Source of the DNA: Coriolopsis trogii
Lineage: Eukaryota > Basidiomycota > Agaricomycetes > Polyporales > Polyporaceae
DNA: 64,000 nucleotides
NCBI GenBank assembly: GCA_020543525.1
Contig: JAHYIO010000031.1
Span: forward strand, 3,348,001 to 3,412,000
Direction of reading: 5' to 3'
Position 1 is the first letter of the stretch. The number at the start of each line of letters is the position of its first letter. The translations under genes and the position numbers were made by a program. Of this stretch, positions 1-64,000 are shown one piece after another. Below the pieces are notes generated by a model. It saw only the letters and a list, made by a program, of their open reading frames with translations. It was not told the origin of the DNA and made no database searches.

Positions 1-2363
1 ATCTCAACGGTGTACCTGGTAAACCGTCGATCAGCACAGCAATCCCTCAATCATAGCAGGTCCGCTTACGAGACGATGAGCGGCGTGAATGCAATCTACA
101 CCAGCAATGAGGTTAGCTAGTAAATGCGGGAATGTATCAATCGACATACGTCATCTGAAGAAAGAACGGTCAGCCCATGAGTCTGTTACCATTAAGCGAG
201 TACTCACAAAAGGCATAGAAAAGGACTGTCAATTCGCAGAGTCGACGATGTTGAGTGTATGCCATAGCACTGAGGAGACGGCCACTCACAGATCATGGCA
301 ACGAACGTATGCGCAGCGGTAATGTTCCCGTTCTTAGAGTAGAGCGCAAAGCAAGCCGTCTGCAGCACCCAGAAGACGAACATTCCTACAATGACGGTTC
401 AGAGGACGGTTCATTTCAAGCCCACGAATCTCGCACGTACCGATTGTGGACGCAATGAACAGCGGCCGCCTTCCGACCTTGTCGCAGAGCAGACCGGCGA
501 CGATGGCGATAAGGAAATTGTAGATGTTCAAGCAACCGTTCTATAGGAGCGGACCTCAGTGAGCAGCTGCTTCAAGAATATTCTCCATAGCACTCACAAT
601 CAGCAGCTGGGTGGTAGGATCGGTGACTATGGCGACACATGAGACTCGTGTAAGGTGATATCTTACGCAATGACTACTTACTGCCAATGGCATCGAAGAT
701 CTTGTTCATGTCTGCACAAAGTCAGCGTATGCCTGCATCCCTTCTACGATGCACTGCTTACAGTAGGCACTAAGCAACCACGTCCCGGTTAGCCACACAT
801 CGCCAAGCGCATATGACGGGATAGACTCACATGAGGTTGTTCCCCGACCATTGCGAGAAGAACGCGATGGCGACCATGATCCGCAGACGCCTCCTGTTAC
901 CCGGGGTCTTGACGAGACTCAGCCAGCCAACGTTGGCCGCAACCTCCTTGTCGAATCTGATCGCGGCCCTGATCTCCTCGAATTCATACTCAACGAGCGG
1001 ATCGTTCCTGAGTGCCGTTGTCGTTGAGTTCTCAGTGTAGTCCATCCGCGACAGTCCCGAACGTACCTGTCACCTCTCGCGTGGTAATAAGCAAGAACGT
1101 TGAGCGCCTCGGCTTCCCGGCCCTTCGAGCAGAGCCAACGAGGGGACTCGGGGATGAACCAGATGAGGAAGACCTGAATGACGGAAGGAAGCGCTTGAAT
1201 GGCGGATGGGATACGCCACGACCAGCTGGTGGGGACGTGGAAAGTTCCGAACGTCTAGCAGCACCGCAGCCATCAGTACCCTCCCGGAGCATGTCGTTCT
1301 AACAATAGACCAGTGAAATGAACGTACCGTCCAGGCAGCGCTATAGAGGGCGGATTCGATAACGGAGACGTGAGCTGGATCGTCGCTGGCAAAGTAGGGC
1401 CGGCGGGCCGGTACTTACATGATACTACCCAAGAACCTACGTGTCGGAAAGTAGACGGACGGGAGGTGAGCGGAAGACGTGAGAGCATGGAGAGTGTGAA
1501 CAGATCGACGCACCAGAGGGTATTGTATAGCGAGGTTGCAGGCGCACGTTGGGTCGGATACGCAATCTCCGAAATGAGCACCGGAGCCGCGGCCGCTGCA
1601 AACGTGAGCCCAAAGCCGATCAAGAACCTGCGTGAAGTGGAAGGTACAGTGAGCCTCTCACGACATGCGCTCCACGGCTGGATTCCGAGAAGACGAAAGA
1701 AGACGGGATCAATGACAAGACGTACCGTGCTCCGATGAACATGCCCACGGAGTTGGAGGCTGTCTGCAATACGGTCGCAATGCACATAATCACCGCGCCG
1801 AAGAGGACGGCAGCTCGGCGACCCAGGCCGTCTGACATATATGGGGAGAACGGGTACGCGGCGAGACAGCCGATGTTCTGAGGGTTAGGGAACGAAAAGA
1901 GGGTGTCAGACTTCTCGCAACGTTCCGGGCCGGATTCGTACGGACCTGAATGGCACTCAAGAGTCCGAGCTAGGATAGGAGATCGTTGAGCTTGAGCTTG
2001 TTGAGGTAGCTCACAACGAGGCGACTCACCTTTCCGCCGCTCGGATAGTTGAATGCGCTGTTCCATTGTGGGAGGGACTGAAGACCATCTACAAATGTGA
2101 TTAGGATAGCGAGGAAGGCAAATGTCGGTTACATACTCATCATGCTGCCATCGTATCCATTCGTCGTCGACGTGATTAGCCTAAATTGTGCAGCACCGGT
2201 CGGTAAGCTATTCCATGGGTGAATGAAAATGCACGACGTACATAAGAGCAATGCACATGTTGAGCTTCACGAGCCGTGAGTTCTTCCACCATGGCTTTGA
2301 CCTGTCAATGAGGTGCGCGTATGCATTTCCACTATCAGCCGTTACAGCAGCAGGTCCACCCAT
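1..2363 (-). CDS. MFS sugar transporter (lactose permease/hexose type), 3' end cut by window edge
   Basis: Proton-coupled sugar uptake at the plasma membrane is the usual role of this family. The start ATG is at 2363-2361 and opens MGGPAAVTADSGNAYAH, followed by the pre-TM1 segment WWKNSRLVKLNMCIAL. Exons then read SPYMSDGLGRRAAVLFGA (the TM2-TM3 signature D-x-x-GRR), APVLISEIAYPTQRA (the TM4-TM5 loop), IPESPRWL (the mid-loop PESPRW motif), a cytosolic loop ending FFSQWSGNNLM, CDKVGRRPLFIAS (the second GRR motif), and finally FYDIAFTPLIVS then YTVEI at the edge. About ten short introns split the gene. The last helices and the stop lie beyond base 1. No broken frame was seen. Family assignment is firm; the substrate cannot be read from sequence. 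Confidence 0.88.
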
Positions 2364-4727
2364 GTTGACAGTCGAGTTAGATCGAAGTATCGAGCCGCAG
2401 AGAATAGTTGCTGAGGCTGTGAGAGAGGGAGAACAGCGAAAGTAGAGAGGAGAGATCTTCCGGCGTCCGACGAGGTGTTATGAGTCCGGTAGCAGATGGA
2501 CAGACGGACGGCTGACCGCAGATGGGTGCGTAGCTACGGAGTCGTAAAGAACAGATGCGTCCAGCAGGGTGTTGCACGATCTTTATCAGTTCTCGCGAGC
2601 ATGCGTGCAGGCATTGCGTCCGAGGTTCGAGAAGCGGCACGGAGGAATGTCGCGAGAAGCTTGGGCGAGTCCCAGCGTACGGTGGGCACGACTGTATGCA
2701 CCGTGGAGAGATAGGACCGCAGGCTGAGTGTAGGATGTGATTCCGGGCATGATTCTCCTCGCACCAATGCAGAAGACGGGTGGAAGAGGAAATGCCGACG
2801 AGCGTGTGGCCTTCGAGCGACGATGCTCTGACGGCGTTTGAGCGCCCATTAAGACGTCCCGCCAGTGCTGATCCTGGACAAGGCTGATTTGTACCAGAAC
2901 GAGATGTCGACAGTTTTATGCGATATTAAATGGAGAAGAGATGTGCGCTCTTGCTGGAGCTGGGTGTTTGCTGATGGCTGGTGAGACTATGTGGGCGAAG
3001 CCTCCCGAGGATTCTCCAGCCTAGCATGGATGCAGAGGATAACTGCGTACCGCTTGATGGCCGTGTAGCTTCAAGCGACGATTCGAGGATGGTTTGAGAG
3101 CGTGCTGGACGATCTGGGCTAGGATGTCATGTTATCCGAGGAACGACGTGAGCAAATGTCACGTATGAGATAGAGCGGTCCCACACTCACATTCGGTAAC
3201 TGCAGGACCAACGGCCGCTTTCCCAGACATGATTGTGACTATCTTGAGCTACGACTGCAATCGATGAGAGTATAAACGTCAGGCAAAGGGCATCATACTC
3301 GGGCCATTGCTAGGATCGAGTGGAGCGATTTCCCATAGAGACGGCGCACTGTCTCCAAGACACTGCACGGGCCGGTAGTGAGAGATTCGTGAGCGTCATA
3401 GAAGGTGGCAAAGAGGGCGACCTGGTTCCCGAATATACCCCTTGGACGCGAGGTGACGAAGATCCGGCAGCAGAGAACCTGATAATAGTAGGGCCGCTGG
3501 GCACACCTGGATTACGTAGGTATTGTACTGAATAAATCGCCAGATTGAGAGGCGCGCATCAGTCGGGCTTGCGCCCTCCTTCAACGCGCAGGGGCAAATG
3601 GCAGCGTGAAGTCCGAAGAGTGACAGTCGGGGGCTCTCAGGTAGTCACGGTCACCTGTGACGTGCGGGAAAGCGTAGTGTTACCGTCACTTTGCAGAGTG
3701 ACTTTTGCCCCCCTTCTTTCTGAGTGTAACGCCGTGATATGACTGATGTGACCCGCACGCGAGCGTGATGTTACCGTCACTTTGCAGCGTGATTTCTCCC
3801 CCCTAAACCTCGGCTTACTTCGTAATCCAGGAATTGGAGGGATACGCTATAGCTTCGACATGTATGATAAGCATTCAGACGGGATTCTTCCCTGTTCGCG
3901 AATGCCAAGAGCCTCGAGAAGACCAATGACGAGCTTGAAGCGCATAGGTTGCGACTATGGGCCATGGCATGCAATGCCGATCCTTAGTCGCATACAGCGA
4001 TAACCAACTCAATTCGTGTTCTGCAGCATCAAACAGTTTCCAGCGTACTATGACCATGTGAAAGTGAATCGCAGCTGAGCATACGTACTTTGCTTTTGTT
4101 CGGCCTGATTTGTGCAGCTAGATCACGATTTAGTTATAGCCACCAGCCTCACTCATCGGTCAGCACACATGCGCTACCTCAGCAGAGGTCGTTGATGCCA
4201 GAGGGGTGCCGGTGACTCTGGTATGGGAGTCGGACGGTGCGGAGAACGCCGGCCGCATCAGACGGTCTGTTGGGCGCTCAGTCATGGAACGCTCTGCCTC
4301 TACTGGGCGCTTTTGCTCTTGATGTTTATTCGACTTGGACAATCTCATTCTGAGCATGAATCCAGGCAGCCACCGGGTGCAAATACAAGCCAGAGGACAT
4401 ATAGGCTACCACTACTGTGCCAAGCAAACTTCTACTGGCAAATCGACACGTGTAAATGCATGATGAGGACGTTGGACTCGTCGATGGCGACAAAATTTCA
4501 TAGCGTACGGTACATGCTCAGGCGAACGAGTAGCTCACAAATTCATATAGAGACTGACCATGTTTACGCTGACCGAGGATTCGTAGGTTTCGAGGTTGTG
4601 GGGCACGAATCACACGTGATCGCGTTCAACTGCCTACGTCATGACACAAGCTACCTCGTCGGTATGCCCTCCATCTCTGGGCCGCTTGAGCTGTGCTGCT
4701 ACCTCCTTCGTCTCTACTGCGATCAAC
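2364..4727. other. Gene-poor stretch upstream of the sugar transporter and of the HAM1-like gene
   Basis: No open frame here has coding character or recognisable motifs, and the small ORFs on both strands overlap one another. The part next to 2364 must hold the transporter promoter, and the part next to 4727 the HAM1-like promoter. The only structured sequence I see is the direct repeat around 3671-3803. Confidence 0.6.
3671..3803. repeat. Pair of about 43-bp direct repeats, each with a small hairpin
   Basis: Copy 1 (3671-3713) and copy 2 (3761-3803) share GTTACCGTCACTTTGCAG and then a GTGA plus a C-rich run. They lie about 90 bp apart. Inside each copy TCACT and (A/C)GTGA face each other around TTTGCAG and could form a short stem. 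Just upstream, at about 3640-3661, GTCAC and GTGAC motifs recur. No coding sequence is linked to them. They could be the footprint of a decayed mobile element or a protein-binding array. Confidence 0.5.
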
Positions 4728-7700
4728 ATGGGTATCGTCTCCTCCTGCTGCACGCCCCGCCGACACTCAGCAGACTCTGCCTCCGACCGCGAGCCCCTCC
4801 TTTCGCAGACGAACACGCCAGGTCGCATACCCTCTTACTCCAATAACTCGCTCCCTCAGCCTCGCAATCAGCTAGATGTGCTTGCAGACATCATTGCTGC
4901 CGTACACGCTGGCAAGCTTCCTTCTCAGGAACAGGTGAACGGTGCACTTAGAAGAGCGCTGGCCTCCGAGATCCTGGCCCCTGCCTCATGGTCGACAAAT
5001 GGGGAGTCTCACCTCCCAATCTATGACCAAGCCCTTGCCGATTCTTGGCAGACAGTCCTCCGAAATACAAGGGATGCCTGTCAGGCCGCACTAGAATTCG
5101 GGTCAGAAAAGAATAGTGAGTCCGCATCCGTCAGAGGCTGCGAGCGCCCACTCTTATGCTTGCTTATAGATGACGACAGGTTTCAAGACCTAGTGTATCA
5201 ACTACGAAGTGTGACTTCCGTACCTCTGCATGCCGACGTTGCTGTTGAAGCTACCAAGCCGGGTCACGTCGACATGGACGCCTTGGGTGAAATTATCAGT
5301 TCCGCCTTGTTTGTCCTGATACTTGACTAACTCATTGTATAAGAACGCGCAGTGCCATCACCGCAAGAAGTTCAAATGGACGCTGCAGTCCTCCTTCGAG
5401 CTGTGTATATCCTCCTTTATACCCTCTTGACCTCCGCGGCCTTCCGCCTTATCCTCGCCGATCTCTTGCTCATAGCTCGAGAGACTGCAGCTGATATTGC
5501 AGCGCATGTGGAACATGTAGCGGGAACCATCGCAAGAGTTGCAGAGAACATCGAAGGGTCCGTACGTCCCGGTGGGGGTACGGATGACGATGTCAAACGC
5601 ACCGCATCGGAAGCTGGCGAGGTCATATCCGGTGAAATCGCAGGCGAGGGGGTCGTAGTCGATCACCTCAATGACATTCAAGCAAGACTCCGGGATCAGA
5701 CCCCAGAACAGATAAAGCAGACCATGATCAGCCGTTTGCAGGAGGTCTGTGCGGGCGTCGTTTCTTACTTATGACCCAGATCTTATTCGATGAGATCTAC
5801 AGACTATAGCCCGTGCACATAGGCAGCCATCGTTTCAAGCCGCTCTCCGTACCATCCTCGTCCTCTTCCGCAAGTATGCGTCGAAGCTTCGCGCCACCGT
5901 TTCCGTGGCCTCGACGACCGAAGCTCCCACCATCAAGCTCACACCTCTCCTCTGGGCAGACCCCCCGCTCGCGCGTACTCTGGAAGACGTAAAAATCCTC
6001 TTCTCCCGCATAGCAGCAGGGTATTCGCTCGACCCGCTCGTGGACGCCTTCGCCGCATTCGCAACTGACATACTTTCTGCGCCCCTCGAAGCCGCCTCGG
6101 AATCCGACAGCACGCATAGGACCGCGATGCGCGAGTGGTTCTCCGCCCTTGGCGAATGGCTCGACCGCGCACTGGCCGATCCAGCGTATGCGACATCGCA
6201 AGCGGGTAAGGTCCGCATCGACGTGCTGTACGACCAGGCGCGGCGCACTGCCACAGAGGCACTGGCGGACCCGGAGGCGCGTTGGGTTGACCACCTGCGC
6301 ACCCTCCTCGCCGAGCTCGATGCGTTCGTGCGCCATCTACGCGATGACCGCACTACGCAACGACTCGTCGGTGCCCTGTCTGAGCTGGCCATCTCGCTCG
6401 CCGACGCTGGACTGGGGACCGCCTCAGCTGCTCCGACGAAGATGGCGAAGGCGGCGCAAGAGGCGAGGAGGGACGCGTTGAGATCGTTTGTGCTATGGCT
6501 CCTTCCGCGCGTCCTGCGCGCGGCGAGCGCGATCCCTATGCCGCGCGTAGAGTTTGTGAGCAACACGGTCGAAGCTGCGGTCGACGCGCTCCTCCTGACC
6601 GCGCCGCGAAGCCGGGGATCGGAATCAGGAGCGGCGAGGCGCGAGGCCTTGGGGATGCAGGCGTCCCTCGTACCGGACCGGGTACGCGTTGAGAGCTGGA
6701 ACGAGGTCGTCGTCGAGCTGGACAACACCCCACACGGTTCTGGCCATGCGAGAAGCGCGAGCTCGCTGATGACTCTCTTAGCCGGGACAGGATCGTCGCC
6801 GTCGGGTCCGGGAGGGGCGAACACAACCGGACAGAGCCGAGCGGAGACGCAGATGCGGACGAGAGTGCGCGCGCATGTCGAGGGGATGCGCGTGTCTGCG
6901 CACGACGTCGCGTACTATGTCCGATACAACGGCGCGCAGTGTTGTGGTGCGCCCGTGCCCGGCACTGCTTACGAGGATGAGGGCTTGATCAGCATCGACG
7001 TTGGCGTTCCCGACTTCGCCTCTTCTTCTGAGACCAGCTCCGGGGCAGTAGGGGGTGCGGGCGGGCTGAGCATCGACGTCGAACTCGAGCTGGAGTCCTC
7101 CTCCAGACCTTCCCCGTCCCAAGGATGGAGCCTCGCCTCGTTCTTCATGCCTAGCAGCGGATCATCCGCCATCACAGACTCTAGGAAACCAGAACCGCTG
7201 TTCAGAGTCACGGACGTGCGGGCGGACGTGCCAGGGCTCCGCATCGGGGTGGCGCGGAGCCGGCACTGGCTGCTCAACGCGCTGCTCGTACAGCCGCTGG
7301 CGGCTCCTTTGGCTCGCGCTGCCGCGCGTTGGGTCTTGGCCGCGCAGATCAGGGGCGCGCTGGAGGCGGTTGCGGAGTTTGGGGGGAGAGTGCGGGGTGG
7401 AGCGTGGGATAGAGCAAGGGCAAGGGCCGAGACGCCTGATGCGGCTGAGGACGAAGACGGGGATGAGGATGTGGAGCCTCAGCCGAGCGTGGAGGACTGG
7501 TGGGACGCGCTCGCGGAGGAGGTCGGGCTCACCGCGAAGACCGACGAGGACGAGGACAAGGACGATGATGGGTCCGAGGACACGGATGCGGACGTCGATG
7601 AGGACGGAGAGGCGGACGAGACGGCCCCACTCGTCAAGAGCCATACGCGCGCGACAGTGCGAGGGGTCGTGCACACCACCGTCACCCAAGCCTCGCCTGA

Positions 7701-8016
7701 CGCTGAACCTGAGGAGAGCGTGCTCGCCGTCGGCTTGGGCGCGCAGGTCCTCCCGGGCAAGGGCGGACCGTACGGCAGCGACGGGGCTGACGGAGCGAAT
7801 GTGAAGGTGCGTGCCGTGGAGGAGGCGAGAGAGGCTGTTGCGGATGTCGCGCGTGTGGAGGAAGATGCGGAGGATGCGCTCAGGGAAGGTGTCCAGAGGG
7901 CTGTGGAGGTCCGGGAGGAAGTTGTGCAGGCGGAGGCGAGGGAGCAGGTGAGGGCGCGGGTCGAGCGGCGGCGGAGAGGGTGGAGGAGCGCTGCGTTCGA
8001 TGCGCTAGGTCTGTAG
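4728..8016 (+). CDS. HAM1-like fungal protein (DUF5923 type), predicted N-terminally acylated
   Basis: I recognise the architecture of the fungal HAM1_N/HAM1_C family, long proteins of poorly defined function. The best model has three exons, 4728-5286, 5353-5744 and 5827-8016, joined in frame by introns of 66 and 82 bp, giving about 1,046 residues. The first intron was chosen because it removes the stop at 5328-5330 and restores VPSPQEV. The protein starts MGIVSSCC, which fits N-myristoylation (G2, S6) followed by palmitoylatable cysteines, so membrane attachment is likely. Mid-protein there is a helical repeat-rich section (DLLLIARETAADIAA). Near residue 850 there is an acidic low-complexity run of Asp and Glu, and the C-terminus is a Glu/Arg/Val-rich helix. 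Exon 3 is strongly GC-rich. The family call comes from overall pattern, not from a search. Confidence 0.75.
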
Positions 8017-8455
8017 ATATATCGGTGGCTGTTCGTGCTCTACATGGGAAGGGGTAGAGCCGATACACTCGTACGGTTCCGTCATCATCCGCGTACTCAC
8101 CATACAGGCCTTCGTCTCGGCACAATCGCCTTTTAGAAAGTTTGGTATCGCCGGAGTCAAATCGTCAACTCTCTCTAATCCCTTGCTCGAGAACATTTGG
8201 ATGTGAGAAGAGTTGACATTCTCCAGACTTGATCACGACACCGGCCGCGGACTTCCTCACTGTCACTGGCACATTTGTGACTCAGAACTTTGCGCGCGAG
8301 CGTTCAGCAAGGATCTTTTGACACCTCTGCAGAATGTTATATATCATATCATATCAATCACGACCCATTCAGTCTACTATATAGATAAGAGCGAATCCAT
8401 CAGCGGACCGGGCTTGAGGAGCGTTTTTACCAAACTACGGAACATACGGACGATT
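8017..8455. other. Convergent 3' intergenic region
   Basis: This stretch lies between the stops of the HAM1-like gene (+) and paralogue A (-). It has AT-rich runs around 8337-8390 that could serve 3' processing. I see no gene or clear terminator motif. Confidence 0.5.
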
Positions 8456-11400
8456 CTAGCTCCGTGACGCCGTCAATGATGCGAGGAGCTCCTTCACCAG
8501 TCCTTCGAGCGATTCAAGGCGAGTCACGATGTCGCCTGATTTTGCTTCTATCTGTGCCATACGGTCCTCGAGCGACGGTTTCGTCTCCTCCGAGTTTGCT
8601 TCGACAGGTGCTTGTTCAACGGGAACGAGCGTAACGAAGAGCCACCAGTGGCGCTGGTCCACAAGGGACAGGTCGGGCGCGCCCCGCTCGCACAGCCAGG
8701 GTTGCTCCCGCTGAACGCGACTGTTGCATTTAAAGCAAAGGACTCCTTCTCCCGGTTCTGCAAGTGAAGTCCGTCAGGGAGGGCATGGAGTAGGGACAGG
8801 GGAAGATGGTGATAGAACACTCGCCTCCGACGGTGAGACTGAAGTAAGGCGGATCAATGACCTTTGACCCGCAAATGATGCAGGGCAGTCCGCCGTCCCT
8901 CCGTTTCATCTCCTCTAAAGTAGCGGAAAGATGTAGTTTGGCGTCCGAGAGGATCCGGTGAAGGTATGACCTCCACAGTGGCCATCGTAACTGAAGGAGA
9001 TGATGGTCGGGAGTGTGTGTCTTGCCGGAGGCCGTGACAATGGTCTTGTTCGATGAGGAGCATGTCCAGCAGAGATCCACCGTATCGTCTATGGTGTCTT
9101 CTGTACATTCGATGCACAAAAAGCGCGTTGACATTGCCGACTTATTGACTCCGCAACCATCGCAATACACCCTGCCAGTGGAGATGTGCCCATTAGCCAT
9201 CTGCCAATCTCTCAACATGGCTCATTGAACCAACCAGTGGTAGACGGTTCGTCGGTCTGTGAACGCCCATATTGCCCGCCAGAGACGGAGATCATCCGGG
9301 TGTATTCCCCTGATCACACGCACCCAGTCAACCGCGTCCTCATAACGTTGGAAGTAGCCGTTGTCGGATTGTACTAGCGACAATTTGATGTAGCTCTTGC
9401 GTTGCTCTCGCCTTTGCTGGAGTCTCTTCTTTGTCAAGGTCCTCGAGCGAACCGTGCAGAGGGTGGCGTCAATGGCGAGTTTCCACAGCGCTCGAACACG
9501 GGTCTCCTTGAACAATTCGCGGGATGGGCATATGTACTGGACGGAACGCCGTATCATCAGGAACGTGCCAATTATGGGGGTGTCTGTTGAAGAAAAGTTA
9601 ACACGATTCTCGTTCACGTGTCAAATCAACAATCGTCGGACCTTCGTTGTTACCTTGCGCATCATCTTCAATCATGGGAGCCGGAGTGTTCGTCACGTCA
9701 CTCGCGGGAGCTTCTGTGGGCGGCTGTCCGTCCGCAACCTGTTCTCTCTCGCGCTCTTCGACAGGCGAGCTCCTACACATCGGCGTGGTCAGTGATGGTA
9801 CGTAGGTCATATCATCGAGTGAACTCACGAAACTTCGGTGGCGGAGGGTACACGTCGATACCAATTTCCTTGATCACGACCACACTGACCTCTAATCTCG
9901 CTCGCCTCTGGCGTGATATGCTTCGCATGCCAGACAACATAGGCTTCCAGCTCTACGCTGTATATAGTCATCGTGAATTCGCCGCCGTCGCAGGTCCCTC
10001 GAACCGATATACAACCCAGCGCGTTGTCGCCAAAGCCGCAAAACGACCCGTCGGCATCATGAGTTGTGATTGTGAAAGGGAGGAGGTATCCGTTTCCGTC
10101 ATAGGTGTATGATGCAGTCCAATGGCCTATGAGAGAAAGAACGGCTGATGCGTCGATGGAAGCGAGGCCCATGCTCGTAGAGGAATAAGCAAAGTGATCT
10201 ATCTCCTCCGTCTGAGGTCCATAGTAAAGTGGTTGAATGTACGGTGCCGTGGTGCCTTCCTCGATACTGCTGGCAGTGGCACCTTCGTCCGTGCTTGTAG
10301 AGGAAACTCCGACAACTGATGGGAAAAGAGTGTCCCCGACCATGCTGTAATCGGTTCCCGGAGAGCGTATCCAGTTTGCGTTCTTCTCCGGAGATGCGTA
10401 GATGTATGACAGCTGGCGGCCACGCATGGAATAGGCATCAGCGGACGGCGTAAGATTCTGGGGCGTAGGCAACAGACATACCAGCCCATGGAAATACTTG
10501 CCCAGCTGCTCCCTCTCATCCAGATTCTGGAGTTTGTACACGGCTGCGATGCAGATCAGTGTCTCGCAAAGTAATACAGGACTGCTGCGGCCTACCTTGT
10601 AAGGTGCGAACATGGTACAAGAGAACATTCTGGACAACGCCCAGAGATAGCTCTATGACTTCGAGTTCACGCTCGTGCAACGTGACCGACTTCGCTTGTT
10701 GGCAGATATACAGACTTCTCCGCATGAGGAGAAATATGAGTGGGAGGAGATAGTTACGTGGGGACTACCAGAGAACATGTCAGCTCGACGCAACTGACCC
10801 GTAGGACCAAAAATGCGTACCTTCTCTATTCTCCGCAAACCAGCCACAATGGCGAGTGTGTTTTCGTCATCGATGTTGTACGCGACTGAGCGGAGGTTGC
10901 GCTCCATACGCTCCTCGCACTCTAGGATGTAGTCTTTAAACTTGGCGAAAGAGGCATCGGTGTCGAAAGCTGTGCTATCCCAATCACTCACATCCCGTAG
11001 GCCGGATAGGAGATTTTCCACAAACATTACTTCCTCAGACTTCACGAAGCGAGAGAGAGCCTTGCGATTCGCAGGGAGAGAGGCATACATTGAGAGAGCG
11101 ATGTCTGAGATGACCGCCCGGATGCGCCGGAAATACCACTGGGCAGCCATCTCATGCCCTGTTATCATGTTAGTGCGTATATACCGCGATCCAGTCAAGC
11201 TATATACCGTATGTCCAATATGCTATCCAGCGAGGGAGGCTGAGATCGCGTCAGAGGATGAGTCGGAATCTCGTTGGGATACGCCAAATCTCACCTCCAG
11301 TCATGTGGCCGGGCAGCCGTGAACGTATTGACTTCCTCGATGGTGACGAAGGAGGACCCGTCGTCATCAATTGCCTCTATAAGAGGCTGGACACGCGAGA

Positions 11401-13074
11401 GGGTGATAAACTGAAGAGCCCACTCGTCCTCGTGCGCGAGTTCGGAAATCTGCTTGATGGCCTGTTCCGTCGACGTGTTGTCATCTCTATCTGCATCTTT
11501 GGCAATATCGCGGATCGTTGCAAGCGCTGCCTGACTCCGTTCTGCGAAATGATCGCGGATGGCCAGTACGAGGCGACTGGCTTTCACGTGTCCTTTCCAA
11601 CCCTGGTACTTGTCAACATTGCGGCTCGAGCACACAGAGAATGGCATACGGACCATTTCCTTCCAAATGTGGTACATATCCTGTGAGCAAAAGATCCCGT
11701 GTTCAGACCACCCGACTGTGACTATGAGGCGAAAGATTCCTCTCACCTTGTCGCGGATGCGTGCATGCGGGCCTGCGAGGATGTTCTCGATGACACGGTC
11801 AGACTCGCGAGTGATCGTCCGATTCACTTCGTGTATCTGCTCCATCATGGCATTGAGCTTCTGATCGAAAACCTTGTTCTCGTCCAAGATCTGCTGGACG
11901 CCTTTTTCGAGCTCCTTCCGGAGTTCTGCCACCGTCAGGGTGAGCGGCGCATCGCCCCGCGCCCCTCTTTTACCAGCCTTCTCGTCCTTGTTGTCGCCAG
12001 CTTTCCGTCTCTCCAGGATGCGCTCGAGTAGCTTATCGTCGTTCTGTGCGGCCTCGATCTCCTTCTGCGCGGCCTCCATATCACTGGCCTGAGGGGCAAC
12101 CATCTCCATAATCTCGCGTTCCTGAGGAGGGCGCATGCGCTCAAACACAACCCTCATGAACGTCCCCATGTCGTCCTTCATTTGTTTCATGGTCGCGTTC
12201 ATGGTGGAAAGCGTGAGGTTCGTGGTGAGCAAGCTGACGCTGGCATGCATCTGGAGGTCGAATTGGATGGCCGCCTTGTGGTCTGCGAACTCTTGCGCGA
12301 CCTCTGCGAACTTCTCTTGCCATTTGAGGCTCATGAAGAACTTGACTGTTCCGGAGAATTGAGCGTGTGATAGACCGAGGGCGAAGATGGGAACGCACCG
12401 GCGGCGTGACGCTTTGTGTAGCTGTCGCAGAGCCTCGCGCAACGCTTGATGGTCTCGATGACATCGCCGAGCCGGTCCCGCAGTCGAACTTCGATAGATA
12501 TGCCGTCCGAGCCTTGAGGGTTCGTGAGGTCTTTCAAACTGACCATGGATGTCAGGCGCCGTATCGGATTGGACACAGGAGGCCAGAGACCCACATAGTA
12601 AGTATGCTCATCATGTCGCACATGGTGACATTGAGGGCGAGAACCCTGTCATCGTTCTCGCGCCTCGTCAGCTCGAGTTGTATGCCGGCTTTAAAGAGAG
12701 CAACCGCCGCTGCATGGACGTCAATGAGCGTCATATCTCATGCACATGTGTTGAGGACAGCACGTTTGATGAAAGGATGGATTTCCCCAACCACGTCTAA
12801 AATGGACGTAAGGGTCTTGCTCGTTGTGGCGAAGTGATTGACTTGATTCTTCACGATAGTGTACACCTCGGAAGCATATGGACTGTCCGTCACGGTAACA
12901 ATGGCGTTCTCTGATGATTCAATGAGATGTAGCAGACATGGGCGTTGATGGACGAGCATGGTGCATACCGACGGAGCGCAGTCGTCTGGCGGCCCCAACA
13001 GGCTGGTATGCTTGGCTGGCCTTGATGGCAGCGTCCGCCTCCTTGAGAGCGTTCTCGGAGAATTCAGTAGGCAT
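8456..13074 (-). CDS. Paralogue A: helical bundle - coiled coil - EF-hand - calycin-like - ZZ finger protein
   Basis: Sixteen exons can be chained in frame (13074-12969, 12910-12764, 12709-12595, 12538-12399, 12345-11747, 11680-11654, 11602-11295, 11239-11208, 11158-10821, 10764-10596, 10543-10482, 10412-9829, 9772-9642, 9583-9235, 9171-8825, 8757-8456). They give 3,756 nt, or 1,251 residues. The protein starts MPTEFSENALKEADAA. It then has a helical bundle (HPFIK, then LFKAGIQLELTRREND), a coiled coil (residues about 215-370), an EF-hand loop DDDGSSFVTIEE (about 457-468), a helical core (WYFRRIR, LPLIFLLM), a beta-rich domain from GHWTASYTYDG, a ZZ finger (YCDGCGVNK, CIECTEDT, CWTC, HTPDHH), a second Cys pair module and a C-terminal coiled coil. 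The last intron needs a GC-AG donor (GAG/GCGAGT at 8824), and the Cys after PPYF is Ser here. Function is unknown. Paralogues are B, C and D. Confidence 0.85.
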
Positions 13075-13129
13075 GGATGCGACTTCGGGGTAAAAGCGTC
13101 CACTCGGGCTCTGGACTTTCCTTCGCCTA

Positions 13130-13137
13130 CTTTTATA
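13130..13137 (-). promoter_or_regulatory. TATA box of paralogue A
   Basis: On the minus strand GATATAAAAGTAGG lies about 56 bp before the ATG at 13074. It is a good match to a basidiomycete TATA element. Paralogue B has a weaker TATAAGA (16900-16906), about 69 bp before its ATG. Confidence 0.55.
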
Positions 13138-13168
13138 TCTCGCATGCAAGCGTTTCCGGACAGGTTTT

Positions 13169-13250
13169 GCAAATGACCACAAGCTATGTGGAAGTCACGA
13201 GAAGCTGTTCACAATCGATATCGTGGATAAGCGCCAATCCGGAGCGCTGG
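13169..13250 (-). promoter_or_regulatory. Conserved upstream block of paralogue A, shared with B
   Basis: Read on the minus strand, this block aligns closely with 16790-16880 upstream of paralogue B. Shared words include GCGCTCCG, TCCACGATAT, GATTGTGAACAG, TTCTCG and AGCTTGTGGTCATTTG. Weaker similarity runs roughly 50 bp further upstream in both. The duplication therefore carried the promoter, and the two genes may respond to the same regulators. Confidence 0.7.
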
Positions 13251-14349
13251 GGGTAGAAGCAGAGCACCAACCCACGCTGCAATAGCCTTCGTGAGTAGGT
13301 GGTCGACTGAACAAAAGGCGGACTTTGCCGTGTGAGAAGAATGGTAGAGTGTATTCTATAAAGTATACCGGCACAAGCAAGGAATATATCGATGGGTTGG
13401 GCTTGCAAGGATCTTGGCGAGTCGATACGCGAGATGGCCTGGAGTGCGTGTTCTAGGGGGCGGTGCTGTCGCCTACGGGAGATCAAGTCAAGGTTCAAAC
13501 CACACAAACCACAAAAGACGCGTCCTAGACGCTAGTCGAAGGAAGGACGTACCGGAGGAGAGTCACCAGATGACAATAAGCGGGCAGATTGAAGTACGGT
13601 GCTGCATTCCGTTGGCAGTGCAGGGACTGCAGACGGGACACTCCGAGATCGCGCGAAGACTCTGCCTTTCAACGGGAACAGCACCACCATGGGGTCTGCA
13701 GGAGAAGGCTCACTCGTGTTCTGTAACACCTCTTCAGTAGGCTCGCAGACGTTGCTATGAACGAAACTGGGCCGTCGCACCTGAGTCATAACGGACACAA
13801 GGACCGATTGTGGACTGTGCGTATAAGCATATAGTATGAGCGTAGAAAGTGATTGAGCAGCCAGATATCCTATGCGGCAAAGATCGAGCCCATCGTATCA
13901 CGCAACAGAATGGACACTGGTATCATCCGGCGACATTCAATTATAACACATTGCGGTCTCTCTTCAGTGGTCTTGATCAGTCGAAGCCATCGAGGAGAGT
14001 ATTCGACTCACGAGTTCTGAGCAGATACCCGTCTCTGATTGAAAATGTCCTCCGCCACGCGTACCACTCAGGATCCTCCTATGCTGCGACACAAGACCAA
14101 GTCGTCGGGTGCGAGCGATGACTAGGTAGAGGCTCCGTCTTCAGGAGAGCTGAGTACTGTGCAGACGCCCGTGGGTCTCACGTAAGCGACGAGGGCTGGT
14201 GTGGCACGGCACTGACACTTACCACTCATCCATCGCCCTCCATCTCGTGCAAAGTAAAGACCCCATCAGCCCACTCCAGACTCTCGTTCACCGTTCTCCT
14301 CAGCCCAAACCACACCACATCTACTGAAAGTTCGTATAGTCACCCGCGA
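13251..14349. other. Divergent intergenic region between paralogue A and the small membrane protein gene
   Basis: No supported gene. Short ORFs (for example 13414-13740 and 13849-14121 on +) show no coding signature or splice logic. The right end must carry the promoter of the gene starting at 14350. Confidence 0.5.
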
Positions 14350-15391
14350 ATGCGTTTTGGCGCACTCCCTGCCTTCGTCGTCCTCGGCGCAAGTCTCGGT
14401 ACGTCCTCTTACCCCATCCCCTCCGTTCTTCCCTGATCTGTTCCCCAAACCTCGTCTTCATCATACCCAGTCGTCGCAACTCCCATACGGGTCGTTGTAA
14501 CGGAGGTCACTTCCAGCGGTCGTTTTGACCATGTCGAGGCCATAAGCAACGTCGGCGCCATGCGCGCCCCTATCATGGCCTACCCCGTTGCCCAACCCAT
14601 CCGCTTCGACAGTCACAGCGGCAACCAGCACAGTCGCCCCTGCGCCTCCTCCATGCGCAGCAAGGCTCTCGACGCCTACAACGCCCTCAGGCAGTGGTTT
14701 GGCTTTGAGGCCATACAGCCCCCCGTCCGTGTCGAGCCCATCGAGACTCACAGCCGCCGCCCTCCCAAGGACGTCGCCGTCGGAGCCGGAGAGCTCCCTG
14801 TCCTGCCCTTCGTCGGCACTCCCGTTCGTCCCGCCTGGGTCATGGACCAGGGCTCTGTCGTCGTCGGTGACGGAAATGGATCCCTTGATAGCCACCGCCA
14901 GGGCAATCGCCCCATGTGGATTCATCGCCATCACCAATTCCGTGGCTCTTTCCTCCGCCGTGTCCATCACGCTCTCATATCTCTTGGTCCTTGGGAGGGT
15001 CGGGCCGTCGCTTTCGTCCTTGGTATGTCCTCTTCGTCATTTCTTCCTACACCCACCTTCACTCTCATCCCATCCCACCTCCCACGAATGTCTCCGAATG
15101 TCCATCATCGATGTCCATCGCCTCCATCCCATCTCCCTTGATATCGAACGCTCGCCATAGCTGACTATCTCGTTGCTAAATATAGGTTGCGGCATTGGCG
15201 TCCTCCTCCGCATGGTCTGGGTCATGGTTCTCGTCGCCGCCCGCGCTATCCGTGGTACCCGTGAGGAGGAGACCGAGTACGAAGTTGTGTTTGACGAGTC
15301 CGAGATGCTCGTTCCGCCCCCTCAGTACACCATGATCGAGGGCTCCGAGGCCGTTCCCGTCCCTGTCGACGAGAAGTCCGACAAGGAGTAG
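14350..15391 (+). CDS. Small signal-peptide/single-pass membrane protein, unknown function
   Basis: Three exons (14350-14398, 14471-15022, 15186-15391) give 807 nt, or 268 residues. The introns have clean GTACGT and GTATGT donors. The N-terminus MRFGALPAFVVLGASL is a typical secretion signal. A Pro/His/Ser-rich luminal region follows, then a hydrophobic segment built across the second splice (GCGIGVLLRMVW then VMVLVAARA). The acidic cytosolic tail (EEETEYEVVFDESE) ends DEKSDKE. This suggests a type I surface or secretory-pathway membrane protein. I do not recognise a named family. It sits in the 3.5-kb spacer between the inverted copies A and B. Confidence 0.8.
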
Positions 15392-16789
15392 GCGTATCTA
15401 CCAGCGCCAACACTCGTACCGTTCTTCTGTCAAGGCCTAGACGTGGAGCCTCCTCTCGTCGGCAAGAACGGTGTATTGACCATGGGCATCCTGTGAGAGG
15501 ACGCCAGCAAGTCGGACTGTTCGTGTGTATACGGCTCGTGTATCCTTTGGACGGACTCTACTCTCCTCTTCCTACTTGATCTTGCCTCCATTTCCTCCAC
15601 CTCGAGTATCATCCTCCTATACAGATATGACCAGGTGTCGTCGCTCCAGACTCCAGATCCTTGTCTCGTCCTGTCGCGGTCTCGTCTACTTCTCTAACGA
15701 TTTACGAACCCAATCTCGGCCCAGTCGTCACCAGTGCCTCAAGCTCCCCTCGTCATGTGCCCGGATCGCAGGATGTGCGAAGAACGGTGCATCCTCGATT
15801 CGTACCCACGACGGCGAGCTTCGGTCTGGGGCGGCTGGTGCTTTCTCCTTGACTGTATTGCCTTTCTTGTTGATGTATGATGAACGAAGCAGATGGACGC
15901 GTGTGTGAACTAGGTTTGTGTGCGATCTCTCAGGCAGACAACCTTTGCGTGGGCGGGTGCATGAGTCGTCGCGGGGTATGTGTTCGTTCAAGGAGGCTGA
16001 CAAGGCCGTTGTACCGCAACTACTCGGTCCTACCTGCAAAGTCGATCAATCCGTCGACGAAGCCTTGACTATACATGTAGGAATTCGTGATGATGGAATG
16101 TTTTTCTGTTTGCCCCCACTTTTCACGGAGCAGTCAACGAGAGTAGATCGGTCGCGTCACCCAGCACTGGCAACAGAGCAGGTAGCTCGTTTACATCACC
16201 TGCCGAGAAAGGCGTTGGCATCGCCACCGCTTGCAGTGACTTGCGTTCCTACACTGACTCGTTCAACCACAGACAGCCATAAATGATTGCGACTACTGCG
16301 ATGAGCAGCCTGAACGCAGACGATCTGCACGGAGTATGCGCACGTTCGTACCAGGCCGCGATGATCATGTGAGTGCTAGCCAGATCTGCCAGTCTTACTA
16401 AGGAAAATCTACAGTTGGCCGCATTACAATTCGGAAGATGAAATACAGTATATTCTTCGTCCACACGCGAGACAGAACCGACCTACGTGAGTGCCATCCT
16501 TGCGCGCGGCTGCGAAGTCGGGTGACGCCGCATACAGTGGACATAGCCGTCCGTCGTTGCTTCGATCGCCCCGAGAACACGAGGCACGAGTTACCGACCA
16601 ATGCGGACATCGTCAGTGCGGGGTATGAATTCAACGTCGAGGCAGGAGAACAGGGCTACTCGCATGGTTGTGCTGCTCGCAAGACGGTCTGCTCATTGTC
16701 TCAGTGGTCGCACTTGCATTTCTCGACCGACCGTTGACGGAGGCTGTAAGCGTGGGTCCGGCGCTCTGAACTTGAGTATATTGACCCGC
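15392..16789. other. Intergenic region between the membrane protein gene and the paralogue B promoter
   Basis: No supported gene. Overlapping short ORFs occur on both strands without matching splice sites or motifs. The first few hundred bases are presumably the 3' UTR of the upstream gene. Confidence 0.5.
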
Positions 16790-16880
16790 AGCGCTCCGTG
16801 CTGGCGCTCATCCACGATATGGATTGTGAACAGATTCTCGCGACGTCCACACGTGAACACAGCTTGTGGTCATTTGAAAA
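16790..16880 (+). promoter_or_regulatory. Conserved upstream block of paralogue B, shared with A
   Basis: This is the counterpart, in inverted orientation, of 13169-13250. It includes GCGCTCCG, TCCACGATAT and GATTGTGAACAG, followed by CGTCCACACG and AGCTTGTGGTCATTTG. No comparable block was seen upstream of C or D. Confidence 0.7.
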
Positions 16881-16974
16881 AGCCCACTTCCACGCGTAGT
16901 ATAAGATGTAGCCGAATGAAAGCGTACACCCCGAGCGGACGCTTCTACCTCAAAGTCTTGCGCACTTCTGCTTC

Positions 16975-19900
16975 ATGCCTGCCGAATTCTCCGAGAAAGC
17001 CATTGAGGAGGCTGATGCTGCCATCAAGGCCAGTCAATCATATCAGCCCTCTAGAGCAGCCAGAAGATTGCGCTCCATCGGTGCGTACCTTGCCAGCTTA
17101 CTCGTGTTGACTACTTCTCATGAGTCATTGGACGCTCAGAGAATGCTGTCGGCACCGTGGCGGACAGTCCGTATGCCTCCGAGGTGTACACCGTGGTGAA
17201 AGATCAAGTCGATAACTTTGCCAAAACGAGCAAGAACCTCATGGCTATTATGGACGCGGTTGCCGACGTCCATCCGTTCATTCACGGTACTGTACCCAAC
17301 GCCAAGTGTCCATGCCTGTCTGTCTGTTGCTCACATTCGTGCAGTCGCGGTGTCGCTCTTCAAAGCCGGCATTCAACTGGAGTTGACTCGACGTGAGAAC
17401 GATGATAGGGTTCTCGCCCTCAAAGTCACCATGTGTGATTTGATGAGTACGCTCAAAGAGTGTGTCTCCGGAAAGCTGCAGTAAAACTCATCTTGCGTCT
17501 GACTTGTACGGTCAGCTTGAAACAGATCACAAGTCCTCGAGACAAAATCTCGATCGAAGATCGTCTGCGCGCCCGGCTAGGCGCTGTCATTGAATCTATC
17601 AAGCTCTGTGCGAAGCTTTGCGATACCTACCAAAAGCGGCACACGGTCGGTATGTCGTGTGGGTGTTGCAAGATGAGCCGTTACTCATCAGCTCCTCCAG
17701 TCAAGTACTTCACGAGCTCCAAGTGGCAAGAAAAGTTTGCAGAAGTCGCCCAGCAATTTGTGGATCACAAGGCGGAGATCCAGTCGGTGCTCACGCAGTT
17801 CATCAGCATCCGCATGGACCGACTCGTGGATAATGTGGAGAAGCTCATGGAGTTCGTCTTTGAGCGAATGCGCTCTCCGGAGGAACGTAAGATCAAGGCG
17901 CGGGTCGAGTCGTCGCACCCGGACGGGATGGAGGCAGCACAAAAGGATAAGAAATTCCTCGAGCAGCTCCTGCAGACGCCTCAGAGAAGTAATGACCAGA
18001 AGAAGGGCAAGAATCGAGAACAAGGAGACGTATCTCTCACGGTAGCGGAGCTTCAGCAAGAGGTCAACAAAGACGTCAACCAGGTCATTCAGGAAAACAA
18101 GTACTTCGACCGCAAATTTGAAGCAATGATGCGCCAAATGGACGACATCAAGATGACGATCAAACGTGAGTCAGATCGTACCATCAGCCAGATTCTCGCA
18201 GGTCCGCACTGTGAGCGTATCCACGACAAGGTACGGCAACTACTTTCCTATAGATTATCACACACACGGTGACCACTCCACCAGGATATGTCTCAAATTT
18301 GGAAGGAAATGGTACGTACATACAGCCTGTAGCTCGAGGCGCTGAAATGACAGGCTGCAGGGCTGGAGAGGTCATGTGAAAGCGGACAAGTTTGTGATGG
18401 CTCTTCGTGACTACTTCAACGTCGACGTAGAGAGGAACTACGACCTCGATGGACGGAGCCACGCGATCGCCACGAATCCCCATGTCTTTGAAGAGGCAGA
18501 TCTTGGAGACCCCACGTCCACACAACAAACTGAGAAGCCGCCGACAGACATCGAGAGGCGCGTCGCCCCGGAAGACGAGTGGGCTCTCCCGTATATCACA
18601 CTCTCCCGCATCCAGCCCCTCATCGAGGCCATCGATGACGATGGTTCCTCATTTGTTACCATCAAAGAGGTCAACAAGTTCACGTCGGCGAAGCCGCCTG
18701 ATTGGAGGTGAGATCGTCACATTTACCAAACTGTGCAAGGCTGACTCTCAGTAGCCTCCTTTGCTGGATAGCATACTGGACGTATGGTATGTACCTCCCT
18801 TGAGCAATACTGGGGTTATATGGTAATCTAAAGCCGTTCTTACAGGTTATGAGATGGCTTTGCAATGGTACTTCCGCCGCATCCGGAGCGCCATCAGTGA
18901 GATCGACGAAGCATCATATGCCGTTCTCCCTGCAAACCGCAACCTTATCTCTCGGTTCACTTGGGATTGGCCCGTGAGGTTTGTGGAGAATCTTCTTTCC
19001 GGGCTCCAAGGTATCAACCAATGGGATGGCATCGAGTTCGACACGGACGCAAATTTTGCGAAGTTCAAAGACCATGTTGTGAAATGCGAAGAGAGCATTG
19101 AGCGCAACCTTCGCTCAGTCAATTACTGCATCGACGATGAAAATACGCTTGCAATTGTCGTAGGCATGAATACACTCGATCAGGTAAGTGGACGAAACAG
19201 CACTCCCTATTCGCACAAATTGCCTGAGATGTCCGCAGTCTCCTCGCCAGTATCTACTCCCTCTCATATTTCTGCTCATGCGAAGGACTCTGTACATTGT
19301 CCGACAAGCGAAGGACCTCACGCTGCACGAGGGGGAGCTCGGGGTTATCCAGTTTTCTCTGGCAAATATTTACCGCGTCGTATGGGACCGTGTCCGCACG
19401 TTGCAAGGTGATCACTGCCGTTCGTGGTCGTACTATGGCAAGCCCTTGACCCAATACCATATTTTCCAGCCGTGTACAGGATTCAGAATCTGAACGTCAG
19501 GGAGCAGCTGGACAAATCGTTCCACGGGCTGGTGCGTACTAACTTCTGCCCCGGATACCTCTGCCGGCCCGCTGATTTTGAGTTAATGCATCCAAGTTCT
19601 CATATGCCCTCGGGGATCCAGAGGTTAATGACTACTGGAAGCGCAGTCCTTATGATGATAATGCAATCATCGGAGCCACTCTGCCGACGGAGTCGGAAGT
19701 TGAAGCTGCCACTAGCGACACCAGTGAGCAGGGCATACCGCACCCCGACATGCTCTCACTCTACTACCGACCTCAAACGGAGGAGATCGACCAGTTCACG
19801 AATCTCTCCCTGACGAGAAGCGCTGACTCTGTCGACCATCCAGCCACATTCCTTCTCATTGGACACTGGAGTGCGTCATACTCGTACCACTCACATGAGG

Positions 19901-21565
19901 GTGTCTTACATTTCACTATCACTTCTCACGACGGGGACGGGTCCATCCGTGGCTGTGGGGAGGACACACTGGGGACTGTCTGGGTCCGCGGGACATGCGA
20001 TGGAGGGCGATTGACGTTGACGCTTTACAGCAAAGAGATGCAATCCTATGCTGGCAGTCCGGATGCGATTGTCTGGCACACAAAAGACTTCTCACCGGAG
20101 GCGAGCGAGATCGGCGGGCACTGCGGCCTTGATCAAGGTAACTGGTATCAAGATGTCCTCACCGGGACCGATGGCGTCGCAGGGGACGGCTTTCAGTGAG
20201 TTCTCGAACATTCTCAACATGGCCTGCATACAACCCAGCACTGACCATGTATGAGTAGACACTCGCCTATTGAAGAGCGCGAGCAAGAGTACACTGCAGA
20301 AGCAACGCGCACAGATCCCGGGATGCCAGCAGTGAGCGGTGTAGAGGACAGTGGCAACGAAGATGCGCCTCCAGGGAACGGTGAAGGTAATACAAGATTA
20401 CAGTGTCGGGCGCACACGCGCACATTGCTCTGAGGTTGCTGACTCGTCTAATTCACAGACACTATCGTGCTCGGCACGTTCCTCATGATACGGCGTTCTG
20501 TCGAATACATGGTCTCTTGCCCACGCCGCGAGTCGCTCAAGGAGAACCGTACCCGAGCGCTGTGGAAACTCGCCATTGACGCGACTCTCTACGCGGTCCG
20601 CTCGAGGACTCTCACGTGGAAGAGACTCTACGAAAGACGACAGCGACGCACGCGCTACATCGAGTTGTTGGGAGCACAATCCGAAAGCGGCTTCTTCCAA
20701 TACCAGGACGACGAGTTGGACTGGGTGCGCGTGATCAGAGGCATTCACCCGGACGATCTCCGTCTCTGGCGAGCAATAGGGGCATTCAAAGCACGACGAA
20801 TGGTTGAACACTGGTCCGTCACTTGAACGCGTAAACGGCCTGGTAGCTAGCTAACCGCATCTTCAGGGTGGTTTGCGACGTCTGCGGAGTCGGCAAGGCG
20901 GGAATGTCAACACATTTCCGATGCATCGAATGCTCAGAAGATACGATAGACCAAACGGCAGACTTCTGCTGGGCATGCTCCTCGTCCAAGAAGTCCGTCA
21001 TCACGGCTTCAGGCAAGACGCATCTGCCCAGCCACCATCTCATCCAATTGCGCTGGCCACTGTGGAGGGTGTTTCTCCATCACATCTTCACTGACGCCAA
21101 GTCTCGCGTATCTGCCCGTCAGGAGGATATGCGATGCAGCGGCGGATTGCCATGCATGATCTGCACACAGATCATCACCTCCCCACCCTACCTCTGTCGC
21201 ATCGGTGAGCACCTTCCTCTCGAGCTGCAGCCATGTCCTCCTTGACGAAGCCGATCCGACCACCAGACACTGCCGACTCCGGGATCATCTGCTGTGCATG
21301 CAACGTTCGTCTTCAGCGGGAACAGCCTTGGATGTACGAGCGAGGCGCGCCTGATTTGCGGAAGCCCCAGTTTTGGTGGGACTACCTCGTGCTCGTCCCC
21401 GGCGAGCAGGCTCCTGTCGACTCTTCCGTTGACGAGGCGAGGCCAGTGCTCGAGGACCGTCTATCACAACTTGAGGCTAAACTCGAGTCGCAAACCGCCC
21501 GCCTCGCATCCCTGGAAGGACTCGTGAGGGAGTTGCTTGCGTCACGCAACACGGGCGGTCAGTAG
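16975..21565 (+). CDS. Paralogue B: helical bundle - coiled coil - EF-hand - calycin-like - ZZ finger protein
   Basis: Exons 16975-17080, 17140-17286, 17345-17459, 17516-17649, 17701-18230, 18285-18311, 18361-18707, 18755-18786, 18846-19183, 19239-19407, 19470-19531, 19597-20195, 20259-20386, 20459-20813, 20867-21204 and 21267-21565 sum to 3,726 nt, an intact frame of 1,241 residues. The helical bundle covers about 1-220 (HPFIHVAVSLFKAG). A coiled coil follows, then the EF-hand loop DDDGSSFVTIKE at 445-456. The helical core starts ALQWYFRRIR. The beta domain begins LLIGHWSASYS within 670-868. A basic helix lies at about 912-1029. The ZZ finger ligands are C1033, C1036, C1049, C1052, C1064, C1067, H1082 and H1086. 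A second CxxC pair and a coiled coil (LEDRLSQLEAKLE) close the protein. This is the cleanest copy and all its introns are GT-AG. The role is unknown; a calcium-responsive scaffold in recognition or stress is inference. Confidence 0.87.
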
Positions 21566-22134
21566 CCATCCGTCCGCAGTGACTGTGCACGCCTTTGTGC
21601 ACGCCTTCAGCTAATTCCAGACTGCCGCCTGCGTTGCATCGCGATGGTGGTTCAGTTGATGAGTAGAGCGAGAGCGAGGTACATATTCTGTACTGTGTAT
21701 CACGAACATCTTGTCAGGGAAGCAATCAACGGGTACCACCACGGCTTTCCGGTCGTCTGCGAGTGATCATCCGACGGAACACCTTCCCGAACACAAGTGA
21801 GGCACGAAGACATACTGAGCAGACGCGCTTCATTCGTATCGAGGTCGGACAAATACACGAGTGGTAGACGGGTGGAAAACGTTAGTGTTACATTGCGACG
21901 GCGGATCCTATATGACTGGGACGGGGGTGGTTGCACAACTATACACAGACCGAGCTATGGGCATGGACACAGACATGGCAGCGAGCGTGATGGACAGCGA
22001 GCGGAGCGTCGGACAACGGGGAGGTGGAGACATTATCCAGGCGAGAGACACACCAGAGACATACACTGGAATGACTGAGAGGGGATAGATGAGGAGAAAG
22101 ACTTGGGGATGGAGAGAAGCAGAGTCCATGCGGT
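21566..22134. other. Convergent 3' region between paralogue B and the ariadne gene
   Basis: No gene seen. A purine-rich, CACA/GACA-rich stretch at about 21930-22070 is of low complexity. Short ORFs here are unsupported. Confidence 0.5.
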
Positions 22135-24212
22135 TTAGTCAAAGCCTTCTACGGAGACGTTCCACGACCACCGCCCGTCTAGGTATCCTCTGGCGGTGTC
22201 CTCTAGCATGATCTCGTTCCGCTTCTGCACGTACACCTACGATTGCCCGAGGTGAATACGACGGGGAAGATGTACGACGGCGACTACTCACGGTCTTGTC
22301 CGTCACCTTCTGACGGAGGTTCAAGATGTTCTCCGGATCAATGGGCGCCTCAATGAGCTCAGACAGCTCCTCGACAGCCCTCTCAAGGTCCCTATGCAGC
22401 ATAGTCAGAAAATGCGTCCGCTCTGCGGATACCCAGACACGCACCTCTGGTTGTCCTCAAAGAGCTCCTTCTCGTTCCCGAGAGCGAGATAGTACGCCAT
22501 CGCGTACGTCCACTTCAACGTCATGCGACACCTGAATACTACCTCGACCGCCTTCTTCATGAACTGCACCTGGATCCACGTCAGCTGAGACGAGACCTGC
22601 ATCTCATCCATCTTCTTCTCCGTCTTGGCGTGCAGCTCCATCGACAGCTTCGCCGACTGCTCGTGATTCGCCCAGCGGTTGTAGTACTGTCGCCAGCCGC
22701 GTCAGATCCTCACAATCTATTCGACCGACACGAACGCGAGAGAACTCACATGGAGATAGCGTTCAAGCGATGCTCGACTCCGTGTCTGCGCATCGCGCGC
22801 GTCCACGCTCGCCTTCTCGTCGTATCGATTGCACGAGTACCACGACGTGCCGTGCTCGGACCACGGACCTAACAGGATCACACAAGACACACCGTTCATC
22901 AAGCTGGTTCCCCTTCCCGTAGATCCTCCGCACGCGGATCACTCACCCATGCAGACCCAGCAAAACTCGTACTTGCACTTCTTGCACGTCATGTGGTTGC
23001 ACCCCCCGTTCTTCTCGATCGTGCTCTGACACTTGCTGCACTCCTTTGTGTTGCTCTTGATCCAATTCGCCGTCTCACTGTCGTCCCTGCACTTCTGCAG
23101 CCACATCTTCGCGACCGCGCAGATGACCGGCCGGTGGTCCGCGTCGATCGGGCACCCAAAGCAGAACACATGCGTGGTCGACGCGCCGCAAGTCACGATC
23201 GGCACCATCTGGAGCAACGACGACTTGGTCGCCGCCGACGGGCACGAGACGGTGTACGTACAGGACGGGTAGGGGCAGAACTTGAGGTGCGGGATGCAGC
23301 TCACGAACTGTCGCACGACCAACCCCTCGTACCGCGCCCACGTCTCCTCGTCGTCTCCGAGCGCCTTGCGAACGAATGGATCGAGGGCGACGACGTTGCA
23401 GTCCTCGGCCATACAGCTGATCACGCACTCGGCCTCTGTGCGCACCTTGCTCGTGATGTACTCCTTCCAGCACAACGTGCAGAACTTGTGCTCGCAGAGC
23501 AGCGCCATCGTCTCCGTCTGCGTGTCGTCGAAACAGATCGGGCACACAAACGCCTTCGCGTCCTCCACGGGGGAAGCCGCACGCTTCGATTTGGACGTCT
23601 TGGAGAGCTCCGCCGTGGAGCGCCGGGTCGTCCGCTGCGGACCAGAGTGCGAATGGCGGCTGGACGACGCCTTGGGCGGTGGTGGAGTCGGCTCGCGGGG
23701 CGGGAGCTCGACGCCGGCGGCGACAGCGACAGAGGACGCGTTGTCCATGTACTTCTCGATCAGCTTCTCCTTGTTCCAGTTCATGTGGCGAAGGAGCTGC
23801 GCGGCTATCCCGGGCTAGGTGCATAGAGTGGGCAAGGGGGTTCGCGTCAAACGCTGGACCGATACTCACGGGCACGCGAGAAGACGCACCTCGACGCCAA
23901 ATATGCCGCTGATATGGTCCACGTCCGACTGTATGAGCTTCTCAACCTCGGGCTGACTCAAGGCGGTATAGTCCACCTCGTACACCTTCTTGTCGTTGAT
24001 CACAGCCTTGAAGTCGTCGCCAAAGCCGTCCACCTCGATTTCAGATGCGGAACCTACAAGAGCGAAGGCGGACGTGACTACCGCAGGACATATGGGTTAG
24101 TCAGGTCGTGTGGAGGGTGCGTACCATCGTCGTTTTCCACTTCCATCATCTCGTCGTCTTCCTCGTCGTAGTACTCGTTCTCATCGTCGGAAATCTCGTA
24201 ATCGGACGACAT
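22135..24212 (-). CDS. Ariadne-type RBR E3 ubiquitin ligase (HHARI/ARIH1-like)
   Basis: RBR ligases take ubiquitin from an E2 onto a RING2 cysteine and then pass it to the substrate. The start is ATG at 24212 ([19 protein letters not shown], the acidic N-terminus typical of ariadne). An intron-split UBA-like segment follows ([16 protein letters not shown]). RING1 reads CPICFDD and [10 protein letters not shown]. The IBR reads FCPYPSC and CFGCP. RING2 reads [19 protein letters not shown], with the catalytic Cys in GGCNH, and CWVCMG. The C-terminal ariadne domain ([15 protein letters not shown], then LFEDNQ) ends [14 protein letters not shown] with TAA at 22137-22135. A Pro/Ser-rich linker separates UBA and RING1. 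Several introns are present and no break was seen. It is followed on the same strand by Hsp110 upstream. Confidence 0.93.
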
Positions 24213-24577
24213 GGCGAGCTCTACGGGCGGCGTGAATGTGCAGGAGGGAGTGGTGGTCGTAGGCGGCAGAGTCAAGTAGCACGGATCGGGTGCGGCCTCG
24301 CTGCCTATGACGCTCGTGACACGCGGAGTTCGAAGTCGCATGACTCAGCAGGGGCAACATGCAGTCGGCGCAGTGCGGAGCTCAAACGACGAGTTAATCG
24401 CCGTTGTATGGTCGGATACACGCGTGTAAGTAAAACCCAAAGACGGATGTGCAAAAAGTACAATACGCTGTTCTACTTACAACAAATTACTTTTCTTCTA
24501 GTAGATACTACCCAGCGATCTGCATCAGTCCCCAGTGTGTATGCGTGCAATCCTCGTTCCAAATGAGTATCAAGCAT

Positions 24578-27138
24578 CTAGTCCACGTCCATCTCCGTCG
24601 GGCCATCCGCCTTGGGCTGCTGGTCCGCCTTCGGAGTCTCCGTCCCGCCCTGCTTGGGGGTCTCCGTGCCCGCGGTGGGCTCGACCTTGGGCTTCGGCTT
24701 CGGCTTCGTCAGGATCGGCGTCGCAAAGTAGATGATCTCGTCCTTCTTCTTCAGCACCTCCGCCGCCGTCAGCACCGGGTCCACGTTCTTTGGCCGCTCG
24801 CTCTGCCGCACGTTCTGGTCCTCGAGCCACTTCTGCACCGTCGCGCACTTTTCGATCACCGCCTGCTTGTCCTTCTCCTCAATGTGCGAGAACCGCTCGT
24901 CGTTCGAGGACGCCTTGGACATGTAGTCGTTGATCGTCTCCCGCAGCTCGCTCACCACCCGTGTCCGCTGCTCGGCCTCCTTGAACCGGAAGATGACAGG
25001 GTCCGCGAGCGCATGGAGGGCGTCGATCTTCGACACGTAGACAGACTTGGTCGCATCCTCTCCCTCGTCCGAGTACAGCCAGTCCTCAGCCTCCTGGAGA
25101 GCGGCCATAATCTTCTCCTTCTCCTGCGGCTGGACATACGGCGCGTAGCGCTCGTCAAGTCGACTCCGCGTGTCGTAGATGAACTCCTCAAGAGCGTTCT
25201 TACGTTCCTGTATACCAAAAACGTCATGTCAGCTATCCCAAGCCTATGGCAGATCGCGTCAAGTTAAACATACCGCAGTGTCCGTGACGAGCTTGTCAGC
25301 AGCATGCATCTGCGCCTCCTGCTCCTTGTACGACGCGATGATCGAAGGGTCAAGGCCTGTGTGTCCCCACACAAACGGCACCTCCTTCTTCTTCACCACC
25401 CGCTTCTTCTTCGGCGCCTCCTCCTGGCCGTCCACCTGCATAGCCGCCTCCTCCTTCTCCTCGACCTCCTCCGTGTACGCGGCCTCAAACGAGAGGATGC
25501 CGTGCACGTTCAGCCGCGTCTTCACCTTCACGACAGCCACGTCCCCATTCGGCTGCGGCTCGACGTTCTTCGCCGTAAACTTCGCGATCCATGGGTTGAT
25601 CCCTCCCGGGAGCTGCGACGGCTCCGCATAGCTCGCCTCGAGGTCGAACCCGGCCCTGCGGTAGAACGTGAGGACCTTCGTCGACGGGATGTAGTTCCCC
25701 TTCGGGAACACCGTCAGCTCGTTGTCCTCGTCGTCCGGCTGGCGCTCCCAGGTGACCTTGACCGAGTACGGCGTGATGTCCTGCATCGAGAACTCGCGCA
25801 CGCGGAACACGGGCGACGCCATCGCGCACGCAAACGTCGCGCCGCGCGCAGCAGCTTCCTCCTGGTTGAGCGTCGTCGAGAGCGTCTTGCCCTGGAACCA
25901 CGCCTGGATCTTGTTGCGCACGGCGGGGATGCGCGTGCACCCGCCGACGAGCTCGACGGCGTCGATCTGGTCGATCGACAGCCCAGAGTCGGCGAGAGCC
26001 TGGTGCAGCGGCGCCTCGAGACGGCTGAGGACGCCGGAGATCAGGTTCTCGTACTCCTCGCGCGTGAGACGGCTATGCGCGTCGATGTCGTTCATGATCG
26101 ACTCGACGTTGAGCGGGGCCTCGGCGTTCGCGGAAAGCACCTTCTTGACGCGGTCGCACCCTGCGGAGAGTCGGAACATCGCCTTGGGGTTCGAGAGGAC
26201 GTCGATCTTATACTTCTCCTTGAACTCGGCGGCAAAGTGCTGGAGGAGCGCGTAGTCGATGTCACGGCCACCGACATGGCGGTCGTACGCCGTGCTCTTG
26301 ACGACGAGCTGGCCCTTGGAGAAGGCGACGACAGAGACAGCCATGCTCGAGTGGCCGACGTCGACAAAGACGACATGTCTCGGGTTCTCCGGTTCAGGAA
26401 GGTCGGACTTGGTGATACCGTATCCGAGGGCGACGGCGGTGGTGTCGTTGATGAGGCGGAGGACGTTGAGGTTGGCAATCTGGGCTGCGTCGAGGAGTGC
26501 GCGACGTTGGACATCTGTGTACCACCCGGGAACGGTGATCACGACGTCGGATACAGCCGTCTTCAACTCATTCGCGGCGATATCACGCAGCTTGCCGAGG
26601 TACATGCCGACCAGCTGAGTGGCGGAAAAGACCTTTTGCTCGCCGAGGTAGTTGACCTAGGGCGTGGGGGTCGTATGAGGTTCGGCTGATTGGAGTACAA
26701 AGAAGACGCACCTGTGCACCGACGGTGCCATTGGCGTCGACAAGCTTGACATGGGTGTATTTTGACTCGACCTCGGCGATTTCTGGGTCGGAGATTGTTC
26801 GGCCAAGCAGCCTCTTGAGAGAGCCGATTGTGTTGCGGAAGTTGGAAGTCTCGAGGGTCTTTGCGGGCTCACCGATAGAGCGCTGCTTGGGACCAAAAGA
26901 TACAAGGGATCTATAGATTGTATGCGGTCGATGAGCACGGTATTCGCAAGAAGAATAATGTGGTACGCACGGAGTGGCACGGTTGGAAACTTCGTTGATG
27001 ATGATGTCTATACCGCGGTGCCTCGCAACACCAATCTGGAGGACAAGGAATGAGTATCGATGCAGTAAACGCGCGATCGAATAGGCGAGCACAGACCTTG
27101 CTGTGGAGAGCACCGAAGTCGATACCGACGACGGACAT
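24578..27138 (-). CDS. SSE1: Hsp110-family chaperone (Sse1-like), nucleotide exchange factor for Hsp70
   Basis: Cytosolic Hsp110 proteins exchange nucleotide on Hsp70 and hold unfolded proteins. The protein starts MSVVGIDFGALHSKV, the Hsp70-fold phosphate loop in its Hsp110 form. It goes on with the ATPase domain (PGWYTDVQRRALLDAA, RLINDTTAVALGYG, VVFVDVGHSSMAVSVV, VELVGGCTRIPAV). The beta substrate-binding domain carries PKGNYIPSTKVLTF. An acidic/basic loop follows (EEAPKKKRVVKKKE), then a long helical lid (ALEEFIYDTRSRLDE, EAEDWLYSDEGEDATK). It ends DGPTEMDVD with TAG at 24580-24578. Four or more short introns lie mostly in the first quarter, plus one before the lid. The length of about 775 residues suits the family. 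Confidence 0.93.
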
Positions 27139-27532
27139 GATGCGTTACGATGGTGGGGGAGGGAGTGTCGTAGAGAAAAGGGTCGTAATAGAGCGTAAGA
27201 GGGGAGGACTATGAGGACTTGGATGCAGCTGCCCCGCCACCCAGATTCCTTTTACGCGCCCAAAATTTGGCGACCCGATCTGGCGTCACATCCATTTCGG
27301 GCATGTTCTCGAGTGTTCGCACCTCTTCCAACGTCTTCCACCACGCACAAGCCTCCCCTCATCGATGTCTTACATCATCTGCCCTACACGTCCCAACAAC
27401 GCGACTTGAACGCGTCGTAGATCGCGTACATCATGCGTGCGGGACGTGTTGCGAGAGAACGCGGTGGTTTTCAATATCACGAGGTCTAGGAATACATTTA
27501 CGCATAAACATGCTATGTATCATACGCTCTAA

Positions 27533-29800
<2,268 letters not shown>

Positions 29801-30143
29801 GGTGCGGATGTGCAGAGGAGGAAGAGGGCGAGGGCGGAAGAAAGGAGAGCTGGGAAGGAAAGCAGAGGATCTGAATCGAATCAGTCTCCGCATCCAACTT
29901 TTTAAAGATATTACTGCAGTAAATTCATGTGAGTCACGGTACGCGTCGCGCGTCAAGGCTATACTCGTGCTGCTTACCTCACTCTCCCACGAATACACGT
30001 CCTGTCACACGTGCTTACGGGTGACAGCATCACGCGTGACAGGATAAGTAGGACGAAGACGAAGAGTGTCACTAGTCAGACGACGGCGGGGACAGCGCCC
30101 TCGCAGCGTCTCCTTCCCTCCGCTCTTCTTGCGTCCGCTCTCT

Positions 30144-30144
<1 letters not shown>

Positions 30145-30186
<42 letters not shown>
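30145..30186 (+). repeat. (TCGTCC)7 microsatellite
   Basis: Seven perfect TCGTCC units lie in the roughly 510-bp divergent region between the lysyl-tRNA synthetase and the Pro/Arg-rich gene, about 130 bp before the ATG at 30314. The tract is pyrimidine-rich on the plus strand and is probably in the 5' leader or core promoter. Confidence 0.9.
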
Positions 30187-30313
30187 GCGTTTTCTTGCTT
30201 GGTTTGTCTTCCGCGCGACACCTGCACCGCACGCGGGGTGGTCGAGTCCAGCCGGCACGCAGGATCTTATCGCTCGCTAAGGGCCGGGAGCCAAATATTT
30301 TGTGGACCCACAG

Positions 30314-33080
30314 ATGGCGACACGGCAAAACAAGAAGCGCAAGGGCCGCAACAATGCCCCTCCCCGCGAGCGCACCGTCACCACCCTCACAGACGGCCCA
30401 GACGGCCCCTTCCTGCCCTCCTCCCCCGACGACCTCTCCTCGCCCAGCCTCGTGCAAGCCGCGTTCCCGCTCAGCTCTCCTATTCTAGCCGCCAGCCAGC
30501 CACCTGGCATCACCCCTGCTCAGTTCCCCTTCACCACCTTCCCATACTCCTCCTTCTCCCACATGGCTGGCATCGGTCCTGGCTCCTACCAGCAGCCTAT
30601 CTCATCTCCTCAGTACTACCCTCCGCTTACGGCAACAGTCCAGACGACAGCAAAACCTAGTCAGCAACAGCACACCCCGACTCTTCCTCCAGGCAAGAAC
30701 GACCTCGAGATCCTCGAGAGGCTCAAGGAGACAATCAAGAACAACCAGCACCAAGTCTTCCGTCCCGTTCCTCAGCCCTTGGCTCTCGCTAGTGTCTTTC
30801 TAGGCCCAAAGTCCTCCTCTGCCTCCTCTCATGTCCCGCCACATCCTGAGCAGCTTCCCACGGACTCCTCTCCCCCCGGCTTGACTCTGAACGCTCATGA
30901 CACCCCTAAGCTCGCTACTGACGGCTCGTCGGCACAAGCTCTGAACCAGTCTACGTCTCCTCGTGCAGTCAACGTCCCTGACACTCGTGATGGGCCAACG
31001 ATACCTGTCCGTCGCCCCTCCGTGAGCGAGTCTCCCAAGGCGAATGTGCTACCTGTTTCCCACTCATGCCCCCATTTCCCGTCTGCTAACCTAGTATCTC
31101 CCTTCCAGGACACTCGGTCCCCTCCTGAGAAACGTTTGGATAGGTACGATTCGATCAGTTCTGTCTCTGCTCCCGTCTCCGGAAGACAAGATAGGCCTTC
31201 GTCCAACGACACTGCAAGCTCTCCTCGGTTCAGCAACGTGGAAGCTAGTCCGCATATGGCTCCCCCCGGTTTGCAGAGGACAGAGCAGGGTGCTCGCCCA
31301 GGTGAGATCAAACAGAGTCCTGTTCCATTTCCCGCAAAACTGTCCCCTGCCGACTCGAAAGACGATCTCCGGTCCAAAGACTCTGCTTGGTCTGCTCGTA
31401 ATGGCTACGATGATCGGGATCGCTCTAGCCTCCCTAGTCGGACAGAGAGTGGCCACATCACTGGTACCAGCAACGAAGGCAGAGGACCGCCACCTCCAAG
31501 GGACCGCAGGACTTACGACCGGTCCCGATCTCGGTCACCTATGCGAGACAGAGACCGCGAGTACATGGATCGTGATCGCGATCGGCGACCAGACTATATT
31601 CGCCCTCGGGATGATCGACGTTATGATGACCGTGCACGTCCCATGGACGACCGTAGGCCTCAAGTGTCCAGTGACAGGCGATATGAGCCCAGGTATCCGC
31701 CTCCGCGAAGGTACGATGGCAAGGACAGTCCATTACCTCACGGGCGGGATGATCGGTACCCTGAAGGCCGGCCTCCACCGCGCAACTTGGGTGAAGAACG
31801 TGCAATTGTCCGTCCGCCTCTGAATGCATCTGCTCCGGTCTCTTCTCTTCCTGAGGATCGTCGTGGTCCCCTTCCGTCTGGCACTGATGACCGTTCTGCA
31901 CGGCCACCAACTGCCGACGAGCGTAGGGCACCACCCCCACCGCCTCTCTCGAACGGGGATATATCAACTAGGCCTCCGGACGACCGCCGGCCTCCGCCCC
32001 CTCCTGCCTCTCCGGATCGTCAAAGGAGGACTGGTCCACAGCCATCGCCGCCCTTGGAGAGGCCAGAGGATCGACGCCCACTGCCACCACCGACTGAGAC
32101 TGCAAGAGGCCTCAAGAATGCAGAAGATCGCCGCGTACCTCCTTCGCCCTCTGTTGTTGAACGCCAGGTCAGAGCAGGAGAGGATCGTCGTCCGCCGGTG
32201 CCAGCTGTGGCAGGAGAGCGCCCATTGCCTGTGAACGAAGACAGACGCCCTCCGGCTATCGCGGACCGCACTCTGGTCCGTGCTCCCGAGGACCGCCGAC
32301 CACCGGCTGAGAACGTTAGTCGTGCTCCCGCTCCTGCTCCTACGCCTGCGACTGTTCCTGTTCCTGTTCCTGCTGATTCTGCTGCTACTCGTCCTCCTGT
32401 TGAAGAGCGTGTTGCACGACCTTCGCAGCCTGATGAGAGAGCTACAGTTACTCGTCCTATTTCCCTGGAAGAGAGAATCAGCCGGGTTCCTTCTCTGCAA
32501 GAAAGACTCAGCTACCCTCCCGTGCCCGTGTCTCGTCCTGAAGACACCAAGCCTGTCCCTCGTCTGGAGGAGAGACTCAGCCGTCCTGGAGACCCGTCGG
32601 TTCCTCTCGAACAGCGTCTGTCCAATCCTCCCGCTGCCGACAGTCGACCCCTGCGTCCTCCGCCTGATGACCGGCCTCCTAGACCGTCTTTGCCCGCTGA
32701 TCGCCCTGGGCCTATAGGGCGCACTACTGACGATCGGACGGTTCTCGCTGAGCCCGCTGCACGCGCCCCACACCCTCCTAGCGAACGTCCCGTCCATCCC
32801 GAGGACCGCCATTACGCCCCTGGTCCTCCAAGCCGCTTTACACGCCCCCCAAGCCCGGCAGCGAGCGACCGCTCACGCGGCCACCCGCCTCCCCCACGGT
32901 CGTACCGCGCCCCGTCCGTTGCCCGAGACGAACCGCGCTCGTACAGGCCCCCTTCGCCTGGACCGGGCCGACCTGTTTCTCGAGCTGACGTTCGTGAGTT
33001 CCGGCCTGATCTCAGGGACCGCATCGACCGCGCGGGGTACCGCACGGACTCGGAGAGGGACAGATATCCTCCGCCGCCTC

Positions 33081-33113
<33 letters not shown>

Positions 33114-34252
33114 GCGAACGTCGGGCCGAGGTCATAGACGTTGATCACCCGCCGCGGTTTGTGGAAAGTCGGGCGTCGTACCGCCGGCCGACGCCGCCGC
33201 CGCTTGCAGACTCGTATCCTCCACGTGGAGACAGAGCTTGGGTTCCGGCGGGTGAGGCACCGCCGTTCCGGGAGAGAGAGAGGGAGAGGGAGAGAGATGC
33301 GGAGCCTGGGAGACGACCGCCGCCGCCGCCACCTGGGGAGTCTCATGGGTATTCGCGGCCGTACGGAGAGGAGTGGAGCGAGCGTTCCTGGGACAGGTCA
33401 AGAGATTACGAGCGCGACCGGGACCGGGACCGTGAACGGGAGCGAGAGCGGGAACGAGAACGGGAAAGGGAAAGGGAACGGGAACGGGAACGGGAAAGGG
33501 AAAGAGAACGGAATGGGAGGTTCGCCGAACGCGATGCTCCTCCGCCTGCTGCTTGGGAGACGCGCGAAGAACGTGAGCGGAGGACGTCGTCGACATACCC
33601 CCCGCCACCACCTCCGCCTGCTTCTATCCCCGATCTGCCGCCTGTGGGAGGCCGGGCGTACGAGTCTAGGCCGCTCAGCTCGAGACTGACCGACCCGCCG
33701 TACGCGGACGAGAGAGAGCGGGAGCGGGAGCGAGAGAGAGATCGGGCGGTGTACGCGCGGGACGTCGAGCACGGACGGTACGCGCCTGTCGACGCGCCCT
33801 CGTACTCGCGCGTGCGTCCGCGCAGCCCGAGCCCCGGTCCGGGTCCGCTGCGGAGGGGCCCGGCGAGCGAGGATCTGCGCCCGCCGCTGAAGCGGGCGAG
33901 GGAGGACGGGTACGGTGGTGGGTATTACCCGGCTGCTCATGCGTCGGACGAGCCGCCGCCGCCGCCGCCGCCGCCAGCGCCGCCGAGACATGCGCATGCG
34001 GCGGACTACCCGCCGCCCCCGCCGCCTGCGGGGTACTATGACGACCCTAGGTATCATAGCCCGGGTGGACCTGGGCCGAGGGAGAGGGAGTATCTGGTCC
34101 CGAGGGAGAGGGAGCGGGATGCGGAGTATGCGTATGATAGGAGGGGCGAGCTGCCGGGGCGGATGGCGCCGCCTCGCTCGCCGCCGCCGGGGTACGGTCG
34201 GCCTGTGTATGGCAGGGACGACAGACGGTACGGTATCCCGCCGCGTGGTTGA
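30314..34252 (+). CDS. Large Pro/Arg-rich low-complexity protein, probably nuclear
   Basis: A single open frame starts MATRQNKKRKGRNN, a basic patch resembling a nuclear localisation signal. It continues for about 1,312 residues to a TGA at 34250-34252. The frame actually opens earlier, at a GTG at 30302, but the first ATG is at 30314. The middle is built of repeated DRR-P and EDRRPP units. The C-terminal third has long RE/ER runs (about 33280-33510 and 33710-33750) and polyproline tracts (about 33950-33990 and 34010-34030). The only ordered-looking part is near residue 130 (NDLEILERLKETIKNN). Such composition is common in splicing or transcription condensate proteins, which is inference. A candidate in-frame intron lies at 31046-31108. 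I do not recognise a named orthologue. Confidence 0.8.
31046..31108 (+). other. Candidate 63-bp in-frame intron inside the Pro/Arg-rich gene
   Basis: The sequence starts GTGCTACCTG, holds a TGCTAAC branch-site match at about 31084-31090 and ends CTTCCAG. It is a multiple of three with no stop, so the frame stays open whether or not it is removed. The donor is weak, so it may be retained or alternatively spliced. Confidence 0.5.
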
Positions 34253-35175
34253 GAGTGGAACGGGTGAGTTTTCTCTCTGTTTTCTTTGTTCGCTGGCTGG
34301 CTGTGTGCTGAGATGTTTCGCGCAGATCTTGATGAGTGAAGAGATCTGGGGGAGGAAGAGGAGGAGGTGTGTCTTGTTGGGTTGGGTTTCTATGTCTCTT
34401 GTCTCTTGATGTTGTGGACATTGCTATGTGCTTGTCTATGCGTCGCCAACATGTACCGTCTGCCATCTATCTTCCCATGTAATAGGACTAGATATATGTT
34501 TCACTGCTTGGATTGTGCATCGTGCTTATACGTATGGACCCGACAGTAGATCTAGATACGGTGTGGACATGTCCGTGAGACTCTGATAGTAGACTTATAT
34601 GTCGCTCGTGCCCATGACCAGTATCGATATAGTCCGGACGTTGGCATGACATACACGGGGCAGGGAAGAACGACAGCATGGGTCCTGGACGTCGACAAGA
34701 CCAGAGGCCCAGCTTATGCATGTACACAAGTTGTATTGTGACAACCCATGCCTCTTTTTTGGTCAATCCGATCAATGGAATCATTGAAGAAACCGAGGCC
34801 TTGTTGATTGTCAGAGGGCGGGGCGAGTGTTGAGGATGGGAATACATGTACACAGTGAGCGGGTTGTGCAAGATCACAGACGGAGAGGAAGTAGACGATA
34901 CGCTGCGGTACGAAGATGTGCAGACACACGGTCGGATCTGGTAGTCTGATCGACAGAAAGACTAGTACTGAAGTACTGAAGAGCGAAGCGGTGGAGGCTA
35001 TTGCGAGAACTGGCCATCTGCCGGATATAGCCTCTCACGCAATCCGCCGCCCTGCGCGACTCACGCGTGGATACATACAGAACGGGGGTCGCTGCATCTC
35101 AGCATGGTCACATATCTGCGCAAACGAGTACGGTCAGCGCATGCGCATGTTCTCAGCCTCGGAGCGTGAGCGGAT
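34253..35175. other. Intergenic region after the Pro/Arg-rich gene
   Basis: This holds the 3' UTR of the Pro/Arg-rich gene and unassigned sequence before the F-box remnant. A T/G-rich stretch at 34267-34410 fits a 3' UTR. No gene is supported. Confidence 0.5.
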
Positions 35176-35835
35176 TTAGGACCAGACATCCTCGCCCCAG
35201 AGTACGATAAAGTCCACGAGGGCAACTTTGGTTTGAATAAAGATCCGAGAGCTCGAGCGCAACGGGGGTAACGTCGTGTAGGGCCAGATGACAAGTTGGG
35301 GGGAAGACGAGCGACCGCAGTGTGTGGAGATGCCCAGTGTGTGGAGGTGCCGACAGTTGGAGAGGACGTCGACGAGAACAGCATGTGTCTGCAAGTCGTG
35401 AGAATTGTGTAGACGGCCGTCTCGCCAAGTAACCTGACGGCGCGTTCGAATACTGTGTCGAATTCTGCTCGTACGAACCTGCGGAGTACACAGAGAGCGT
35501 CAGTGAAGCGTGAATCGCGCTCCATGAAGACCCGTGAGTTGCGGAGAGTGAGTTTACGGAGATTGAGGGCGTGCTGCAGGATATCGACAGCTGGGATACG
35601 CCGTCATTCTGGTGATGTACTCCCGCCCGTGAGGTACACATTGAGAAAGAGAATGGAGGTTTCAAAGTCGCTGGCGCGGTTGGGGCCATATTGGAAGAGA
35701 AGTCTGTGAAAACCGCCAGTCATGGAGTCGCTTGGGGGTGAGAGAGAGGTTGGTGGCATCCTTGCCGAAGAGGTGGCTGCAGATATCCCAGAGCACATCG
35801 TCGTTGAGATCAAGGAGATATGTACATGGACGCTC
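35176..35835 (-). pseudogene. F-box (probably LRR-type) protein, fragmentary
   Basis: On the minus strand an F-box reads [20 protein letters not shown] and then [11 protein letters not shown] (about 35835-35730). Downstream, other frames carry repeat-like text typical of fungal F-box/LRR proteins (DILQHALNLRKLTLRNSRVF, FDTVFERAVRLLGE, LSNCRHLHTLGIS), down to a stop at 35178-35176. The frames cannot be joined by introns of normal size: between FLNVYLTGG and LQHALN only about 30 bp separate a possible donor and acceptor. No in-frame ATG precedes the F-box before SNX3 sequence on the other strand. I read it as a decayed or 5'-truncated gene. Confidence 0.5.
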
Positions 35836-35953
35836 GCGACGGTGATAGCGTGGAGGAGAGCGTGGGGGCGGGAGCGCGCAGAGCCTAGCACGGGCGTCAG
35901 AGGGGAGGACGTAAGGCAGGGCAGCGACGAACCCAGGTTGAGCGACAACCACG

Positions 35954-36819
35954 ATGACCACCGTCTCTCCCTTTGCGCGCAGCAGCGTCTTCGACGAGCC
36001 CCGCCTCGGCGGCCGCGAACAATCCGTCAGTCCCCGTCCGCCGTCCGGCCAGTGACCGCACTGATCTCTCTCGCGCGACAGATCGAGGAGATGTACAGCG
36101 TCCCCGAGAGCTTCCTCGAGATCGAGGTCCGCAATCCCCAGACGCACGGTGAGCACCCGCGGGCCCAGCGTGGAATGCCCCCCGGGACTGACTCGTCATC
36201 CGCCCCAGGGTTCGGGCGGAAGATGTACACCGACTACGAGATCGTGTGCAAGGTGCGCTCTCACCCACATGCTCTCCCATCTCTCCGCCCCCCTCCCTCT
36301 CCCCCGCCCGTCGCCGTCCCACAGCTCACTCACACAGACACCCACGCCCCGCAGACGAACATCCCCGCGTTCAAGCTCCGCCACTCGGTCGTCCGCCGCC
36401 GCTACTCCGACTTTGAGGCCTTCCGGGAGATCCTCGAGCGCGAGTCCACGCGCGTGAACATCCCGCCCCTCCCCGGCAAGGTCTTCACGAACCGCTTCTC
36501 GGACGAGGTCATCGAGAGCAGGCGCGAGGGCCTCGAGCGCTTCCTCACCATCGTCGCCGGCCACCCGCTCCTCCAGGTACGTCCGCTCGCAGCTCTGGCA
36601 CTATCGCTATCGCTCTCTTTGTTCTGTCGAACGTTCGCGAACGTTGTGCTCATTCACCTCCTTCCCGCATCCGTCTGCGCGCGCGCCGCATGACACACCC
36701 CGTCGTCCCACTTCTGGTCTACTGCGCCGCTGCGCTGCCGCACGACTGCGCAGACGGGGAGCAAGGTGCTCTGCGCGTTCCTCCAGGATCCCGGATGGGA
36801 CAAGTCCCAGTGGCAGTGA
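35954..36819 (+). CDS. SNX3: Sorting nexin-3 (Grd19/Snx3), PX-domain endosomal retrieval protein
   Basis: Snx3 binds PtdIns3P on early endosomes and recruits retromer to recycle cargo to the Golgi. Exons 35954-36025, 36082-36148, 36209-36252, 36355-36576 and 36754-36819 give 471 nt, or 156 residues. The start [13 protein letters not shown] is chosen because its frame joins [18 protein letters not shown] across a 56-bp intron. The PX domain shows [10 protein letters not shown], then [14 protein letters not shown] (the RRYSDF phosphoinositide-binding motif), then IPPLPGKVF and RREGLERFL. It ends [20 protein letters not shown]. Length and motifs match the family closely. Confidence 0.95.
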
Positions 36820-37316
36820 ACCCTCTCTGCCGCCTCTACCAACCGCCCTCCGCCATCCCCATCTCCTCGCCTCCCCGGGCCCCCGCGCCCTTGATCACGC
36901 GAGCCCTCGATTCGGCCGTGACTCGGCTTCCCCGTGTCTGTTTCTACCAGGTTCTGTGACAACCCGATCGTGACTTTCCCTCCTTTCAACTCTCTGCACT
37001 TTTCTTCCCCGTCTCGCTGTTGCATGCTTTCCCCTCTGTTGACTAGTTTCACGAATCGTGATGACCCTTTGGCGGACGTTGCGGCCGGGGAGCGCATGAC
37101 ACACGCACAAGGAGCTCTACCATGGTAAGTTCTAGTCTATTAGATGAGCATACAGCGAGCAATGAGCGGAGGGGCGGGGGCGTAAGTAGGGGCAGTAGTA
37201 CTTTTGCGGCTCGGCGGAGAGCGCGTGCGTCTATGTCATGAGCGTGCGTACGGTAGATTGACGGGCAAGGGAGCCCGGGCGTCGGTCGTGGGTGGAGACT
37301 CCTCGTGGACCCTCGT
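36820..37316. other. Convergent 3' region between SNX3 and GGC1
   Basis: I see no gene. Pyrimidine-rich stretches follow the SNX3 stop. Small ORFs are unsupported. Confidence 0.5.
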
Positions 37317-38552
37317 TCATACGTACTTGGAGAACCAGGGGATGAGGGACTGGGCGAGGGTGTAGCTGAAGACGAGCTTCGGGCCGACGACCAAGATCTG
37401 CGCAAGGGAAAGTTGTGAGCATCAGACGGTATTGCAGACCCGACGCTCGAACGGACCTTTGGGGTGAGGCCCTTGAAGAGCGCGGCCGCGCCTTCGTTCT
37501 TGATGAGGTCCTTGACGACGGTGACGCCCGAGACCTTGTGCTCAAAGTTGGCGTTCTGGATCCGGGTCTTGACCGTGTCGAGCGGGGCGGCGACGGTGAT
37601 GGAGGCGACGGCGCCGGCGATGGAGGCCACAAAGTTTTGGCCCCAGGTCGCCTTGTGGTAGTCTTGGATGCCGAACATGTACTCTTTCGTCATTGCGGAC
37701 GCGCCGAAGAGCTTGCGTGGGTCGGGGTCAGGGTTGGGGTCGGGGTCGGATGGAGGAGGGGGACTCACTGCGAAACTGCCGGGGGCGTTGCGGGCGATGG
37801 TCCAGCCCCAGCCGCGGTAGAGGGTGGAGCCTTCTTCCATGAAGATGCGGACGACGCCGCGGCCGCGGAAGGCTTCGGGGTTGACCTGCCGCTTGATCTT
37901 GAGCGCGTCGAGGGGGAGGAGGACCTGCGGAGGTGCTTAGTGGGGCCAAGGCGAGGTGGGGAGAGCGCGACTTACGACTTCACCGATGCCTGTCAAGCTG
38001 GGCGGGCGAGAGGGGTGAGGATGGGGCGCAGAAGACTACAGGAGAGAGACTGACCTGCCGGCGGTGGCCTGCATCATCATCTTGCCCTTGCGCTCGCCGA
38101 ATGCGTTGGTGAAGCTGTCGCGGTAGTTGCGGGCGAGGATGTCGCTGAACCAGGGCTGGCCGCCGTACTTGTAGATGCGCTGGGTGACCTTGTAGCCGGC
38201 GGCGTAGCCGAGGCCGGGGAAGAGGGAGAGGAGCTTGCGGCCGAGCGGGGCGGACGCGTAGTCCTTGAAGATGATCGTCGAGAGCGTGGACGCGGACACC
38301 TGCGGGGGAGGGTGAGCATGTGCGCGGGTGCCAGCGCGATGAGGGCGAGGACGGACCTTGGACTTGTTGCTCATGAGACGCTTCGCGATGGTGTCGACGG
38401 GGTGGAAGACGAGGAGCTCGGCGATGCCTGTAGGTCGTGTTCGTGAGCTATACTGGCACGGAGGTCGAGGACGAGCACGAACCTGAGGCTCCTGAGCCGA
38501 GGATACGAGCCGTGCCCGAGTCGCTGCTCTTGACATTGAGCTGGGGGGCCAT
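37317..38552 (-). CDS. GGC1: Mitochondrial GTP/GDP carrier (Ggc1-like)
   Basis: Mitochondrial carrier of the inner membrane, which imports GTP and exports GDP in yeast. The start ATG is at 38552 (MAPQLNVKSSDSG). Repeat 1 has AELLVFHPVDTIAKRLMSNK, with the carrier signature P-x-D-x-x-x-(K/R). It continues FPGLGYAAGYKVTQRIYKYG. Repeat 2 has GEVVLLPLDALKIKRQVNPE and then LYRGWGWTIARN. Repeat 3 has ITVAAPLDTVKTRIQNANFE and then LFKGLTPK, and ends LIPWFSKYV with TGA at 37319-37317. Signatures HPVDT, LPLDA and APLDT mark all three repeats. About six introns split the gene. Assignment to Ggc1 rests on RLMSN and the repeat texts and is good. Confidence 0.88.
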
Positions 38553-39825
38553 GGCAGAGAATGTGCAAGAACGGCGAGGAGGAGAGAGCGGAAGCTAGAG
38601 CAGAGCAAGAAAACGACGACGAGCTCGGACCGACGCAGCAGAGTCCACCGCAGAAAGACAAGTCCAGGACAAGTCTCAATTCTTGCCCGACATACCGCCC
38701 GCCACCAGATCCAAACAGGCCACAACACCGATTTCGTCCGTCGGCCCGCTCAGTGTCACTGCCTCTTGTCCCGCTCCTCATGCGCGTCCTGGCGCAAGTC
38801 AAGTGTGTGCAGATGTTATGTACATACAGTAACGGTATAGAATCTATCCATGCTGAAGCCAGCCACCTGCACGTCTGGAGCCAGACCGAACAGTTGCACA
38901 ACTGGCGACAAAGGTGAGTAGCGCTCCTTGCTACGCTTTTGCTGCGCTTGCAGTTTGTTGATCTCGCAATCGTCGTAGGTAAAGCAATCGTGTTCCTCCC
39001 ATCAATGTGAACGTGCAGGAACACCTCCTTTCTCTCCAGGCAAGATACAGTCCGGCGCATACCCGTCTTAGACAGGTAAAAGGCTCAGTACCAAAGGGCA
39101 CCGCCAGGCCGCTCAAGCCGCGGCCACGACATTATTCACTCTGGCATTTCCAAGTTGGATTCACTGCACCCGTAACTGCTGACATTACGTATGATTATCC
39201 GTACCCATGAGCGCACAATAAGGTCCATGCCCACGAGGTTTCACCGGCGTTGAGAGCTCGTTGAGAGTCTCTAGCATATCTCGTGGTACGTAGATGCTTC
39301 CACCACCTGCTGAACAGCAGATGTATACCCACTGAACTTCGCCATCTTTTATATCTCTAGGGATGTTATTCATGTCCCCACAGGTCACGAGCGAACGGCG
39401 CGATAGATGTTCTGCGTGCTGTCGTGCGCATCGGCATGCTGTGTGGTACGCATGGATCAAGTCCACCACGTTCCTTATCATGCTGAAACTTTCGTTGACA
39501 GGCCGAGCCTGGTCCGCATGTACTCCACCTATATACCGTCTCCCGTGCCTTTTCTGCGTTGCACGTCTTGCCCTCCACCATCGCCCGTTATCGTCGCCGC
39601 GCCACGAACGACGGAGCCCATTGATCACAATTGTGCCCCTCCCGCACTCACCGAATTTGTTCACGACGTTCTCCAGGCCGGCATCGTCGACAAGGTCCGC
39701 CGCGGCACGTAGCTGTACATCGCGTATCTGCTTTTCCATCCGCTTTGTCTGGTGCGTGCATTCCCCTCTTACACTGGCGCAAACATCGCTGATGGTGAAC
39801 AAAGCGTGAAACTACAGCGACTAGA
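38553..39825. other. Intergenic region upstream of GGC1 and of the truncated paralogue module
   Basis: No firmly supported gene. A 205-codon ORF on the minus strand (39185-39802) and overlapping plus-strand ORFs (39363-39809, 39407-39712) are open but show no motif. They contradict one another, and at most one could be real. Confidence 0.45.
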
Positions 39826-40770
39826 ATGTCCTCCGCTGTACAAGATGATGAAGAGTCTAAGGATTTCAATACGTTGCTACTTGGTGAACCCGTCGACCTC
39901 GTCGAGAAGAGCAAGGCCTTGTTGGACGTGCTGATCGTCGTATCCAAGCATCATCCTTTCGTCCAACGTAACATCTGTAGTCTTCACTGTGACGATAAGT
40001 AGTGACTGACTGGTATTGCACTGTACAGCGGCCGTAATGGCCTTTCGAGTTAGCATGATGTTGCACTTGGCAGGAATAAGGCGCGACCGTTTAGCCGACG
40101 CCCTCCATGTTGCCATGTGCGACATGATGGAGGCCCTGACGTTGTGCGTGTCCATCCGCATTGCTCCATTGGCGTGTCAGCTGATTTTTGTGCCAGATTG
40201 GAACACATCCCTCCGGTTGTTGATGCACCCTCAATTCTAGACCGTATTCGCCCGCGTATTGAACCAATTAGTTGTACGATAAGAGATTGCGCCAATGCTT
40301 GCAACATCTATCGGAAACGACATGCAGTCGGTATGTCAAGGGCCCTAGAGCATAATTTCTTCAGACACTTACTCCTAGCGTCAGTCAGAATCCTCACGAA
40401 GAACGCATGGCAGACGAGGTTCCATGATATCTTCGCAGCATTCGCGTACCATCGAAGATGCATCCTACTTGATCTCAAAGACTACACTGAGATCAATGTA
40501 CAGCTTGTCCAGGTCACGGTGGAGGACATCAACAAACGAATTGACAACATTCTATCTCTTTGGAACCCTCTGCCGAGTAGTATGTCCGATGGGGCCATGG
40601 CCATCGAGAACGCAGTGGGTCGCGACGGCGGCATAGTCGAGACTCTCAAAGACGAAGACGCTTTGCGGGCTTTGATGTTTTTTGATCAAAAGCTTGACGC
40701 CATGAGCATGCAGATGAAGGAGAGGAAGGGCAGGAGTACACCTAATCCACAGCCACTCAATGTCGCTGAG
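39826..40770 (+). CDS. Truncated paralogue module (helical bundle only), in frame with paralogue C
   Basis: Exons 39826-39967, 40029-40143, 40197-40330 and 40385-40770 sum to 777 nt, or 259 codons. Exons two and three (115 and 134 nt) have exactly the lengths of their counterparts in B. The text follows the family bundle (KHHPFVQ, AVMAFRVSMMLHLAGIRRD, CDMMEALTL, CANACNIYRKRHAV, WQTRFHDIFAAFAYHR). The usual first exon is missing and the coiled-coil exon is cut short. After 40770 a GTGAGA donor and an acceptor at 40822 would join it in phase 0 to 12 codons leading straight into the ATG of paralogue C (40859). The fused protein would have about 1,501 residues. Without splicing, the frame stops at 40804-40806. 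Only 88 bp separate this module from C's ATG, leaving little room for a promoter. Confidence 0.65.
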
Positions 40771-40858
40771 GTGAGAAGAACGTCTCCTCTGAGCGTCCGT
40801 TATTGACTTGAAATAATGTCAGGATTGCAATCATGCTTCCACTCTACGTCATACGCGC

Positions 40859-43800
40859 ATGACGGCCGATCCGGAAAAGAGCTTGGAAGACGCCGCTGCT
40901 GCGATCAGCGTCCCCAAGCCATATCAACCGTCCAAGGCAGACCAACGAGTGGGTCGTGTCGGTGCGTTTACTTCTTATCTACACTTCGCAATGGTTCGCT
41001 TCATGCACACTCTAGTGGATGGTCTCACTCCATACCAGGCTGCAGCACAGAGTGAAGTCACATCCGAGGCCCTTGCGTTGATCAAAGAAGAAGTCAGCAA
41101 GTTTGCCGAGCGAAGTCAGACTCTCATGTCCGCCCTGGATGTAGTCGCACAGACTCATCCTTTCATCCGAGGTAGTATCTGAAGTATCTGCTTGTGCGAG
41201 CGAAATTGAGTGATTGTTGTCCATTTCAGTGGCCGTGTCTCTCTTCAAAGCTTGCCTCGAGTTGGAGTTGACGAGACGGAAGAATGACCTCAGAGTCATC
41301 ACTCTCAATGATACTATGTGTGACATGATGGAACAGTTGACGTTGTACGTTCTGATCGTGTACGCTCACTTGGCATGCCCGTTGATTCTAACATACAGCC
41401 TGGAATACATCGCGGACCCTCAGAAGGCGGCCGAGCCCAATGGCTACTCGATCGAATACCGCCTACTTCAGCGTCTGGATTCGATCTGCAACACCATCAA
41501 GCGCTGTGCCAAACTCTGCGACACTTATCATAAGCAACGCACTGCTGGTACGTATGCTTTTCAAGTTCATTTCCTCGTTTTCACTACCTCGGTACTCATG
41601 CAAAATCTCAGTCAAGCTCTTCAAGAGCTTCAGTTGGCAAGCTGAATTCACGGAAGTGGCAGATCAGTTCGTGAACCACAACAACGGGATCCAGAGCGAT
41701 CTTCACTGGCATACGAGTATTGAACTGAAGCATGTCAAAGCGAAACTCGACCAGCTCGGCAAAGAATCAAAAGACACCAACGAAATGATGGCCATGGTAT
41801 TCCAGCGTGTCCAGTCCTCAGAGGAACATAAAGTCCTGGCCTTCGTGTCCTCGCAACCGGGTGGCCTTGATGCGGTGACGAAGGACGACAACTTACTCCA
41901 GCAGCTGCTTGCGACACTAGCCGACCGCTCGTCTGACGTCATCCTCACGGTTTCAGAGCTTCGGCAAGAGCTGGGGAAGAACATTCAGCAGTTCATCGAG
42001 GAAAACAAGGGATTTCAGCAGAAGCTCGAGGGTACCCTGAAGGTCATGGATGGTAAACTGGATGATATCAATGTTTCGATCACACGAGCGGCGCAAAATA
42101 TCATGGACGCGGTTGGCAAGGGTGCACATGACAGCGTCGAGAATGAAGTGAGTCCTCTTACTCACTCCGACGTCCGTCATCTCGTTGCTCATGCATATCA
42201 CCTTCGGCATTGGTAGAGCATACGAGAAATCTGGAAGGGCATGGTATGTTCCGTACTATGCATGTCCTGGGCGTACCCAGATTAACATCTCTACCGGTCC
42301 AAGGGTGCAAAAGGAAGTGTCAAACCGGTTGATTTCGCGAATGCCGTTCGCGAATATTTCACTGAGCACCGAAGCTTGACCGTGGACGACATTGACATCA
42401 GTTGGGCTTTGGAATCCATTCGAGATAGCCGTCGCTTGCAGCCACTTATTGAGGCACTCGACGAGAACCTTTCCTATTCTATCACTGTCGAAGAAGCCAA
42501 TGCGTTCACCACATTGCGGCCGGACGGTTGGAGGTGAGCATGCATGCGCTGCGTCACATACAAGGCACCGATTCATCTGCTTATGCTGTGGTAGTCTTCT
42601 CCGTTGGCTATCATACTGGATGTGTGGTACGTCTGACTCACCATTGCTCCGTAACATATCATGCGCTGTTCCAGTATCATTGACCGAGTAGTACTGTTTC
42701 TCTTCACAGGATTTGAGACGATTGTGCAGTGGTACTTCCGTCGGATCTGCAAGGTCATCTCCGAAGTCGTCTCAATAACGGCGGATACCCTTCCCTCAAA
42801 TCGGCGCATCATCTCTAGGTTCACGTTATCCCTTCCAGTACAGCGTGTGGAGATGCTTCTATCGCGACTTCGGGGCATCAGTAATTGGGATCATGTGCAT
42901 TTCGACACCGACCCGACATTTCTGAAGTTCAAAGACTATGTCGTGGAGAGTGAAGGTCGCATGGAACGCAAACTGCTTTCGTACAACTACTGTATCGACG
43001 ATGCAAATACGCTTGGTATGGTTGCCGATACAGGTAGAATTGAGAAGGTGACGTCACTGTTCTTCGAGTCGTTCCTCGTTATGCCTTGCGCCTGACTGTG
43101 TACACCCAAGTCCCTATTGCCCCTTATCTTCTTGCTCATGGCAAGAGCTCTAGGAATCATCCAGCAAGCCCGCTCAGTCGTGTTACATGAGAATGAACTG
43201 CAATGCATCTCAGATTCTCTGCAGACGATCATGTTGGCTGTCACGGATCGTGCTGAAAACTTGCATAGTATAGTAATCCACTCGTCCTAGCCATGTAGCA
43301 GGTCTCACCAATTTTTTCTAGCTATGTGCCAACTGCACAATTTGAATGAGAAGGACCAATTCAGCATGTACTTCTTTGGACTTGTAAGCTGAATTTGCCT
43401 TATCTCGCTGAGGCACATGTCCGATCCGCTGATCAAATCCACTCTAAGCTCTCGTCGACAACAGGAGATACTCGCAACTACTGGAAGACTATCCTTGACT
43501 ATGACCTTCAGGCTGGGAACACTGACGGACGTGTTCTCTTCACATATTCTCATGAGTCCTACGTCAAACCAGCTCAACTCCTCTACGGACCTCAAGAGGA
43601 CGAGGACCTCACAACTCAGAAGAATTTGGCTCCGTATATGTTCTTAGGCAACTGGAATGCCCTGTGGTCCACCCCTAATTGTCGACATGGAGGTGTCGTG
43701 AACTTCACAATCTCAAGGCAGGACAGGGATGGGTCCTGCTACGGCTACGGAACTGATACAAACGGCGACATTGTCTGTGTACGCATGAGCTATGAGAGCC

Positions 43801-45481
43801 AGGGCGACGAAGTGATGCTTTCGTTCACTCATGACGACACCCGACTTCGTGAGAAATCATCGCGCGAGATTCCCAAGTTGTGGCTCGCCGGCGGAGACAA
43901 TGGAGGCAGGATCAGCACAGACGAGATACACGGCTATATTCCCGTTTCCTCTGACATGGATATGTCCCAATCCGAAGTCGACGCAGATCATGGTGTGGAG
44001 GATGAAGCTAGGTGAGTTTGCATATTTCATGGCTACATCGTCTACTGACTATGTCTCTGTCCCAAGTCATCCGTACACTGGTAATCCCGGTGAGGGGTAT
44101 CCCGTTCCAGACACACATCTTGTCAGTGGCATGAATGATGAAGATATTGCACGTACTACTGTCTCGCGCTCCGAGCAAGATGAGCCCAACTTGAACGAGT
44201 CCGAAGGTACGCTGTTGCCTGGCAGACTGAGGATTAGACATGGGAGCGAGCTGATCATGTCCTCCTCAGGCGCTATCCTCATGCAAGGCAGTTTCCAAAT
44301 GACCCGTGGCCACATCAAGCCGTCAATATTGGCCTTAGCCAGCAAGGTGTTCCAGGAGAAGGGCTATCTTTCGTTATGGAAGCTGTTAGTATGCGAGGCG
44401 GTACGACCTGGGACTTTCCCGATGCAGAGGCTTTGGGCAAGGCGACAACAGCGGTTAAGGTACAACGAGCTATTGGAACTGGAGCGCAACGACGGCACTT
44501 TCCAGTTTCAGCGCGCACGCGTCAAGAGGGAGTGGGTAGACCTCATCCGGGGCATTCAGCCATCCGATCTCCAACTTTGGCGTGCAGCCCACGCTGTCCA
44601 GTCCCGTCGAGTGATTGTTCATGAAGGGTCAGTCTGTTCGATTGCATTGCATCTTAGGTTGGCGGCTGACATATATTCATACAGAGTGCGTTGCAAGGGT
44701 TGCGGAATGAGCCCCGTCAAATCGGCGCGTTTCATGTGCCTTGATTGTTGGGAAGACACCCGGGCCACCAACGTCCTTGACATATGCTGGGAGTGCTTCT
44801 CGTCAACCCGGATCCGTGACGGGAAACACACGCCAACCCATCGACTCATTCAGCTGCGAACTCCTTTGTTGTTTGCGTATCTCCAGTCGACCATCTCCTC
44901 CGCAAAATCCACGGTCTCTTCGGTTCAAGAGGAATTGATGAGGGCCGGGGACGTCGGACTGCCTTGCATGGTATGTCGGTTGAGGATTACTTCACCTTCG
45001 TACTTCTGCCGGATCATGGGGAGTGAGTTTCTTGCCGTTCAGTACACATGCACTACGAAATGCTAACATAACGTTTGAACTCCTGCCTATAGTAGAGGGC
45101 AAGCGAGTAGTCTGCCTCACTTGCAACAGTGAAATTGAGCGGACGCAACCGTGGCTGTATGAGCCAAAAGCGCACCAGAGCTCACCGGATAAGCATCACT
45201 GGTCCGACATACTGGTCTTCGTCTCCTCTGGTGCCGTGTCAAGAGTAGACTCGTCTCTCGAGGAACGTTTGACGCGCATGGAGGAAAGTATCGATGAATA
45301 TTATCGGGAGGTCAAGGATCAGCTGACGAAAGTTGAGACCACGCTAAAGGAGCAACAGGAGCAGATCATTGGGGTGCTGACGATGCAGGGGAACCTCGTG
45401 AAGGACTTACTCAGGCGCTTCACATTCGTCGTTCTCGCCTTACTTCTTGTTTCCGTTGGGATCTCTGCTTCATCATATTGA
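40859..45481 (+). CDS. Paralogue C: helical bundle - EF-hand-like - calycin-like - ZZ finger protein with C-terminal membrane segment
   Basis: Exons 40859-40961, 41016-41171, 41230-41344, 41399-41547, 41612-42147, 42217-42243, 42304-42533, 42595-42626, 42710-43047, 43111-43267, 43322-43383, 43449-44011, 44067-44206, 44270-44627, 44685-45022 and 45093-45481 total 3,693 nt (1,230 residues), an intact frame. Domain order is as in B. The EF-hand loop is degraded (DENLSYSITVEE, 415-426). The beta domain starts LGNWNALWSTPN. The ZZ finger reads CKGCGMSPVK, CLDCWED, CWECF and HTPTHR. The last exon is 90 nt longer than in B and adds a longer coiled coil plus a terminal hydrophobic stretch (FVVLALLLVSVG) preceded by LLRRF, with about eight residues after it. 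This is the pattern of a tail anchor. No other copy has it. Confidence 0.84.
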
Positions 45482-46399
45482 CTCACCGGTGCTTGCTGAG
45501 TAGTAGTACGAAGTCGGACTGTAGTATGGAAGAGACTGTAGGCACTGTTTCGGAAATGTTCCAGTACGCGGCGGGAATTTGATGTTGTCGCTGTGGAGTC
45601 TCAATCACCCTTCGCCGAGCAACTCAATGTAACGGTGACGCACACAGTTTGCTGAACATTCATCAGGCGAAGTCGTGGTAGTATTTGAGCAACGTGAGTG
45701 TGAAGAAATGCGACGCGAGTGCAGCGACGTGCAGCAACATCATGGTGTAGCAGCGTGCACGACTGGATGTCGCGTAGTGCAACTTCTTAGTACCTGCGTG
45801 GATTGCAGTAACCGGTCATGCCACGAAATGTGGAGGGGGTGCAGCATATGCGGGCACGATGCTGCGCGGACTCACCGGCCCGGGCGCCTTACGCTCACTT
45901 GACATGCTCTGGCAGCGACGTCGACCTTGACTCGTTCCTGCTCCTCCTCCAAGTCGTCTCGAGGCTTCGCGTTACTCCCGAAATCTCCTCCTGCTTAGTT
46001 GCACTGGGCGGACAGTACTGAGGACATAACAGGGACTCTGGTCACTAGCTCGTTTCACCGAATTTCTGAGTCTCTTCCGCTGATCTTAGCCTCCTTGCCA
46101 TCTAACGCTTCGGACGTCCCGTGCTCCTCCTGGTCCCTCTGTGCATATCAATACGGAACGTACCGCGTACGATGAAATGTGCGTGTTGTCTGTGTATTCT
46201 ATTGTCATCACTGCTTCCGTTACTTCCTTGCGGTACCCAGACATGTGTCGAAGAACACGAAGCCGAATCATGATAGATATGCCTCCGCCTCCACATTACT
46301 GCGCCGGCTGAGCACCCAAGTGGCCTGACTGGATGCATGTGCGTCTATATCCTCGCGACAATGTTACGCTACCGGACAGGCAGACGTACTGATCACTCT
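45482..46399. other. Intergenic region after paralogue C
   Basis: No gene supported. There is a stretch of GTG/ACG-rich sequence at about 45690-45790. Short ORFs have no counterpart elsewhere in the window. Confidence 0.5.
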
Positions 46400-47848
46400 G
46401 CTCTCTCTACGCGGTCCCCCTTTGTACGGCCCGTTCGCACCGGACGTCTATCACGGTCTCCAGCGTGTCCCTCCACATACCACACATTATGACAAGGAGA
46501 AGGTTGCCCAGTACAAGGTGAGCATTGAGGACCAGCTCTCGTGCGAGGGCCTCATCTGTGGCCAGCCCCAACAGCCTTGGCGCGCTACCGGCCTGGCGCG
46601 CTCCCAACCCCTAACACCAGGCGTCGCAGGCCCCGGATCTCAGACGAGCCTCCACCGGAGCATGAGTGCGCGTGAGACGTACAGCGCGCAGCAGCGTGAC
46701 TCGGGATATATGTCTGCTGCACCCTATCACGTTCTCAATATGGAAAACTCGATGCCTGGTAAGCATCTCTTCCCCTCCTTCCCCCTCCGATATTGCGAAA
46801 CAATCAGCCAAAGGTTGCGAGTGCGCGTCCTGCGCAGGTATCTGCGTCTTTCGACGTCAGCTGCGAGGCCGCTCGTTCTCTGTGCCACCCGCGATATGCA
46901 CCGCGACCAAGTATCGACGTGTACCGAGTGCGAGGACAGGGCCCTCGGACGCATATGCGCACAGAGGCGTAACTTTGTCGGCACGACCGCTTGCTGACTG
47001 CACCACGGCTTCTCGTAGATGCCGACTGGGTCCCCCTCCTCGTCCTCGTCCCGCCACCACAGCCGCTCTCACCACTCCCACCACGGCCAGATGCACCATC
47101 ACCAAGGTTTGTCGCCCATGATCCCGAACTCGCTCCTCTCGACGCCCTCGAATCATGCGATTCCCGAGACGGCTTCACCTCCCCGCCGCTATCGATATCC
47201 GGCCTCGACGACCTCCCATACTCGAACTACCATCCTGCGTGCCAGGGAATGGCGCGCGTGTCGATATCTGCACCGGCACCACCCGCGCCGACACTGGCAG
47301 CGGGGACTACTCAAGACCAATACATTTGGTATTTCTTCAGCTACATGTGAGATCTGACATACGTCGTTGCAGCGAGGGTATAAACAATGTCCTATTTCCG
47401 GTGAGTGTGCAGCCGAATTTGTCCGTCAACACCACCATGCCCTACGTCCATGAGGATGAGGCGCGTGACTGTGAACAGATTATTCACTCCTTGGACGCGT
47501 TCTCATGCAGGACAGTGACTGACCTCCCCTTTGCATTCACAGTCCGTCCAATCCAAGCCTAACTGTGCAGTCATACTGTCGCTCTGCACCCTCGCAGCGC
47601 TCCGCGAAGCCCGTGCGTGGCCGGCGCAGGGCCCGCCGCTGATCTTGGATAATGCGGACGTGGAGATGTTCGTATCGCGCCAATCATACGTTCGCACGCT
47701 CATGCCATTTCTGCGCGGCCTGCAGACAAACAGGCTCAGGCGGTACTTGAATGCAGATGTGGTCGCTGCTGTGCAGCTCATTGCCTACTCCCTCCTGGCG
47801 GGCAGGTCGACGGACTGGCACACTCCGCTTCTCTGCGGGTGCGAGTGA
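46400..47848 (+). other. Unresolved stretch with possible spliced coding sequence
   Basis: Several plus-strand frames look partly coding. One at 46422 reads HYDKEKVAQYKVSIEDQLS and then RDSGYMSAAPYHVLNMENSM, ending near a clean GTAAGC donor at 46759. A Cys-rich piece follows (KGCECASC). A Ser/His-rich piece lies at 47019-47200 (RHHSRSHHSHHGQMHHH). A last frame runs 47531-47848. I cannot join them into one convincing gene and recognise no family. It may be a fast-evolving regulatory protein or a decayed gene. Confidence 0.3.
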
Positions 47849-48915
47849 CCTTCGCAGAAGTGCAACGACATTGAAGTGAATTCGAGGGTGGCGCTGCACA
47901 GCATGCCCTCCCACCCGGGGGTTGTGGCGGAGGCAACGATGGTGCGTGCTTCTCTCCTCGTCTGGGGGACAGAACAGATGGCTGACTAGCGCGTACCTAC
48001 CGGTGTACTGACAGCTTCTATGACACTGATAGATATGAACTTGCTCTAAGTGAGATTGAAGCTGCGATGATCCCGCTGAGGTCTAACAAAGGGACCGGAG
48101 AGGTGGGAAGAAAAAAAGAGGAGAGGGATAGGATGGATGGAAAGGAGCGTCTGTATGACGCATATACTTGATGGATGGCGTCGGCCGTGCAATACCACGG
48201 TTGAGAGAGGACGTATATGCGTGCGTGGTCTGTAACAAACGGCATGCACGAGAACGAGTGTCGGCATAGCAGAAGACGACTCACGAGTTTGCAAGTCGCG
48301 CTATCCAGTTTAACACAAAGAGACAGGAAATGACTGCTGCTATCGGGTTGAAGTCGTAGATCCGTATGTACATGCACTATCCTGGGACAGATAGAGGAGG
48401 AACGAATGAGGAGGGAGACGGGGCGCGGGGGGATGGGCGCTTCCGAGACATAAGAGCGTGTCTTGAATCTACGCACTTGTCGAGATTACCGACAGTGCAG
48501 TATCGTGGTCTATCATATCAGAACGCAATAGAATTAAACATATGTATATAGAATATCAAAAGAAATCAGTCTAGATGGCGTCCGGGGGAATGGAGAGGAA
48601 GGGGAACTTGACATGAGACATGGGGACGGTGCTGCCAGTGGGAGGGCTTCGGAGGCGAAGCGTCTTCCAATTCGCTGCGCGCATGTCGCCTGATGTTCCA
48701 ATGCTTGATGGGGTGGTCTTAATATCGCATTGGACCTGCTTGTCCTCGTCGTCCGCGTCATCATGCACCTTCTGGTGATCGTACTGCGCTCGTACTCACT
48801 GCCAGTGGTCAACCGGCGGTCCTCAGGCCTCAGGCTCAGTCTGGCGATGGGCCGATGAAGGACTCCCGGGAACGTCGGACGGTGGTAGGAACGGACAGTA
48901 TGGACGTCCACATAA
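47849..48915. other. Intergenic region left of the inverted-repeat element
   Basis: I see nothing recognisable. ORFs on the minus strand (48018-48476, 48534-48938) are Ser/Pro/Arg-rich shadows without start context or splice logic. Confidence 0.5.
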
Positions 48916-49230
48916 TATGGTGCACGGCGCCTAGTCACCGCTTAAAATGGGCAGTGGCAAAATCGGCCAAACGACCAAATTAGGGCGCTTAGAGGGCGCT
49001 TACGGGGCGCCTAGGTCCAAGCGCCTCGGCTATTTGGCAGGAAGTGGCAAAATCAGAAGGGGATGCGCAAAATATCTCGCCCAATTTTGAGAATTGGGAC
49101 AAACGGCTTGACAGATCATCTCCCTTTGGGAAAAGGAGTCGATTGGTCAAGCCAATAAGGAAACGGGCAAAATCTCGGCACTCCCGTTTTGTTGTACAAG
49201 ATAAGCGGTGACTAGGTGCCGCGCACCATA
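48916..49230. mobile_element. 315-bp MITE-like element with 29-bp terminal inverted repeats and TA ends
   Basis: The left end (48916-48944) starts TATGGTGCACGGCGCC. The right end (49202-49230), read in reverse complement, starts TATGGTGCGCGGCACC. The 29-bp ends match at 27 positions. If the outer TA is the target duplication, the element is TA/TGGTGC...GCACCA/TA, as expected for the Tc1/mariner superfamily. The inside is non-coding and contains clustered GGCGC/GCGCC words (about 48984-49028). It lies between the unresolved stretch and paralogue D. No transposase is encoded, so it would be non-autonomous. Confidence 0.8.
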
Positions 49231-50079
49231 GAAGAGATGGAGATTGGGAACGAGCGGGGAGGATCTTGATTCTTCTTGCGCTGTTTGCGCATGCATTCTC
49301 GCCCCAAACCCTAACCCCATCATCCATCCTTCGCCACCAGATCAAGGCAACCCACAGTGCTCGTTCCTTGTCCTCTTCCCTTCTCCTTCTCGAGCTCGTC
49401 TCGCCGTATGCGACATTCTCTCGAAATCACTGAGGTGATTTGGCTCGGATTTTGTGCCACCAAATATTGTAAGTGCCGGGCGGAACTCCGCAAGCACAGA
49501 GCTCACCGTTGACCCAATGGGGGCAACGTTGGAAAGTACAGGCGACACCCGTCGCTGACCCCCCTCTAGAAGAGTGACAGGCCCTACCAGAGTTGGATAC
49601 ACCCCTTGCACAGTATGGCAGTTCTCCCCTGGCGGTACTTCAATCCTCTGCGTTTCTATCTCACTCCCGGACGTGTAGCGGTATTCTCTCACGTCTGTGG
49701 ACACTGACTTGTCAACGAGGATGACACGTGAAGGCCAACAGCCTCCTTCTTGTACTACAGCGGTAAGTTCACTGTATACTCAGAGATGTCTGGATTTGCT
49801 TATCTGCCTGGAGGTCTCCCACGCCGTCACTGAAGTAGTAAACTGCAGTGAATTCTTGCAAGCCATGGTATATCACCCGATTGCATTATCCGGCTTGCCA
49901 TCTATTGTAACTCAGGGCACTGTATCAATGCCCTCGTCTTGACGTGCCGGTGCCCACGCCAACACAGTCGCAGAGCAACCGACAGGCCCAGGCACGACTC
50001 TCATCCATATTTGAGTCCGAGCCTGCGATCAGCCCTGTTCGCTTTGTCTTCTTTGTCGACCAGCCGTGGTAAGTCCTCC
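49231..50079. other. Region upstream of paralogue D
   Basis: No supported gene. A 120-codon minus-strand ORF (49342-49704) and a plus-strand ORF (49697-49942) are open but lack motifs. The promoter of D is presumably near 49950-50079. It does not resemble the shared A/B promoter block. Confidence 0.45.
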
Positions 50080-53000
50080 ATGACGACCAAGTTCTCAGAT
50101 AAGGCGCTCCAAGAGGCCGACGCTGCTATCAAGGCCAGTCAGGCCTACAAGACGTCCAGAATTGATCAACGACTAGGTTCTGTCGGTGCGTACTATGCTC
50201 CTCCATACCCCGATTCAAGCATAACATGATCCATGCTTCGCATGCCATTCAGAGGACACCATTTCGGGAGTCTACAACAGCCCATATACATCCATAGTGC
50301 AAAGTGATGTTGCGTCCGAGGGTTTTGCCTTGGTACAGAATCAGGTCAACAACTTTGTCAAGTCGAGCAAGATTCTAATGTCCGTGTTGGACGAGGTTGC
50401 GAAAGCGCATCCGTTCATCCAAGGTAATGTCCCTGAGGAATGGCGTTGCACATCGAAGTCTTGAAGTCACTGACCCCGATGGATTACCGCGACCGACTAC
50501 AGTCGCCGTATCTCTCTTCAAGGCCGGCATCACACTGGAGCTGACGAGGCGAGAGAACGACGGCAAGGTCCTCGCGCTCAATCTCACCATGTGCGACATG
50601 ATGCAGACACTCACGCTGTGGGTCTTCGTCATTCGTCCTCATGCAGAAACCTAGCCGACCACCAACGCTTTCAGCTTGAAACACATCGCGAGCCCTCAGG
50701 CTACGGGGTCCGGCGGCATCTCGATCGAAGAGCGTCTGCGCCAACGCCTGGGGTCCATCGTTGAATCCATCAAGAGCTGCGCCAAACTGTGCGACAGTTA
50801 TCAGAAGCGCCACATTGCCAGTACGTTCACGTTCCGAACGTTGACACGACCCCATCCCTGACGGGAGAAAAACAGTCAAGTTCTTCACGAGCCTGAAGTG
50901 GCAGGGAAAGTTCACGGAGGTGGCGCAGACGTTCGCGAACCACAAGGCGGGCATCCAGTTCGACCTCCAGATCCATGCCAGCGCCGGAGTGGCCGCCGCG
51001 AACCTCGCGCTCTCGGATATGAACGACGGCGTGAACGAGCTGAACGAGAACGTCACGAAGCTCATGGAGGCTGTCTTTGAGCGCATGCGCACCCCTGAGG
51101 AACGCGACCTCTTGACGGCCGTGTCGGCGCAGCCAGGTGGGTTCGAGGGGGTGCTCGAGGACGACAGGAGGCTGGAGGGCTCCTTGCGAGACGTAAGACG
51201 AAGGAGGACAACACTGGTGGGAAGCTCGATGTGGGTGGGTCCGGACAGGGCGAGGCGACACTGACGGTGATGGAGCTGCGGAAAGAGATCGACAAGAGTG
51301 TCGACCAGGTCCTCGCCGAGAACAGGTTGTTCGCGCAGAAGTTTGAGGCGATGAGGAGCCAGATCGACGAGGTCAAGGTCACCATCGTGCACGAGTCGGA
51401 TCGTGTCATCAACAGCATCCTCGCCGGACCCCATGAGCGCATCATCGACAAGGTACGACTTGTCCTCATCGCCGATGTTCGCGTTCTAAGTTTACACGTC
51501 AGGACGTGTATCACGTCTGGAAAGAGATGGTACGCAGACTGGCGTATTGTCAGAGGCACGTTGCTGATATGTTTCTAGGGATGGAAAGGGAGCGTGAAGG
51601 CTAAACACTTTGTGATGGCTCTCCGGGACCACTTTGCGGAGCGGAGCCATGCGGCACTTGCATCCATCCGAGACATCGCCGAGGATGCAGACAATCATGG
51701 GCCCGCCATGGCAGGACGTGCGATGCAAGAGATCGCCGACATTGCGCGGCACGCAGACGCGCAGGCCCCGGATGATGATGAATGGACTCTGCAGTACATC
51801 ACCGTGCTGCGTGTTCAGCCGCTCATCGAAGCCCTGGACGATGACGTCTCGTCGTTTGTGACTATCGCAGAGGTCAACGCGTTCACCTCTGCACGCCCGC
51901 ATCGGTGGAGGTGAGATCATTGTGTCATGATCCGTATCATGTTCCCAATTCCGATTGGTTGCAGCCTTCCTCACTGGATAGCATACTGGACGTATGGTAC
52001 GTACTGTAGCAGTCAAACGGCAGCTCAGTCGCACCCACGCTCCGTATCGCAGGGTTTGAGATGTCGGTTCAGTGGTATTTCCGTCGCATTCGCAAGGTCA
52101 TCTCCGAGTTCCTCTTAGCAACGAGAGCAGCACTCCCCGCGAACTACAATACGATCTCGAACTTTATCAAATCCGGACAGGTGCAAGGCGTCGAAGACAT
52201 TCTTTCGGGGCTGAGAGACATTGAGCAGTGGGACGACTTTCCGTGGGATACCGATGCGACGTTCCTCAAGTTCAAAGACTACGTCATGGAGGTCGAGGAG
52301 CGCATGGAACGGAAACTTCAGTCGATCAAGTACTGCATCGATGAAGCGAACACGCTGGTCATCGTCGCAGGACCCGGCAGACCTGAGAAGGTGCGTGCGC
52401 TCGTCCTCGCTCGCTTTCGTGCATCCGGACCGGGACTCACCTTGCTTCGCCAGAATCTACTGCCTCTCATCTTCTTGCTCATGCGACGAGGCTTGGACGT
52501 CGTCCGCCAAGCCCATTCGGTCACGTTGCACGAGGATGAGTTGCCAGCCATCCTGCAGTCTCTGGCGATCATATACCGCGCGCTGACGGACCGGCACCGT
52601 ACGTTGCAAGGTATCTCCTGGCGCTCGTTCAGCGATGTGCCCTGGGGCTGACGCTACTCTTAGCCGTGTACAAGCTTCAGAACCTGAACGAGAAGGACCA
52701 GTTCGAGAAGTATTTCCTTGGACTGGTGCGTCTCAGTTACTGTCCCTCGTTCGTTGCGCCATTGACGTGTTTGTCTCAAGTTTTCCTATGCCTTGGCGGT
52801 TGTTACAGAGAAAACCGAATACTGGGCACGCAACCCAGACTACGATGCAGATGCAATCGTCGAGGTCCCACCACTGAAAACGGGAGGGGAAGACACCGGC
52901 ATGTTTCCCCTTCTGCACGGCCCTCAGATCGAAGCGCTAGACCGGCTTACCGATCCGTCAGTTCTCAACTCGGACTCCGGACCCTCGGCGACCGGGTCTG

Positions 53001-54657
53001 TACGCTCTTTAGTAGGCCACTGGACCGGCTATTACTCGTCTCCGACTCGCCAGGGCGTTCTCGAGTTTACCATCTCTCAGGACGAGGATGGAGTGCTTTA
53101 CGGATACGGGGCGGACGCGTCGGGTCCTGTCCGGATATTCGCTCTCTGGGACGGCTGCCGGATGATCATGGTGCTCTATGGCGGCGAGATGCGGGAGGAG
53201 TCGAAGGAGGGCACCGATTCCGCGAGTATCTGGCGTGCGGACAATTTGACGTCGAGCGTGGACGAGATGGAAGGGCGCTACGGCCCTGCTGAGGGCAAGT
53301 GGTATACTGACGCCGCTCATGAATGCATCGACGGCTATGCTGAGAAGGAGATAAAGTGAGTCCGCGCTGACGCTATTCCCGCCCTGATTTTGACTGTTTG
53401 TAGTCACTTTGGGGCGGACGCCGCTGATGGTGAAGGAGGGCGTCCTCCAGAACAGTCGCACGAGGAACCAAGAGCGTCCAAAGGTAGAACGGGAGGAGTT
53501 GCCGTCCTCCTCGACATGCATCCTGACCACCTCTTGTACAGTGTCGAAGGCCAGTTTCGGAAGTTTCCACATGAAACGGCGTCCGGTGGAATACATGCTC
53601 TCTCGCCCCTCTGCCAGAACGCTCGCGCAGAGTCGCCCTCCAGCGCTGTGGACGCTTGCTACAGAAGCGACTCTGCGAGCGGTTCGAGCCCAGGCTTTCA
53701 CGTGGGAGGTGCTTCAGGAAAGGCGGCGGCGGCGGTTACATTTCATCCAACTGCTCAGATTGCAACGCGGCGACGGTCGGTTCGAGCAGACCGAAGACGA
53801 GCAGGAGTGGATTGAGCTCATCGGCACGATATCGCCGGACGACCTCCGACTGTGGTCCTGCTTGTCAGAATTCCAGACCCGACGGGAGTTCTATCACGGG
53901 TGAGCCGTCATGGCCATGACGTTTCTTGGTGACAACTTACCAGATCTACAGAGTGTATTGCAACGAATGTGCAAACTCGTCTGTGACGTCCACGCGCTTT
54001 CTGTGTCTTGATTGCTCCAAAGACACGATGGACTCCTTCGACCTCTGCTGGGACTGCTTCTCGTCTCAGAAACATATCGCGAGTCCGGGGAAGGCGCACA
54101 CTCCTAGTCATATCATCTTACAGCTGCGAGTGCCGAGGTGGAGGGTGTATATACACCCCTCCTTCATGGCCGCCAAGACTGTCGTCCAGTCTTTCAGAGA
54201 GGAGATAGGGTCTTCCCGGGATGGACTGCGATGCATCAGGTGCAAGACGTCCATAACGTGCCCTCCCTACTTCTGCTGCTACAACTGTACTCACGGTAGG
54301 CGTCATCCCCATCCTTTGGGTAGCCATCATCTCAGTTTCGCTGACGGTTCCTTCGGCGCGTGGTTCGTCCATGCCACAGCGAACGTCGTGGTCTGCTATG
54401 ATTGCAACAGTCGCGTCGAACGTGAACGACCGTGGCTATACGCGCGAACTCCGGTGGGCGACGAGCACAGCTGGGCGCATATGCTTGTCTCTGTTCCCGG
54501 CTGCTCTGAACCTGAAGAGACTTCTCATGAGCCTTCGCTTGAGAAGCGGGTAACACGGATGGATATTTACTATGTGTGGATGATCTCAACACAGGATCGA
54601 AACGGGTCGACTCGGATTGTGGTGATCGCTGAGGCTGAGTACGTGACGAAGCGCTGA
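50080..54657 (+). CDS. Paralogue D: same architecture, with a frame problem in the coiled-coil exon and an altered C-terminus
   Basis: The start is MTTKFSDKALQEADAA. First exons 50080-50185, 50253-50423, 50503-50617 and 50675-50820 follow the family. The coiled-coil exon starting at 50876 should run to 51452, but as read it is one base out of frame. Either a base is missing near 51177-51179 (a GGG run) or a 56-bp intron, 51193-51248 (GTAAGA...GACAG), is removed and restores the frame. Downstream text is normal: EF-hand-like loop DDDVSSFVTIAE, WYFRRIR, LVGHWTGYYSS, ZZ finger (YCNECANSS, CLDCSKDT, CWDC, HTPSH), and Cys module (CIRCKTS, CYDCNSR). The final exon (54380-54657) keeps LEKRVTRMD but then diverges and ends EAEYVTKR, without the long coiled coil of A-C. 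It may be functional, or a young pseudogene. Confidence 0.72.
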
Positions 54658-55412
54658 GGTGGTAAGCGCCTACGGCAGCAGGCGGCCCCTGTACCGGGCC
54701 GGCTGCCGAATACGGGGACTCTGGAGTCCGAGTCGCGGAGAGCTGGATTGGGGACAACCGTCATCACCATCGTATCACCGTCGCGAAAACTGTGTTCTCG
54801 ACGGCTCCCGTCTCTCTCTGCATGTGCCATTAGCGATTTTGACAACAGGACTCAAAGTGAGTATCGTTTACGGATCGAGTCTAGTACGAGAACGCGCTTT
54901 TGCGCTACTAAGTTCATGTCACACAGCCTCTCTTCTGCATCGCCCAACTCTCACCTTTTCACTCGGCCAGCCCTCACCGACTCGACGAATTGGCGGACAA
55001 ATAGCGATGCACTACCCGTAACTCAGCCTCGTCAGCCATTTCCGAGCTCTTCACCCCTGCTAGAATATGAAACACCTCCCTCCGATCGTGTGCGCAGTGG
55101 TGATTAATATTGCAACGAGAGTCCCGCAAAGATGCGACAAGCCAGCTCAGTAGAGTCCTGCATAGCCGGTACCGAACTCATCTCTCCATCCTCCGCCACC
55201 TCGAGGCCGGTACTGTCAACCTCTTCGCAAAGCCCGTAGATCGCAGCGCCCATACCAATCAGCCGATGTCCCTGCTAAGCGCGCCCTTCATCCACGGTTG
55301 GAGTTTGCCTTTAGGCCGCCTGAGCCCGTCATGGCAGAGATATAAAGATTGAACAAGCTGCAGTCTATGGTCCCTCAACCTGCGTGTCCCATCTTCCGCA
55401 CCAGGTCTCACC
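54658..55412. other. Intergenic region between paralogue D and the first FAD oxidase
   Basis: This holds the promoter of the oxidase at 55413. A TATAAAG at about 55340-55346 lies roughly 70 bp before its ATG. No other gene is supported. Confidence 0.5.
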
Positions 55413-57419
55413 ATGCGCGCCATCTTTTCATCGTTCGTCGTCCTCTCCACCCTTTCCTCTTCTTTTGCCGCATGGGCCCCTATCACTTCTCTTCAGAACC
55501 GTGCAGACAGGGCGTTCCTCAAGTGTTTGGAGGATGCAGGCCTTGACCCTGTCGTCAACACTGAGTCTGCCTACGCTAAAGATGCTGCCCCCTTCAACCT
55601 GCGGTACGTCTGCGTACTACGCGCTTGTGGCTGAGCGTGTCGTTGTAATATCAATATACTGACCATGCTCTACTTGACAGTCTCCCCTGGAAACCTGTCG
55701 CAATCGTTTACCCGAAGGACGTGACCGGTGTGTCCAAAGCCGTGAAGTGCGGAGCTGCCCACGATGTCAAGGTGAACGCGCGTGGCGGCGGACATTCTTG
55801 TAAGTAAAATGTGTTCCTCTCTATAGCGGTCGGCTTGTAGCTCACAATGCCCATCATCACCCAGATGCAGCATTCGCTCTCGGTGGAGAAGACGGTCACT
55901 TGACCGTTAGTCTCGACAATCTCCGACACCTTTCCCTGAAGGGCACGACCGCGACCATCGGAGGAGGGAACCGTCTGGGCGACGTCGCTCTCTACCTCTG
56001 GAATCATGGTAGGTACACAGACGACGTTCAGGACGCAAGGCGCTTGCGTTTTCACCCGTGATCGCCTCTCATCTCACATCAAGCTGTCTAATCCTGTTCG
56101 ATTTGACAGGCAAACGGGCTCTCGCACATGGTACCTGTCCGTATGTCGGCATCGGTGGTCACGCTGGCCAGGGCGGATTCGGCCTGGCGTCGCGTCAATG
56201 GGGTCTCCTCGCCGACCAGGTCACCTCCATCGAGATCGTGTCCGCAGATGGCGCTATCCGTACTGCAAGCAGCAGCAAGAACTCGGACCTCTTCTGGGCT
56301 GTGATGGGCGCCGGCTCGAGCTTTGGCATCATCACGTCCTTCACGGCCGAGACACACGCCGCAGTCGACGCGGTCGCGTTCTCGTATACGTTTGCCAACT
56401 TTGGCCCGACAGAGGCGAGCAAGGGCCTGCAGGCGTGGCAGAAGTTCGCGAACGACCCTGCGAACCCGCTCGATCCCAAGCTCGGCCTCCAAGCGCACAT
56501 CAACCCTGGTAATAGTCCGACCGGCGTCGTCTTTGCGGTCAGCGGTGTATACTGTGGGTATTCCCGGACTCTGTACGGTACGCATGGACAGGTCTGACGC
56601 ATGACGTGACAGATGGAGTTGATGAGGCGAAAGTCGAGTCGAGCCTGGCGCCTCTCATCAAGCAGCTGGGCAAGCCGACCGCGATGTCCATGCAGCACCA
56701 GGATTGGATCACGAACGTCCTCTATCTTGCTGGTACCCAGGGCCTCAACAGCTTGAACACGACGCTCGCGCCCGACTCGCACGACACGTTCTACGCGACT
56801 TCTACGTTTGTCAGCCAGAAGGACATACTCAAGGCGCCGTCAACGGATGCGTTGATGAAGTACTTCTACAGCACGGGTGCGAAAAGCAAAGTTCAGTGGT
56901 TCATCATCTTGTACGTCGTGTTTCTCACCGCGGCGGAGAGCATCATGCTGATGGAATCTCGTAGCGACTTGTGGGGCGGAGGTGATTCGGCCATCTCCAA
57001 GCGTCCGGCTGACTTCAACTCGTTCGATGCCCGTGACGCGCTCTATTCGATCCAGTAAGTCCTTCTGCCCGTGCCATCGTTGTGTGCCTCACTCATGGAT
57101 TCGGAACGAAGGTACTACGGTACGATCCCCTCCGGTGTGTCGGATGCCGACGGCATCAAATTCATCCAAGGTATGAAGGCGGCTGTTGAGAAGAACCAAC
57201 CCAAGACGACCTTCAAGGAGTATCGTACGTTCTATGCATCTGCCATGCCTCGGATTGAGCGGGTGCTAATGGCGTCATTGTATAGCGAATTACATTGACA
57301 GCACCTACAGCGCGGCAGTCGCCCACAAGAGGTATTACCCGTCCCATACTGCGCGCCTCACCGCTATCAAGGACAAGTACGATCCGAAACGCGTCATTCA
57401 CCATCCCCAGGACTTTTGA
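55413..57419 (+). CDS. Secreted FAD-linked oxidase 1 (AA7 / berberine-bridge type)
   Basis: Enzymes of this family oxidise sugars, oligosaccharides or alkaloids and give hydrogen peroxide. Eight exons (55413-55603, 55681-55799, 55865-56008, 56110-56553, 56613-56910, 56965-57054, 57112-57224, 57286-57419) give 1,533 nt, or 510 residues. The signal peptide is MRAIFSSFVVLSTLSSSFA. The PCMH FAD domain shows NARGGGHSY, with the His that carries FAD, and HGTCPYVGIGGHAGQGGFG, whose Cys would form the second covalent bond as in glucooligosaccharide oxidases. The berberine-like C-terminus reads YYPSHTARL and ends KYDPKRVIHHPQDF. A tandem paralogue lies 511 bp downstream. The substrate is not readable from sequence. 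Confidence 0.92.
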
Positions 57420-57930
57420 GTGTGCACGGAGGGCAGGACACTAGCAACCTGGTCCCCGGCTTGCTTATTCTTGATCTTCCCCGACTCTGTTGCCGCGGAC
57501 TCATGGACGTGGTTGTCACAGGACTTGGTTTGTTCATCACGCTAGGACTCGATTACGCTACCGGTGTCGACAGCCGCTCGCATGCTCAATGGCAGTTGTT
57601 GTGACCCCGTCAGGACAACGGGGGTTGAGACAGAGTCTGCTGATGTGCTCCACTGACTTCGACGTGTCCAGACCTAGGAGAAGTAGTGAATCAGAGAGAG
57701 AAGCGATCCGGGGCCTATCAATTTGGCAGGGAATCTCCCCGCTGTGGTCGCCCTATCGCGCAGCGTTGAGTCGTCTGTCGCGCGAATCAACATCGTGACC
57801 TCGGATCGCACTCTGGGCCCGAGAGCCTAGTAGCGTGGTTGGGGAGTCCTTGAGCGCTCCGTTGCACATATAAGGCAAAGTGCCCTTGGTTCTCAACTTG
57901 CCTGGCCAGTCGAACCCAACAGCGTCCATC
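57420..57930. promoter_or_regulatory. Spacer between the tandem FAD oxidases, containing the promoter of the second
   Basis: This 511-bp spacer follows the stop of oxidase 1. CATATAAGG at about 57867-57875 lies roughly 60 bp before the ATG of oxidase 2 and is a plausible TATA element. No gene seen. Confidence 0.5.
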
Positions 57931-59990
57931 ATGCGCACCACCGCTGTCTTTGCTGCCCTCATCAGTGTCTTCACCGCCTTTCCGCACGCTCTCGCCGGAT
58001 GGACCGATGCGGCGTTTGAACAGACACACCTCAGGGCAGCGCCGCCGCCGGTCGACGACCCGTTCATCAAGTGTTTGAAGGTTGCCGGTCTCGATCCTGT
58101 CGCCCGGAATAGTTCTTCCTACGCCGCCAGCCTTTCTGGCTCTTTCAATTCCCGGTATGTCCTTTGCGTTGATGGATTCATGGCTTGAAGACGGCATGAG
58201 CACACTCGGACTGATCACAATGATCCCACTGACAGACTTCCCTGGAGGCCCCTCGCCATCGTCTTCCCGAGCGATGCGAATGGTGTGGCCAACGCGGTGC
58301 AATGCGGAGCTGCCCACAAGGTCAAGGTGAACGCTCTCTGTGGAGGTCACTCATGTTAGGGGGCTCTTCTATCAATGTTTCCTTCTCTGATACCTGTCAT
58401 TTGTGCCCAGACTCGGCGTTTGGCCTCGGAGGTGAGGATGGCCATTTGACGGTCAGTCTCGAGAACCTCCGGAATCTGTCCATGGCAGGTACAACTGCGA
58501 CTATTGGTGGAGGGAACCGTCTTGGGGACGTTGCCCTTTACCTCTGGAACCACGGTGAGTGTCCGGCGGTTTGATGCTCTCATACCATGCATCCGACGTA
58601 CCAATTTTGTCTTCTTCAGGCCGACGAGCTCTCGCCCATGGTACCTGCCCGTACGTCGGTATTGGTGGCCACGCTGGCCAGGGTGGCTTTGGCCTCGCGT
58701 CGCGTCTATGGGGACTTCTCTCCGACCAGATCAGCTCCATCGAGATCGTCATTGCCAACGGCACTATCCTGACCGCCAGTGCTCACCAGAACCCGGATCT
58801 CTTTTGGGCCGCCATGGGTGCCGGCTCGAGCTTTGGAATCATCACGTCCTTCAGGGCCCGGACCCATCCGGCCATGGACTCCGTGGCTTTCGCATACACC
58901 TTCACTGGTTTCAGCGCGGACGAGTCGAGCAAGGGTCTCCAGGCATGGCAGACGTTTGTCAGCAATCGTACTCCGGATGGCGCCCTCGACCCCGAACTCG
59001 GCCTTCAACTTCACATCCATCCAGCTGATGACTCCCGCCCAGCCGGTGTCGTCTTCTCTCTCACCGGTCAATACTGTGAGTGCCACTTCTGCCCACTCTG
59101 TGGTCGATGATCATTCAATAAACTGTGACACTGGACGTTCTAGACGGCGTCGACAACGCAACAGTGGACACTACAATGGCCCCTCTAATTCAACAGCTCG
59201 GCAAACCGTCCTCGATTTACATGAAAAATCAGAATTGGATCGAGAGCGTGCTCTACCTGTCTGGGACTGGCAGCACGGATATCAACAGCTTGAATACCAC
59301 GCAAAAACCCGACAAGCAGAACAGATTCTTTGCAACGTCAACATTCGTCAGCCAGAACGACGTCCTCCGTATGCCGTCAACACAAGCTCTTATGAATCAT
59401 TTGTACGGCTCAGACGCTGGAAGAAGTCCAGTCCCGTGGTTCATGATCTTGTACGTGAATAGTTCATGCAACGTTACTCGCAACTTGTACAGCGCACCAT
59501 TATAACATTGATCACGACAGCGAACTGTACGGGGGACCGCTTTCTTTCATCTCTACTCGTGGGACGGATTATAACTCGTTCAATGCGCGTGACGCGCTCT
59601 ATTCGATCAAGTGAGTCTTTGTTGCCCTATTTCCCGTTGGAGAACCCATCCATGATTATGCATTCATGATTCAAGGTACTACGGATCGATTCCCCCGGCG
59701 TCGAATGTCTCCGATGCCGACACCATTCAGTTCATCCAAGGCATGAAGGATGCTATCGAGCGAAATCAGAATCAGACAACCTTCAAGGAGTACGGTGCGT
59801 CAGTTTCATCCTCCATTGTTCGGAACTGCTCATTGATGTGACACGTGCTACTGCAGTGAACTACATCGATAGCACCTATACACCGGGCGAAGCACACCAG
59901 AAGTACTATCCAACCCATACCGAACGTCTGACCGCAATCAAGCAGAAGTACGATCCCCACCGTGTCATCCACCATCCTCAGGATTTTTGA
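57931..59990 (+). CDS. Secreted FAD-linked oxidase 2 (AA7 / berberine-bridge type), tandem duplicate
   Basis: Eight exons (57931-58154, 58236-58354, 58411-58554, 58620-59075, 59144-59450, 59521-59610, 59676-59794, 59857-59990) give 1,593 nt, or 530 residues. Exons 2, 3, 6 and 8 have the same lengths as in oxidase 1 (119, 144, 90, 134 nt). The signal peptide is MRTTAVFAALISVFTAFPHALA. The FAD motif here reads NALCGGHSY instead of NARGGGHSY, so the Arg before the glycines is lost, though the His stays. The Cys motif GTCPYVGIGGHAGQGGFG is intact. The intron after this motif has an unusual GTTAGG donor where oxidase 1 has GTAAGT. The C-terminus KYDPHRVIHHPQDF is conserved. Probably active, with a possible shift in flavin environment. 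Confidence 0.9.
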
Positions 59991-61056
59991 GCGGCTCTGC
60001 GATTTCTGTCACGGACGTTCATGTGCGAACCGTAGTGGACAGTTTCTGGATGCAGAAAGAACTTCTCAGCGCCGTCCCACTCCCCCAAGTTGTACTGGCT
60101 GATCTCTCGATATCTTTCCTCCCTTGGCCATATTACGGACTTCTTACGGATGCGGCACTCTGAATGTACGTGATGCCAGATTCTGTGCGACTCGGACCTC
60201 GGACCAAACTGAGGACTTGTTCCATAGTCACTCCGAGTCTCAAATTCATCCGTCCAGACAGTCTGAGTCTTCTATGTTGTGACCCGCAGAGCGGCGATGC
60301 CACAAAACGAAGGTGATCTGAGCAATTCGTTCAATTAGCAGCTGACATTACTCACTGCCAGTATCTTTTGCGATTGATCCAAGTGTGCTCTGTTCTCAGT
60401 GTCGTCTTGCCCTTCTCCTCCTTCATGTCCGAGCAACCCTCGCAGCTGAGACTGGGCCCGTTAGACTCTTCGAACAAGTCCGCCTTGAGATGGGCATTGG
60501 GGCGCAGACACGGCCCTTCACAACCACTTCTCAATGTAGACTGCAGTGCACGCGGCCGCATGGTGTTAAGCGCATAACGATAGTGAGTGCTCTCGCGAGA
60601 GATTGAATTTCCGCATCTCACTTATGTGTCTAGTGTGTGAGGCTATGTCAGCTCTCTCAATGGCTTACACAGCAGAGCGTCACCAAGTGCTTACTCACGC
60701 ATACTAGAATGAAATTGATCTACATTGGTTGCTCGTTCAATTCAGCATGCAAGCGATCGCAGGATTTTCATATTTCCCATTTTACTCAGCACCATGGTCG
60801 TCCGCCTCCCTCAACAGAGCAGACTTTCTCATGCCCTCCACGCTTTCTCATGTTGCGATCGGGAATCCTCGAGCGGCATTCACGTAACGTCGACCTCGCT
60901 CCGGTCAGGTCGCGAATCGAGAAGCCTTGGATCACGCTTGGACAAACGCATAAGAGAGGCTGTCCGGCGACGCGACTGCCTCCATACTTGCATTCATCCC
61001 CGTTCCACCCGTCGCCGATCAAGGAGCAACTGGACAGCCCCGACTCAACCTCAGCT
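59991..61056. other. Intergenic region between oxidase 2 and the Old Yellow Enzyme
   Basis: This contains the promoter of the downstream gene. The frame of its first exon is open upstream of the ATG at 61057 (to 60637), but the sequence there does not resemble the family. No other gene is supported. Confidence 0.5.
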
Positions 61057-62574
61057 ATGTCCTCTACTGTACTAGTCAACGCGCCAGCACCCAACGTCTC
61101 GTACTACGTACCGCGCCAGTACCCCCCTGCGGGTACGGCCTTGCCCTCCGAGGAGCAGCCTGACCTGAAGTCGGTCCCGTCTCTTTTCCGACCTATCAAG
61201 ATACGTGGTGTCGAGTTCCCCAACCGTTTGTGGGTGAGTAAAGTCTCTTGACTCGTCGTGTACTTGTTCTCCCAATCTCACTGGCCGCCTTTGCACCACG
61301 CAGCTCGCACCATTGTGCCAATACTCGGCCGAGAACGGCGTCATCTCGCCCTGGCAGTTCGCTCATCGTACGTCGCCCGCGGCCCGCGTACTCACAGTCT
61401 GGCAGACACTCACTGCGACGTTCGCTTTCAGTCGGGGGCATCCTCACCCGGGGCCCCGGTCTCTCCATCGTAGAAGCAACGGCCGTCCTGCCTGAAGGAC
61501 GCATCACGCCCGAGGACGCCGGGATCTGGACGGACGAGCAGGCGAACGCGTGGGCCAACGTCGTCGAGTTCGCCCACTCCCAGAACCAAAAGATCGCCAT
61601 CCAGCTCGCCCACGCCGGCCGGAAGGCCTCCACCCTTGCGCCCTTCGTCCACGGGGGCAGGCTCGCGGACGCGATCGAGGGCGGGTGGCCGGACGAGATC
61701 TACGGCCCGAGCCCCGTCGCGCACACCGAGGCGTACGGCGTGCCGAAGCAGCTCACCACGCAGGGCATCCGCCGGGTCGTGAAAGCCTTCGTGGACGCTG
61801 CCAAGCGGTCCGTCAAGGCGGGCTTTGACGTGATTGAGATTCACGGCGCGCACGGGTTCTTGATCAGCTCCTTCATGAGCCCCATCGCGAACAAACGGAC
61901 GGACGAGTACGGGGGGTCGTTCGATAACCGGATCAGGCTTCTCATCGAAGTCGTCGAGGGCGTGCGTGCGGTGATACCGCCGACGATGCCTCTCCTGGTC
62001 CGGTAGGTGCTGTGGTCCTGTGATTCGACAAGTTGCAAGCGTTGACATGACCGACAACGACACTGTAGCATCTCTGCCACTGACGGCGTCGAACAACTGC
62101 TGCCGGACGAACCGTCCTGGCGCCTGGAGGACTCTTGCAAGCTCGCGGGGATCCTCGCCGAGCACGGCGTCGACCTCATCGACGTCTCCGCGGGTGGCAA
62201 CCATCCCGCGGCGCAGTTCTTCAAGAGCGGGCCAGGGTACCAAGTGCCGCTCTCCGAGGCCATCAAGAAGGCCGTCGGGGACAAGGTCCTCGTCTCGGCC
62301 GTCGGGAGCCTCCACGACGGCAAGTTCGCCCAGAGCGTCCTCGACGAGGTTCGTCGCGATTCGCTCACTTGATCACCGAGGCGCGTCGCGCTCATAATGG
62401 TTTGTGCACCAGGGCCGCGCGGATATCATCCTGAACGGGCGCATGTTCCAGAAGAACCCCGGGCTGGTGTGGAAGATGGCCGACGACCTTGGAGTCCAGC
62501 TGCGCCATTCGAGCCAGATAGCCTGGGGGTTCGCTGGCCGGGCGAAGCCAGCTCAGGCTGAGAAGAAGCAGTGA
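61057..62574 (+). CDS. Old Yellow Enzyme family NADPH dehydrogenase (YqjM/XenA-like class)
   Basis: FMN enzymes of this group reduce activated C=C bonds of enals, enones and similar compounds. Exons 61057-61233, 61304-61367, 61432-62002, 62069-62348 and 62413-62574 give 1,254 nt, or 417 residues. The barrel opens SLFRPIKIRGVEFPNRLW. Then comes LAPLCQYSAENGVISPWQ, with the Cys-x-Tyr of the YqjM class. GGILTRGPGLSIVEATAV and IQLAHAGRKAS follow. EIHGAHGFLISSFMSPIANK carries the His pair that binds substrate. DEYGGSFDNRIRLL, DVSAGGNHP and ADIILNGRMFQKNPG (phosphate binding) follow. It ends AWGFAGRAKPAQAEKKQ. The start was chosen because the family begins a few dozen residues before SLFRP. Cytosolic. 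Confidence 0.93.
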
Positions 62575-63593
62575 GTCGGAAGCTCGGAAGTCTCGGTACA
62601 GATTGTCGTCGTTTAGATAGAGTGTGGTCGCGACATGCATCATATCGAGATCTTGCCACGACCTTGATGGGGTTCGCAGCCTTGCGGACTTGCGACCATT
62701 CGCGCTTCGCCTTGTTTCTTCGTATGACACAGAGGCCCTATGCGAACATGGGCCGTACCGCCAGCTGCGTCAGTCTCCATCGCTTGTGATCCGTCACCAT
62801 GAAGGGCAGCACTCGCTCCACATATACTACGGCCGGCGGGACGAATATATTCCAACCGTACATACAACACACTCCAATCGCATCTATCTACGACGCAACA
62901 CCGTCATTCGGGAGGGGGGATGAAAGAAGATGAACGGTCTGATATTCGGAGACTGGATTCAACGGGGAGGGGACCGGGTCGGGAGTGAAGAAGGAAGACG
63001 AGAGGATATTCCATAACACACGATATACAGAAGCAGACCGCGTCCCGGTCGAGGACGCAATAAGTAAAACAAACAACGCTAGGCTGGGGGGTTGGATCAA
63101 TCGTGAGAGGGGGGGGACGAGACGGATATTGTTATGGACTCCGGGTGGAGGCGAGAGCGGTGGGAAGAGACGGCAGAGCAAGCGGGAGATCATAGACGAG
63201 AGGAGTATACGGGGAGTGCCCTACGACACCCCATGCGTGGTTTTAGGATAACATGAGAGGCGAGTCGTACAACGTCGTGAAGACATGAGGGAAAAACGAA
63301 CCGTGGCGAGAGGGGAGAGGTGAGAGATTATCGGAGGATTCAGAGCTGGCGGTCGTTGGGTACCGGAGGGGAGGAAAAGGTGAGTGGGGAAGAAGAACGA
63401 GTCAGTCCGAGAACGACCCAGCGTCCTACGATCCACAATCACTGTCGGCACCCAAACCTAGATAACAATACGTGACAACCGCAGCCAAGACACATCGCCG
63501 AAATAGACAGACGACGGTAGTGGCGGAGACGGGCGAGACGAGCGGGACAATGAGTCGATATCGGGAGGGCAGGTGAGGCGGTCCGAAGCCTGC
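62575..63593. other. Convergent 3' region between the Old Yellow Enzyme and the aminopeptidase
   Basis: No gene seen. The stretch 62920-63400 is purine-rich on the plus strand and probably includes 3' UTR of the minus-strand aminopeptidase. Confidence 0.5.
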
Positions 63594-64000
63594 TCAATCC
63601 CATTCGATGATCATGCCGCCGGGTCCAGCGGCAGCCATGCCGATGCCCCGCTCGGCCTCCCTGCGAAGGTACTTGAGAGCGCGCTTGTCGTTCTTCAAGT
63701 ACGGTTCGAGAATCTCCAGGCATCTCCGGTTGTGGTCCTATCGGAGAGCTGTGAGCAACTGACCACACGGCGACACACGGAGCAGGACGACGTACCTTGA
63801 GCCATTGCCGCTCCTCCTTGGACAGCATGAGGTCCTTGACCATCTTCGTCTGTATAGGTACACAAGTGAGCCGCTCGAATCCGAGCCAATTGACGCCACC
63901 GAATTGGCCCTTCGTCTGAGACGATCGTCAGTGGTGTTCGAGAGCGTTCGAGATGTCCGTGTCTCACCTGGACCTTCCTGACGGCGAGTGCAGATTCAAT
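63594..64000 (-). CDS. Xaa-Pro aminopeptidase (aminopeptidase P1), C-terminal exons only; cut by window edge
   Basis: Mn-dependent cytosolic peptidase of the M24B family that removes an N-terminal residue preceding proline. Only the 3' part is in the window. The exons read ESALAVRKVQ (the metal-ligand Glu region), then GQFGGVNWLGFERLTCVPIQ, then MVKDLMLSKEERQWLK, then HNRRCLEILEPYLKNDKRAL, then REAERGIGMAAAGPGGMIIE, ending EWD with TGA at 63596-63594. Three short introns separate them. The pattern matches fungal aminopeptidase P1 C-termini. Confidence 0.85.

What the first reader, a model, noticed from the sequence alone, without database searches (positions are those of the whole stretch)
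8456..54657. Cluster of four-plus paralogues with an unusual domain chain: NLR-type helical bundle, EF-hand, calycin-like barrel, ZZ finger, no NTPase
Seen: A, B, C and D share 16-exon structure, splice phases and domain order over about 1,240 residues, and a fifth partial module sits before C. Known: helical bundles of this look occur at the N-termini of fungal STAND/NLR proteins, and ZZ fingers and EF-hands are standard modules. Inference: the combination without NACHT or NB-ARC, in a locus with inversion, truncation, fusion and frame decay, looks like a rapidly turning-over recognition or signalling family, possibly in allorecognition or immunity.
Basis: partly seen in the sequence, partly recalled or inferred. 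Interest (0 to 1): 0.9.

Follow-up and report, generated by a model that had tools for sequence, protein, structure and literature searches.

The report
Calcium-sensor protein cluster borrowing VPS13 helices
A group of related mushroom-fungus genes near a chromosome end encodes large proteins that join a possible cell-death-type helical bundle, a calcium-binding site, a copied piece of the lipid-transport protein VPS13 and zinc fingers, which suggests an undescribed calcium-controlled protein family whose function remains to be tested.

Summary
The cluster is real. A-D are paralogues sharing exons and domain order; B gives 1,241 aa in 16 exons. A fifth full copy, E, lies just left of the window, and the genome holds at least 16 loci. 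A-D sit 21-67 kb from a telomere. Every listed relative with an organism shown is, to my knowledge, an Agaricomycete. An EF-hand loop is nearly invariant (152 of 157), and a ZZ finger is confirmed. The bundle resembles MLKL_N/PigL_N only below curated cut-offs. No NTPase was seen, and no profile supports the barrel. A-E form one clade, but five duplicate pairs give dN/dS 0.13-0.35 and the window copies are old, which argues against fast diversification. Best reading: a Ca2+/calmodulin-superfamily-gated, MLKL/HeLo-like membrane-acting family.

The parts
8456..13074 (-). Paralogue A (first exon 13074-12969, last 8720-8459 or 8742-8459, stop to 8456). EF loop DDDGSSFVTIEE at 11368-11333; VPS13-like helices about 9491-9381, with K where the family has the conserved W; ZZ1 9164-9000
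16975..21565 (+). Paralogue B, 1,241 aa, 16 exons: 16975-17080, 17140-17286, 17345-17459, 17516-17649, 17701-18230, 18285-18311, 18361-18707, 18755-18786, 18846-19183, 19239-19407, 19470-19531, 19597-20195, 20259-20386, 20459-20813, 20867-21204, 21267-21562
17169..17903 (+). B: putative MLKL/HeLo-like helical bundle (aa 46-235; limits are my choice)
   Evidence: MLKL_N on B E 0.41 at aa 117-194; relatives up to 5.5e-5
18297..18417 (+). B: degenerate first EF-hand-like element (aa 349-372, across an intron), inferred
   Evidence: conservation
18634..18669 (+). B: canonical EF-hand loop DDDGSSFVTIKE (aa 445-456)
19885..20262 (+). B: beta-rich region read as a barrel (aa 766-870); diverges strongly between copies; no significant profile match
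20464..20808 (+). B: VPS13-like calmodulin-binding helices (aa 914-1028); W965 at 20617-20619
20874..21035 (+). B: ZZ finger 1 (aa 1033-1086)
21153..21301 (+). B: second ZZ-like finger (aa 1126-1154), middle Cys pair not intact in the model
39826..40770 (+). Partial, diverged bundle module before C; whether fused to C or separate is unresolved
40859..45481 (+). Paralogue C (most diverged; end by the model, another model ends later). EF loop DENLSYSITVEE 42460-42495; VPS13-like helices about 44371-44472, with M at the conserved W; ZZ1 44692-44844
50080..54657 (+). Paralogue D. EF loop DDDVSSFVTIAE 51837-51872; VPS13-like helices 53643-53753 with the W; ZZ1 53959-54111

Best explanation
The genes encode a family of large proteins that I propose act as Ca2+/calmodulin-superfamily-gated switches on an MLKL/HeLo-like N-terminal helical bundle. 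Shown by sequence: conserved modules in one order, of which the VPS13 calmodulin-binding helices, the canonical EF loop and the ZZ finger are identified, and the bundle, EF1-like element, beta-rich region, second ZZ-like finger and coiled-coil-like tail are readings. Inferred: (1) the EF hand binds Ca2+; (2) the VPS13-type helices are held either by calmodulin/Cdc31 in trans or by the protein's own EF-hand lobe in cis; (3) the ZZ finger reads an N-terminal peptide; (4) a Ca2+ rise, as after membrane damage or hyphal fusion, or the ZZ/barrel ligand, changes this docking and frees the bundle to act on membranes, giving local cell death or membrane repair.
For: VPS13 homology: family profile to PDB 9yrm_B E 9.7e-15, 2.2e-15 and 2.3e-7, overlapping row sets; one member alone (P0022) E 4e-4; VPS13_N in 27 of 35 and 14 of 36 members at E <= 1 (10 members shared); the host's own VPS13 scores 62 bits with the segment's HMM and is 20-41% identical to 14 family rows over the segment. 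The matched piece is the helical segment between RBG1 and RBG2 that binds calmodulin in CtVps13 and VPS13C (PMC13430412, passages and section 10 part 1). A tryptophan that I equate with VPS13C W395 is W in 140 of 145 members with a residue there (12 gaps). All five EF ligands in 152 of 157; loose EF pattern in 151 of 157 against 144 of 3140 shuffles. ZZ1: seven ligands in 123 of 157; the two Asp equated with p62 D129 and D149 in 125 of 132 (PMC6197226 passages). Full eight-module order in 126 of 157. Bundle: MLKL_N in 12 of 36 and, of 15 first-subfamily members scanned singly, in 8 at E <= 0.5 in similar register. Precedent for an MLKL bundle plus a reader domain without NTPase: PaMt2 of het-V as described in PMC8229728 (passages).
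Against: No bundle hit reaches its curated cut-off; 7 of 15 members scanned singly show no MLKL_N match, and in A4 it rings in 1 of 35. No PDB hit to MLKL, HET-S, RPW8 or any EF-hand protein at E <= 10. No structure could be predicted. Losses of EF ligands and of the W do not co-occur (5 and 5 of 157, overlap 0), so no support for cis docking, though numbers are too small to count. Window copies A and C have lost the W, and C and D the first ZZ Asp. The place of p62 D147, also needed there, is mostly T in the family (117 of 137 at B 1060; equated by spacing), which speaks against an Arg-degron reader of the p62 type. In VPS13C calmodulin was needed for correct folding and a Ca2+ rise alone did not move the protein, so the helices need not be a Ca2+ switch. 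I have no expression, toxicity or localisation data.
Confidence: 0.4

Rival explanations
1. Membrane-contact or trafficking adaptor: the protein uses VPS13-type helices to share or compete for calmodulin/Cdc31 with VPS13, and the bundle is a scaffold, not an executioner.
For: The VPS13 helices are the strongest homology to a solved protein; the duplicate pairs are under purifying selection; the genome keeps a separate VPS13.
Against: No other VPS13 part was matched in the members shown; a subtelomeric, many-copy, lineage-specific expansion would be unusual for a housekeeping adaptor.
Confidence: 0.22
2. Allorecognition or immune receptor family, with the beta-rich region as the variable recognition part.
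For: Subtelomeric place, cluster A-E one clade (SH-aLRT 98), recent duplicates elsewhere (dS 0.12-0.17), beta-rich region and linkers divergent among A-E (30% and 18% against 60-67% for bundle and EF2).
Against: dN/dS 0.05-0.58 in the 130-residue windows listed, except one at 0.89 in a fragment pair and one undefined; old window copies, no strain data; fast linkers are also expected without selection.
Confidence: 0.13
3. N-degron or quality-control adaptor: tandem ZZ fingers read N-terminal peptides as in p62, PRT1 or KCMF1 and the rest oligomerises under Ca2+ control.
For: ZZ1 profile hits PRT1, HERC2, KCMF1 and p62 chains; two peptide-binding Asp are conserved in 125 of 132.
Against: The D147 place is mostly T; no PB1 among the families shown, and the one weak RING-type hit (E 0.3, P0014) overlaps the ZZ; 12 of 157 lack both fingers but keep the rest.
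Confidence: 0.12
4. Integrated decoy: the VPS13 fragment is bait for foreign proteins that target VPS13 or calmodulin, fused to an MLKL-like executioner.
For: A fragment of a conserved host protein inside a multi-copy family with a possible bundle.
Against: The module is kept in 146 of 157 members (at least half occupied), mostly with the calmodulin-contact W, as expected for ordinary calmodulin binding; no foreign protein aimed at this site was sought.
Confidence: 0.08

Closest known systems
VPS13 bridge-like lipid transfer proteins, calmodulin/Cdc31-binding helices between RBG1 and RBG2
   Same: About 70-105 aligned residues, 18-41% identity, the W in most members and an RRxxRxRYIEL-like motif
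   Different: No chorein/RBG groove or C-terminal parts matched; only positions about 307-417 of the 1317-position VPS13_N profile match in the members shown. PMC7613979 (passages) reports another VPS13/ATG2 part, ATG_C, in fungal sterol glucosyltransferases: a precedent for a VPS13-family part found elsewhere
MLKL/HeLo/Goodbye-like bundles of fungal NLRs, including basidiomycete MLKL-likes (PMC9815663 passages)
   Same: N-terminal region with subthreshold MLKL_N and PigL_N matches
   Different: No NACHT/NB-ARC seen; extra EF-hand, VPS13 and ZZ modules; the fold is not verified
PaMt2 of the Podospora het-V system (as described in PMC8229728 passages)
   Same: An MLKL-type bundle (here putative) with a reader domain and no NTPase
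   Different: TUDOR reader there, ZZ and others here; no partner gene known here
ZZ-finger N-recognins (p62, PRT1, KCMF1, HERC2)
   Same: CxxC-CxxC-CxxC-HxxxH ZZ with two conserved Asp residues
   Different: Third p62 Asp (D147) not conserved; tandem ZZ at the end of a 1,200-residue protein, no PB1 seen
UniProt/NCBI entries auto-named 'Vacuolar protein sorting-associated protein 13 second N-terminal domain-containing', 'EF-hand domain-containing' or 'ZZ-type domain-containing protein'
   Same: These are the family itself; the VPS13, EF-hand and ZZ similarities are already flagged automatically
   Different: The names seen give no interpretation: neither the calmodulin-site identity nor the bundle

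Membership tests
MLKL/HeLo/Goodbye bundle superfamily | Profile match above curated cut-off | tested here: not met
   best MLKL_N 23.2 bits against 27 (P0022); PigL_N best seen 16 against 27.2
MLKL/HeLo/Goodbye bundle superfamily | Four-helix bundle fold | not tested
Fungal NLR/STAND | NACHT or NB-ARC NTPase | tested here: not met
   none on B at E <= 10; none among the 25 families shown of 40 and of 52; no conserved P-loop
VPS13 | Calmodulin/Cdc31-binding helices between RBG1 and RBG2 | tested here: met
   (sequence homology only, binding not tested)
VPS13 | Chorein N-terminus and RBG lipid groove | tested here: not met
   VPS13_N matched only around positions 307-417 in the members shown
EF-hand | 12-residue Ca2+ loop with ligands at 1, 3, 5, 9, 12 | tested here: met
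   152 of 157
EF-hand | Profile match above cut-off, paired hands | tested here: inconclusive
   EF-hand_STIM1 in 2 of 36, best 0.055; EF-hand_5 in 2 of 35, best 0.042; EF-hand_7 in 1 of 36 (0.14, P0024 residues 636-677, not at the loop); first hand degenerate
ZZ finger | Eight Cys/His ligands | tested here: met
   116 of 157 have eight (C or H accepted at 1064), 123 have seven; window models A-D keep all eight
ZZ finger | Profile above cut-off | tested here: inconclusive
   P0001 28.0 bits over 21.4; window exons of D 20.0 and C 16.9, below it; no ZZ hit listed for B
Lipocalin/calycin | Profile or fold match | tested here: inconclusive
   no lipocalin profile among families shown; only chance-level PDB hits there (E 0.095 and 0.13); fold not tested
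Allorecognition (het) genes | Allelic polymorphism between strains with an incompatibility effect | not testable with these tools
   one genome held, no strain data

The most novel reading that the evidence does not exclude
Mushroom-forming fungi captured the calmodulin-binding helices of VPS13 and built them, with their own EF-hand lobe and tandem ZZ fingers, into an NTPase-free family of Ca2+-gated MLKL-like effectors; the same helices may double as bait for agents that attack VPS13 or calmodulin. This would be a route by which membrane injury or cell fusion is turned into regulated death without an NLR.
Probability: 0.25. Interest if true: 0.85.

Novelty: new variant of a known kind. Interest (0 to 1): 0.6.

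Why it matters
If right, it shows that the calmodulin-binding part of VPS13, where the W395C and A444P changes of two dementia patients lie (PMC13430412), is a portable module, and names a large, testable family of possible Ca2+-controlled death or membrane-response proteins in mushrooms, where somatic incompatibility is poorly understood (PMC8229728, start of abstract). Even if the effector reading fails, a VPS13-like module in 146 of 157 fetched fungal proteins is worth a functional test.

Tried and rejected
STAND/NLR membership was rejected for lack of an NTPase. 'Vacuolar sorting protein' as a name was rejected, since only one VPS13 segment is matched. A VPS13 N-terminal lipid-transfer domain at the N-terminus was my first thought from the precomputed PF12624 labels; the match lies before the ZZ instead. 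Positive selection was looked for and not found. Whole-genome searches with MLKL_N and Goodbye rang nowhere, controls included, so they say nothing. No tRNA or Rfam RNA in the window (ARAGORN with the bacterial code). Searches of held papers for VPS13, HeLo, ZZ-type, EF-hand, NLR, MLKL, Mycena or mushroom terms in several mixes showed no paper on this family in the rows listed (one search lists 15 of 2,301); most subscription papers are not held, so absence from print is not shown.
Full report
What is there. The window is C28:3348001-3412000 of an unnamed 38.8-Mb genome. With a small gene finder of my own I modelled the four genes. Exon-level protein comparisons run through B, A, D and C nearly from end to end, variable linkers excepted, and the inverted and direct DNA repeats agree. 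A lies on the minus strand and B, C and D on the plus strand. A partial bundle module sits before C at about 39826-40770. My models have 15, 16, 16 and 17 exons (A, B, C, D), so the shared 16-exon structure is likely but not proved for each copy.

Beyond the window. A fifth full copy, E, lies at C28:3341493-3346220, just left of the window. Searches with P0001 and P0040 show eleven more loci of a second subfamily on C1, C4, C20, C25, C28 and C39. One (C4:1985 kb) looks like a C-terminal fragment, and the model of the C28:259-kb locus lacks the beta-rich and VPS13-like parts. Total 16, a lower bound. Contig C28 has 3,423,758 bases and ends in 14 TTAGGG units in a row, so A-D lie 21-67 kb from a telomere. 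In an IQ-TREE quick tree of 28 first-subfamily rows (A-E and 23 relatives), A-E form one clade (SH-aLRT 98). An earlier FastTree of 61 rows agrees (0.989). C is a long branch.

The family. Three protein searches found 43, 40 and 290 relatives (the last lists 120 of 290 and was made with the bundle-to-helical part of P0039 only). 157 distinct proteins were fetched. All listed hits with an organism shown are Agaricomycetes as I know the taxonomy; three (P0073, P0142, P0146) show none, and 170 of the 290 were not displayed. In each search only about 8,000 candidates sharing most words were scored, so more distant groups may be missed. UniProt's automatic names already mention VPS13, EF-hand or ZZ.

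The VPS13 segment. A profile of 44 members hits PDB chain 9yrm_B, named VPS13, over chain residues 341-447 with E 9.7e-15. Other row sets give 2.2e-15 and 2.3e-7; these sets overlap. Single protein P0022 gives 4e-4. I take 9yrm_B to be the Chaetomium protein of PMC13430412; the helix limits in that paper (CtH334-355, CtH360-382, CtH403-423) fit the chain if it carries a tag of about 27 residues, which I infer. In that work these helices bind calmodulin, and Cdc31 is predicted at the same place (passages; section 10 part 1). Mutants of the helices, W395C among them, lose calmodulin. The family W965 (B numbering) is W in 140 of 145 members with a residue there and absent in 12; I equate it with W395 by position, without having aligned VPS13C. 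The genome's own VPS13 is separate (C1:2725644-2728552), scores 62 bits with the family segment, and is 54% identical to the PDB chain there and 20-41% to 14 family rows. The six second-subfamily members compared give 32-41%, the eight first-subfamily rows 20-34%.

EF-hand, ZZ and bundle. The loop keeps all five ligands in 152 of 157; a loose EF pattern occurs in 151 of 157 proteins against 144 of 3140 shuffles. No EF-hand chain appears in the PDB searches at E <= 10, and Pfam EF-hand hits are few and weak. ZZ1 has seven ligands in 123 of 157, and PDB ZZ chains of PRT1, HERC2, ZZZ3, KCMF1 and p62 match in one or more. A second finger with six Cys is present in 127 of 157; its middle pair is out of place in the models of A-D, though another splice choice for D keeps it. 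The N-terminal region hits MLKL_N in 12 of 36 but 1 of 35 in A4 (10 rows shared), and PigL_N in 5 and 9; none seen passes its cut-off. PMC9815663 (passages) reports basidiomycete MLKL-likes just below thresholds, which makes this typical but not proof. The full order of eight modules is found in 126 of 157 (a module counted if half its columns are filled).

Evolution. NG86 dN/dS is 0.30 for L031/L034 (dS 0.17), 0.13 for L028/L033 (dS 0.70), 0.35 for L028 and fragment L038 (dS 0.12), 0.15 for D/E (dS 1.25) and 0.19 for A/B (dS 1.16). Stretches under 50% identity were masked (for D/E 442 of 1202 aligned residues were dropped, for A/B 313 of 1179), so fast parts are under-counted. Mean identity among A-E is 67% for the EF2 region, 60% for the bundle, 43% for the VPS13-like part, 30% for the beta-rich part and 18% for the acidic linker.

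How it may work. Known: calmodulin holds these helices in VPS13, and a VPS13 fragment with them was insoluble without it. Inferred: a protein that carries them must be served by calmodulin or Cdc31, or by its own EF lobe, and this is the natural place for Ca2+ control of the N-terminal bundle. Against a simple switch, a Ca2+ rise alone did not move VPS13C. ZZ1 keeps the Asp residues equated with p62 D129 and D149, which bind the peptide amino group (passages; equated by motif spacing, p62 sequence recalled), but the D147 place is mostly T, and window copies C and D lack the first Asp; so an N-terminal peptide reader is possible, a p62-like Arg reader less so. The cis-docking idea gets no support from co-loss (overlap 0 of 5 and 5). 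Everything after the module list is inference, and no fold could be computed.

Judgement. The feature is real and larger than reported, the domain chain is confirmed in part and improved by the VPS13 finding, and the fast-turnover reading is weakened.

Noticed in passing
window 48916-49230: A MITE-like element of about 315 bp with 29-nt inverted ends (93% complementary) and ten nearly full-length copies at 95-100% identity elsewhere (nine on other contigs, one on C28): probably a recently active small transposon inside the cluster.
   Followed up: partly
window 13165-13254 and 16784-16881: Upstream of A and B a stretch of about 90 bp is kept in inverted orientation at 81%; shared promoter, 5' leader or an upstream exon.
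   Followed up: no
window 25268-26689 (+): The PF10712 'NAD-GH' hit on the plus strand lies antisense to an HSP70-family ORF on the minus strand (25259-26656), so the plus-strand frame is probably not a gene.
   Followed up: yes
window 55400-60000: Two tandem genes 71-76% alike in DNA over the repeated blocks that look like FAD-linked oxidases by my reading of the predicted protein; the one ORF scanned gave no Pfam match. An OYE-type oxidoreductase lies at 61242-62006 (PF00724).
   Followed up: partly
window 4728-8203: HAM1-like gene (PF19343 E 1e-16, PF14613 weak) next to the cluster.
   Followed up: no
L031 and L034 (C28:250 kb and 237 kb); L028 and L033 (C4 and C20): Second-subfamily duplicates 88% and 86% identical in the core; by dS only the first pair is recent (0.17 against 0.70). 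Four second-subfamily loci lie 78-263 kb from the left end of C28, where no telomere repeat was seen.
   Followed up: partly
window 46219-47982: Sequence with 67-80% similar stretches on C33, C36, C4, C6 and C27; ORF 46329-46997 has no Pfam match. Unidentified.
   Followed up: no
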